The notes below the pieces were generated by a model, which was not told the DNA's origin, searched no databases, and was given only the letters and a program-made list of their open reading frames with translations. Shown here in pieces: positions 1 through 64,000 of a stretch of DNA of 64,000 bases. This stretch comes from Kappaphycus alvarezii (Eukaryota; Rhodophyta; Florideophyceae; Gigartinales; Solieriaceae): assembly GCA_002205965.3 (NCBI GenBank), contig NADL03000762.1:1-64000 (forward strand), written 5' to 3'. Numbering within the stretch: the stretch's first letter is position 1; every line of letters starts with the position of its first letter. Position numbers and translations under genes: made by a program.

Positions 1-899
1 CATATATTGGTTTGATCACATCGAGGTGGGTTGAATACATTCTTCTTCCGTGACTCTTCCGAATCTTCAAGAGTGATAAAAAATATATGTGATATGCAAA
101 CTCTTCTGGAAGATGCCGGAGGAATGGATGCGATAAGAAAAGAAGACGCGCATCATCAAGAACGAATCTTGTAAGATAAGTGCTGTCCATGTAGCGCCCT
201 AAAACATAAAACAGATGCTTATCATGAAATAAGAAATAACTGCGATCGTTTGCATCCTCGAGATATTGCGCAGCCAGAAAATAATCTTCTTCTTCCGACT
301 GTATGCTGGCATGGTTGTGAAGCAGAGCTAGAGATGAAGTTGTGGTGGACGGTCCCGATGAATGGCCGCGACCAGCTCCTGACGTACTGGACCTGCACGA
401 GGTCCTCTCGGGGACGATCGGAACCTCTTTCTGGGCGGGTTGTTGTCTCCTGAAGGTCCTCCTCTGGTCATCATCACTGAGGAGGATACGGGACCAGCCT
501 GTATTCCATATCCGGGGGTAAGGCGTAACCTCTCAGTCGCACATCTTGGTTGTTCTTGAAAATACGTAAATTGGACGGATAATATTCAGATACGTTTGCG
601 ACAAGTCTCCAGCAGCTACCATCCATATCTTCCTATAGAGTAATGATATATTACCTCCAAAACTCTGGACCTGCTTCCGTGAACCTTCCGTTTTGGAATG
701 AAAATAGAACTCTTATTAATAGTCGGAAATCTTCTTCAGGTAGCAATGGTCCGTTCAACGTACGAAAACATAGGCATATATTAATGTATTAAATGGATGA
801 TTACGTGGAGTTCGTAGAAGTCCCGCGTAATCGAGATGATCCATTCCCAGGCCCTTTTTCCTCCCATAGGAATCATTCTATAGTTAAAGATGAGTATGC
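1..899. other. Unassigned DNA at the window edge, downstream of the Gypsy integrase
   Basis: No recognisable gene. By position this is the 3' flank of the minus-strand Gypsy element and could hold its 3' untranslated region or LTR, but I found no matching direct repeat near 5.8-6.0 kb. Short open frames on both strands look random. Confidence 0.4.
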
Positions 900-3800
900 C
901 CCGTGGTTGCGCATAGTCCTGTGTGAGAAGGAATTCTTCAGGCCTCTGATGATAAGGGACCAGACGACGTGCATGGATACCCTCCTTGATCTCTTCCCTG
1001 AGCTTGAACAGAGCTGATAGAGCGGGTGTCTTCCTCCGTGACGATGCAAGGGTTCGAGTACTTGGTTTGGAAGGCCGGCCACTTCACAGCCTGCTTCATT
1101 GCTTTTCCATGTACTACAAGTACTTTAGAGCCAACTGAAAAGGTTCTGACTGCAGGTTCTGCATCCTTATTTCTTGTCTGTGTTAGCGCGCGGTGTGATC
1201 TCCAGCCTTCGGTGGCCAGTAGTTCAACTTCCCTACTCTCTTCATCGATAATATTTGTTTCCATGTCTCTCTGTAACATTCTAGGAGCCCTTCCGTACAT
1301 TAGCTCGAATGTGAGCGTCCATTTCTTCCTCTTCTTCGACGGTAGCCGTATAACACTTTTGGTAATGCATCTTCCCACTGGATTTTATTCTCCGACATAG
1401 TTTTCGATATTGCTCGTTTGATGGTTCCAACCATCCTCTCCGCTTTCCCGTTGGACATAGGAGCGTATGCGAGAACGGTCTTCAGCTGAATCCCTTTCTC
1501 TTCCAAAAAACGAAGCAGTGAAGTTGCAGTAAAAAAGGGCGTTATCCGAGATGATCCTTTTTGGAAGACCAAACGGTTCAATTATTTCTTTTTCGATGAA
1601 TCTCAGTACCACCTCAGCATTTGCCTCCTCAACTGCAACTGCTATTGGCCATCCAGTAAGATGTTACCACCCTATAAGGAGATATTTGTTTCCGGAAGAA
1701 GTTTCCTTGAACGGGCCCGCGAAGTCAATTGAGAAGGTTTCAAAGAGACCGGAAACTGGAAAACTTAGAGTTGTCTTATACTTCCGTATTGGAGTGAATT
1801 TTTGGCAGTTGTCGCAGCTTTTCACGAAGTTATAGACGTCCTTATGGATACCGGCCACCAGAATCTCTCAGTTACGAATTTTTGGTTGTTTCGAGATCCC
1901 AATGCCCTAGCTCATCATGGAAAGTCCTCAAGATCTTCATTCTTTCTTTCAAAGGGGCCACTAGTCGGGGACCGGCTTTAGTGTACCGGAAGTGTTTCCC
2001 ATTCCACAATGTAAAAGCCTTTTGATTCCTGCGTACCCAATTTCGGTGTTCAAGATCAACCTTTCTCATTTCTAGTCCATCGAGGAATTTGATCAGTCCG
2101 TGAATATTAGCTTCGTACTCGTTATCGTTCGGCAACTGCAACTCGGCGACTCCGACGATGTCCTCCGAAGCTTTTTCATTTGGAATCAGTGCGTCCCTCA
2201 AGCGGGATAGGTAATCGGCAGGCTGATTATTGCGTCCGGGTCTATACACAATTTCAAACCGATATTCTGCGAAAATGTCGAGCCATCGGGCCAAGCGGTG
2301 ATGTACATCCTTCTTTTGGAATGCTGTTTAAGTGCCTGGTGATCAGTTATCAAGACAAATTTCTCGAGTGATAAAAGGTATACGCGAAACTTTTTCAGCG
2401 CGAAGACGACAGCCAGCGCTTCTTTCTCGCAGACTGAGTATCTCTTTCCGCGTCATTCAGAGTTCGGCTTGCGAATTGAAAGGGTGTAGTCTTCCGTTTT
2501 CATCTTTTTGGACAAAACGGCACCCAAAGACCGTTCTGAGGCATCTGTCTCCACAACGAATGGTCTCTTGAAATCTGGGTACATGAGAACTGGGGGGACA
2601 CATAGCTTATCTTTAAGCTCCTGAAATGCAGTTTCCATTTCCTTGTTCCAGTAAAATTTTCCGTTCTTCGTAGTGCTGGCATGTAACGGTGCTGCAGTCT
2701 TGGCGAAATCTTTGATAAATCTTCTGTAATATGAGGCCAGTCCTAAGAAGCTTCGGACCTCCGTCTTTGAAGCGGGCCTTGGTGCAACTTTATTTTTTTC
2801 GTTTTCTCTGGATCCACTCTAATTCCCTCTTGGTCGACGACATGACCGAAGTAATTGGATAGAAGTTTTCGCAAAGAAGCATTTGCTCAACTTAATTTTC
2901 AAGCTATACTCCGATATCCTCTCCACAACTGTCTTGACGTGCGAGATGTGCTGATCCAATGTTTCTGAGAATATGACGACATCATCGATATAGACTCTTG
3001 CGAATGGAAGTCCTTTCAAAACCTCGTTCATCATTCTTTGGAATGTAGCTGGTGCATTCATGAGACCAAAAGGCATCACTTCGAACCTGAACATACCGGC
3101 TTTGCTGGTAAAGGTTGTTTTTCCTTACATTTTTCATCCAATGGAATCTGCCAATAGCCAGTGTAAAGGTCAATTGAGGTGAAATATCTCCCGTCCTTCA
3201 GGTCCTCGAGGATCTCCTCCATGTTCGGAATCGGAAATCGACGGGTATCATTCTCTGGTTCAGTTGTCGGTAATCGACGCAAAAACGCAGCTTTTCCATC
3301 CTTCTTTGGTGCGATCACAACTGGAAACGACCATGGGGATGAAACTGGTCGAATAATATCGTTTTTCAGCATACTTGTAACATTTTCTGAGATAAATTGG
3401 TCATATTTTGGCGGTTGAAGTCTAGGCTTGTGGTAAATCGGTTGAGTGTCGGTAAGTTCGAACGAGTGAGTAACCGGCACTTGCACACTTGCTTGTCTTA
3501 AATCTGAAACGCTCCATGCAATTACTTCGGAAGATGTTAACATGTCGGATATTTTCAGTGAGGCGGGGGCGGGAAGGTGCTGCACTTTTCCTTGGATTTC
3601 CGCCATTTGGCGCCCTTTTTCTTCTTGCTCCTCAACCTCAATATTTTGAAGTACCTCTTCCGTCGTGCTCACATATTCATATATGGAATTCGACGTATTC
3701 TTATTTTCTTTGCAAAGGTAATCTTCTTTCATGCTCCGAATTCTGTCCTTTGATTCTATATATCGCAAAAAGAAACACATTCGGGTTTCAAACTTATCCT

Positions 3801-5760
3801 AGAATTCCAGTCGTCATCTGTTTCAAACCCAGAATCATAATCGTCCCATGCCATGTTCATTACCCCCGAGGGTACCCTTTTCCACTTCCGAAAGTGTTAG
3901 TTGGTTCCGAATCTTCGCTGTCATAGCTAGAAGTGAAATCTTCACTGTCCGTTTCTTTTAAATCTTCAGGATGCGTGCTTTTGTCGAAATCCAGGGGCAT
4001 CTTCACGGTTCTGCCGTCAATATTAACTGAAACCATTTGGTTGCCCAAGTCAATGCATGTCCCTAGTCTTTCCATTGTGGGCAGCCAATGATCGCATCGA
4101 AAGGGAGATCCGGCATGACAAGAAAGTCTACATCAACTTTAGAGTCCCCAAAGAACACGGAAACCTTGTCAACAGTGCCCATGCATTTTGAGACGGTTCC
4201 ATCCGCTACAGTTATTTTTCGAGTCGTTGGAGTAATTTCGAGACCTAGATCTGTCACCAAAGTTTCTGAAATGAGGTTTGGAACAGCACCCGAATCGAAG
4301 AGAACTTGGGTTTTCCTACCCAATACTTTGACTGGTACCAGCTTAAGACGTCTTGGTGCTGTCGAGGCCGATTGAAGAAACAGTTTCCTACCCTTAGCGG
4401 ACTTATTAGACCTGATAATTTTTTTGAGTTCTTTTCTCGCATCCTCTGCGTCGCCCCTCAAAAGTTGACCAAACGTTATCCCAGTTGGGGCCGATGCAAG
4501 CTCGCCACCAAATTGTACCTCTTCACATACTCTAGTACGTCCTTAGAGATACTCTTAACTTTCTTACTCTTTTTCGTCTTCTTGGCCGGAGTGACTCCCA
4601 CTCCTGGAACAACTTGATCAGACTTCTTGGTTCGAGGAGGTACAGGTGCTGGGATATGCTCCAGTATTCCATACTCTAGCCTAGGTTTCTTCGATAAAAT
4701 GTTCCCTTCCCCATCCCTTTTTGTCACATTGACTTGACTAATCTCTTCAGCGATGGATACGTTACCGGCATCCGACAACCTTTGATCCCTTCTATTTTGT
4801 AAGATTTTCACCTCTGGTCCTGACTCACTCCTTGCTTCCGATAAATTTGCTCTTCTGTTGTCTTTAGACCAGCAGTTACTTTCATGATGCCCATATCGAC
4901 CGCACTTTCCACAACGAGTGTTTCTATGTGGATTATCAGGACACCTGTTTGCAAAGTGTCCAGGCTTGTGACAGTAAGAACAGACTTCGGCGGCCTTAGG
5001 GGCCCCAGACTGGTTCTTCTTAATGGTAAGAGTAAGGCTTTCCAACTGCGAGGTTATCATGTCAAGTCGATTATCGAATCGGGTTTCCAACCTTTCTTCC
5101 AAGTTTTTGACATCGCTCCTGACAGATTCTAATGTCGCTGCACTAGTAGCCGGCCTTTGATAATTCTTTTCAGGATGTACGATAGAATCAATGTGCGGGT
5201 TTCCCTCGGTACCTCACTCAGTGACTGAAACGTCTCCGAATTTTTGACAAATTCTACTATGGTACCCTGCAGTTCATCAAAAGTGTGAGGGCCCTTGATG
5301 AGGAGGAAATCGGAGAGCCGCTTATCCCCCATAGCCGCCTTACGCAGCATTCCGTACTTGGCTTGGGCGTTGAACCCAGCCTTTTCATAAAGATCACACA
5401 AGTACACCAATGAGCTTAACAAATCGTCGAAGTTGAGCCGGGTCTCTATGGCGGTACGAATCATCTCATCTGGTTCTACCTCCTTAGCATACTCTTTCAC
5501 AAGCCACTCACATACCTCACCGAAGTTACGCCCATTCCCGTTAAGAGACCACCCGTCGATAAACTTGGACTTATATTTGTGCTTTGCGTCACCATGAAGA
5601 TAGGCGAAGATACTTGCGGCCTTCTCTTCATCGCCCTTCTCACGCATCACAACGTTAACATATGTGTAAAGAAACTCCTCAACGTCTTCAGTCTTGCCCC
5701 TGTGAACGTTATACGAGCAGCATTGAGATCCATGATTACCGAAAAGAAATCCCCCCGAAG
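900..5760 (-). mobile_element. Ty3/Gypsy LTR retrotransposon, broken, minus strand
   Basis: Parts appear in the usual Gypsy order on the minus strand. Gag lies at about 5.73-4.48 kb and ends with two CCHC zinc knuckles (CSYCHKPGHF and CGKCGRYGHH). An aspartic protease (LFDSGA) is at about 4.4-4.06 kb. Reverse transcriptase is at about 3.6-2.8 kb, with RFPIPNMEEIL, MPFGLMNAPATFQ and the catalytic YIDD. RNase H is at about 2.7-1.9 kb (ETDAS) and integrase at about 1.9-0.95 kb, with an HHCC-type zinc region (CDNCQ) and a core motif ISDNA. RNase H preceding integrase, and the RT sequence type, place it in Ty3/Gypsy. I could not identify a pair of LTRs; the 3' one may lie at or beyond the window start. 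The coding region is split into roughly ten frame segments, so it looks broken, although some breaks may be assembly error. Confidence 0.93.
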
Positions 5761-6261
5761 TGTTCCTTACTACTGCTCAACTCGAATACCTCGAATGCAA
5801 CCCCCTCCACAAGAGTACCAAATGATAGGGGTAAATCGGCGGGGGAAGAGATCTCAGAACCAATTACCCTGAGAAGGAGGTGTTGCGAGCGACAAAAGTG
5901 CTACCGTGGTATTGTTGAACGAACAAAAGGGAGTGTATATAGAAGAGAGTTGAGAAAGCTAAAAGCAAGTATAAAAGGGCAGGGTCTACCACCGACGCTC
6001 TGCAACTAGCGTAAGAAAAAGTTTTCTTGGGTCTGAAGTTGACTTCAACTTCCTACTACTCGGGACTTGGCTTGGAGTTGTCTGCCAACTTGCTTGACCT
6101 CTCCATGAGGAAGCAGTTTACTCAGCTTATATAGACTTTTGGCTACCCCTAAAGTCCGAACAAAACTACAGAAGATACCAAGAAATGCATAAAAATACTT
6201 TGTGTGGACAATATACTCTAAGCAAAAGATACTTAAGAAACTAACAATTAATTTGGTCCTC

Positions 6262-6896
6262 TTATTTCCCATTCTCTAAATCAGATCCAAACAACTCCTC
6301 TAAAATATCCATGCTGTCCAAGCAGTCCCCACAAATATCTGCGAATGGCCCACAGCTCTCTATTTCCCCTGGGAGATATCTAGACTACTAAAGATATCTC
6401 CATCCGGTTCCATCGTGGGCACAACTTGATCCATACTCTCCATTCCAGGCCCCACCAGTCCAACACTTTCCATGCCCCCTGTTCCTCCTCCTCTACCTCC
6501 TCCTCCTCCTCTTCCTTCTCCCATCCTCCTCCTCTTCCTCCTCTTCCTCCTCCTCATCCTCTTCCTCCTCCTCATCCTCTTCCTCCTCTTCCTCCTCCTC
6601 ATCTTCCTCATCCTCCTCCTCCTCCTCCTCCTGAGCCTCGTACACTAGCTCAGGGGCTAACCATTCCTCGAAGGACTCCCCGCTCTCCTCCTCGACCTTC
6701 TCAGCCTCTCCCGGACTTACCTCCCTCGCTTCTCCTTCTATGAAGAGGCGGCGAACGAACTCGATGATTTGCTTCTTTGTTTGCCGCCGGATGTAGTCGT
6801 CGGCATCGGTTGGCCCGTAGGCGGCGAGACGAAGGCCATTGATGGACGGGAAGGGCGGTTTTTGGAAATAGGGACAGAGGGGCGAAGGTTGTTCAT
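6262..6896 (-). CDS. Hypothetical acidic protein, frame broken by G/C-run length errors
   Basis: I do not recognise a family. On the minus strand a protein can be followed from MNNLRPSVPISKNRP (an alternative upstream ATG lies at 6983) through INGLRLAAYGPTDADDYIRR and QTKKQIIEFVRRLF. It continues into a Glu/Asp-rich run of about 50 residues encoded by GAG/GAA repeats (about 6650-6480) and a conserved-looking tail ending DILEELFGSDLENGK. The frame changes at G/C runs near 6853, 6520, 6475 and 6366, and in each case one extra base would keep the natural-looking sequence open. I therefore read it as one gene of about 210 codons with assembly errors. The acidic block and the hydrophobic/acidic C-terminus resemble a chromatin or transcription-factor tail, which is inference only. 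A CTATTTAAA TATA-like box lies about 110 bases upstream. Confidence 0.5.
6480..6645. repeat. CTC/CCT polypyrimidine microsatellite inside the acidic gene
   Basis: Nearly pure CCT/CTT/CAT triplet tract on the plus strand. On the minus strand it reads as GAG/GAA/GAT codons, giving the Glu/Asp run of the acidic protein. The other frames give Arg-rich and Pro-rich shadow ORFs. Confidence 0.85.
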
Positions 6897-6999
6897 TTTG
6901 ATAGACGTTGGGGAACGGGAGGCAATGTAGGGTGTTTTGGGTGTGTGGGGAAGAGGGGTGATGAGTAAAATGATCAGGGGCATTTGGAACTTAGAATAA

Positions 7000-7782
7000 A
7001 GGGGTTTAAATAGGCTCCCGGGGCAGGTTCTATAGATTAGGAATAGGTAAAATAAATCTGCAAGAGATTTTGCAGTAGTGCATTTGCGCCCTTCTTCTCA
7101 AAAAAAGGCGAATTTGGAGGAGGTAAGCTAAAAGGGAAAAGGGACTTGATTCGGGGTCGATTCAGAGGGTTAAATACAGTATAAAAATATCTAGATAAAA
7201 TGGAAGTAAATTTGGAAATGACGGTGGGAGAAGTTAGGGGCGGGATCGTTGTAGGTTGCTGGATTACACGAGGGGAGGACCATTTCCTGTATTAAATGAG
7301 GGGAGGACCATTTTTTGTATTACACACTGATCATCCGTTTCATATTTTGTGCTGATTTTTTCTTGTGTGCAAAGAGCTGGTTTGAGGTGCTTTGATTCAA
7401 AACCAGAAACTTTTCAACATGCATTAGGTTTTCAGAGATACCGCTGTTACTCTTGACATAGTCGTTGGTGTTGATATTATTACGCTGTAGTTTCGAGTAG
7501 TGCTAGAACTCATAGTCTAATATTAAATCCCTTTGTTTCTAATGGATCTACTACTTTAGTGCATTATCAGTCAGCACTGAAAAGATTGCGTGTGGTGGAG
7601 CACTTTGCCGACGTTCTTTACGAAGTTATAATTCTACAGACTTTTGGAACAACGCTGTCAGACTATACAGACTCCTCAATGAACCTAACCAAAAAGGTGG
7701 CAATGGACGTGTATAGGGTATCAACGAACAAAGATAATGACGTCTGTTGCTGTAGATATGCAATTACTGTACAGTATTAGGT
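7000..7782. other. Spacer with a short tandem duplication
   Basis: No gene recognised. A motif GAGGGGAGGACCATTT occurs twice in tandem at about 7271-7315, separated by TGTATTA-type sequence. The region lies between the acidic gene (diverging leftwards) and the end of the interrupted ORF. Confidence 0.5.
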
Positions 7783-7847
7783 TTACAAACTGCAGTCATT
7801 CAAAGTGCTGACGGTACAGAACAAATGCATGGGCGAGCAGGCACGTC

Positions 7848-8067
7848 TAAAGAGAATGATGGAGTTGGTGCCTCTCCGCACCCTCTCGTCGGCCCTCTGC
7901 CGTCTCACTTTATTGACCCTCCACGGTCTCACTCCGACCTGCGCGCCGGTGGCCCTCAGGGCTACTGTAATCACTGTAATTAATGGTCCCTATAGCCGGA
8001 CCCGGCTTTGCCCCTCTGTGGGCAGAATCTCAACAAAGCTAACGCCGCACACGAGTGGTCCCTAACA
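7848..8067 (-). repeat. Copia A 3' LTR
   Basis: 220 bp, matching 13344-13563 at all but two positions. On the element strand it starts TGTTAGGG and ends CTCTTTA, so the end is TA and not the canonical CA. The outer edge is set by the ACGTC target duplication. Confidence 0.93.
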
Positions 8068-8137
8068 CCCCTCCTCGGCGATAGCGAAAACTTCTCTGCA
8101 AGTGTGCATTAATCACAAAATAAAACCAAGCCATTGA

Positions 8138-8280
8138 ACTACTGGAGATCGAACCCCAGAGCTTTGGCAGATGCCATGCCAAATGGTACACAAAACAAAG
8201 CGAAGAAACAAAAGTCAAGATTCGAACCCAGGACCTGCGAAAAAAGTTTTAAATGATGCTCTCCGAGACCGATCATTAAA
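8138..8280 (-). repeat. tRNA-derived, SINE-like dimer with pol III B boxes
   Basis: On the minus strand, about 8276-8214 resembles a tRNA-Lys: AGAGCATCA (D-arm/anticodon side), an AAAACTTTT stretch, then AGGTCCTGGGTTCGAATC with a B box at 8229-8219. About 50 bases further, 8185-8138 reads GGCATCTGCCAAAGCTCTGG followed by GGTTCGATCTC (B box at 8157-8147) and a CCAG that can close a T-arm. Neither folds as a complete tRNA, so these are tRNA-derived relics. They lie in the 3' untranslated part of Copia A. Confidence 0.42.
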
Positions 8281-8285
8281 TTCCG

Positions 8286-8544
8286 TTAAAATATGATAAC
8301 TTTATGGCATCAGTAGAACGGGTGTCCGCTGCAGGATCCGACTATTCTGCTAGCTAAGTGCTAACCGGGGTTAAAATGTGATAACTTTATGGCATCAGTA
8401 GAACGGGTGTCCGCTGCAGGATCCGAAACCGGGCGTGGAACATCCGGTTAGTTCTTAGCCGTATAGTCAGTCCTGCAGTGTACACGATAGATACTCGATG
8501 AAGTAAAGTTTAATTCGACTATACTGCTAGCTAAGTGCTAACCG
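8286..8544. repeat. Interleaved tandem duplications near the Copia A 3' LTR
   Basis: A 55-bp unit (TTAAAATATGATAACTTTAT...) at 8286-8340 recurs at 8371-8425 with one mismatch. A 27-bp unit ending GCTAGCTAAGTGCTAACCG at 8341-8367 recurs at 8518-8544 with one mismatch. Order is A-B-A'-spacer-B', consistent with partial duplication of a longer A-B block. Confidence 0.85.
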
Positions 8545-11500
8545 TTTTTTACCGTTTTGCTAACGCTAAAAAATTCAGTAGCTCAGAGAATTGTCGGGCA
8601 TAAATAGCCCGACTTCACGGAGAGTGACCACAACTGATCCCAATAGTAGTTCGAATCCAACTGTAGAGCTATGACTGGAGGTTATTGAGGACCTCGCCTT
8701 GGTGAGGAGCAGGGTTTCACTTAATGCCCCGTTGTAAAACACACTCAGCCCAGACATGGGTAAGCACGATCAGCTGCTAAGGTTAGAAGTTGTGTTTTGC
8801 TAGTCCTTCCAATTTCTTTTGCCATATCTTCGAGCGAAGTGCAACATCAACATGAACTGCGGTCACTACTCTAACGTTATTCTGGCAAACGAATACTAAC
8901 AAAGTAAACGCGCGCGGTGCTTCTCCAATGTGCGCCTATCGACAGCCTTGGTCAATATGTCGGCAGCCTGATCTGCAGTTCCAATGCGAACCAGCTGCAC
9001 TGACCCCTCCTTGATGTGATCCCGAACATGATGATACTTGACCTCGATATGCTTGCTCTTGGCAGAAACTTGATCCCTTTCAGCGATAGAAATTGCGGCG
9101 GTGTTGTCTGTGAACACAAGTGATTGAGGAACCTTCATTTCTTTTGTGTACGGCATGTGACAAACCATTTCCCAGAAAAGTCTCGCATCCACATTATTTC
9201 CTTGATACAAGATGATAAAGCGACGTACTCTGCTTCAGCCGAAGAGAGGGCGACAATTGTTTGGCGTTGGCTCTTCCATGCAACAGGAGCATCGTTTACC
9301 AAGACAATATAGCCGGTTGTCGATTTGCGAGTGTCCTTGTCGCCAGCCCAATCCGAATCGACCAGCGCTTGCATGTTCAGAGACTCAGAAAATCGCTTTG
9401 GACTCTTGCTGCCTTTGGAACTTGATTCACATGTGTCTTGTGCCGGAGATGTAACGAAGCAATCGCTTCAGTAGGGAAGCGTGACGGACTGTGGGCTTGT
9501 GCACCTGAAGTGCTAAGGCATTCACCGCAAAGGTAATGTCAGGGCGTGTGCACACTGCAAGGTGCAAAAGCTCTCCAATGGTCGCGCGATAACTCGAGTG
9601 ATCTTTTTGTTGAGCGTCACGTCCTGTTCCGTTCCTGCGCTGACATCCGCGTGTTCGGGTAGTGGAGTCCAAGCCCCGTTGGCCTCATGCAATCCATGCC
9701 TTCCCAAGAGCTGTTCAACGTAACGTTGCTGACTAACCTTGATCCCATCTTGGCTATGGTGTACTTCCCATCCTAGAAACGACCTGAGTTCCAAACAGCT
9801 TGACATCGAACTCTTCGCTGATTCGTTTCTTGAAATGTTCCAGTAGTCCTCTTGAGTTGCTTGCGAAGGCCATGTCATCGACAATGATCCAGGATGATGA
9901 ATTCCTATCCACTACCTTGTAGAACACTCTGGCAGCAATACGAGACTGCTTAAAGTCCCAACTCAATCTCTTCACAACAAATAACGAACCCCAGGTAATG
10001 CCTGCCTGACGAAGTCCGTAAATGGATTTTAGCAACCTGCAAACGAACCCGGGGCGCTCCTGCTTTCCTGTGAATCAGTCGGTTGCTCCATGTACACAGT
10101 ATTTTCGATCTTACCGTACAGGTATGCACTACTTTCATCCCCTCCTTCAACGATGAGCCCTGTTGCGGCTGCGATTGCCAGGAGCATGCAAATGGCTTCT
10201 CGGGATGCGACAGGTTCATATAAGGAATCGGTTTCAAAATCGACTCCGGGGAGTTGCAAGTCACCGTGAATAACGCATCGGGCTCTATGGAAGAAGTTGA
10301 GCCCATTAAGATCCAACGGTTTGATACGAAATACCCATGTGAATGGGATCACATGCATTGAAGAGTCGCGGAGAACGTACTCCCATGTATCGCGTTTTCG
10401 GAGCGCGCGGTACTCCCTGTCAATAGCCTCGCACCAAAAATGATCTTTGGTTGCCTCTTGAAAGAATCGCAGCAATCGAGAATCTGGATGGGTCCTGCGC
10501 GAAACTGAGGCGTGAGGGAGAACGCGACAAAGGAATGCGGTATACGGAGAACGCTTGGGTGAGAAGATCTTCCAGGTAACAATGATCTAGATCCTGCTCA
10601 AGAGCAGTTTGCCTTGATATGCCATCAATGAGAGAGGACAATGCGGGTAGTTCATTGGTAGAGCAGAGGCGGAAGTCTTGTGCACGAGTGATGATGTAGC
10701 GCCTTCTGTCAGGAACATAGATTCTGAATATCGTTTGATCGCTTTCGAGCCCGACGAAATGGCCATGGGCAGCTCTCGCAGATAGCTTTTTGTTCGGCCT
10801 TGTTTCGATTGATACAGGAACGCGAAACCGGATTGTCCGAAAATGGGCAAATCCTTGAAGTTGACACGCGTTCGAGCGTCCCACAAGAGGACTGGGATGT
10901 TTCCATTGACTCTTTCTGACGGGAGGCGGTTTCGAAGCCAGTTGCTGTGGCTCATTGCTTCAGCCCACAACTCATTTCCATGCTTTGTCTCAAAGAGGAG
11001 GACACGTGCACGAACGCCCAGTTCCTTCATGAATCGTACCGCAACTCCATTGCTTTGCGGAGCATGCGGCGGGCTTGTCTCCAAACGAATTCCGTGCATT
11101 AAGGCAAAATTCTTAAAGTGCCCGACAAGTTTTCGCCCGCTCCGTCAAGACGTATGTTGATGATCTTGTGTATGGTGGTGTTCTCTGATTTTTCCTTGTA
11201 ATACTTCAATGCTGAAAACAGATCTGACTTTTGCTTGATAAAGTAGACATCAGTCTTTGCGGTACGGTCATCGACAAATCCAATGCAGTAATTGCTGTTA
11301 CCAAGAGAAGGTTGAGCCATTTTTCCACTGATATCGACATGAATGAGCTCAAGTGGGTATGATGTGATGCGCTGGCTTGGCAGAATCGGATGACGTTGTG
11401 CTTTCGCAATTGCGCAAGGAACACACAGTAGTTGTTCCAAAAGCCTCCTTGGGAAATGCGCGACATCATGAAATGTGTTGGACAACTGCATGTATCGTCC

Positions 11501-13343
11501 AGGGTGAGGGTGTCCTGTACGACTATGCCATTCCAAAGCCAGCTCCATCTCCGTTTTCGTGCGACTCGCACGATTGTAATTTGATCCAAAGCATTGACAG
11601 CAAGTAAGTTCATTTCGAGTCGCGGTGCTGATATCCAAATTCGGATGTACTGTGCAAGGTACATGATAACTTTGGCTCCTACCTTGGGTTAGCAATGAAA
11701 GGCGATAAAGCCCGTCATTATCAATCTGATCGCCTTGACGTCTTCGTTTGTGCCACGAATTGATATGACACAAGTATTTACACATTCTCTCCCTGGAGGA
11801 TCCATTATGAACAAGATGTTCAGACGCCGAGTTAACAAACCAACGGAAAGTATGTTCGTCTGAAAGTGCGGAGCATGATATGCCTCCATGAAGAATCCGC
11901 CAACCAAAGGGATGAAAACTTGTCCCTTTCCCACCAAGACAGATAGTTCAGAGGCGGCTTGGACATCCTGAGGTTTAATCTTCTCGTAGTGAACAAATGA
12001 GCTCTTGGAGTGGAAGAAGTGATGTGAGCCCCCAGAATCAATCAACGCATCACATGACTTTGCAATCCCACATTTTGCAATTGCCGTCTTGAACTTGATC
12101 TGAGCCATGAAACCGTAGGGGTGACTCGAATTGGTTCCGTTGTTTCTTTGAAATTCTCCTTGATCTTGATAATTGGCTGGTGCTTGGTCCGGTACGTGAA
12201 CTGGCAACGCTGATCGACCTGGAGCAGATGAATTTTCGGTCCAATGTTGCCTTGGGAATGATGGTTGTTGCTCCACGTTTGGTGTTGATGATAGTGTTGG
12301 TTATTCTCATATGGATAATTTCCATAGCCTTGAGCATAAGAAAGTTCACCACCCCACGGCCACCACGAAGGTTATTTCGCCCGAATCCTCGACCTCGGCC
12401 TCGACCACGGCCACGACCTCTGCCTTTTAACTTGTCAGCGCGAAAATAGCCTTCCATTGAACGATGAACAGGACGTCCACAAACCCAACATGGATCGGAA
12501 TCACTGCGGCCATTGTTCTTGTTCACTCTTCCGCCTTGGACTCCGTGGCTTTGGTTCTTATTGCTTGCTTCTGCCGTAGAGGCCTTCGGAACGTGGATTC
12601 CACCATCAGATCCTTTGGCATTTCGACGTGAGATCACTGTGGCAATCGTCGTGATGAGTTCCTCGTAGAACAACTTGCTTGAGATCATTGCGATCGGAGC
12701 AAAGTGCTCAGGCAATGTTCGAATGAGCTTGGACGCCTTCTCTTCGTCTGGCACAGCCTTGTCGAGTGATGCGAGTTTGCTTAGAATTTCGTGGAACTTG
12801 TTCAAGTGCTCTTCCCAGCCCGATCCTTCCTTGTACTGCAGGCTCTCCATTCTTGGAGAAGATTGATGACTTTCTGCTCATTTGATGATATGTACAGGCG
12901 AGCTAGTGCATCCCAAAGATCTTTAGCTCCCTTCTCGTCGTCATCGATGATGGTGCTTGTCTGAGCCATTGGTCCGTTTGCCAAAGTCAGAATGATAGCC
13001 GTCTTGGCACGGATGTTTGCCTTGTTCCAACGAGAGAGTTGGCTTGTCGTAGCATTTTCGGGGTGCGGCTTGAGTCCGAGAAGGTCCAGGTCTTCCCTCT
13101 GAATGTAGGCCTTGAGTCGACGGCGCCACTGGATGAAGTCCTTGGTGCAGATCAGTCTTGGGAGCTTTCTAATCGAATCGCCCTCACTAGCCATGATCGG
13201 TGTTGGTCAGCGGGGATGCAGAGCACAGAGAGTATGGGAGTAGTTCCGCCAAAGGGAGGAGCTGTCAGTAATGATGACAACGGTTTTTTTTTGGGGGGAA
13301 GGAAGAAAGGAGCTGAGTTGTTGAAAACTCCGCGATGCTACCA

Positions 13344-13563
13344 TAAAGAGAATGATGGAGTTGGTGCTTCTCCGCACCCTCTCGTCGGCCCTCTGCCGTC
13401 TCACTTTATTGACCCTCCACGGTCTCACTCCGACCTGCGCGCCGGTGGCCCTCAGGGCTACTGTAATCACTGTAATTAATGGTCCCTATAGCCGGACCCG
13501 GCTTTGCCCCTCTGTGGGCAGAATCTCAACAAAGCTAACGCCGCACAGGAGTGGTCCCTAACA
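13344..13563 (-). repeat. Copia A 5' LTR
   Basis: 220 bp partner of 7848-8067. It is followed inwards by a TGG-initiated primer binding site and outwards by the ACGTC target duplication. Confidence 0.93.
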
Positions 13564-14099
13564 ACGTCTGTAGTGCAGTCTATTCCATTCGCGAATGCCT
13601 TGCAGTACTGCGCGCAGTAACTTGTCAGCATTGAAAGTAAAATCAAAAAAGATTTGTTTTAATTTTGAAAAGCCATTAGAAAACGCGGGCCAATTAACTT
13701 TTTTTCTAAAACTTACGTTGTATTGCGACGCATGTGGTGCTGAATCTGCAAATGACGCTTGTGACGAATCACTAGCCTCGGGCGTCACCGTGATTGGAGG
13801 AAATAGTGGTGAAGAATCGAGAGAGCTTTTGAGATCAAGTGGATGGGGGAGAAGCCGTAGGGAGGACGAAGAGGACGTGGGTTGCGATGTTGGGGCCCAA
13901 TTGCTATAGGCAGTGAGGAAACGTCCGGTGCACCTTGAGACATGGAAAAGCAAGAGGTTGAGCAAGGGGAAGGGGATATAGGAGAGGCAGAGGTCGAAGG
14001 GTTATTGATTATGCTTGCAAGGGATGAAAACGAAGCTCCACTCAATGCCAAGGTGTAATTCTGGAAAGGGGATTCTTTATCTGCGTCTTAAAACATGTA

Positions 14100-17000
14100 G
14101 GACGGCTCCTTTGAATGTCTTCTAAGGCAAATATGAAGTTGGAGTTGGAGGAAAAAGCCTCTCGCAGACTCATTTTCGGGTTGATATTTTGTTGATGAAT
14201 GACCTCAAGAAGCGGTTATTGGAGTGGTTCAATGCATTTCTACGACTAAAGAAGACCATGGAGAGGTCGTAACAATTGAATTTGACTCTGTTAGCTTGTA
14301 TAGGTATGTGGCTCTCTTTCGTTTATCTCATACAATAGTATTTTCAATTGAGAAGACCATCTAAATATTATGAATGTCTGGAAGTACCCTAATGCCCTTA
14401 GATCGTATAAAAACAATAAAATCGAATATAGTAGCACATTTCTCAACTAAAAGAGGTACAAGCGGCAACGACAGATAGATTTCACAGCGAGATCAAACAC
14501 AGCTCCTAACCGAGTTTGAACCGTTTTCATTCAGGGAAACGAGATAGATACCATTCATTTCTTTGCATTTACAGAAAACGTTGGATGATAAAATATACGG
14601 AACTAGAGGGTTGAACAATCAGGTGAGAACCATAATCAACCGTAAGGCAGATAGGCAAGGGCACTCTGTGGAAGCTTTTACATGTAAGTTACTTAGAATA
14701 AATCTGAGGAAATTATTTAGGAGATGTAGAGAGCATCATGAGGAGAGTATCAGAAAACTTTTGGAGCAGCTTTTGGAAGTTAGGGGCAGGAATCAAAGAT
14801 ATGTTGAATTATAAATGTGGGTAGGGGCTATGGAAAGGAATCGTTCTTGATGTTTTTGATGGAGGTTTTGCCTTTTTCCGCTTTCTTGTCGGATCAGGTT
14901 CTGCCTTGTAACTCATTAGCGGGAAAAGTCTTTTTTGAACCAAAACAAAATTCTGTTGAGAAATAAGCTGATAAAGTGACTTATTCGGATGTTGCAGAAA
15001 CTTTCAGGCCTTCAAACGCGACTCTTGGGCATTTGAATGATCCGGTAAATTATGAACAGTCCCTATGGATGGTACGACTAGTAAATCAACGCATGTGAGT
15101 GATGCAGGTGCTAAAAACACTGCTATTGATTATCTTCTAGAGTGGAATTCTGATTCTGCGTGCCTTGACAGAAGGAAGGAGTTGTTATGATAGTTAGCAA
15201 GCATCGAAAGAAAAGGTTTAGCAAAGGAGTAAGGTTTAAGTACGCAGTCCCACCCGCTCTCAAAGGTATTTTGAACACTTAGATAGCAATTCACAAGGAA
15301 GGCTTCAATCTGGAAAACACATTTTCAGCGAATCAGATCATGGAAAAGGGATTGAAAAAGCTTCATTGAGTGGTAGAAGAGAAGATAGGTAATGCGATGT
15401 TCAAAATTTAGGGTAAAGATTCGCAGAATCGCTCAATTTCCCACAATTCCGAATAATTGGAACATGTCCTCGAGCCTTTATGAATTCATTTTCGACCACC
15501 AGCGTGGCGCTTGGCATAAGGGAAACAGATGAGGGTGAAACGATGAAGACAGAATGGTTTGGTATTTTGAAAAGGAGATAGTTTAGCTCAAAAGTGTCCA
15601 CTGAAGCAATGAAAGTTAGCACAGATAATTAACTGGTTGTTCTAAATGCTCCTTGGAACACAATTCTAACGAAGAATATCTTAGATATTATAATTATAGC
15701 GATGAAAACATATAAGTACGTTGTGTGCTCCCTAGATGAGGTATCAGTTTTGGAAATTCCTTTTTTACGGGTTTGAAAGGCGAGTCAACTTTAGAATGCT
15801 TTGAAGTTGAGGGATTAATTCTCGCGGTCGTTGATAACATGAAAATTGTTTTTAAGCTCATCTAGTTCAACTCTGCAGCTTTAAACTCCCTATTTGGCAT
15901 TCTGTAATTTCAAAGATAAAAATTCATTAAATGCGTACCTATTTGTCACATAGGACAGTTTATTCACCAGAAAACTGTTATTCGGTTGTAACAGAGACCA
16001 AGACACTGTATACTTTGCTCATAAGGGTACTTACAGCTGTTCGGGAAGTTTGTTACAACTCAATTATGTCCTTGGTAGAACCATTTATTGAGTAGGCGTA
16101 TATGGATTAAATTTCCTTTCCACCTTTCGTATAAGATGAGAGCAGAGAACAGCTGAAGACTATATATAAGTTCTGGTATATCATAGACTCGCACATTTAC
16201 GAAATTGCCTGCTTCCTTCCCTTCAAACTCTTCAAACATGCCGCCCATACTTTTTACTCGAAGACCAAAGAGAGCGCTGATGGCGCGACGCAGCAAAGAG
16301 CAATTTTGCAAAGCTCAACTTCTCACTTTGAATGGAAGAAAAGTTTGGCCTCTCAGATAATCAAGACTCTATCCATTAATGGTTTTGGGAGATTGGGAAT
16401 GATTGAACGCTAAGGCTCGATCAAGACCGATCAACGCTTTGGACCTATTGAGGCTTACCTCGCAGCTCTCAACAAATTTCAGGCTCTTGTAGACTTGTTT
16501 GACGTAGCGCAGGAGTTGCACAGATTTTCCTCTAATCTGCAGCTGGAAAACTGGTCAATATGAAAGCAAAAGTTTAACCGCGGCTATAGAGACAACAGAT
16601 CTTGAAGCGAAGCGCTTAAATGGACCTACTCATATTTAGAAGCGAAACATGCTACAATTTTTAATTCAACCAAGGCTGTTGAACTTCGTCTTTCAGTTCT
16701 TGGTCATCAGATTGGACAGTAGCCTTTAAAAAATTACGCGTTTTGTTGGCATCGTAGTCAGGGTTGCAGAGGCCGTAGGCCAACCTGCAAATTCAAAGAT
16801 ATTTTTGGTACATTTCTGCTTTAAAGTTCCACCGGGATACCGCAGAAGGTGTTAACATATATAGCATAGCAGTTTGTTTCTAGAGACAAGGAAACTCCCG
16901 GCGAGGGCTCCACCTTCGTCAAGTGGTTATGGTTCTGGCAACTCTGTGGCCATTACTGCTACAATAAATATGGGTGTAAACGAGTCAACCGCTAGGGTCT

Positions 17001-18360
17001 ATCAAGAGGATGTCCTACGGGATGGACAAAATGAACAAGAGGTGCTGTCAAATAAAGTTCCAGACAAAACTGATCCAAGACCAAGATCCAGCATTGTGTC
17101 GGAAAGGTCTTCTCGCAGAAAATCGGAGGTACTGCAGGCGAAACGTTCAGAAGGTCGAAGAAGGCCAGCAGTAGCCTAGATGAAAAGAAATTTGAGCAGT
17201 AAATGGAGTTACTGTTTGTCCGCTGGTTCAGCTATAACATTAATCATGAAACTTGTAGAGTGTCTTCAGTGCCATAGGTTTGGTTTTTGATATCTGCACT
17301 AATATTTAATCGTTTAGTGTCAAATTAAAAAGATAAATCTTTACCCATTACTTATCTTGAGTGTACACCGACTGTGACCGACTGACTGACTATTAAGGTA
17401 AGAACTAACTGGATAGACCAAATCGGTCACTTGCAGAGGGACCCGCGATGTGATTGCCACAGCCACCGACGACCACAAAGTGCAACTGATAAGGTGATAG
17501 ATGCGTTTGCGAATCGTAGCGTCCGAGATGTAGCAATTCTTGGCTACATGGAGACTTCAAGAAGGTATCCCAGATTGCATATATTACTTCAGTTTGTGCC
17601 TCACTCTAAACCTTCTCTAGTTCTAATTTTTCAAATTTAATGTGTGATAAATCTCAAATTAAAATACAGTATTAGGAATGTGAAGACACAACTCTTACTT
17701 TAATATTATTTACAATAACTGTAGCGATTAAAATACTTTTTTGGGAGATAATAGAATTTTACTAAAAACCAGACTATGGAAATATAGGATTATAGTAGCT
17801 AGATTCTTTCTGCCTTCAGCGATACATAACTGCGGCTAGAGAATCTCAGATGTGGGGAAACCATTCCTGTCAGGGGGGCAAAAAGCACACTGAATCTAGA
17901 ATAAAATATATGAAAAGCCAAAGAAAGCCGTGTGGTTTCAATAAGATCCCAGCCGATGAGAATATTATTTTTGAGTTTCTAGGATGTTAATTATGATGTT
18001 CTGGATGAGCTCTTACTGAGGTCATGATTTTTTAGGGAGCAAATCCCACCAAATTCCGGGGAAATGGTTTATAGTTTGTGCCCCAGCACGTGGCTAATTT
18101 TATTCGAAATAGCTTCCCAGATAAATAATTTGGCAAAAAAAATTTGTAAAAGGACCTCCAGCATCGAATGCAAGAATTAAAGTTCAACCTGTTTAAGTTT
18201 TAGCTTTCCACCACTTTTTTTCAGAGGCTTACAATTTGTAAGTTCTATTCGACCTGTACGTTCACGGAATTTTATTGAAATATTTAGAACTTGACGACGG
18301 TAAGACTGCGTTTAGTAAGAAATTATCAGGTTGCAGAATATTCTTGAATATTTTCACGTT
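14100..18360. other. Gene-free spacer with weak coding-like traces
   Basis: No recognisable gene. Short helical, charged open stretches occur on the plus strand (for example 14563-14814 and the run ending at 17179) and on the minus strand (16060-16311), with stops between them. They could be remnants of an old gene or element, but no family motif is visible. Confidence 0.4.
17340..17545 (-). repeat. Dispersed coding-like repeat, copy 1
   Basis: Similar by eye to 60045-60225. Read on the minus strand, both copies give an ATIR..IY...SC.L.S.VA.AITSR.PL.V peptide pattern, and many differences fall at third codon positions. Flanking sequence (GAGTGTACAC and AACTAACTGGAT on the plus strand) is also shared. 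The family is unknown. Confidence 0.5.
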
Positions 18361-18649
18361 GACTACGTAAATTTGAGGTACATTACTTCAGATTGTCTCC
18401 ATCTCCTACCAAAATATGATGGTAACAGTAAATCTGGATGTTCCCGAAATGCACCCAACTTGCAGATAATAATCACCCCGACACCATCCAAGCGCTGAAC
18501 TTCCCCTACCCTACACCTTCCCACCTTATTACAGCGCTCCCTCAGCCTTCGCTCCCGTTTCCTCGATGTTTTCTTGAGGAGTCCATCATATGGACTGTAA
18601 GATGAATATTTCGTTACACAAATGCCGGGTTGTACCGCATGCCATCCCG

Positions 18650-19385
18650 CTAATTTCATCTATTGTTCCAGACCAAGCTTACTCCCGATGCAAGTGGTAC
18701 CGGACTCACGTGTTCACCCAACTCGTCAAATGAATATCCCGCGACGATCTCACCGATGAACTCTTCCCCCTATTTGCCGCCGCCAAACTCCTCCCCATGC
18801 AGCTCTTCAAAGATACACCCATATCTATCGGGACTGTTCTCCACCACATGGTTACAAATAATCTTCTACCCTACGCAATTAATGACACAAGAGAATTTTC
18901 GCCCGATACCAAACAAAAAATTGGATTAGGGCCAGTATGGATGCTGTTGTGCACAATACTCGGAAACTCATCATTGAAAACTCCAGACTGAGTTGCCACT
19001 GTTTCTATGCGATATCCCCTCGCTGAAAGGCGATCTCGCCGCCATAATTATACATTTGGCCTCTGATCAAGCCTTCCGCTCGATACTGATCCCACCGCAT
19101 ATCCAGGCTGGCTGACCACCCATGCTCCACTGCTCCCGGTTCCTTTATTTTACAAGGCGAGTCATCCATTTGATCCTTTCTCATTACAATACCCTGCTAC
19201 CTTCCATCCTTTGACCTTGACCCCTACACAGGCAACGCTATGGTTGCTTCACCCAGTCGGATCTTGCAGACTCCAAGGCCTACCTCTCCGCGATCGACCT
19301 ATCAACCCAGCTGACATACTGGGTACCAAAGTGCATGGATACCTTGCACAGCTGTTTTCTTTTATTCGATAGTGAGTGGGTTCTT
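18650..19385 (+). pseudogene. Coding-like relic, unrecognised
   Basis: This stretch is less AT-rich than its surroundings and holds long open segments on the plus strand. One runs from about 18797 (MQLFKDTPISIGTVLHHMV) to 18991. Another, in the same frame, runs from about 19085 to 19373 with no ATG (DPTAYPGWLTTHAPLLPVPL onwards). They are separated by stops. The composition looks protein-like, but I see no domain. It may be a decayed gene or exons of a spliced gene. Confidence 0.3.
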
Positions 19386-19839
19386 AGCGTAACACTTTAG
19401 AAAAATATTCTCGTGCATCACAGCCAAGCTGTTTGGATTTAAGTTACTCCCTGAAGTTTTTTTCCGAGCTGTACTTGGAGCTGAGCTCAAAATTCCTCCG
19501 CACTCCTTTCACCTCAGTTATGGTAGTAAACCTCATTTCTTATTCAGCTACAGTAATCTTCTCAAATTTCATTTGCGATAGTCTTGCGACTTGCGAACAG
19601 CGTACGTTTCGATACCTTCTTCCCTTCAACAATAAACGACCGAATCCTTTCCTCAACAGGCTACTCCATCAAACAGTTAAGAAACGAAGCAACGTTTTTC
19701 GGTCGAATCCACCACCGAAGCCTTACAAAACGCGCGCATCTTGGCAACTGCAAAACCCTACTGCCGTTTCCTCTCGCCAACAGGGCCGACACTGGAATAT
19801 TTAGTCTAATCATCTTTCGGGATGCGGGAGAAAATGATG

Positions 19840-22800
19840 CTTGACGTTCTTCGTCCCTTCTTTTTTTTCTTTTTTCCTCTTGTAGAACAAAATAAGTTGA
19901 ATTTGTCGGAACGATGTTATAACTGTTATTCGACACTTGAAATGCGAAATGACCTGTTTAGTTTTTGGATAGCTTGGAAAGATAACCTGAATGGTGTTTT
20001 TCAATAACCAAAGGGAGATAGAGCTGCTTTCTTACAGTATGGGCATCTCTTGGAAGCTTTATAAGCTGTTCAGGCTGCAGATAAGAAGGAAAGGTAAGCA
20101 CGGTTGCTTCAAACACCAAGGAATTTTTCACCTGGTTTTTTGTCCAAAAGGTTTAGCCTGGTCTGCCCAGAAAACTTTAAGACCTCAACTGATCCGGCTT
20201 GAGTATTTCACTCTCCTTTCCTCTCCTTGTCCATGACGATTAACCTCTTCGAGTGAGTAATCTGATTTCTCTAAGACGAGACACCACTTAAAATTATTTT
20301 GAATGATGCGGCATTCGCAAGCTGCCGAGGTGACGGCTCTGTTTGCAGTACCTCTGATCGACTTTTAAATCTTATGAGATCTTCAATTGTTGATACAAAC
20401 AATGGGAGACAAAACGGGTATCTAAAGCGCTCCTAACGTATAAATAACAATTTCAGCAATAATCAAAACTCTTTTTTTGGAAATTGTGAACTGGCTTATA
20501 CGGCAAAAAAAATCAATTAGTAAAAATTGAAAAAGTTTTAGTCATTTCATACTGCTTATAAATCTCTTACGCATCGCTGCGAACAAACAGAATGCTCATA
20601 TATTCTTTACTGCCCATTAAATCCCGGCCATTCAAAATCAGTTGTATTGTTATTGGGACAGCTTTGAAGCTATCAGTAACAGTGCTTCTTCAACAATAAG
20701 CACTTAAAGACATCAGGGAGTATCTCGCTCCCCAGCGAGTGACAATTTGCGGGCCCTGTGGACTGTGATTTTTTGTTTTTATCCTTAAATAGATTTTTTC
20801 CCATTTGCCTATCAAGAATCGTTCTGCACATTGACGGAATTTGTTAGGTCAACGAAACACCGGTACAAGGTCGATTCATAGTTGATATATTACCAAATGT
20901 TTATTCCTCTGACTGAAGGCGATAATAGACTTTCTTTCGGTGATTCGCATGCCCTTTATTTTCCTTTCTGTAACATGGCAGCAATACGGACCTAGAAGTC
21001 CTACTGTAATAAAGTAGTGAAAGCGAGTTAGTAAGGTAGCCAAATTGAGAGGCTGAACAATGGACAATCGAAGACAGCTGAGACAAAAACGTTTGTATTT
21101 CTGATTTTTTTTCTTCCTTAGATATATTCAAAATTTAACTACTGAACCTTTCGGACGGAACTCCATGACAGCGATCAAGACGATTGCAATCAAAGTATGC
21201 CTTTTTTATAAGTTCTCTTTTGTAAGTACTGCAGATTTGCCTTGTCCTGTGGGCGCTGTTTTGGTGCTTGGGGAAGCAAAATTTCTTCTGATACTTCGCT
21301 CGACCTGTGCAGGTGACATTAATAGCATTAGAAAGGGGGCGATATATGGTTCTTGTTCAGTAGATGCCTTCTGTTCTTCTTACGAATACTTTGGTTGGCG
21401 GTTCCCGAATGAAAATGGAGGGGCGTCGGGAAGGATGAGGAAGGTCTTCTTGTGTTTTCGGGACTTCAAACGGGGTATCAATGCTATCCTTGGTACTGCC
21501 GGCAAATCGAGTGGCAGATAGAGTGGCCATAAAGCTGCAGGATGTCTGAGGGTTGTGGACTAGATGTCCTGGGTTCCTCCACATGGATTCCAGTGGATGT
21601 ACTCGGCTCAACCCCTAACTTGATCATGGTAAACTCCTTACATTTTTATAATTCTTCTGCATTGTATTTGCTCGGAGATGAGGCGGTCCCTGGAAGTCTT
21701 TTTTCGTGACTGGGCTTTATTCGAAAATAATCAGAGTAAAAAACGACAAGTTAGTCTCTGCTTGCAATCGAACAGAAAATAAAATCTAATAGAGATTTAA
21801 AGTTACTGTGGGAATGGAAGAACTCCTTGTACCTAAAAATGAATTTGAGATGCTACCGGATTTGAAAAGTAGAGCTTACAAAAGTTCATTAATGGTTGAA
21901 TTGTCGGTAGATGCTTCGGGTAGACAGGCTCGAGCTTGAGGCAATTAATTTTTTACATAGAAAAAGTACTCAACTGCAGCAGAGGTAAATAGTAATCAAA
22001 CAGTACTTAATTCAAAGGTATTCTGGAAAAGCCACCCTAAGAGTATCAAACTACAAGCTCAAACTACAAGTTTCTTAAGGTTTCCATAGCAACATACAGT
22101 GATACTGAGAGCACTGAACATCATGGAAAAGTTCCATTGGTCCAATTGGCGAGTAGGCAGAAATTAATTGCTCATTGGTTAGTCCAGAAAAGTTTCGAGA
22201 ACCACGCGAGATCGCCGTGATGGCCTCCTCTCATTTTCGTGATACATATGTTTTGCACTTTCGTATGGTTACAGCGTACAAGTTCTCTTGATTTCCGTGT
22301 GTAGTGTTAAGCACTTGGTAATGTTTACTTGCAAGATACTGTCGGGTTGTTTTAGGAGATTTCTATGCATAATACGTAAGCGGATAGAATACGGAAATAC
22401 CACCAAATTTATACTCATTAGTCTAGTTATACTTAATATTGGGAACGAGCATCGGACTGAACAAAATGGAGGATCAAATCTTTTCAAAACAGGCTCAAAT
22501 AAATATTTCTGGTCTTTTGGTTTCTATTATGTCTAGTTAAAGTTTTCAAGTGACATGAGATGAGTCCAATACTGTTCTTTTATCATTTCTTTTATTGTAT
22601 TATACTGTAGAGTCCATTCACAGACCAAATAGACCGTGTTCGACTGTTAGCGGAAATTTTATGTATGTGTCCAGGTTTTGCGCTAAATAGATGTTCCAAT
22701 TTCGTGATTGCGTCAAATCTACGGTTCGTTCAATTCAATTTTTAAATGTTTGTATTAGTTATGTTTTTAATTTTTGAGCATACAACAGAGAACAGCACTA

Positions 22801-25800
22801 CTGGATTTATGTTTACACCTTGCTTTGACTACATGTGTATACATGCCCTAATCACTCTTTATATATTTATGGAAAAAGTATCGGAAGTTTAATATTTGGA
22901 AATTTGGTTCATTTCCCAGAATGAGGCGAGATTTTCCTTTAATGAATCAGGGTAGGGGATGTGACATCACATTATAAGATTTCAGGAACGTGTCCAGGGA
23001 ACCCTCAGTAACTGAATAGAGATCAGCTATCAAGCATGCACCATTGTAATTGACGTTTGTGCTTTGTTCGCTTGAGTGATGATTTGATTATCTTCTGCAT
23101 GTCTTTATGTATACTGAATAGTGCTCTGGTCCAAGATTTCTCATCATGGGAGAACACATATATATACTCTAGCTGACTATTGCTAATCCGGTCATTTATG
23201 AATAGTAAGGTACCACAACAACGTACGGTGCAGCACATGAACCTGAGTGAATAATATATCGATATAGAACCGCCTTCTTACAATCGAAAACTTATACGAT
23301 CAGGTAGTATTTTTTCTCAGTGTGTCTGATATTGCATATCTTTTGGAAACTCTGTTCTCACATGTAAGAGATAAAGCTCCAACCGTTACACATTCCAAAA
23401 TAATTCACTATGTTATATGAAACGCATTGGAAGCCATTACTGATAGAAATTATGAAGCTTGATCGAAGTTACGCAATATTACAGCTAGCATGCTTCACAA
23501 AAAAATTAAATGATAAAGTGAACTGCTTTGATTTCCTGTTCAATTTCCATTGTTGAAAATCTTCCCTTTCAATAAATTCTACTATTTTAGATCATTATGG
23601 CACTTTTATAGGCCCTGAAGTTCATCAGAGAAATGCTACTGATGCGGAGACAGGTTTAAATAGACGAATACAATCTTCACTACACGAAAAAATATCAGTC
23701 ATATCTTATAATGTACATGCCTTTTCTCCTACTGCTACGCAATCAAATATGTGAGGCATTGAATGTAGTATTCCACTAGGAAAAATGTAGTATGGGATGT
23801 TTTGCTCCTTTTAAGTACGGTATTAATTGCAAATTTCAAATAAAATTCTTTTCGAGAATATGAAAACTTTTTTGAGTATTGTTGAAAACATCTTAGAAAG
23901 AAGTGACCCGAAGGTTGTTCTTAGATAATTACGAAAGATTCCTTTCCATCTACCCAGGTCCTCACTGTTCACCTTACAGTTCGACACATCTCGACGTAAA
24001 CTTCAACTTCGATTGTTATTTATATTTCTTCTCCAGCACGTACTTACTCATTGTCGTTATACCAATTATTCCGCTCTTTGATGTTTTACAGTTATCAACT
24101 TTTACCTGATTTATACACACTTATGTTGTTGTTTCATTTATTAAAATCACATGCAATACGTTGATGCGATGTCAATTTAGTTTAATCTTCGCATCTGATG
24201 AACTCAGTACGAATATTCATAATTGATTTAGGATGCTCTTGATTTCGGGGGCACAAATACAAGTTATGGCATTTGTGACAAAAATAGTAATCTTCTCTCG
24301 GAAGAATTAAAAAGTTCAACTTTTAGTTCTATTGATGCGTAGACGTGATGAACTGGAAAGATCAATAGAAGTTAGAAAACTTTATTTCCGCCACTTAGGA
24401 GGAAACTGTCAATTCAAAAGAAAAATCTTCCTTTTATTTCAACTAAGGAATAAAATTCGATCATACCCTGCAGTATCGTATATATACACATCCGATTAAG
24501 TTGATAAATCAATGTTTTTAGTGCGGAAGAACCGTTTGCTTATTCTTGTACAATTTGATATTCAGAAAATAACCTTGATTTTATACTAAAGTTTTGAATG
24601 TTTTTTAATAAATTAGTGCTAGGACGAATACTTGATCCGGAGTTAATTTTTAAAGCAATTTTTACCATGAGCAACTTTTACAAAAGACTTTGAACTCACA
24701 ATTGCTTCGCTTGTTATACTTTGCAGTACAATAAATATGCATTCTATAACACAATCTTTTTTAATTTGGGAATAAGTACTAAAAAAATCTTATATAGTCA
24801 CAATGAACTATCCATTTACCTTCACTCTACAGGACTTAACATATATTACCCCTTATAAGTCTATATTTTCCCCATCTACAAAAATAATACTGTCACAAAT
24901 ATCTCATTTGTTTAACATTTCAAAATAGAGCCTTCTAACAGTTACTATTCGGTCAGATACTATCCAAAACTCCCAGGTTCATAAATTGATTGAACATGGT
25001 TAGGGCTCTTTATTTCCCCAAGTTGGGCCTTTTCTTAAGTATTCCTTAAAATATTTTGAAATTTTAAACTTACTCATAAATACCCTTTTACTCCCAAATG
25101 AAATGAAGTTTCACTTTTATGAGTTGTATTCATACTAGGGATCTGAATCCTAAAAGTTAACGAGCCCATTTTTTTCAAATATTGAAGTACAGAAGCAAAA
25201 ACGATAGATACTTATCAAAGGCTGGTAGAACCTGAAGATTAACACATTTTACGTTGGCTTAAAAGAAGAGATAAAACGAAAACTAATACAAAGTAAGAAA
25301 TCCATATAATCACAGTCAGTAATCGCTTCCTTCCTGCATTAATTATCAATTATCAATGACGCATCGTACGGTTTCGTAATTGGCTTGAAAATGATACGAT
25401 ATCTACGCTCCGGTACAAATTTACTGGATACCAACCCACATATCTACCACAGTAAATTAACCCCCCATTTACACATTATCAATTAGAAAGCTGAAGACGC
25501 ACATTTTTTACTAACGAAGTCTATCTTAAACAACATAAAGTACTGTAAGGAGTTAAATTGGGACCTATGTTGAAAATATTTCTTTTATATTACCACCTAT
25601 TTCCTAGGAAAAAAAATATTCATAGCATCCACATTTCACTCGTTTACAGTGAGATAAATTATGTCTTTCGTTTACATATGCTATCCGTATCAGTCCCAAA
25701 CATATTGCAGGTAATATATTCGAGGGTAATTTTTTAAATTCCGCATTTTCCGATCCTACCAACTTACTCATATTATTGTATACGGGTCCATTTAGGTTTC

Positions 25801-28800
25801 TTACATCTGAAATCAGATTTTAACTCGCAAAAAGTCTAAAGATGGTGTTTTGGATTCCTATTTTTATCGAAATTTATATATAGTCTCATTTTTTGGTCGA
25901 AATGAAGACTTTCCAAACGTAACTGTTAAAAATTGAAAGATTAGATCATTCATTGACCCCAAATTGACCGACGAACTAAACTTTTATCTCTTTTATTGTC
26001 ATATAATATCTCTGTTGGTCCTGGATATGACTTAGTGGAGCTCTTAATTTGATGAATTAGAACTTCCCGTAAAGATTTTTTCCTTCCAACTTTACATAAA
26101 TTTGTTTCAAAACGAATTGAACGAAATTCGGACTATAGTTGTCCTTTCGCTTAAATAATAAGTTCTCTCTGGTAATTAGTCTAGTCTAATTGTTTATTCT
26201 TCATTTTCATGTTACTAACTGTGCAAAAAGAGAAAAGTACCTAACCAACTGAAAATACTCATAACTCTACTGGAAAGTTCTACTACAGGCTTCAATTCCG
26301 TCAGATAAATCATTTAAATTATAATTAATAACTACGAGTATAATTTGTAACTACGAGTGGAGCTTTATGCTGTGCAGCTGAGGTTAAATTACTACATCTC
26401 AATGAATTCACGGATATACTTGCGTCTATGTAATCATACATTTGCGATATTTCTATCTTCTTTTTGGATTGTGATGGACTGAACGATTTACTTCTTTACT
26501 TGAAGTATCTGCAATTAAACTGCATGATGGAAAAATACTGAAAATTTTTGAAGCGTTAGTGTCAGATTTACAATTTCTAAGATTATTTTTCTGGGCGAAT
26601 TCACTAAGCAAGAAGGATGTGAGTATTTAAATCCGGTTAGTAAAGTTTAAATTTCCAATTTTAAAGAATTATATATTTTAGATAAAGATTTCTTGTAACA
26701 AGGAATTTCCAAGCGAGTTACGATCATATTATGGAAACTAGTCGTCGAATGATGAAAAGTAATCAAATATGTGACGAAAGCACGTAGGGTTTGCATTCTT
26801 TGAAAAGCATTATGAGCTAGCTAATTTTTATTTATATTTTCCGTGTATTGATAGCGCTTAACAATCGTCTTAGTTTATAAAACGTACGTAAGATATATCT
26901 CTTCACATTTTTAATGACCTTAATTATTACAGTCATATTTTTAACTCTTATGAAGTGCTCAATATCTGCCATAAAGTCCTCAAGTACAGTTTACTTAATA
27001 TTTTTTACATCTTCGTTGACAATAAGGTATGTGTCGGAAGGCATCAGTGAAAGTACAGTAACATAGTATGCTACTTAGTCGAAAGTGACAGTCTATTTTA
27101 GTTTCATATCTAAAATGACGTATAATTTGTATTCCTTTCTTTCTGATGTGCATATTTTTCTGTTTAAGTAGTTTTTAAACAACCCTAAATAGAAGAAAGA
27201 CTACATGTACTGAGATAAAAGCCAACTCTGGGTTCAAAATATTTGTCAGCCCGCAAATTTTAAGCAAATTAGAAGATTTTTCATTTAGGATTCGAATTAA
27301 AGCTTAATCTATTTCCTAAAAATATAAAATTTAATTTATTGATGCTTTGTACGGAAAATGGTATCAATAAATCACACAAATATTTTTTTTCAGTGTATGA
27401 ATAAAAAAATGTTCAAATATTTTCTCTTGATTCGATTGCAAACGTCACGACAGGAGCTAATACACCAGGTTGAGATGTATTCAAAGGAAAAATGTAGCCT
27501 GAAAACCATATACCAAAGTTGCGTACCAATTTTTGAGAATATAAATTGTGAAAAACTAAATATGCGAAAACAATTATCATGAGAAAATTACGGATTGATG
27601 GAAGGTAAAACCTCAGGTGGAATAATTATACTGATTAGATGGCATATTCAATTAAAAAACTATGAAATTAAATAAACATTATCAGCAAAGGAATGTTAAG
27701 AACGGCATTTTGAATAAAATACGGCCGACGTTTATCAAATCACACCCCAATTTTTCCATATAATTAATATAATATAAATGCTTGAATACGGATCCATAGT
27801 GTATAAATATTTGTCGCTTCAAAATTGCATACGGTCGGAAAAAATATGGCTACGCATCAATAGGTATCAAAAAGCAAAAATATTTCATCTTCGTTCAAAA
27901 AACAAACGTTCGGAAGCACGTGTAAAATTATCCATCATGTATCATGGTAATAAGTCAGGACATAAATATATACCCATTAACCACCAGAGTTTTTTTCAGC
28001 GATAACCAAAACATAAAACCTCAACAAGCTTCCAAAAGCTTTTTTAAGGAACTTAGCGACATCTAGATATGCTGAAAGCAGTAGATCATCTATTTATTGC
28101 AGAAAATTTCTCACTAAGTGTTTATTTCTATTCAGAGATCATTTTTAAACTACCACCGTATTTTTTCTTGTTCTGTTGCCCACCTTGTTTTTATTAATTA
28201 TGCTTTCAGAAGCGATGAAGCAAAAAATTGAAGACAAACTCTGAACATAATATATTCAAATGCATTGGAAAACTGGACCTATTCGATCTTCAATGCAGTA
28301 ATATTTCCACTCAACGATCTTTTCTCACACAAATATAAGTATTATTCCATCGCAAAAATCAACTTTTTCGTTTTTCTATTGGATTTGGAATTGACTTTAA
28401 ATGCTTTTTTAAGATTCCTTCTTTTCGTAATAAGTCATTTTCAAAGATGTTCTTTATTTAAATTTTTCTCCAAGCACATTTTTCCTCATATTTCTGCTTA
28501 CATTAAGAGCAATAAGTGATAGATGGCATTTTATCCTTCCATAAAGTAATATAGCTATGTAATTTGTCGTTCCTATGCATGGAAGTATTTTGTGCGGCTG
28601 TAAAAAATCGAAGAGAATAGAAGTCATTGCGCAGTGGGTTTCATATACAAACAAAAAATTATCGATGGTTTCCATGTTTCGATTTAAAACATTGGAGAAA
28701 TGTAGGATTAATGGTACAGTAATACAGTTTCTTACAGTGCTTCGATACGAGCATGTAGTCTAGATACTAGAACACGTTCCGAAAAGTGCATTGGTGCTCC

Positions 28801-31017
28801 TTGAAAAACTTTAGTTCCAATAGAGATCTATGTAAAATTTCATGAAAAGCATAGCATCGGCATGACGCTCTATTTCTATGTAACGTGATTGCCTATAACG
28901 TAATCCTTCGAAAACGACCACAATTTTGTCGAGCTGTTTTGCTTCTGAGCTTGTACCCAACTGTATATATCGGTTTATACATGTCTTTCACAAAACTTTT
29001 GTTAGAAATTGACGAATGCTCGAAGCTCTTTTCAGTACGTGTCAGAGCAGACAGGGAAAGCTAGCAGAACCATTATGACATCAAACGACGATCACTAAAA
29101 ATGCATATATCGGCCCCAGTTTCTTCGAAAAGCGAAACAAGTTGATATCTCGAACTGGTCCCTTATTTTCTTTCCATGCATTAGAGCACGATTCCCAGGA
29201 TGACTTTTGTTGAGGTGCGAATGCCATTCTCGTAACCAGCGCTTTTTGAATGCACACTGTGTCGCATTATAGGGCCTATTCGGTATTACCAGTCAAATCT
29301 CTAGTTTAGAACAGTTCACCAGGGTTTTCTCGTCCGCATTTTCATTTTAGAGCCCTTCTTTGTTGCTTTTGAGGTAAAGAATGGAGGCCAGACCAGGCTG
29401 TTTTACCTCACTCTGTTTCACCAAGGGGAAACGTTTGCGTAGTTGCATATTTTGAGAGTATAGTCCTCACTAAGGAAAGCTGACCCGACCTCCACCGCGG
29501 TCGCAAAAAAATATATAGAATAAATTAACGATAGATAGTTCAGGAAAGTAATGTTTAGAAATAAATTATTTTCTTGCTCGGGGGGCGGTCTTGACGGCTG
29601 TGACAGTCTTTTTTGTTAAAAAGCGATACCACCGAGTCCGAAAGGAGACTCTGTCAATCCTCAGCTTTTTACTACCAACGTAAACTTCGGAGAGCAACTC
29701 GACATTAAAATTCATTAGAATTGAAGAGAAGTACCCAAAGAACATGGTTGAAAATTAATAAAAGCAAAGAGGAACCATCGCTCTTTGTCCAGATTATTTG
29801 ACGTCAATTCCGAAACACCCCTTAAAAGTAACTTTATTCCAAAAATGCACTGCCAAAACCGTCCACGTCTAAAGATACCTTCAACATCACAAACATAATT
29901 CTTTCTAAAGATTGTTGTACGCCCCTAAAGCTTAAGAAAATTGTACAGTCAGGAGTATTAATTGAGATTAAGAGTTGAGTAGAAATCATATCAGTGACAG
30001 CTATGCATGTCTCAACGGCAGCTAGAGTAGACACTCTGAGGCGCTAAGGAGGGTTAGGTTATGCTGTGGGAACCTGTTTCCTTAACGCCGCAACGATCAG
30101 GTGTACAATCAACTGCTTCCATTGTCGCGGCTAACACTGAGGTAGACTTCGAGATAAGTTCGTAAGGCGAAAACGCAATACACGCTAGCAGAACACACTG
30201 GAATATGTACTCAACAATATTTACTTCTTAGTTCTATCTTGTCGTCATGACGGCCTGGATGTGCGCGGTATTGCAGTGTATAACAGTGCAGTATTTATCT
30301 GTGGCGCACTACATAATGATTCGCTGTAAACTAAAATAATTTTCAAATAAAATATTTAGCATTCTGTAAAAAAGCCCACCCCGTAGCCAGTCATCCGTTT
30401 TAAGTAGCCAAAATCTCAGCCGAAAACCAACCCTAGAGCATCACACTTGGTCACGGCATTTGGAGTAACGTTGCTTATAGGGCGGCTAGGAAAATCTGAT
30501 TGAAAGGAGGTATTGCATAGGACAAGAATGACATGTTTTTTGGATTTACAACCGTTTACCGGGAAACGGCTCATGCAACAGAGCCCATCGAAGAAATACA
30601 ATAAATGAATATTATAGTACATAAATGTGACTGAATTCGCAATAGAGGAGAATGTCTCTTTATTGTTTGAAGGCAAGTCCGCACCAAACAGGACCTTGAA
30701 GAAAAAGGGGAAATTTTGACACAGCAGTCATTAGCCCCGTTCCTTCCTCACCTCTTTATATGCATATATTCATGATAATGGCGGGCCACAGGAGCGAGTA
30801 CACCTTTTTTTACAAATTTCTAAAAATCTGCGAATTTACGGGCCATCAGGATAAACAGCAAATGCACGCTGGAAATATCCTATACGGCAAACAGCTTCAT
30901 GGCTGTTACACGCGCCGACGGAACCGGCGATGCCCAGACAGCGGCGACGGTTTGACTAGGAATTACAGTGTACACAGCGTAGAGTGCAGTACAGTAAATC
31001 GTACTATTGTACAGTGT
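19840..31017. other. Long AT-rich gene desert
   Basis: About 11 kb with no recognisable gene, RNA or transposon. AT content is visibly higher than in the rest of the window, most clearly at 22-28.7 kb, and the longest open frames are under 90 codons on either strand with no domain features. Near 29.6 kb there is a short hairpin, GAGTC-CGAAAGGA-GACTC. I saw no long tandem array. Confidence 0.6.
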
Positions 31018-31022
31018 ACTGT

Positions 31023-31941
31023 TGTGGATTACAGCGGTCCGAGGGATGAATGACAAGTGTAAGGGTAGCTAGTGTCTATACGACCATTCTCTGTCCTCAT
31101 ATGAGGCACACTTTGTCCTCATATGAGGACAGTTTCCGTTACATTTTGGAAAGGTAAATGTTTTGGAAGGCCGAAATTTTTACCGGAAAAAAGGTTTTTC
31201 ATGTTAACTTACAGTACAGTAATATTCACTGTACGTGCGCCCTCGTTTCTGAAACCCCCACTATAATACGAACTATTTTTCCTTCCAAAATGTAGTTATT
31301 TTCACAACTTCTTGCGAAGAGCGGGAGCTGGTGAGGGAAAATTGCTCTAGGCTTAACCGAGGTCAATAATCTTGAAAAGTTTATCTTGATCGGCCATCTA
31401 CACTCATGAACTAATGCGGAGGGACAAGAAATGCGCTGAGGTAAAAAAGAATTGTATTGAAAAAAAGGGCTAAAAGTTGTCCTCATATGTCCTCATATGA
31501 GGACAACGGTCCAATAGACACCAGGGGTCGGAGATCAATCAGCGTGCGCTTAGTGGTTGAGGGATCAGTGCAGGCAAGTCGATACGGCACAAGTCGCCGG
31601 CTACCTCCCCTCTCCTCAGGGTAGGCGCGCATCACCATCCCTTTCATAGACTACCGATCTGCTCGGTTGTGCTCTCCACAGCGTCCTCAATGCACTTTGC
31701 ATTGACAGTGGGCGTCCCTCTATCAGTGATGCAAGAGTGAGTACGTCATCTTGCATTCACTCCTCTCTCTCCCATATGTGCTCTCTTAGCACTACGGACT
31801 CAGCACACAATGCATTCATCTCTCGTCTACCAGGCGCTCTCCCCTATGCGCTGGGACCACTAATGCACCTTCCTCAGTTTGTATCTTTTTTGACACGTGA
31901 GATATCTGTCCAGCTTGGACAGGTAAAGGTAGCAATCGACA
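31023..31941 (-). repeat. Copia B 3' LTR, split by a 450-bp insertion
   Basis: 31023-31071 and 31522-31941 together match 36696-37161. The sequence 31072-31521 is absent from the other LTR. The outer edge is fixed by the ACTGT target duplication. Confidence 0.9.
31072..31521. mobile_element. MITE-like insertion with palindromic ends (450 bp)
   Basis: Its boundaries are defined by comparison with the intact LTR at 36696-37161. The ends are inverted: GTGTCTAT...GACC...TGTCCTCATATGAGG on the left and the reverse complement, with a few mismatches, on the right. The target is TA on the left (31070-31071) and CA on the right (31522-31523), consistent with a TA duplication with one change. The 18-bp perfect palindrome TGTCCTCATATGAGGACA is at 31114-31131, with near copies at 31092 and 31478-31505. 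There is no transposase, so it is a non-autonomous DNA element, possibly of the TA-target (Tc1/mariner-like) class. Confidence 0.82.
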
Positions 31942-34900
31942 CTCCCCCCAGTCGTAGCTACACCAGCTGGAGCTAACGACTCTATGAGTTCCATATTTGT
32001 TTTTACCACTGATCTTTGTCAACGACCTTGTTCCGATTCAACTTGAACTCCAGAATTCCAGATACACACATATGATTCAGCCTGCACCACATGTTAAAGT
32101 TACGCTTGGTCAGAGCATCAGCTAGATTCCCTGTTCCGGGAATCCAGCGTTTAGCGTTCGCTTCCTTACTCTCGAAACTATTGCGGATGCGTTGCACAGT
32201 TTTGTCTCAGCCTGTACCCTTTTCACTCGTGCAACGTTGTGATTGTATCCCATAACGCTTTGCTGTCTACCATCATTTCGTGCTTAACCGGGTGTTCGGG
32301 AACAAAGTGTTAATCGCAGTCTTAAAATAAAATCCTCTGTCGTCTTTGTCTGACGTAGCCGCAGCTGGTATCTCTGCTCCATAGGCCGAATGATTTACCC
32401 TGGCCTGCTTGTGTGAGCACCAGTCTGTACCGTGGAATACGTCCTTTTTCGATATCCCATTTCTGCACAAAATTCCAACGACGATACCAGTTTGCCCATA
32501 ATCTGTGTCCTTCGGATGGGCTGCGTCCGATAGGGTACAAAGGACTACGTCTGAAGCATTCCGAACTTTAAGGTATAGAATAGCTGGGAGGAGCCTCGTA
32601 TTGGTCCCGTACCATGCTATTTGCTTCTGTAAGATGCTGGACAGTCAACTTACCCAGTCTCTGCTGCAACAATGAGACAACAAGGGACGCTTGCGGTAGG
32701 ACACCGTTCCCAGAAACAGAAAAGTGCCTGCCAAACTCCAGTATTGGGCTATCTCTTCTGCTGTTGCGAGTGATTTGTCCATTTTCCTCCTTTTCCTGCT
32801 CAGGCGAATGCTCTTTATCCTCTTCCAGTACGCATTCATCGTCAGCCTGATACTTCTGTCGTCGAAATGTTTTATCTCACACCCCCGAATGCGTACAACG
32901 GACCGTCAACAATCTTCCCAACGATAAACCTCTTCTTAAGGTCCGTCATGAACTCGTCTATAGCCTCCATTTTACCTGCAACCAAGAAATCGTCGCTCAA
33001 TTTGGCCACTAACAAGGATATAGACCCGTTCGGGCTGCGATTTCACAAACAGTTGGCTGATACCGAACACTCTCCTCATTCCTGCAGTCTTCAGCATCCA
33101 CTCTTCCACGGTAAGCATCCACTGTCTACCAGCCTCAACAATTCCATACGGTAGCTTGGTCAGTTTCCATAGAGTCCCCTTGCGATAGCCCATATTGTTC
33201 GTCCATTCTCTAGGCGATCGGACGAAGATATCTCGCTTAATCGGGCCGCTTTGAAGGTATACCCTTTAATCTCTGCAGTCTTGATCGAGAAGCTCAAAAA
33301 TGTAACTAGACTCAGGAGCAGTCGTATCACTGACAGCTGTGCGTTTGATGAGTCTTTCCTTATCGAGTCCTTATCGTCATCCTCATTGCCATGAGGCACA
33401 ATGCGGGCTTTCAGCCTGCGCTCCCCTTGCTCATCCGTTTTCAATTTGTATACGACATGCGACGTGACTGCGTTAGCGTCTTTGGGTACGTAAATGTCTT
33501 CCACTTTGGTATAGGCGTCAGACCAGTTACTCGAATGCTCGGCAGTAAACGCTTCATCCAAGATCCAGGATGGGGCAAACTCCAACTTAGCCCTCGACTC
33601 TTGCTGGGAGCCTACTTGCTCAAAAAATTTGTCCAAGATACGTTGCTTATTGGATTGTAAGTTCAGATACTCGGATGTTGGTCCTATTGTTTCGCTTTCC
33701 GGCTTATCTATGTCCATAGCCGCGGTGTCTTGACTACTTTCGACCTCGATTGGAATCTGTTTATCTGTCTTACTTTCCACGAGATCTGCGTACTCTTCTG
33801 TCGGACCAATGGCCTTAGCCACGCCTGTATCGATCATATTCTTAGACAATTCTCGTGGGATAGCAGCCGGGAGGAGAGCGTTGATCGACGGACGTGAGTC
33901 ATCATTATTACTGTTATCATATTCCCCTCATCCGTCGATTGATTAAGCTCCTCTTCTAACGAGCAACTCAACAATTCTCTTGCCAATGGTGAGCTTGGTG
34001 CGAGTCTACAATCTTCGTATGCTGGTTTCATGGGCATGCCTGCGGCAGGTGTGTTATTCTTCAACCGACGTGCCTCCATGTAGTGTGGGAATGTCCTTTC
34101 CACAATAGCAGGGACCCACTCGTTTCGTTTGTTACCTTTCGAGGATTTATACCATACCCAGATCTGATCACCAGGCTTATTGGTGAATTGATCAGAGCCT
34201 GTGCTCTAGTTGGATCGCATGGCGCGTTGCAGTGCGCGTGTTGCTGACTGTTCTACATGAGCTTTTAGGAGTTCCAGCGGTACGATGGAGGAGGGGATTC
34301 CGAGAACAGAAGGCTGATAGCCTCGTACTAGTTGAAAAGATCTCATTAGCTTCGATACAGAGAAGAAATTGGACATGAAGAGTGCCCTTGATACGATGAC
34401 CTGAGCGGAGCATGATGATACTTCCAGGTCCAATTTTCTGATGATGCTCTTCAATGTCTGTATTTTGCGTTCGACTATCCCAGTTTCGTTGTGTCTGCCT
34501 GCGGGCCTGGCTTTGAAGACTATGTTGTGGGAGCTCATCAATGTCTTCAGTTGCCCTTTTTTGTACTCGTCGTCAGCGGATAGCGAGACTGGGGCTCCAT
34601 GTCGGAGAATCCAGTGTGATTCTAGTGAAGCAGAAATTGTATCTTTACTTCTGTTGACTGTAATGAGGCCTTCTATAAAGCCTGTTCCTGTATCTCTGAT
34701 GATGAAGATGGTTCTCTTCTGTCCCGAACGATTTCGAACGCAAATTCAATCTGTACTTCCATATTAAACGCCTCATTTACATGAGAGAGCGATATCTTCT
34801 TGCTAACGGAAAGGTATCCTGTCTTCGCGCAGATCGTACACGCTTGGCTAACCTCGTCTATGGCTTTTTCTATCCTTTCGGTTAGGATGCCAGCCTGACT

Positions 34901-36695
34901 GCATATGGACTTGATTTGTTCTGGGGCCGCATGTGTTAGACGGTGTATCCTCTTGGCGAACACCTTCGGTTTGCGACTTGACCTCTGTGCCAAGTGTTTG
35001 GATACTAACGAGGTGATGCACTTTTCCAACTTGTACACAAATTGAACTCGTAAGCGTGGGCTAAACGGATCTTGCTCGTCCGTATCGACGTATAGGTTAA
35101 AGACTCTTAGTTCCGAGTCTGTTGGTCGCTTCAGCGTAAGTGACCAGTTATCGGTCATGCAATCCTGGATAGAATGTTTACCGACATCCAATCCTATTAT
35201 TACGGAGGAATCATTGGGTAACAAGTGGAAGACAAAGCTGCATGGGTTTTCGTTACATCAAGGATCGTGAGCTCCCAAGTTCCCACAATAGGTACCGGTT
35301 CTAAGCCTTTTTCTCCCTAGCCATGCATGCGGTGGTCGTGCGGCGGGTATGTGACGACGTTGACTTCTAGAAGATGACAGAGTTTGGCAGCGCTGTGTAT
35401 CCCGGCGGTGGACACCGGGGATCCCGGGTCGTAAATGGGATTAGGATTTCTCACCCTTCTTGCACGGAAACCGTGCTAGTTGCGAAAGAATTGTCGGGGT
35501 TTTCGCGGTCCTCAGGTCGTCAGGGTCAGATTCGTTTTGGTCATTACCGAAATGGACCGTCTTTTTAGGATGACGTTCTTTCTTCCATACGTCCTTTCTT
35601 TTTAACCCTTTTCGCCCCTTCGGATAACTTCTATTCAAAGGGCATTCTGGGTTACGAGCCGAGTGCCCGATTTTCTTACATGCAGCACACCTCGAATTCT
35701 GCTTGTAGTCGGGCACTTCATGATGTGACCTTTGGGCGTTACCCACATGGATGCTCATGAGCGCGTTGCTCGCTTAGGGAAGCTCCTCATCCGGAACCCT
35801 TTTCGCTGCGACACTTCTGCTCTAATATCTTTGAGCGCCTTATGTGTCATCCAAGCTAAAGTGAAGTTTAGCGGATTTGTTGCAAGCCGTAGTATGGATA
35901 CGAGACATGAGGGCAGACAGCTCTCCCTTGGCCTTTTAAGTTCTTCATTGACTTTGCTAGACGTCCCAATATGTACATCAGCATCGCGGTTGCCTACGGT
36001 TTCGTGTAGAGTGGATGTGCAAATATCAACTATCTTGTATACGCTTGCCAGTTCTTGGTCGCTGACCGTGCCGTCGTATGACGACTTCCTCTCGGGATCC
36101 GCTCCCTTGTTAACCAGGATCGAGAGGATTTTGTTATAATTTGTGTCCGGTAACCCCGCATTGTCGAGTAATACTAATGCCAGTTGTTGCTTTTCTTGAT
36201 CAGTGGCTGGTCTATGAAAGCAATTCAAGTGTGTCTGGGCGATTCCTCTAAATCTGTCGGTGAATTCCGAGTAGCTCTCACCTTGTCTGCGTTTGCAATT
36301 AAAGGCTGCCCTTCCGGTGTTGATAAACCTTCTGGCAACATCAGTGGACGACTCTTTAGCTGCTAAGTCGAGCATTCTTTCAACGGTAGCCTGGTGATCC
36401 TTGAAGGAAAGGGTCTCCTCGTCATCGTCGGATCCCAGTGACAGCTTGCCAATCTTCATCTTAGCCTCGATTACTTTCTGATACGTCTCTTCCATGCCCG
36501 CGTAAAGTGCGTGCCCGTACCGTTGGATATTCCCTTTGCCTTAATGTCCCCTCCCTTTGCGAAGACCTTAATTCTCTGCATCCACATTTGCACATCACTT
36601 CTGTACTTGAACTTGTCCGTTTGCGTCCTTAGTTGTGGAGCTTCGATTAGCGATTGATTACCCGCCGAGATCTCTTGAACCCCTGGGCCCATAAC

Positions 36696-37161
36696 TGTGG
36701 ATTACAGCGGTCCGAGGGATGAATGACAAGTGTAAGGGTAGCTAGGGGTCGGAGATCAATCAGCGTGCGCTTAGTGGTTGAGGGATCAGTGCAGGCAAGC
36801 CGATACGGCACAAGTCGCCGGCTACCTCCCCTCTCCTCAGGGTAGGCGCGCATCACTATCTCTTTCATACACTACCGATCTGCTCGGTTGTGTTCTCCAC
36901 AACGTCCTCAATGCACTTTGCATTAACAGTTGGCGTCCCTCTATCAGTGATGCAAGAGTGGGTACGTCATCTTGCACTCACTCCTCTCTCTCCCGTATGT
37001 GCTCTCTTAGCACTGCGGACTCAGCACACAATGCATTCATCTCTCGTCTACCAGGCGCTCTCCCCTATGCGCTGGGACCACTAATGCACCTTCCTCAGTG
37101 TGTGTCTTCTTGACACGTGAGATATCTGTCCAGCTTGGACAGGTAAAGGTAGCAATCGACA
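36696..37161 (-). repeat. Copia B 5' LTR
   Basis: 466 bp with TG and CA ends, matching the split LTR at 31023-31941. It is followed outward by the ACTGT target duplication. On the inner side lies a sequence complementary to the anticodon arm of initiator Met tRNA. Confidence 0.92.
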
Positions 37162-38700
37162 ACTGTACAGTATTCCAGCAACAGGATATTCTTGCTTTGG
37201 GGACTAACGTAACTCATTTCCATTAAATTAACTTATTTGCTCCTGAATATGTATTTTTTAACCACTGCTGTACTGTACTAAACAGTAGCCATCCAGACAG
37301 TAGCCATCCAGAAGGCTCGGTCCTCATATTTTCACAACACTACCGAAGTGCGGTACTGCAGTACTGTACACTAACTGCATGCAGGCGCTTGCCTCAACTG
37401 AAGACTCTTGCTTAGCAATCTCCACTATCAACCATCTGGAATAACGGCTGCCTTTCGATATCGAGGAAAACATGCAAATGTTAGCCAAAGATACTGTACA
37501 GTACTGTACAGTACCAATGACCCTAGTAGCTTCTCCCATTTATGGTGTTTTCTAGCTGAGGGCAAGATTTGCCATTTAATTTTTAGTTAGACAATACTCT
37601 GTACTTTACAGTACCGTGCTGTACAGTATTGTAAGTACAGTACTGTACGATAGGCTTTATCCAACGCTCTGTACCTGTGAACAATAAACTGCATTTGCTG
37701 CCGTACAGTACTTTACAGCAGTGACAAGCTTTAGTACAATACGTGCGTACAGCAGTTTACTGCACACGTGTATAGTGTTCTCCGACTGGCCATCTTTTTC
37801 GGGACCAATTCACATTGCAAGATTTCCAATGCTACAAAGTTTGTGAACCAATTTTGCCTGTACATCACCGTGCTGACACCTAATTTTTGTAGAATTATCC
37901 CCGCTTTTGATTACAGCAGAATCAAGCATAGTGCCTCAGGCGTGTGCTAAGTCCGCATTTGCTATATAACTACTTGTAGCCCTCGATTGGGGCTACTTTG
38001 CTGTCGAGAGCCTAGTGCAGCGCACATGTAGTTGGAGGAATGTTTCAAAAAATGTGTATGGTGTTTGGAACGGCCGAACAGGTTCTATATTGTGAGTTGG
38101 AGAAAATACTGCTTGCTTCTCTCATGTGGGGGAAAATATGGCTGGTTCACCGCGAGTGGTGCGAAGGGTAGGAGTCTTATCAAGTTACATGCAAGGCATT
38201 TTGCAGGATCTACAGCACAAATAGCTGAGCATTTCCACCTACTAAAAGGTAGCTGGTAGCCCAGTCAACACGCAGACGATGATGTTTGTTGATGTACTGT
38301 ACATCCGCCGCTGTGTTGGTGTTTAACCCTCATCTTACAATTGACTAGTTCGACTGCGAATATTTTTAATCAGCAGAGAGTAGGTACATAATTTCTCTTA
38401 CTGCTGACCAGGTTGCGCGAGACGAGCCCAACCCAATATGAATACTTCAGTAGTGCACTGAACAGTACAATAGAGAAGAGTTTAGAGATCATTTTGCACT
38501 GCCAACTTTCTCTAATTAGTCGTATCGCTAGTTGTATTCTTATTATTGACAAAAATACAAGCTAGATTCTATGCGCCAGCGGAGGAGGTTCTGCAGTACC
38601 ATTCAAATTACGAGCATTAAGTTACCCAAAGCCCTAAAAATACAAATACCAAGAAAACCCTTTTGATACCAGATTCTCATACTGAACCCTCATAATTTTA
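37162..38700. repeat. Spacer rich in GTACTGTAC-type palindromes
   Basis: No gene recognised. Self-complementary motifs built from CAGTACTGTACAG and close variants cluster at about 37350-37380, 37490-37515, 37590-37650 and 37690-37770. The same motif type recurs at 30950-31020, 46150-46450 and 55325-55345, mostly beside element ends or between genes. Confidence 0.7.
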
Positions 38701-38707
38701 AATAAAT

Positions 38708-39001
38708 TTAGCTCTCTCGTGTGCTGGACCGTAGATCATACCATTCCCACCAGACAATGACAATCGACCGACTTTTGTGATTGCTTTGGCCGTTGAGCTC
38801 TTGCACATCCATCCAGGCGCGTGTGTTCCGCCAGAACAGACGCAGAATAGGCCCCAATTCTGCACATTTCTTCAAGCCACGCAATTCAGCCCGGTATGAC
38901 GCATCCGATCGCGGCCGTCGACCCCATATCAGTTCACCCATCGCATTCGACCGACTAACTTACCAGTGGGACAGCCCTCTCACAAACCCCTCTTCTACCA
39001 T
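38708..39001 (-). CDS. Possible small divergent gene, unrecognised
   Basis: A minus-strand frame, 38941-38708, encodes 77 residues (starting MGELIWGRRP and ending WEWYDLRSSTRES) with basic, tryptophan-rich composition. Upstream, an ATG at 39001 opens MVEEGFVRGLSH, ending at a consensus splice donor GTAAGT (38963-38958), but I cannot place a convincing acceptor. It would be divergent from the ATP-grasp gene that starts at 39103. It may instead be promoter DNA that happens to be open. Confidence 0.28.
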
Positions 39002-39102
39002 TCTACCTGTGCCTGCTACCGCCCAGTATCACCCTCTTTGACATTCTTCTCCAGTGACTCTTCGTTAATCCTTGCCATCTTTCTGACACTTCTTCACTCC
39101 CC

Positions 39103-40771
39103 ATGGCCTCCTACAGCTCCACAGGTACTCTAGACTACGCCTTGAACAAGCGTCATTTACCACGTTCACAAGTCGAAGCTATTCCTGGTGTTGACGGTGC
39201 CGAGGAGTCGGATGACAATTCTTCCTCCATCAATCCGTCGTCTCTACGGGCCAACTTTATGCCTCCCTCTGCGGATTTGCCGGATCTTGATCCAATAGCA
39301 ATTGAAAGGTACGGTTCGCTTCGCGAAAGCTCTCCGTTCTTCTCCCCCGTCTTCAAACATTTGCCCACAGTTCGCCCTGAGAAACTAAAGGTTGCAACTG
39401 AGGACGCCCAGATCTTGAGACGCAAGTTAATGCGCGACTCAAATGTCCTTATTGTGCAAGGCGGGTACCATGGGAAGATGTTTATCTATGAAACCCTCAA
39501 GAAGTTGGGCGTCAACGTCTTCATCATGGATGGCCCAGACTCTGTCTGGCGCAAAGCTGCAGAGGACGGCTTGATTTCCGACTTTATCGAGATCGACTTT
39601 ACAAACAATGATACCATTTTTGAAAGAGCTATGGATGCTATTATGGATTCATGCATGGAAATGAAGTTTGACGCTGTCACCACCTACTATGAGGATGCCG
39701 TTGCTTTGGCAGCTAGAATTGCCACCGCCATGGGGCTGGCTGTCAATTCTGTCGAAGCATGTGACAGGGCACGCAATAAACGAAAGACAAGGGAGGTAAT
39801 GGCCGAGGCAGGGCTGCCCGTACCAAAATTTCATAGAGTGTTGACGTCTGAAGATATTACCGAAGCCTGTGCTTACGTTGGTTTCCCTGCAATTCTAAAA
39901 CCAGTTTACGGTGCTTCTTCGTTGGGAGTGACAAAGGTGGAGAGCACCAAAAATGCAATCGAAGTTTATGACGAGCTGGTTAAAACTCTCAACGTTAAGG
40001 AGGATACCATCTGGGCGCAGGGTACTGAAATGGTCCTCGAGGAATACTACGACGGCGATGAGTTTGATATTGACCTTCTTCTTTCTGAAGGTGTGGTTGT
40101 TTATGCCCGTGTGTCAGATAACTGGGCCTGTTTCGAGCCGTGGTTCCAGGAGACGGGTACAAACTGCCCATCCCTTTACCCACCAGAGAAGCAAACTGAG
40201 CTGATTAAACTCGCGATTGACACCACGCTCGCTCTCGGATTCAGGTACGGCGCATTTCATGTTGAATGCAAGTACACATCGAGGGTCCGCGAATGATCGA
40301 GGTGAATGCTAGGATGGGAGGAGTATCCGTTCGTGACGCCAATCGATTTGCATGGGGTGTTGACTTGGTTGAGGAGCACTGCATGTGCGCGTTGAAGATC
40401 CCCATTCGGCCTTTGGTCCCTGCCACACCTTTGAAGTTTATGGCTGAGGCTGCTATCAATGCGCCGTATTCTGGTGTGATGAATTCGAACACCTGGCTTG
40501 ATTTTGCTCTCAAGGATCCTAGGTCTACAAAGTGAATTACTACAAATTGGAGGGTGATAAGGTACACGGGCCCGAGGATGGTATGCCAGACTGGATTGGG
40601 GAAGTGATTGTGGTGGGAAACGAGAGTGCTAAGCATTCTATTCAGTTGGTGCGTGCTATAATCGAGCGAGCTACAGTTCCCATTATTCCTACCATTGCAG
40701 GGAGTGAAGCTCCATTCTTCCTTCCCGTGGAATCACACCCTTTCACTGTCACGTGCGACGGGAATGAGTAA
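39103..40771 (+). CDS. Carnosine-synthase-like ATP-grasp ligase
   Basis: A single-exon gene of about 555 codons starting at ATG 39103. It encodes an ATP-grasp carboxylate-amine ligase most like animal carnosine synthase (CARNS1), which joins beta-alanine or a related acid to histidine using ATP. Visible features are: a variable N-terminus of about 110 residues, a pre-ATP domain (VLIVQGGYHGKMFIYETLKK, about residues 114-133), the ATP-binding strand with KPVYGASSLGV (about 267-277), EEYYDGDEFDIDLL, and the metal-binding IEVNARMGG near residue 400. The frame changes twice, at GGG 40283-40285 and GG 40522-40523. At each, one extra G keeps the conserved sequence continuous (TSR/GPRMIEVN and KDPR/VYKVNYYKLEG), so I treat these as assembly errors. 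Animal CARNS1 is longer at the N-terminus. The substrate here is unproven. The gene converges on IPK1, with about 290 bases between the stops. Confidence 0.85.
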
Positions 40772-41062
40772 CAAACCTGCCCCGCTCAAGCATTGAGCAT
40801 TTTCTGGAATGAATATCTTCACCAAATTTATCCAATAGGCGGCTCCTGATACACTTTGCTGCGCGTAAGTCGCATCTTAGTCCCTTTTACATTGCTTCCC
40901 ATATGTTGAGTTGGATACGTACATGATTAGGAGATTACAGATCTACGAATACTTTCTCGCTACATTAGATAACTCGCGGTAACTAGAGCAAAAACTGGCC
41001 GCCGATTTGACGTGAGACGGGACCATCCTGTAAGTTTGCTAGAATTCAACAAACACAGTATT

Positions 41063-42479
41063 TTACCGTAAGACGAAAGTTTCTTCTTTACAGCTTAGGA
41101 AGACCTCCGGCTGCAGTAATCCGTGATAATCGCCGAAAGTCTGTAGGTGCCCACTTTTGCTCAATCTTGTCGATACTTTTGAGCCGACGTCTATGATATG
41201 AACAACGTACACCCACCTTTCTCCGTCTACATTCACTGTCCCGCAATCCAGCTCGCTGCTCACCAACTCGTCGCAAGATACAGCAGACCTTGCTTCTGGA
41301 CACATGGAGATGATTATAGAGCAATCCGCTGCTATTGCTGCTTGCATGAAGTCAGCCAACAGCCTCGCTGCAAATGGAAGCTCCATGTCATTCGCTTCTT
41401 CTATTGCCTTAGTGTATCTGTCACGGAATGAACCCTTCTTGCCTCTTCAGTAGACCCATACGATACCTTCGCCTTGGCCGCCTGATAGCCTTCTTCATCC
41501 CAATCATCAACATCATTTTGCCCGCTTCTAAACATGTAGCTCTCAATCATGTTGTAAGCGCAGGATTTTCCAACCTCTTTGACCAGGCGTTTTAGTAAGA
41601 AAGCTGCCCCGAACATATCGATGTGGTCCACGCCTTGAGCCTCCCTCACGCAAGTAAGGCAACTCTTTTTACCTCTTGGCGAACTCATGAGGATACTTGA
41701 AGCAGCATCGAGAAACTTAGCACACAATCCCCCATTACAAGTCAGCGCGGGAGCGGAATTTTGGCAGAAAGGACTCCCGTTCCGAAATAATTTCAGGCTC
41801 CTGGATCCCTCGTCATGAAGATTTATGAGCTGTTGTAAGATATTTCTCCCGGACACAAGTTCAAGTGGGTCATATCGGCGACTGCGCTCTGGTAGGCTCC
41901 CCAATTCTTTGCTTCCTGGTGGCAGCAGATAATTCTTTAGAAAGTACGTTGGCATATAGTACTTCTGCAACTTTTCTGCCACTTCAGGATCCAGCAATGC
42001 AGAGCGTGAGAGCACTCCCAACTTGGGTTTGACCTCAACGACCACAGTATCGACTCCAAAGCAATATGCAAGGTCTGGAAGAAGCTCTGCGAAACCAGGG
42101 GCAGTTGAGATGGACGACTGAAGTTTGCGGCTGCTGGACGATGGGGGTCGGCGGCCTCCGAGAGCTCCTCGAGGTAAGAGCGGGATAGCTGAAGAGGGAT
42201 AGGATAAACGAGATATCGTTCGAACTTTTCGCGAATGAGAATTGGTGGATCATAGGGGTGAGGAGGGTGGTACTTCGCGTTTGTCCCATTGGCATCTTTG
42301 CGAGCGAGATAGACACACAGGGCGGTGGGGAAATTGGAAGTAGACCCATTGTTTTGAACACGAGGCTTACCTTGAGTAGAGTAAAACAATGCTTTCTGTG
42401 AGCCCTCAGTACGATAGGTCCAGTAGTTCGAGGGCGGCAGACGAGGGCCTGTGAGATCCTCGGTGATAAACCTGGTCAT
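41063..42479 (-). CDS. IPK1: Inositol-pentakisphosphate 2-kinase
   Basis: A single-exon gene of about 470 codons, close to plant IPK1 in length. It phosphorylates Ins(1,3,4,5,6)P5 at the 2-position to make phytate (InsP6). Family marks are: N-terminal YWTYRTEGSQKALFY (nucleotide-binding loop region), the signature EVKPKLGVL near 42020, RRYDPLELVSG, CNGGLCAKF, and a C-terminal stretch with IAADCSIIISM and WVYVVHIIDVGSK, matching the conserved ID-x-D/S-x-K end of the kinase. The protein spans three frames that switch at the CCCC and GGG runs (coding strand) at 42101-42098 and 41435-41433. One extra base at each gives a continuous protein. ATG 42479 is the first start in the N-terminal frame. 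It converges with the ATP-grasp gene. Confidence 0.88.
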
Positions 42480-42857
42480 GCCTGATTTGGGGCAAATTCC
42501 AAGGTACAGCTATGTGTTTCCGGTGCTGTTTGTATAGTCGGGGCAGAGACGGAACCAATGTCGTTATTGGTGCGCTGTGAGAGGCTGCTGAGGCACTAAT
42601 CGAGCTCACTGTGAGCAAAGAGGAAAACTTGTAGTGGTCCGCGCCGTGGATAAGGGTAACCGGGCAAAGGGTGCAGGATTGATTCAGATCACGTGTTTTG
42701 GAGTGCAGCAGAGTTGTTCGCAAGTTTCACAGGCAGACGTGCCTTTGTGGCAATGATGATGCGATTCAGTCACGATAGCCGTCTCGAGACTCTACACCAA
42801 CGACACCTCACGAGAAATATCACGACAAGGTCAATCTTGCGGCCTCGTTATCTCTCA

Positions 42858-43250
42858 TCAACTATAACTGGGGCAGGCCGCGATGCTTTGTGCACTTGTC
42901 TCAAGTGCTCGACGTGGCAAACGCGAAGCACCACTTTGAGACACAACTTTGGTCTGTCGATAAAGAGTAAGGAAAAATACAATTGAATTCGGGGCTAAAT
43001 GACTTCCGATTTGCCAGTTCACCCAAAAGGAATTTGATATGCACTGATATACTGTTCCTGATGACCGCCTTGCCTCTCTCTTATATCCCGGTTCTTTGAG
43101 AAGAAATACGTTTTCTCCCCTTCCGCACAGCACACGACGGCTAAGTGTCTCAGCCAGGTACGACAGCAGGCGAGGTATGACATGCACTGCTTGCAAGAAT
43201 GTGTCCATCTCAAGTGTAATCCGTACGTCAAGCGATATTCCCAACGGCAA
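42858..43250 (-). CDS. Unrecognised 130-codon ORF
   Basis: The open frame starts at ATG 43250 (MPLGISLDVRITLEMDTFLQ) with mixed, protein-like composition and no visible domain. The opposite strand, at about 42820-42965, also reads plausibly (KYHDKVNLAASLSLINYNWG), so the coding strand is uncertain. It lies between IPK1 (whose 5' end faces it) and the GT49 gene. Confidence 0.28.
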   Translation of the reverse strand: MPLGISLDVRITLEMDTFLQAVHVIPRLLSYLAETLSRRVLCGRGENVFLLKEPGYKREARRSSGTVYQCISNSFWVNWQIGSHLAPNSIVFFLTLYRQTKVVSQSGASRLPRRALETSAQSIAACPSYS

Positions 43251-43663
43251 AAACTGAGAGTGAATCTAGAGGAGTGCATTTGATAACCCTGCATCCCGCC
43301 GCCACAACTAGGTCGCCGGAGGATGCCCGTTGATTAGTTGCAGTTCCAAAACACAACTATCACTCAAATTAAATTACGAAGGCATGGCCATACACCAGAT
43401 ATGTCCATCGAGTAGGACTCCACTTATCCGGCACCATGTCTGGTCGAGTTTCAGTCTGTAACCCCCACCTTCAAAACCCAAAGACACTCACCCGAAACAG
43501 TCAATACTGGCCTCCGGAACGAGCCTGGGCGTCACGTACATCTCCTTCGTCACTGTTCAGTCTCAGAGGTCTGCACAACCACGAGTTACCTGGCCTTGCA
43601 TATATACATCCAGCTACTTAATCATCTGTCATGTATCTGACGAATAACAGTGAAGATCTTTTC

Positions 43664-43951
43664 TTATGATGACAGGAGATGATAACGCACACAAAACTCA
43701 ACCCCAGTAGGAAAGAATTCGACCTCCTCAATCGCCAGACATAGAGGTGAACTCCAGGCCTCGCTGAACAGCAAAGCTTTCCAGTGGTCCACGTATGCTA
43801 TGCGCCCAATAAAATCTAGTCTGTGAATCAAGGGCCGGGCGATGATACGATCGCAAAAATTGATAATCTGTAGGTTTGCATAGTGGACATCTCTTATTGT
43901 TGAAGGTATTCTTGCCCACAAATGGCCGTCATTCCTTCTCCCTAGCCCCAA
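43664..43951 (-). CDS. Unrecognised ORF directly downstream of GT49, same frame
   Basis: 95 codons from MGLGRRNDGHLW to YHLLSS, 18 bases beyond the GT49 stop codon (TAA 43972-43970) and in the same frame, so a stop read as sense would extend GT49 by about 100 residues. The sequence looks protein-like but matches no domain I know. It may be a separate small gene or open 3' untranslated sequence. Confidence 0.25.
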   Translation of the reverse strand: MGLGRRNDGHLWARIPSTIRDVHYANLQIINFCDRIIARPLIHRLDFIGRIAYVDHWKALLFSEAWSSPLCLAIEEVEFFPTGVEFCVRYHLLSS

Positions 43952-43969
43952 TATTGTAAATCGTATCGG

Positions 43970-46132
43970 TTAAATTTCGGGGTGGAATAATGTCATTCTC
44001 CACCCTCTATAACTACTGCGCTCAATTGCAAAAGCCTGAAACCTTCGCCAAGTCTGCAGATAGTGCTCAACATCAATACCTTGCACCCAGTCGTTTTCGA
44101 CGTGGTTGAGATGTGTCAAAAATGCTTCTGGAAGCACAAATATACGCCATCCTGCCACCTCTGCCCCGAACGCCCAGGAAATCTTATTAAACCCATACCC
44201 GTTGAATCGCTCATCATATGCAGGGTACGTATCTCTCCGCATAATACCATAAGGTTCATAATCAGTCAGAAACCTCGTCTCTACTACATTGCGCTCGCTG
44301 TACCATCTCTTAATTTTGTTTGAACGCTGTGAGTTCAAGCAGTACGGAACTCCAGCTCGCCGACTTAGTAAATTTCTCAACTCCCCTTTATCCTTAGCCG
44401 ACCGATGCTGGACGTCTCCAATGAAAACGGGGGGTTAACATGCGCCTCTCTCCTTCCGGAAGCAACTTACGCAGCCACACACCACTAGCCTCTCGCAGGC
44501 AAGCAAATCCCTTCCAAGCCGGGGTCATGTCCACATCGGCCATCATAACAAAGTCTGTCCTTGCAGCCCGCACGGCAACGTTCCGCAAAGCGTTGATCGC
44601 AAGTGCAGCTTCTCCCTCGCGCCACCTAACAAACGTCACTGACACATGTTTCCTCAACCACATCTTCCCCTCCCAGATTTTCCGAAACATATCTAATTCC
44701 ACCTCATTCCTGACCGCCACCGCAGCCACAATTGGACCACCGCCATACAGTCGTGACATAGCTTCTAATCTCAATACACGATCCGCTGTTAGCGGAACGG
44801 CAATGGTCAACTCCCGCTCTCTGGCGACAAGTCAGCACGCAAGTGCATCCAGAGTGCACTTAGTTTTCGTCCGTCCTCTTCTCTTTCTATGTTTTTGTTC
44901 CAATTCCCACCACTCACATCACCAAAACATGAAGAAAGGTCGTCCTCTCTAGCTACCTCTCTCACTTCCAACTCATCAATCAGTAATGCGCTATCTTCAA
45001 TATCCCGCCAGTGAAACCAGACATGAAGCCAGCGCCTCGCTTCCACTACAACACAAACTCTTTTCCACTCCTTTCCACCCCTAGGCAAAGGAATAACAAC
45101 ACCATCATCCCTTTCACCCCGACAATCATCTCCCCTTCCATGGATGATTCTTCTTCCATTCCCTCGCTTGGGCTACCCGCGATGCGATACCAGGCCCTTA
45201 CAACAAACTTGTTAAGTTGGTGACCTACCCATAGACCCTGATGGACACCATGATGAAGCTGCATTTTGGCCTTCCACAATTGATGACCGCCAAGAGCTAA
45301 CATACAATTTCCATACAACGGTGCATAATGAACGTTTTGAAGGGTATAAAGGCCACAAACTCGACGGGCATAGCCGTTGTAAAATGGGGTCCAATGACGA
45401 GGCGGGAATCATGGGGATGTGCGTAACGAGTGGCCAAAGGTATCGGTACTGCGACTTCCTCAAATGACGGGTTTTGTATGCGGTTTGCAGAGTTTGGAAG
45501 GGTGGAGAGGATGACGCGACATAGTGGGGTATGACGGTCAGAGGCACGGATGTGAAGCGTGTAATCCAGGTGTGGGGAGAGGTTGGTGATAAGTAGACTG
45601 GTGTGGAGGGAAGGGAGGGTGAGATTGGTTGGAGGGTGGGGTGGAGGGCAGTATGTCGGGGATATATCAATGGAGTACGGCGGGGGAAGCTGAGGGTGGT
45701 TATGTGCAAACGGAGTAGAAAAGAGGTGGAAGTAGGGGTGACAAGGGTGAGACAGGGTGCGTGAAGGAGAGTTGGACGGGGTCGGAGATTAGGAGGCGGG
45801 GACATGTTTTCGGAGGAGGAGAGGATGGTAGGAAGGGTCGAAAACGGCATGATATGGTGAAGTAGAGGTGGAGGGGGCAGGAGTCGCACTGCGGAGTGGG
45901 CGCAACAAAAGGCCGAGGAGAAGGCCGAGGAAGGCGGAGACGAAGAGGCTGATGGAGGGTGACAATTGGCTAGACGGGGGAAGGGGAGTGAGAGCGATTG
46001 GCATTGAAAGCCAGCAAATGTCGGGGGAGGTGGAGAGGTGGTCGTGGAATTTGACGCAACTCGCGAACGGTATCGCGAAAGGAAACTAGCTTGGTCAATG
46101 TGATCAGGCATGAGATCGGGATGGGATGACAT
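43970..46132 (-). CDS. GT49 family glycosyltransferase (LARGE/B4GAT1 type), Golgi type II membrane protein
   Basis: The catalytic C-terminal half is clear: ELTIAVPLTADRVLRLEAM, ALAINALRNVAVRAARTDFV, the metal-binding DVD in MMADVDMTPAW (near 44530), then YDERFNGYGFNKISWAFGAEVA and IFVLPEAFLTHLNHVEN. These are hallmarks of GT49, whose animal members add glucuronate or xylose-glucuronate to glycans. The N-terminal part has a short tail, a hydrophobic signal anchor (SISLFVSAFLGLLLGLLL, about 45953-45903) and a Ser/Pro-rich stem, as expected for a Golgi enzyme. The start is ATG 46132 or 46004. The frame changes at G/C runs 44429-44434, 44813-44815 and 45387-45390, with more in the stem, in the pattern of length errors. 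In an alga it would probably act on wall or secreted glycans (inference). Confidence 0.85.
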
Positions 46133-46357
46133 CTGTAGATAACAGGACTCGTTCTACAGTACTGTACAGAAGGGTCAAATTGGATCAGGGGCGATTTCCT
46201 GATTTTTTATCCAATGGCAATTCCGTTTACAGTGTCCAGTAGTATAGTACCGTACATACGTGTGTGTCGTAGTGTACAGTACAGTATTTTGCATACAGAA
46301 TGAGAGATTGATTGAAATTCTACAGTACTTTTGGTCTTGGATCGTGCAGTGCAGTAC
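46133..46357. repeat. GTAC-palindrome spacer upstream of GT49
   Basis: Contains CTACAGTACTGTACAG and related TACAGTAC/GTAC motifs on the 5' side of the GT49 gene. It probably includes that gene's promoter, but I see no clear promoter box. Confidence 0.5.
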
Positions 46358-46452
46358 TGTTAGGGTTCAATTAGTACGTGGCATGTACACGTGTATTGTC
46401 TGCGAAGTACAGTAGCACGTACAGTAGTATTCTGTCAGCACCGTACCTAGCT

Positions 46453-49400
46453 AAGCTTCCCAGAAACTCCGCTTGCAAATCCTGTTTGCAAATTGCTCGT
46501 TTTGGCACTCCGGTTTCCATAACGGCCAATGCTGCCGAAGTAGTAATTCCACGTGGACAGAAGCAAAGAAGTAATTGTGCCGATGTAATTAGCCGAGACT
46601 TCTGACACATCTTTCAAATATCTTCATCAATAAACTTTCAGACTTACGCATACCACCATTCCAGCGCGCAGCGTCCCAAACCCAAAATTCTGCCCTCGCC
46701 GCAGCACGGCGACGAGAACATACCTTTCCCACCCTCCATCCGTCACTCTTTCTCTCCCTTGTCTCTACCGAGTCCAAATCACCTCCCTTCCTGCCTTAAT
46801 GCATTTCTCAACATGGTTGATGATTATATTCCATCGCAAACACCCACTACAACCTTCCAACCGGCTGAAATCCAAACCAGTGCATCCCTCCCGCAACACT
46901 TCGCTCAAATTATCCCTAACACTGTTCCAGTATCACAATCTGCACCATCTGATGCTCCATTTCAAGTCCCAAGAGTTGTGTATTCCGCTTCAAAACCTTC
47001 AAACCCAGCGCCAATAACCTCCCGTCCTGTCGTGCCTTACCCAGTTCCTCCCTTCTCACATCCCATTTATACAGGAGAACATTTCGAATCACCTCAGCGA
47101 TCTACAGAACAAAACCGACAGATGGAAACTACAGTTATTCCTTCTCATCCACTTCAGCACGGCAAACAACTTGCAACCAATACCTACAATGACCAACAGT
47201 TTCCTCCAGCGCAGCGTGTGTTTACGTATGAACATCATTATCACGTAGCTTCTCCAATGTATAGACTTGTAACACACACCTCTGCTCGTGCCTTCCGCGC
47301 CACCGCCGCCGCCTTCCTACCCTCAGCTTCCAGAGAATATTCGTTCAGTCGTCGAAAAAAATGGATCTGTCGTATTTACCGGAGCCTTCAGACCGGTTGT
47401 TCCAAGTACTAACGAGCCTCCGTTAAATTCTGGTGCTGGATCATCTCGAAGTCGACCACATCAACAAAGTGCTACTGCAGAGGTGTTAGAGGCTTCTTAA
47501 GGGGAGAAGCGGAGAAGGGCAGAACTTGATTTGTTAGACGAACTAAGGGACACTGGTTATCAGGATGGCATTTTAGATGCATTAACAGCAATGGTAGATG
47601 AAGTCAGTAACACTATTGAGGGATATAGAGATGTGAACGAGTCCTGTAGAGAAAATACACCCGATGCAGGAAGAAAAACATACCATTTCAACAGGACTTT
47701 AAGAGGAGAAGCCTGGAAGTATATGGAGCATCGGAATCCAAAGCATCAAAAGCTTCGCATTTGCAAGTTCTGTCGATCTGAAGTTAGCATTAGCAGCCAA
47801 ACTAGATACATGTATCATCTTTTCGGCCTCACACCTCGCAAATCGTGCAAACTACCGCAAATGGGCGCGCTCAGTTGGTGCAATTATCAGCCTTAGGCCG
47901 AAAGCTGAGTTGTATGGTACAGAAGATTCACGAACAGCGTGAGCGGGAGGGCGGCCAAAGCAAACCAGATCGATCGCAATTAGTTGTATCGCAGCCTAGG
48001 CAGCCTTCAGCTCAGTCTCAAACTCAGTTATCAGCACCGGAGGAGTAAATTACTCCTACGGGAAGCTCTCAGAAATCTGGCATATCTTGAGGTTCAACGA
48101 AGAGAAGGAGAGTTAGCGGTGAGCGACCCCCTCGCATGGGAGAGGTGAAACCGCGCTCATTTATATGGAATGATCAATCTAGGAAGAAACTTGTTGATGC
48201 CATTATGAAAATTGTGGTCCTCCGAGCAAGACCTTTTCAAATATTCGATAAACTGCGCGGAAAGATTACTAGTCCCGAAAGAGAGTTGCTGGAATTGGTA
48301 TGCCCTGGAATAGAGGAGTATCTCCCAACCTCAAGGTCTCTAGCAGACCAGCACCTAACAGAGTATCACAGCTCTGTACGCTCGCATATCAAGGGATGCA
48401 TTAAAGACTCTCTCCAAAAGGGGTACCGAACATTAATATTCGATGGGTGGGAGGACGTTAAGAGGCAGTCTGTGGTAAATTTTCTTCTTCGTATCAACTC
48501 TGGCTTCAACTTCGAAACTAATACGTTTCTCATCAACACCGTGTATACAGGTTCAAGGAAAACTGGGGCAACATAATATGTGCGAATTATGGAACGGTCT
48601 GTCGAACCTTTCGAAGTGGAAGCCCGAATTTGCGCTGTGGTAAGCGATAATACACAGGCCTGCATAAATGCCAGGAGTATGTATGCGGTAAAACACGCCG
48701 GGGCCTTCAGTATCAATGATCAGAGTCATGTAGCAGATCTTTTGCTAGAAGATTTGGCTGACCTGGATTGGATAGGAGACGTCATCGAGAAAGTTTCCTG
48801 TATAGCAAATAGCCTACACAATCACAGGAAGCTTAAGTCTGCATTTCAAGAGTACGCTGACGACTACAATGAAAAGATTCGCGCTGGAGTACGAAAGCAA
48901 GAAGCCCTGATCACACAGAGCGACGGTTCTGATATATCCAGAACTGTTGAACAGGACTTGGCACGACTGAGAGCTCGTTACAGAACAGCTGTCTTGGTCG
49001 AACAGTTGGCCGCGACAAGGTTTGCGAGTTCGGAGCGAGTCATATCATCATTCCTTCGCGCGCGCCCTGTCTTGATGAAGCTCATTGGAAAAACAGGTGC
49101 TGAAAGGGAAGATTTCGAAAAGAACTCGTACAAGGTTCCAGCTTCACGTCGTGGGAAGAGATATCAGGAATTCGTTGAGCCGGTGTTGTCGTTTCCGTTC
49201 TTTCTTGAAGTGAAGGCCGTCTACTCAGTGGTCCGCTTGGTCCATCATTACCTTCGCAAACTTGACACTGATGTTTGTAGGATCCAAAACGTGCTCCCAT
49301 TAACCATGAAGCTAGAGGAAGATATGTCTGCATTAAATCTGGATACCGCAAGAAAGGATGAGGTGCTGAAGGTATACTTAAATCGTCGTGACGGACCCGT

Positions 49401-50766
49401 TTACGATTCTACTAAAGTGTTGTTGCTGCAGGATATACACTACGCAGCATTTATGCTGGACCAGAATTCAAACTTCGCACTTGCACCCCATTCTCTCTGT
49501 ATGAACAAACTTCAGGCACACATCAAAAGCTACTGCACATCTAAGCAGCATAACCAAACGTTAGCTTCTGTAATGGAAAGCAGGTTGATGATAGCTTACA
49601 AGGCAGAAAGGTGGACATGGCAGCAGGAAGAACTTGTAGGCAGAAAAGAAACCTTTGTTTTATATATAGGAAGGCCATTGCTTTATTGGGAGGATTCAAG
49701 TTGCCAAAACGATGAATTGAAAAAATATGCACGCAGAACTCTGTCTACTTCTCTTTCATCTTCAGCCGTGGAGCGAAGTTACAGTGCTCAGAAACGAATT
49801 CATTCCGAACTGAGAAATAGGTTAAAGAATGAGAAAGTGGCTAAGCTAATGTTCTGTTATTGGAATTTGCGTCTACAACTTCAAGCAGGAGCAGTCGTTA
49901 GAATGGAGTTTTGGGACACAGAGAATGAGCTGTGGAATCGCCAAATGGACAGACTCAGGGATTCAAATGCCGGGAGTATTAGCTCAAATATACGGTTAAG
50001 TTCGGATGGTATAAGTACAAATACCGAAGGTACCGAAAGGGATAGCTACTTTCTGACTTAGTTGATGATCTTGACATTTCCGATGATGGTGAAGATTGCG
50101 CTTTTGGGTTTAGCATGTAATGGATATGCCAATATTGCCCTTTTCCTTATAATATTGAATAGACAAAGTTGCAAAGACATTCGGTTCTGTTGCTTATATG
50201 AAAGAGACAAATAATAAAGGACTCGTTTCGTTGTACAAAGTGGGGGTTCGTAGATCGCAGGGATATGCTGTCAAAGTTGAACCGATTCAGATGAGAGTCA
50301 CGCTTTTGAATAACCATCTTTAAGTAGACAACTTCAGTACCTCAGTTGATCGTATGAGTCCACATAAATTTTATAACGTTGAAGGAAGGAAAGAAAGTAG
50401 TTCAAGTACCGCATTCAGGACAGAGATAAGAACTTTTGACTAGGGCAGTGTCAACGTTCAGGAGTAGTGGGACTGGCATCCATTTATTTTAAATGGATTA
50501 GAAGGCGATCCGGATTTCAATACTCGTCAGTTACACTAGTTACAAGCAAAGGAAGTTATCATTCGATCTATGTTCTCGCCCTATTCTCTTAGGAGTGTGT
50601 CACTTTCACATACCCACAGCTACTGACGCGGATGACAGCAAAAGTAGTTCTATAGTTTTAATTGCCTTTGTAGAACCAGAGCCAGATCCACGCGTACTCA
50701 GATCCTGATCTGACTATTTTTGGAGACGGAGAACCCTTGAAAATGCATGCAATCGTATTTTCCTGG
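46453..50766 (+). mobile_element. hAT-superfamily DNA transposon inserted in an LTR
   Basis: The repeat CCTAGCT flanks both sides (46446-46452 and 50767-50773), while the related LTR at 55165-55328 has it once with no insertion. An 8-bp duplication with one mismatch is possible (ACCTAGCT/GCCTAGCT). Imperfect inverted ends are CCAGAAACTCCGCTTGCA (near 46460) and, reversed from the right end, CCAGGAAAATACGATTGCA. About seven unexplained bases lie between the left CCTAGCT and the inverted end. It contains a broken hAT transposase on the plus strand. Confidence 0.8.
46759..50061 (+). pseudogene. hAT transposase, inactivated
   Basis: Domains in order: a Pro/Gln-rich leader (46759-47500); a BED-type zinc finger with CKFC and H...C (about 47755-47850); a linker with a basic, Gln/Ser-rich stretch; the RNase H-like/DUF659 core (from about 48136; SDNTQACINAR near 48640 and NDQSHVADLLLED); and the C-terminal hAT dimerisation region (STSLSSSAVERSYSAQ and RNRLKNEKVAKLMFCYWNLR, about 49740-49875). 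The last open block (48580-50061) is 493 codons. In-frame stops include TAA at 47498, 48046 and 48574, plus frame changes near 47290-47410 and 47850-47890. The element is therefore not autonomous as assembled, although the long intact C-terminal block suggests moderate age. Confidence 0.88.
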
Positions 50767-52639
50767 CCTAGCTTGCATTTAGTTTGCATTTAGTTTACAT
50801 TTAGTGCTACTCTGCGGTCTATATAAAGTGCCCTTGATCTGGTCTCCATGATCAGAGAGGCATCAGTGATTGGAAGTCCACCAGTCCTGGTCCGTGCTTT
50901 ACAACTTTAGAGTTAAGTTGTAACATAAAATCGATTTTACCAGCACAACTACCTGACCGAGTCATTGCGAAAGTGCAATCAAGGTACGAGAGTCTTCAGA
51001 ATCTGGGACGGCATCCAACGTCCCAGACCAGGCCAGTATTATTAGAAGAAACCATCCTCTTGGTGCGTCCGCGAAGGGCACTTTTCGGATTCACAGGATC
51101 TAATTTTCTCGTCGGCACGTTAAACAAAGGCTATAGGCTGATAAAAAGGGAGGGGACTCCCGAAAAAAGTTTGTGCGAACGAGGCGATCATTCGCCTTTT
51201 CAAGAGAAGATTTCCTCAGATAAAGTCGAATTCAGAACCAGGGTCGAAACCTGCTGGCTGAGAAGGTCACGTTTCGCCTAAAGAAATAAACATGGTTCGC
51301 CCGCGCACAAGAGTGAACCTATATTCAGAAATTTCCGGCCAAGGTCAGGAAGGTGTTGAGCTTTAGCCAGGAGATTTGATTCCTCAATAATCGGTTATTC
51401 ATCTCTAAGAGGTGGAAATCAAAGGCGAATCCACGCCACAAGACAGTCCGTCCAATGTTGAGGTAATAACGGAACTCCGTGGGGCGGTCAACGGCATTGC
51501 GACGGTAATAAAGGAGATAGTTTAGCTTACCAGGAGGTTCGAACAGATGTAAGGGCGCCCTAGTAGTCATTCTGCGGAATGAAACGCAGAGAAGGTCCAT
51601 ACGGAGATGGCGAAAGAAAAAGAATGATGTGATGCGGCGCTATCATGGTAAAGCCACACAGGGGGAAGGTTCGGGGTTCCGAAGCCTCCAGTCGAGAACT
51701 AAAGCCTCCACTGGAGGTGTTAATAAAACAAACGTGATGTAGTATGCGCTTGTCGGTTGGCGATGAAGATGTGGCAGTCCAAGTCAAGACATTTGGGGAA
51801 TATATTCAGGCACCAGTATATACGGCAATTTTCTCAATTTTGGTTGACTTGAAGTAGTTCCAGGGTGAAAAAGGAATGAGAAGACTGGTGAATTGGAGCG
51901 TCATTTCAAATTACAACTTTCGGGAAGAAGGTCGCCCAGATGGAACCCGGAAAGTGAGTTACCGGAAGTTGTGGTGCGTTGTGTAAAAGCCGTATAGCCA
52001 AAGGGGTTGATAACCTGCTCTCACAGGACGGGCCAGACCCCCACTAGGGGACTACGCTACAGGCTTCGGACACTCTTCAGGAGTCAGATTCCCTGCCCCT
52101 ACAGGCCCTGTAGATTGGACGCGATGTAATCGCTAACCACATCTTGCGCGAACTAAGATGGGCCAGGTATCCATGCATCATTGCAAGGATCCCTAGGTGT
52201 CGGACACCCGGCCCCAGCGACCCTCTGGGTAGGACGTGGTTTCAGTTGCCTGTCCCATCCCTGCACGCACAGGATGGGTGCAAATGATCCCTACGAGACG
52301 TCCCAAGGAAGCTACTAGCGGAAACCCGTTTTCAACCTTAGCCAAGCCGGTCTCTTGCAGGAAATTGCGCGGTCAGTTCCAGTCAAGACAAAGACTGCAC
52401 GCCCCGACATTATGTCTGCCGGAAATACTCTCTTGGACTCACCGTTATCCGCCCCTAAGGACCGGTCGAGGCAGCATGGCAGTACGACCGGCATTAGTAC
52501 AGGTCGCCAGGCTCGCGTCCGCGATAAAATCGCATAGACCGCTTGCCGTTCAAGCCTTGCTGAAACTGATGGTTCGGAAGCACCGACGGGTGGTGAGTGG
52601 TTGCTAATGCAGGACTCCTGAGGTATGCTTACAGTAAGC

Positions 52640-52715
52640 TACGGTTACCGGGCCTCAACGGTTACTGTACCCGGGCCTCAGTGGCTACTGTACCCGGCCT
52701 CAATCGGTACTGCAG
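52640..52715. repeat. Three tandem copies of a ~25-bp GC-rich unit
   Basis: The unit GGTTACTGTACCCGGGCCTC occurs about three times with small changes (CTACGGTTACCGGGCC, ACGGTTACTGTACCCGGGCC, TGGCTACTGTACCCGGCC). Confidence 0.75.
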
Positions 52716-53192
52716 GTTGTGCTACTGTAAGAAGGGCCCACTGTAAGGCATTTCTCTCTCGATGCGCGTACTTCCGCCCTCATTCGAGTGAAGTGGTTGA
52801 ACGACGAGGCTGGGAGCCAAAGGGGTAGATTGCCAAGTTGCAGGATAGTGAAGAGGTCAAAGAAGCGAGCGCATCATGTACCTCGTGCGACTTAGGAGAA
52901 TGCGGGAGCCCAGAATTGTCGTCGCAAAGGATGCAGATCGAGCACAGCTCGCTGCCCGAGGCACAGCGGAAGTAGAAAGCAAACTCGGCATTCCCAGTAC
53001 AACGACAGCGACAACAGCTGCAGTTGGGTGGGGAGAGTTCGCTGATGCCGGGCCAGGCTCGACAACACCGCGACAGGCCTCTTGCACACAATGCAAACAT
53101 GCTTCGTTGGGTTCGCTCAAGCGTTCTTAGGCGCTAAGTGCGGTTGTATCGAGCCCCAATGCTCACAGTAGCACAGGTGACCGCGCGTCTTG

Positions 53193-53283
53193 GAGTGCGG
53201 CGTTACAGTGTACATCGTCATGTGAGGCGTTGGCCCATGGAGTGCGGCGTTACAATGTGCATCGTCATGTGAGGCGTTGGCCC
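53193..53283. repeat. Tandem duplication of a ~47-bp unit
   Basis: Two adjacent copies of GAGTGCGGCGTTACAGTGTA...GTCATGTGAGGCGTTGGCCCA differing at about two positions. Confidence 0.85.
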
Positions 53284-53697
53284 AAACTTTCGATTCCAAC
53301 ATATGTACGTCCATATTTTTCTCGCCACGAGGAGTATGGCGATATGTTGCCTGCAGAAGTCCACTTGATAAAAGGCCGCTTGACGGTCCTGACAAGGGTA
53401 GCCTCGTCTTACAATGTGCTTTGACGACAGGTGCACCTTCCGAATGTACCGCAGCGGGAACACACGCCTGCAAATCGGGGAGGATAGCCCGGGCAGCGTC
53501 GCGAAGGAGGTTGAGGATTACCCTCCAGGCTTCCGGACGTCACGTTCGCGTTAATATGTGACGGGACGGATTGCTGTTGGGAGGGTTGTACCGACGTTGA
53601 GGGACTAGCAGCAAGCGGAAAGACGGGGATGCGGGGGAGAGCTGGCCACCATGATTGGCAGTAGCAATTTGCTTCGCCTTCGGCTGAGTGAAATCTG

Positions 53698-53812
53698 GAA
53701 TTCACATTGGAGTAGACGTGGGGCCTCTGCCAAACGCTGTACCCGACTGATTCAGGAATGCACATTGGAGTAGACGTGGGACCTCTCCCAAACACTGCAT
53801 CGAGTTGAATCA
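53698..53812. repeat. Tandem duplication of a ~57-bp unit
   Basis: CACATTGGAGTAGACGTGGG followed by CCTCT.CCAAAC.CTG occurs twice in a row, with a few substitutions. Confidence 0.8.
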
Positions 53813-55164
53813 AAAGGAGTTCCGGCGGTGGACTCCCTTCCCTGCCGTTGTTTGGTCCCTAACAGGAGGCTGACCATCGCCAGAGTTCCCCCTTGGCCAT
53901 AACGTGGGAAAAGCCGACTGTGATGACGTTCATTGTATCCTGACCTAAGGACGTGGCATTGCTGCGGGCGGCGCTCCGTATGGCTGGGGAGCCAATGGTT
54001 GCGGTACTTGTAGCGGAAAGGGTGGGGGATTGTTCGGCAACAATGCCGGTGTGTGCTGATGCAACAATGCCGATGAGTGCTGATTCAACAAGCAGTGCAG
54101 AGCCATCGGGGATGGATACAGGATGGGATGGAACCATGACTTGCCTCTCAATTGCTCGTTGCGGTTTGAGCGGGATGGGCGTGGCAACATTGGCACCCGT
54201 ATTCAACGCATCCTGCTCTGCATCCGGCAAAGTTGAATCAAGGACAGAATGGGCCTGGACACTCGGGGTTTGGTGATGGCGGGAATGTCGACGAAGCGAG
54301 TGCGGCTTGCGTATACTGAGGTCGGCTCAACAGCCGGGGCAGATTCATAAGGTCATCCGCAGTATGGACATCATCTGTACGCGTGAGTTGAGTTTGTGAT
54401 AAACCCAGGCAATAGTCCCGAGTATCTTGAATTTAACGAAAGAGGCTGCAGGATTGATGCGGGAGGAAGGCATGGCTCTACGGTTGCGGGTACGGGACAG
54501 AAAGCGTAAGTGGATGAAAAGATGCAAAGGAAAGGTGAAATTGGGACATTGATAATGGCTGCACGAGTTGCCCCGTGACGAGTTGGGAATTCACCTTGGC
54601 AGCGGATTGGGACACTGAAGGGGATTGAGCGTTGTGAGTGGAGTGGTTACCTGGAAGTGCAGAGCAATAGGTCTACTGTTGATGCTGGATAGTTTGAGAC
54701 GGGAGCGAACAGTGTCGGTCAATATACTGTGGGAGCTGGAGCGGGTGCGGTAGATGTGGGGGCTGTCGCTGTTGCGCTTGGTTATGGTGTTGCTGCTGAA
54801 CTTGGTGCAGCGGAGACGATGGGGAGAGATGTTGCTGTTGGTAGTGAGGCAAGGTGGTCAATGCGGAAGGATGGGGAGATGAGTAGAAGTTTGTTGGGCC
54901 GCAGACGGGTGTTGCACAGAAGAGTGCGCAGGTGCAGAAGAGATATTGGTGGTGTGGTGAAAAGAGAGACGATGCCGGGTGAGGGACCACAATTGAGCGC
55001 GGGGAACGAAAGGATTCAGTGGGATCCACGGTGGATGAGATTTTGGAAGTAAAGGAAAGATGGAGTCAGATGGAAAGGGAGCTACTTGGTTTATCGTGTG
55101 ATTGAATTTTTGTGTTTTCTTTATGTTGAATTTTTATGTGCGCGAGGAGTGCACAAGGTACGAG

Positions 55165-55328
55165 TGTTAGGGTTCAATTAGTACGTGGCATGTACACGTG
55201 TATTATACAGCGAAGTGCAGTAACACGTACAGTAGTATTCTGTCAGCACCGTACCTAGCTTGCATTTAGTTTGCATTTAGTGCTCCTCTGCGGTCTGTGC
55301 TTTACAACTTTGGAGTTTAGTTGTAACA
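55165..55328. repeat. Short LTR-like copy (uninterrupted relative of the hAT-split LTR)
   Basis: 164 bp, TGTTAGGG...GTAACA. Its first 95 bp match 46358-46452 with about six changes, and the rest matches 50767-50925 except for missing blocks of about 12 and 72 bp. It shows the sequence at the hAT target before insertion. Confidence 0.85.
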
Positions 55329-55489
55329 GTACTGTACAGTACTGCAAATTTCCTGTTTATTCTGTAGGCTGCATTGATTTGGCCCGATTCCTCCGTTTGT
55401 GGATAAATCCAACAGTCAAAAAGGGAGATTACGGTCAGGGAGGTTTACCAATCATCAATGTCAGTTTGCAGATGAAGGTTTGATCACGG

Positions 55490-56165
55490 ACTGCATTATT
55501 CAGACGCCTGACCTGGTAGCGATCCCTACTTATTTGCAGCGGTTGGTGGTAATGGGCGGTCTTCGAAGAGATTCTCTTCATGAGGCAGCTTCCAGTCATT
55601 CGACGGAGAGTTTCACCAACAGCAATCGGCCCTGGCGTGTTACACTTTTTAGCCAGTGGGATGAGGGGGGCTCCGGCGATCCACGGGGATAGTGCGACTG
55701 GGGCTTTGCCTGTTGCCAGAATGTTTACCACTCGTGTGAGCGTTGCCAAGAAGCCAGAATTGCCCGAACATGATGGGACTCATACTAGTCCTGTAATGTG
55801 GCATAGCCGAAGACCCGGATCGCCTGGGGAGGAGCCCAGTTTGAAGCGCCTGATAGCTTCAAGAACTTCCTCTGTGGTAATCTGTTGAAAATTGGGGGCG
55901 CCGCTGGGTGCAGTGTTGGCCGCCGTCTCGGTTTCCAGGGGTTGTTGTGGATGCTTTTGAGCAGTGTTTCGAGGACGCCGGCGGTAACCGCTAGTACTCC
56001 CAGAGACCACAATGCCTGTCCCGCCTTTCTATACGCACCGTCACTGGCCAATTTTGTCGCTCGTCTGATATTGGCCTGCTGTTGTTCAGGATAAAACAAT
56101 GCTGACGCATTGCAGGCAGTTGACTTTCGCACTGTGACTTCACTGGCCTGCATTTTGTGATCTCC
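55490..56165 (-). mobile_element. Inverted fragment of the LINE reverse-transcriptase region
   Basis: Read on the minus strand it matches the plus-strand LINE at about 57490-58115. Shared peptides are NTAQKHPQQPLETETAANTA, QQITTEEV.(E/G)AIRRFKLG, VNILATGKAPV.LSPWIAG.P and PIAVGETLRR. It is about 80-85% similar at protein level by eye, truncated at both ends and frame-broken. It lies about 1.3 kb from the homologous part of the longer copy, forming a large imperfect inverted repeat. Confidence 0.88.
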
Positions 56166-56779
56166 GATTTTTTTTGAAGTCTATACACTCTTCCCTTACG
56201 CCCTCGTTGCGCGCCCGCCCCTCTGCGCGTCAGCTTCGCGCGTCAAGCGCGTTACCCAAGTGGCCCCAAGTTCGCTCGTGTGCCCTGTGAAGGACGCATT
56301 TCAAAACTTTCCTCTGCCCCGTAAGTATATTTTCTCAAAGTTTGCTCCACACGTTTCTCTAATACATCCCCCCATAACTAATTGTCAAGAATTACATTTT
56401 TATGATCCAAAGTGCATACTGGCGTATTGGACAGGCAGTCCCGATGATTGGCATACAGTCCTGTAATAGTTTTGAAACTTTATTTCATTGAGTATCTATC
56501 GTGTACACCGCAGGACGGACTATACGGCTAAGAGCAAACCGGATGTTCCAATTGTGCAGTGGAGTGCACTGTTATGAGGACCTCAGAGTGGAAAATGTAT
56601 CCAGAAACACGTGCTGTAACGCGCGTCAAGACCATGGAACACGTCCCGAAGTGACGCAGCAGACCCGAGTCATCCCCAACGCTAGTCGCCTCACATCAGT
56701 GGAGGAACATTGGGAAATATTTGTCCACGCGCCCAATGGCTGGCCCTATCTCAACAAGGCCTCTACCTCGCCCTGGGTA

Positions 56780-59700
56780 TTGCCCACTCGCAGAAGGCCA
56801 ACATGAGAACAGTCTCTCACCTCCTTGCCCATCTTCGGAACGTACACTGCAGGGAATCGAAGTCAGAGCAGCTGAAGGCGCATTAACACAGTCGCCTCCA
56901 AAGGTATCTGGCGCAAGTAGGCTACTGGTATTGCAGTTGTTGCAAACGGTATGTAGGCTCAAAAGCACCTAGTCGAAAGACTAACGGCCTCTTTGAATTT
57001 TCAAACTGTCCAAAATGCTCAGTCGACACAGCGCGGAAGCACTACATCCCTCTACATGTTACTCAACTCCAAGACGCTCCGATGGACACTGCGCCTGAAC
57101 CGGCCCTGGTTTCAGATGACCCTGCACCCGGGGCTACTACACAAGAAGCACGCATTTCGTCGGAAAACCCTACGAAACCGCTACCCACGGCTGACCAACT
57201 GTTTACGACACACTTCCCCACTATGGCGCATATCCCAGCGAAGTTTCGAGGGTGCCTGTCCGAGGCTTACGCAGTGGCTATGAACGACGCGGCACAAGCT
57301 TGTCATGACGCAGATCCCCGTGCCACGCAGGCGTTCCTGAAACTATTCCTTTTCCCGAAGGTTATGTTAACGAACGTTTCGTGCCTCGACTCCTGCCCCA
57401 CGGAAAGGCGCCTGAATTCCGTTTCTGAGAAAATGAAGGAGAAGTTAGAGGTATGGAATGCAGGACAGTACCAGACCCTATAGGAGCAAGCGGTGCGACA
57501 GTCAATTGCTTGCCATGCGTCGGCATTGTCTTATTCTGAACAAGAAAAGGCCAATATCAGACGAGGGAGAAAATTGGCCACGGACAGTGCGTATGGAAAG
57601 GCGGCACAGGCATTGCGGTCACTGGGAGTACTACCGTCTACCCCAGCGTCGTGGAAACACTGCTCAAAAGCACCCACAACAACCCCTGGAAACCGAGACG
57701 GCGGCCAACACTGCACCCAGCGGCGCCCCCAACCTTCAACAGATTACCACAGAGGAAGTTCGTGGAGCCATCAGGCGGTTCAAACTGGGCCCCTCCCCAG
57801 GCGGCTCGGGTCTTCGACCATGCCACCTCGCAGAACTAGTACGAGTCCCATCATGTTTGGGCAATTCTGGCTTCTTGGCAACGCTCACACGAGTGGTAAA
57901 CATCCTGGCAACAGGCAAAGCCCCAGTCGTACTATCCCCGTGGATCGCCGGAGTTCCCTTTATCCCACTGGCTGAAAAGGATAACACGCCAAGGCCGATT
58001 GCTGTGGGTGAAACCCTCCGTCGACTGACTGGAAGCTGCCTCATGAAGAGTCTCTTCGAAGACCGCCCAATACCTCCAAGCGCTGCAAATACGGATCGCT
58101 ACCAGGTCAGGGCGGACACAGTTGTACATGGCATCAGAGGGATGGTTCAAGAGTATGGAAGTAGTTCAGATTATGGATTGCTGACCGTAGACCTGACCAA
58201 TGCGTTTAATCTATGCAGCCGCTCCGCGTTCCTCCAGGCGGTTAGCCACATTCTACCGGAACTCCTGCCTTGGGTCTCCTACTGTTACGCAAACGAGCCC
58301 GCGTTTCTGTGGATCGGGGAGCACAATATCCAGAGTGTCTGCGGGACGCAACAAGGAAATAACCTTGGGGGACTTCTATTCGGCCGTGCATCCTATCGTC
58401 CTCAAATACAGGAACTCCTTAGTTCATAGGAAGAAGACGGGACAATGGCTGAGTTACTGCTTCAGCTCTGGTACCACTACGACAGGTTTATTATTGCGCG
58501 CCACCAGCAACTCGCTATAGTGGTCGACATCCTGTTGTCGGGGGATGCGAAGCGCCGGGGGTTCCACTTGTAGCCATCACAATGCTCCTTTTGGGGCCAA
58601 CAGCCCCGCCGCAGTCAGTACAACACACGTACCCAGCGGAATTTAGGCAGGACTACGGCCAAGGTAGCCTTGTACTAAACCCCCCAATGGGATCTGCGAA
58701 ATTTCCTAAGCAGTCCTTCATGGCCCACATCGAAACCCTCCAGACATTCCTAGACTCAATCGCAGATTTAGAAGACAAGCATGTAGCGTTCCAACTACTG
58801 CGATCATGCTTAGGAGTCTGCAATATGGGCTACCTCCTGCGGGTCCTGCCCCCATCCTGCTCCACCGTAGGCACAACAGAGTTCGATCCAAGGATGGAGT
58901 GCTGCCTACGCTCCATTGCAGGGGGTGCCCTTGACTCCGAAGTCTTCCGAGAGCTCCAGTTGTCGGTCAAGCCCCCGGACGCCAAAAAGCCCTCCTTTGC
59001 AATAGGGCCCACTTCCGCGAAAACTATCGCCTCGCAGCCTTCCTCGCGTCAAGCTCGGCAACGGACAAGTTGACACAGCCAATCAAGTGCCTGGAAACAT
59101 ACGCCGCCGCCTTGGACGCTCCTCGGAAATGGTCCTTGTCTTGCTTACCGTCCAAGATCATTCCGTTCAGTGTTTTCTGCTCCCAAAAAATACCAGCGCA
59201 GAAGACACTGACCGATGTTTCTCACGAAGCAATGCAAGAGGTGATTCCCACCGGAAACTGCAGGAGGCAAGCGTTCCGCGCATCCCTGGCGCTTCGGGGC
59301 TCCAAACAGCGGGTACACAGTATACACTGTGCGCCATGTCCCAGACTACAAACGCACATCGAAGCCCGGCAATTCTCGCAGTGGCTCCGAAATCACTGCC
59401 AGGTCCCGCTGTTTGTTCCCGACACACCATGCTCAAGACCCAATTGCCCTGACACGCTGGACGCCTATGGTGACCATCTCCTTCACTGCTTGCACGGCCC
59501 CCAAAGGAACATTCGCCACGACCGGCAAGTGAATCTTCTGGTCCGGCTCTTGGCCAAAGCCGCCCATCATCCCGTCGTAGAGCCCCGAGAGGGCCTTCAC
59601 CGCACGAGACCGAGTAGCCGGGCAAAGGGAAGCTGCGATGGGACTGACTTTTTCGACATCACTTTCGTCAATCTTCTCGCGCCATCGAACAGGATAGTCA

Positions 59701-60045
59701 ACACGTTCAACACACTGACCTCCCCTAGGCAGCCCGAGAGGCGTAGGACAGAAAACACCAACCCTTCATAGCTACTTCCTCTCGAAGCTGACTCGACCCC
59801 GTGCCCATATCCACTCTCGGCGGTTGACATCCAGACGAATACGCCATCATAACCGAAGTGGGAAGAAGCGTTGCAGCAGGGCCATGGAATCATACGCGAA
59901 GGTTCGCGGGATATTCACGCAAAGGCACACGGCGGCCGCTGCAACGTCCAACACGGCCTGCCTGCTAGCTGGCCTCGAGCCAGCGTTCGTTCTTGTGATC
60001 TTGAACTGGTTTAACACCGAGTATCATTCTATACTCATTATGTTC
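56780..60045 (+). mobile_element. Non-LTR retrotransposon (LINE) of the RLE type, degenerate
   Basis: Parts on the plus strand are as follows. A C2H2-like finger (VSHLLAHLRNVHC, near 56815) is followed by a cysteine finger (YCSCCKRYV...NCPKC, about 56930-57020). A conserved pre-RT segment runs from MAHIPAKFRGCLSEAYAVAM to LFLFPKVML (57223-57365). RT blocks follow: LSPWIAGVPFIPLAEKD and PIAVGETLRRLTGSC (about 57935-58040), TVDLTNAFN (about 58187), and VCGTQQGNNLGGLLF (about 58335). The C-terminus has a zinc knuckle-like CSRPNCPDTLDAYGDHLLHC and a RHDRQVN...DGTDFFDITFV region resembling a restriction-like endonuclease (59430-59690). The catalytic YxDD is not intact (WYHYDRFII near 58480), and the protein spans several frames, so the copy is inactive as assembled. 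No poly(A) tail was found. Confidence 0.82.
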
Positions 60046-60613
60046 CCGAAGTGTACACTGGGACTATTTAGTTGAGTTCTAACTGGATGGGTCACGTTTA
60101 TCACGTGCAGTGGAGGCCGAGATGTGATGGCCATAGCCACCGCTGACGACAGCGAACAACTCAGGCGCTGGTAGATGCATGTGCGAATCGTAGCACCGGT
60201 GGTGTGGTAGCGGCCCGCAATGCGCGGTATGTACTCTTCTAGGAAACGTAAGGTGGCCGGGGATAGCGCACTAAGATAATTAAAGGCGATGGGTTGGAAA
60301 CGGAAACCCTGGTCGCAAGAGGGGTTGTTAGAGGGCGGTACCAGGAGTCGGGAGAACTTGAGCTCGAGGTTGTGGACCTTGCGTCGGTAGGCCTGCGCAG
60401 CGGCGCCTGCAGCAGCCCTCGTTCTTGCTGTGATGTAGGCAGATGGATACCGCAAAACGATGGTGACGTAACAGGCGATGGGACGCTCCCGGGGTCAGAC
60501 GGGAGGAAGGGCGGGGTGGACAAGGAGATCGGCTTGAGGCAGACCAGTAAGTGGGAAAAGGGAGTGTCTTTATTGAGATGTATGAATTGGCTGGAACCCA
60601 TTTGGAGTTGCAA
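60024..60613 (-). CDS. Unrecognised ORF(s) containing the dispersed repeat
   Basis: Two overlapping minus-strand frames, 60613-60239 (Pro/Ser-rich) and 60455-60024 (MRYPSAYITARTRAAAGAAA onwards), may form one protein joined by a frame change near 60.4 kb. The region LEEYIPRIAGRYHTTGATIR has the spacing of a helix-turn-helix, but this is weak. No family assigned. A plus-strand frame of 173 codons overlaps (60294-60815) and looks like a shadow. Confidence 0.3.
60045..60225 (-). repeat. Dispersed coding-like repeat, copy 2
   Basis: Partner of 17340-17545. On the minus strand it belongs to an open frame (60455-60024) reading LRFLEEYIPRIAGRYHTTGA then TIRTCIYQRLSCSLSSAVAM. This copy is open over 143 codons, unlike the one at 17.4 kb. 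It overlaps the 3' end of the LINE, so it may be LINE 3' sequence or a neighbouring element. Confidence 0.5.
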
Positions 60614-60815
60614 ATCTGCTTGTCATATTAAATACATGTACCGATGGTCGAGGCGATGTAGAAGTCAATGCTGTCGAATGGCAGCACCAGCAACAGTGAA
60701 CAGCCTACCAGAAAGTCGATGGGAGGCCAGCCAGCAGACAAGCAGCGTTAAGTTACTACCAACGCCGAGTGTCGCTGTAGAAGAATGCCTCGAACCTTCG
60801 CAAACCGATCAGTAA

Positions 60816-62400
60816 GTAATTCATGAAAGTTCATGTTATTTATATTTCAGCTGCACTCTTCGGCTGCATCCACTTCACTTCTTGAAAGTAAATAAGGTAT
60901 CAAACCGCTGCATCTAGTGGGCCAACGGGTTTAACGGATTTTCAACAGTTGAAGGCGGTTGGATAATTCACTGAATGAACCTTTCCATTAGATCAATAAC
61001 CTTCACTTCTATATAATAGAATAGTGTAGGAGGAAGCAGTTGCAGGTAGTACCCATTGACTAATAGAGCACCGAGTAAAGTCTGGGCAACCAAATCACAA
61101 CTTCTGATCCTACCATTACGCGGATCTGGGGGCTAGTACGTTGAGAACTGTGAGCGGAATGGGGGAACCTCCATTCAGAGAGCAGTCTTCCAAAATAAAT
61201 TAGCCCTGTCCTCTTGCTGCACCACATTTAACTGTTTATTAAGGTTGCTCGGTATAGCAGCAAGGGTAGCAGGTTTGTAGGTGCCAGGAGGGCCGTACAA
61301 TCCGTGGCTGCCGTTTAAGGCCAATAAATGCGTGTCCTCTTCGTGTTGAGGAAAAACCCGAACGACGGGCCGCCGAGTTCGAGCAGACGCAGGAATCGAC
61401 GAAGACAATCCATCGTCCCATGATGGTGCCATCGTCAGTGTAACATTGATTGAGAAATGTGATCCTCGGCTGCAATCCGCCGTATAAGAGGCCGGATTGT
61501 TAGTGAGAAGAGCAGCTTGCTCACCGAACAACCATGTCACGTACCCTGAGCCTGTAACCTAACGGGCGAATGGATTGTGAAACTTGTCTTCGGTTGTTCT
61601 TTTTTTATGGTCTCGTCTCCACTTTAGTTTCTGCTACGATTGAGCATTAAATACTGTTGTAGTAAACAACAGCCATAATTCTAAGCTTCCAGTGAGCAAA
61701 CTTCTGTAAAGAGCTCCATGCATATCTCTGAAGTTGAAATGCCGACCTCGAATAAAATCACACACAGTCAAGCAGAGGAGGATCCATGTTTGTTTTGTTC
61801 GAAGCAAATGAAGAGAACCATGCATTCTTTGCTGTAGTTGTCACCACATTGAGACAAGTGTCGCTGGCTCGCCGCGAACCCTATCAATTTGGTGTAAAGC
61901 GGCGAGCTCACAATGCGACCGTTTATGGATATAACTGTCCTCCCCTCCCTTTCGCCCACGAAAGAAAGGTTCAAGGATAAGAGATTGCAGAACTTGTCGA
62001 AGTCGTCGACGATTTTGCACAGCCGCACGGTCCTCGCCCTGGGCGCTCTCATCCCTCCCCTGTCGATTCCAGTAAACCGTTTTTTCTTTACCGCATTTTG
62101 CTACTGCTGTCTGCATATATCCTACAAGAGTATTACTGCGATTATACGCAGTACTTGTGGAACACGACTAGCGCGAGTTTCAGGACAGTAGTGCTCTAGT
62201 TTTCCATGCTAACCAGGTTGCGGACGGTAAATCATCACTGTATGCAGGTTTTGACGTGTTGGCCTTCAGAACTCAACCTCCACGCATACGCGTAGTTCAA
62301 ATAATTACTGTAAAATTATGAGGGTAGTTCGCAAATAATCAATTGAATTGGTCGACGATATGAACTCTGATTCTACTCGGAGATATGTTCTCCGACACAC
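60816..62400. other. Mostly unassigned region with two weak ORFs
   Basis: The minus-strand frame 61540-61175 (121 codons, MTWLFGEQAALLTNN... to ...DRANLFWKTAL) looks protein-like. It could extend upstream to a CGTTAG splice-acceptor-like site (about 61560), with VTGSGYV preceding the first Met. A second minus-strand frame, 62052-61768 (VRLCKIVDDFDKFCNLLSLN...), also looks protein-like. Neither shows a known domain. Confidence 0.3.
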
Positions 62401-63700
62401 CCCCTCGAGCTTATATCAAAGACTTGAAGATACTAGCGATTAGTCGTAGCCTGTTCACTTGGTAAAGCTTTGGATAGCGAGTCAGTTTTGTTCTTATACT
62501 ACGAAATGTACTTCACCTCAATTTTTATACTCTTAATGGACTCACGGTAGTGGTGATACTTGATAGACACATGTTTGACATGGCGCAGTCCTGTTATCTT
62601 AGTTGTCCAGTTGATTGAACCTAAGTTATTCTGGTATAAATTAGTTGGAGCTCGGAAGCCAAATCCCAGTTCTTCCAGTACAGCGCTCGCTCATAAGACG
62701 TGCTGTACACAACTCGAAACTGAAATAGACTCTGCCTAAGATATAGAGTGCTATACTGGATTGTTTCCTCGAGGTCCAAATGAAAGGCGCGTCGTTCATT
62801 GTAAGCACATAGCCGGTTCTAGAATTTCTCTTTCCTCATCTCACGCCCAGTCCGCATCAGAGAAAGCAACGAGGTTTGAATTCTTACAATGTTTAGGGAT
62901 GATAATACCGTTGTTGACAGTTCCAACGAGGTAGTGAGATACTTCATAGCGTTCCGATGACAAGGCGCGGGATCTGTGGCAAATTTTCCCAAAAGTGATA
63001 CGGCAGTTGTAATGTCTGGTCTGTTTGGAGTGGCCAGATAGAGCAAAGAGCCGAGAATCTCCCTACACGGCACATAAAACATTTGAATTTGCTCTTTCGT
63101 CATGAGTTTGGTTCGCTGAGTAGCCCAAAGAGTACGAGGGCGGGACAGAAGCCGTGGAGCGAGTCGGGAGAGTTGGAAGGGTCGGGAGGGTCGGGAGGGT
63201 CGGGAGGTTCGGAAGGTTTGGGAAGGTCGGGAGGTTCGAAGGTGCGGGAGTTCGAGACGTTTGTGGCACATATGTACTGTGTTGTATCTCGCACCGCACT
63301 GTATACCACTCGGCACCTTCCAGCAGCACATGTGTCTGCTTCTAGAAATTTCCCTGGTACTGTACCGTAGCTTATATATGCTGATACTGTAAAGCGCCTT
63401 ATTTAACACCCATTAGGGAAAAGGAGTAGAGAGAAAAAAGGACTCAACCCACCGTTCAACCCGTAAAACCTCCTTCTGCGTCACGATCTCATCCCCGAAC
63501 TCTCGCACGGCCCCATTCTCACCATCGTCGCCCTTAACATGTTACTTCTGTTGAGGAGGGGGGAAGGTGACATGCCCGCAGCTGCATCGACCCACATATA
63601 CTGTGGGACCTTAGATGCAAAAAGATTGTCTTGCTTCGTTGATAACGTCTTCATGCGAGGGAATAGTGAGGAAGGTAAGGACCCGAGCTTTTGTCCCACT
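62400..63700 (-). mobile_element. Ty1/Copia fragment (Copia C), old
   Basis: The minus strand at about 63100-62820 reads as the end of a Copia reverse transcriptase (EILGSLLYLATPNRPDITTA, FATDPAPCHRNAMKYL, then ADWAGDEERKF in a neighbouring frame). About 62610-62500 gives the RNase H tail (LRHVKHVSIKYHHYRESIK). 63699-63481 (VPQYMWVDAAAGM) may be integrase from the same copy. No LTRs were seen. It is broken in several places and partly replaced by a minisatellite. Confidence 0.7.
63160..63242. repeat. GGTCGGGAG minisatellite
   Basis: About eight tandem copies of a 9-bp unit, GGTCGGGAG, with variants (GGTTCGGAAG, GGTTTGGGAAG). In coding frames it gives SRPSRPSRP or Gly/Ser-rich repeats, which produces spurious open frames on both strands. 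Confidence 0.88.
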
Positions 63701-64000
63701 TTGATACCACATTTTATTTCAGAATTTTACGGACGAGAGTCGAGTTTTTTTGCCAGAAGGAAAAGACTGTAAGGTTTTCAAGGCGGCAATTTGGATAAGT
63801 TCGGAGAAAATTGTCAGCCGCATGAATTATTTCGGCGCACCATGGATGCAAGACTGGATGGTACATGACTTTCTGAATTGAGAAGAAATACAGACTATCT
63901 CTTCGCGAAAGCTATTTTCAATGAAGAAGCCAAGTTCAGCCTTCAATGTAAAGACGCTATGGAACAATCGGGTCTAGTCCTTTATATCGACTACTGCAGT

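Follow-up and report, generated by a model that had tools for sequence, protein, structure and literature searches.

Why does the reading frame of conserved genes break repeatedly in this part of the Kappaphycus alvarezii assembly: through decay of the genes, through decoding across frames, or through errors in the assembled sequence? In the window (the whole stretch of 64,000 nucleotides that was analysed) the frame changes within an ATP-grasp ligase gene, an inositol-pentakisphosphate 2-kinase (IPK1) gene and a GT49 gene, and breaks are also called in two putative coding stretches (Table 1). A first-pass annotation had proposed that these genes are probably intact and that the reads systematically under-call G/C homopolymers. 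We consider residual single-base indel errors of a draft assembly the best-supported account, with a probability of about two in three, so the assembly-error part of that proposal is retained while its G/C-homopolymer mechanism is not. Single-base errors, most of them losses, would have stayed in the consensus of a draft that was probably built from long reads, and such errors would strike coding DNA of any origin, host or transposon, without restriction to G/C runs. On this account the organism itself probably carries intact ligase, IPK1 and GT49 genes; we infer the source in the reads or basecaller, the type of platform and the working state of the genes alike.

Table 1. Features of the window, with approximate break intervals and the results that define each feature.
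Feature	Position	Strand	Details
Retrotransposon remnant, presumably gypsy-like (transposon control)	3000-5700	-	PF00078 (RVT_1), E=0.0014, below cut-off
Acidic low-complexity ORF over (TCC)n tandem array (putative coding)	6263-6906	-	breaks ~6529-6508, in 6459-6362
Direct repeat, probable LTR pair with 13344-13563	7848-8067	+	2 substitutions, 0 indels, 220 bp
Retrotransposon remnant, presumably copia-like (transposon control)	9000-12850	-	PF13976 gag_pre-integrs, E=4.9e-5, below cut-off
Possible protein-coding stretch (putative)	13600-14170	-	breaks ~14087-14050, 13919-13809
Direct repeat, probable LTR pair with 36696-37161	31023-31941	+	two blocks (50, 419 bp); 15 substitutions, 1 indel
Retrotransposon remnant, presumably copia-like (transposon control)	32000-36495	-	PF07727 RVT_2, E=1.8e-5, below cut-off
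ATP-grasp ligase (L-amino-acid-ligase-like) gene	39103-40768	+	Pfam and PDB matches; breaks ~40266-40306, 40521-40534
IPK1 gene	41066-42482	-	PF06090; breaks ~42128-42107, 41443-41404, possibly 41195-41172
GT49 / LARGE-like glycosyltransferase gene	43973-46132	-	PF13896, LARGE1; breaks ~45354-45304, 45121-45048, 44829-44808, 44435-44396
hAT transposase ORF, 493 aa, intact (no-break control)	48580-50061	+	PF05699, E=1.3e-9
Remnant, presumably LINE-like, with inverted sibling copy 55507-56132	57458-59771	+	frame breaks, repeat comparison
Weaker posterior clusters	41095-41088, 14001-13970, 45736-45694, 44466-44393, 46081-46004		
Weaker one-long posterior clusters	40204-40217, 40258-40306, 46108-45977, 45878-45773		

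Homology is found on both sides at three breaks only, namely the first in the ligase, the second in IPK1 and that at 44429 in GT49; all others rest on the coding model and stop codons. The ligase matches PF13535 (E=6.1e-15) and PF18130 (E=6e-8), and in the PDB it matches 3vot, an L-amino acid ligase (E=1.4e-23). A plasmid search returned 255 matching records, the best 10 of the 255 being 24-32% identical, and four of those 10, the bacterial plasmid-borne homologues L001-L004, were used for the break comparison, where they are informative at one break only. At this first break the homology runs through on both sides, and 14 nt in the window stand against five residues in three of the four homologues and six in the other; on this alignment the site is one base short modulo 3. 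The same lengths weigh on the idea that short introns have been mistaken for frameshifts. The genes are eukaryotic, and introns could change the frame without any mutation, but the first ligase break leaves no room for one (14 nt against 15 or 18 in the homologues) and 40520-40534, an interval bounded by stops, could not contain one, an argument from lengths that covers short intervals only; we regard introns as very improbable. Homology 3' of the second ligase break was not found in Pfam or the four plasmid homologues, a PDB search with the second ligase piece gave no useful match, and searches of genome_contigs, viral_contigs and phages found no ligase relatives that could fix the run lengths.

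In IPK1, PF06090 spans the second break in two frames, with E=2.2e-10 on piece 41404-42249 and a match under the cut-off (E=2.6e-4) on piece 41066-41446. The possible third break, at 41195-41172, is called by the posterior and the leave-one-out path and is absent when all genes are used for training; Pfam evidence there is ambiguous. For the part of the gene that precedes the first break, no family was matched in Pfam or PDB, PDB searches with the first, last and C-terminal pieces gave no useful match, and neither IPK1 nor GT49 pieces found a relative in viral_contigs. PF13896 lies on either side of 44429 in two frames of the GT49 gene (E=3.3e-7 and E=5.4e-13), which also matches LARGE1 (7zvj; E=4.4e-8 and 8.2e-10). 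The six-base run at 44429, the longest run involved, is either one base too long or two too short, and the LARGE1 comparison does not decide between the two; the run is thus no plain case of under-calling. In the ambiguous N-terminal part of this gene (46132-45788) a break is called at about 46024-46011, together with a nonsense codon at 45789, and a model trained on all genes adds an interval at 45799-45778 in which the only runs are of C. The acidic ORF has no Pfam family above cut-off and carries a tandem repeat at 6483-6632; taking the ATG at 6896 as its start adds a break near 6848. The stretch at 13600-14170 has no Pfam match.

The frame model was run over five regions totalling 6,417 nt (the wide set), made up of three genes (ligase, IPK1 and GT49, each by its leave-one-out path), the acidic ORF read from its ATG at 6896 and the 13.6-14.2 kb stretch. 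Fifteen breaks are called: one base is lacking at 13 of them, and two are one base long (equivalently two short; sign test, p = 0.007). One to two nonsense codons are called as well. A narrow set (10 breaks in 5,512 nt) covers the ligase, IPK1, the part of GT49 that starts at 45788, and the acidic ORF, under a model for which segments of the three genes served as training data; its eight short against two long breaks (n = 10) give p = 0.11. The breaks themselves and their predominantly short direction are thus present in the sequence. The proposed direction, one base short, holds for 13/15 (wide) or 8/10 (narrow), with two breaks in each set running the other way. Direction is less uniform by posterior mass (14.8 short vs 6.2 long over the five regions), mainly through the N-terminal part of GT49.

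As for location, G/C runs are present at all 12 of the sites first listed and reach at least three bases at 11, that at 40522 being GG only. Eight of the 12 fall inside 95% posterior intervals. Two, 6475 and 45387, are outside every interval; 42098 lies only within a weaker one-long interval (mass 0.42), and 6853 received no posterior call because that pass of the model began in the downstream frame. The list was also incomplete, lacking 45121-45048, 14087-14050 and, less surely, 41195-41172, along with further weaker or ambiguous signals, chiefly in the N-terminal part of GT49. Eight intervals were taken as resolved (posterior mass ≥0.7, length ≤51 nt, outside the acidic repeat, leave-one-out run), among them 14087-14050 and the uncertain 41195-41172. 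A G/C run of at least three bases occurs in five of these eight and an A/T run in six, and in 40521-40534, 42128-42107 and 41195-41172 the only runs of three or more are of A, so the claim that breaks occur only at G/C runs is not supported. Such an impression can arise when one run is picked within a wide interval, because most coding stretches of 40-50 nt (63-68% here) contain a G/C run by chance; for runs of at least three bases in a random coding stretch the chance is 43% at 22 nt and 68% at 46 nt.

Location models point the same way. Relative to uniform placement, a model confined to G/C runs scores lnBF -2.1 (runs ≥2) or -5.1 (runs ≥3), and models allowing runs of any base do no better than uniform (-1.1 and -1.9, respectively). 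In simulations of eight shifts in one direction with no opposite shifts, unlike the data, deletions placed in G/C runs gave +1.4 ± 0.8 (runs ≥2) and -5.0 ± 4.9 (runs ≥3), and deletions placed uniformly gave -3.0 ± 2.1 and -8.5 ± 2.7 (12 replicates each). The measure for runs ≥2 fits uniform placement, and that for runs ≥3 does not discriminate. G/C under-calling alone would account for the runs of three or more at 11/12 listed sites and in five of the eight resolved intervals; it is compatible with the runs-≥3 measure, and a model confined to A/T runs is clearly worse (lnBF -13.3). Against it, the observed -2.1 lies more than 4 SD under its simulated mean, three of the eight resolved intervals lack a G/C run of at least three bases, two breaks are one base long, and at 44429 the run has either one base too many or two too few. 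The G/C run-length spectrum has no clear deficit of long runs relative to Markov expectation, although such a spectrum is indecisive without a reference. We judge this mechanism improbable as the sole cause.

If the genes were true pseudogenes, decaying recently and mainly by small deletions in a transposon-rich region, nonsense codons should accompany the frameshifts. A nonsense codon is called at 45789 under 3/3 penalties and at 14088 under 2/3. The narrow set showed none, partly by construction since its GT49 start at 45788 directly follows an in-frame stop; the wider set brings nonsense codons in, which lowers the odds of an artefact and raises those of pseudogenes. Even so, nonsense stays below what decay itself predicts: so few among 15 natural frameshifts has P 0.007-0.05 at the substitution/indel ratio of the window, or P 0.05-0.17 when calibrated on two young repeat pairs alone, making the shortage only moderate (P 0.007-0.17). 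Natural decay is commonly deletion-biased, the surroundings are rich in transposons, and the nonsense share of the host genes resembles that of the decaying elements (Fisher p = 0.48-1.0, wide; 0.17-1.0, narrow), all of which suits pseudogenes. Yet IPK1 and GT49 keep recognisable family sequence beyond successive breaks, as an artefact would allow, and decay would need the near-simultaneous loss of three unrelated neighbours. We hold pseudogenes to be a real but rather unlikely possibility. Besides the called nonsense codons and the lack of a host-transposon difference, the scarcity of one-base differences between repeat copies, the clustering of breaks, the homopolymer location models and the absence of a clear long-run deficit also count against an artefact.

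The transposons bear on whether breaks are special to host genes; the coding regions of transposons in the window break likewise. The density of breaks is about 2 per kb of coding DNA, and the transposon remnants show a similar one, with 20 short and nine long breaks in 13,362 nt of coding sequence; errors that arise regardless of function would give this pattern. Natural decay may also act on transposons, and no breaks lie in the hAT ORF. Breaks cluster: this 1.48-kb ORF has none (0.08 expected shifts of either kind), and over the initial 1.17 kb of the ligase no break is called. Repeat pairs within the window differ by 78 substitutions and four indels; they have two one-base differences where stochastic errors, at the rate of the narrow set, would give 4.8 (P = 0.15), and from this shortfall any errors may be context-bound. 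A Pfam scan of a piece of the 57458-59771 remnant gave no match, and a tRNA and Rfam scan of the window had none at the gathering threshold.

Two further accounts accept the assembly as correct. Working proteins could be made by frequent frame-correcting decoding, or by insertion of single bases into nuclear mRNA, from DNA that is mostly one base short; we think this highly improbable. Shifting triggered at stop codons, by which genes would normally be read across frames, was tested and is disfavoured. In Euplotes, ribosomal frameshifting is frequent and occurs at stop codons (PMC10235951), and as in Euplotes multiple genes here have a protein that continues in another frame. A stop-located model beats uniform placement with a total lnBF of 13.6, contributed by the ligase and GT49. 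Simulated uniform deletions give 8.6 ± 5.3 (range -0.2 to 17.4; 10 replicates), a range that includes 13.6, which thus fits deletions, whereas simulated true stop-located shifts give 38 ± 4 (range 28-42; 10 replicates). The score is negative for IPK1 and for the acidic ORF, and the first IPK1 break sits well before the upstream stop. Unlike the Euplotes shifts, then, these breaks do not follow a stop-located model, and such decoding is extremely improbable here.

If draft-assembly error is indeed the cause, automated gene prediction on this record would mistakenly fragment or drop three or more conserved genes, and counts of pseudogenes or lost functions for the genome would be inflated. Comparable errors are described in three reports. 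Homopolish deals with systematic nanopore homopolymer indels that survive read-based polishing and shift frames (PMC8011154), errors to which we liken the breaks; its test sets had references, unlike the comparison made here. Kastor concerns draft bacterial long-read assemblies in which deletion errors fragment genes despite a low per-base error rate (PMC12007338). The deletions in those drafts affect runs between two and eight bases long and yield frameshifted 'pseudogenes' much like those considered here; A/T runs suffer roughly twice as many of them as G/C runs, and base type is not separable in our data. In nanopore-only assemblies of the fungus Drechmeria coniospora, homopolymer indel errors break conserved genes and are removed by short-read polishing (PMC7500977). 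After polishing, run length there was over-predicted more than under-predicted, whereas the breaks in the window are mostly short; in both, single-base length changes break conserved genes, in the window probably also as errors, and the open frames jointly rebuild the protein.

The frame breaks noted in the first-pass annotation are real, mostly one base short, and fall in conserved-looking genes, but its rule that they occur only at G/C runs is not supported, and they are not peculiar to host genes. Three of its five host-like genes are recognisable (an ATP-grasp ligase, IPK1 and a GT49/LARGE-like glycosyltransferase); the other two are putative. The window as a whole is a transposon-rich piece of eukaryotic chromosome. 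Homology flanks three breaks on both sides: the second in IPK1, where PF06090 matches two frames, the second of them below the cut-off; that at 44429 in GT49, where PF13896 is matched in two frames; and the first in the ligase, where 14 nt separate two aligned motifs in the window, versus five residues in three of four bacterial homologues and six in the fourth, so the gene is one base short modulo 3. Open frames and the coding model are the basis of the remaining breaks. Ahead of the GT49 domain, 45300-45788 (-) has a weak fibronectin type III match below the cut-off (PF00041, E=0.02-0.035), so the protein may have a further domain at its N-terminus.

Coordinates and identity of genes and repeats in the window
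Feature	Position	Strand	Basis or identity
ATP-grasp ligase	39103-40768	+	PF13535, PF18130, PDB 3vot
Inositol-pentakisphosphate 2-kinase (IPK1)	42482-41066	-	PF06090
GT49/LARGE-like glycosyltransferase	46132-43973	-	PF13896, LARGE1
Acidic ORF on (TCC)n array, putative coding	6.3-6.9 kb		no family match above cut-off
Putative coding stretch	13.6-14.2 kb		no family match above cut-off
Inverted sibling LINE-like copies	55507-56132 and 57493-58111		89% identical
Direct repeats	7848-8067 and 13344-13563		99.1% identity over 220 bp (2 substitutions)

Breaks were placed, without a pre-chosen run, by a three-frame codon model trained on confident segments, with the tested gene left out for the ligase, IPK1 and GT49; it calls none in the intact control, the hAT transposase ORF. 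G or C runs of length 3 to 6 do exist at the 12 sites first proposed (GG at 40522 excepted), and 8 of the 12 lie inside 95% break intervals, but 6475 and 45387 lie in none and 42098 only in a weaker interval with one base too many. The site at 6853 is outside the scope of the interval run; a break is called at 6848 if the gene begins at ATG 6896. The model also places breaks that the original list lacks, at 45121-45048 and 14087-14050 and, with less certainty, at 41195-41172. Introns are a poor fit to the short intervals, an argument limited to those at 40283 and 40522. Insertional RNA editing in the nuclear genome would be compatible with the sequence alone, but nothing here calls for it. Through the five regions (6,417 nt) the best path runs one base short at 13 breaks and one base long at 2 (p = 0.007); a base too many is the same, in frame, as two too few. 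The claimed direction stands for 13 of 15, but not for two, the six-base run at 44429 among them. A narrow set (ligase, IPK1, GT49 from 45788 on and acidic ORF; 5,512 nt) gives 8 and 2 (p = 0.11), and posterior sums are less one-sided than the best path (14.8 short versus 6.2 long).

The G/C-only rule is an over-reading, and an A/T-only rule is worse still. By marginal likelihood in four genes (natural log, relative to uniform one-base losses), G/C-run locations score -2.1 (runs of at least 2) and -5.1 (at least 3), any-base runs of at least 2 score -1.1, and A/T runs of at least 3 score -13.3. On these two G/C measures, simulated G/C-run-only losses (12 replicates of 8 deletions each) score +1.4 +/- 0.8 and -5.0 +/- 4.9, versus -3.0 +/- 2.1 and -8.5 +/- 2.7 for uniform losses. 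The rule is thus without support, since the first measure agrees with uniform placement and the second has no discriminating power. Among the eight resolved intervals (mass at least 0.7, length at most 51 nt, outside the acidic repeat), runs of at least 3 are G/C in five and A/T in six, with A runs alone in three; when the model is trained on all genes a further interval is gained, 45799-45778, in which every such run is of C. A G/C run near a break means little, because random coding stretches contain one of at least 3 in 43% of cases at 22 nt and 68% at 46 nt.

The pattern also reaches the transposons, and the host genes are nothing special. Applied to transposon coding DNA (13,362 nt), the same model finds 20-23 breaks one base short, 9-10 one base long and 3-8 nonsense changes, depending on stop penalty; break density is 2.2 to 2.5 per kb (putative coding stretches included), versus 1.8 in the narrow and 2.3 in the wide host set. 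The hAT ORF (48580-50061, 493 aa, PF05699) is uninterrupted while the other transposons look broken, and its element may have been recently active. Elsewhere, about 8 kb at 22001-30000 has 30-36% GC versus about 40-48% around it, with a longest listed ORF of at most 84 aa; in the 4-kb windows that span it, neither the CpG observed/expected ratio (0.78-1.06) nor the TA/AT ratios point to RIP-like mutation.

Single-base assembly errors in the window sequence would be the likeliest cause of the breaks, as originally proposed, and true decay into pseudogenes is less likely. The narrow set has no nonsense codon, but the GT49 start at 45788 adjoins an in-frame stop upstream; over whole regions there is a nonsense call at 45789 whichever of the three penalties is used, and another at 14088 with two of them. 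Across three repeat pairs there are 78 substitutions to 4 indels, and a random substitution in these genes has a 3.2% chance of creating a stop. Under natural decay, 15 frameshifts with only one or two nonsense codons would have P 0.007 to 0.05 at the ratio from these pairs, or 0.05 to 0.17 from two young pairs alone, so the shortage favours error, only moderately. For decay, the nonsense share shows no significant difference from that of the transposons (Fisher p = 0.48-1.0); against error, the repeat pairs have 2 one-base differences versus 4.8 predicted by stochastic error at the narrow-set rate (P = 0.15). One of these, between the LINE-like siblings, adjoins a C run at about 57641, with the gap opposite a G, and may be natural. 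The direct repeats probably bound a young LTR element. A palindromic TGTACAGTAC-type sequence lies near 46.2-46.4 kb (within 46150-46450), and 46358-46452 and 55165-55260 share sequence at 95% identity.

In Euplotes ciliates, frame shifts are described at internal stop codons (PMC10235951), a feature the window's breaks do not seem to share: a stop-located model scores +13.6, resembling simulated uniform deletions (8.6 +/- 5.3) and far under simulated true stop-located shifts (38 +/- 4; 10 replicates each), and shifting of this type is disfavoured. The breaks are probably an ordinary artefact. Homopolymer indels are described as a systematic nanopore error (PMC8011154), and an account of bacterial drafts gives deletion errors at runs of two to eight bases, A/T more than G/C (PMC12007338). 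In the nanopore-only fungal assemblies of PMC7500977, single-base homopolymer errors are described as breaking genes, the new genomes at first yielding full-length predictions for under one-sixth of 305 conserved single-exon genes; over-long runs are the commoner error in that account, whereas the breaks in the window are mostly short.
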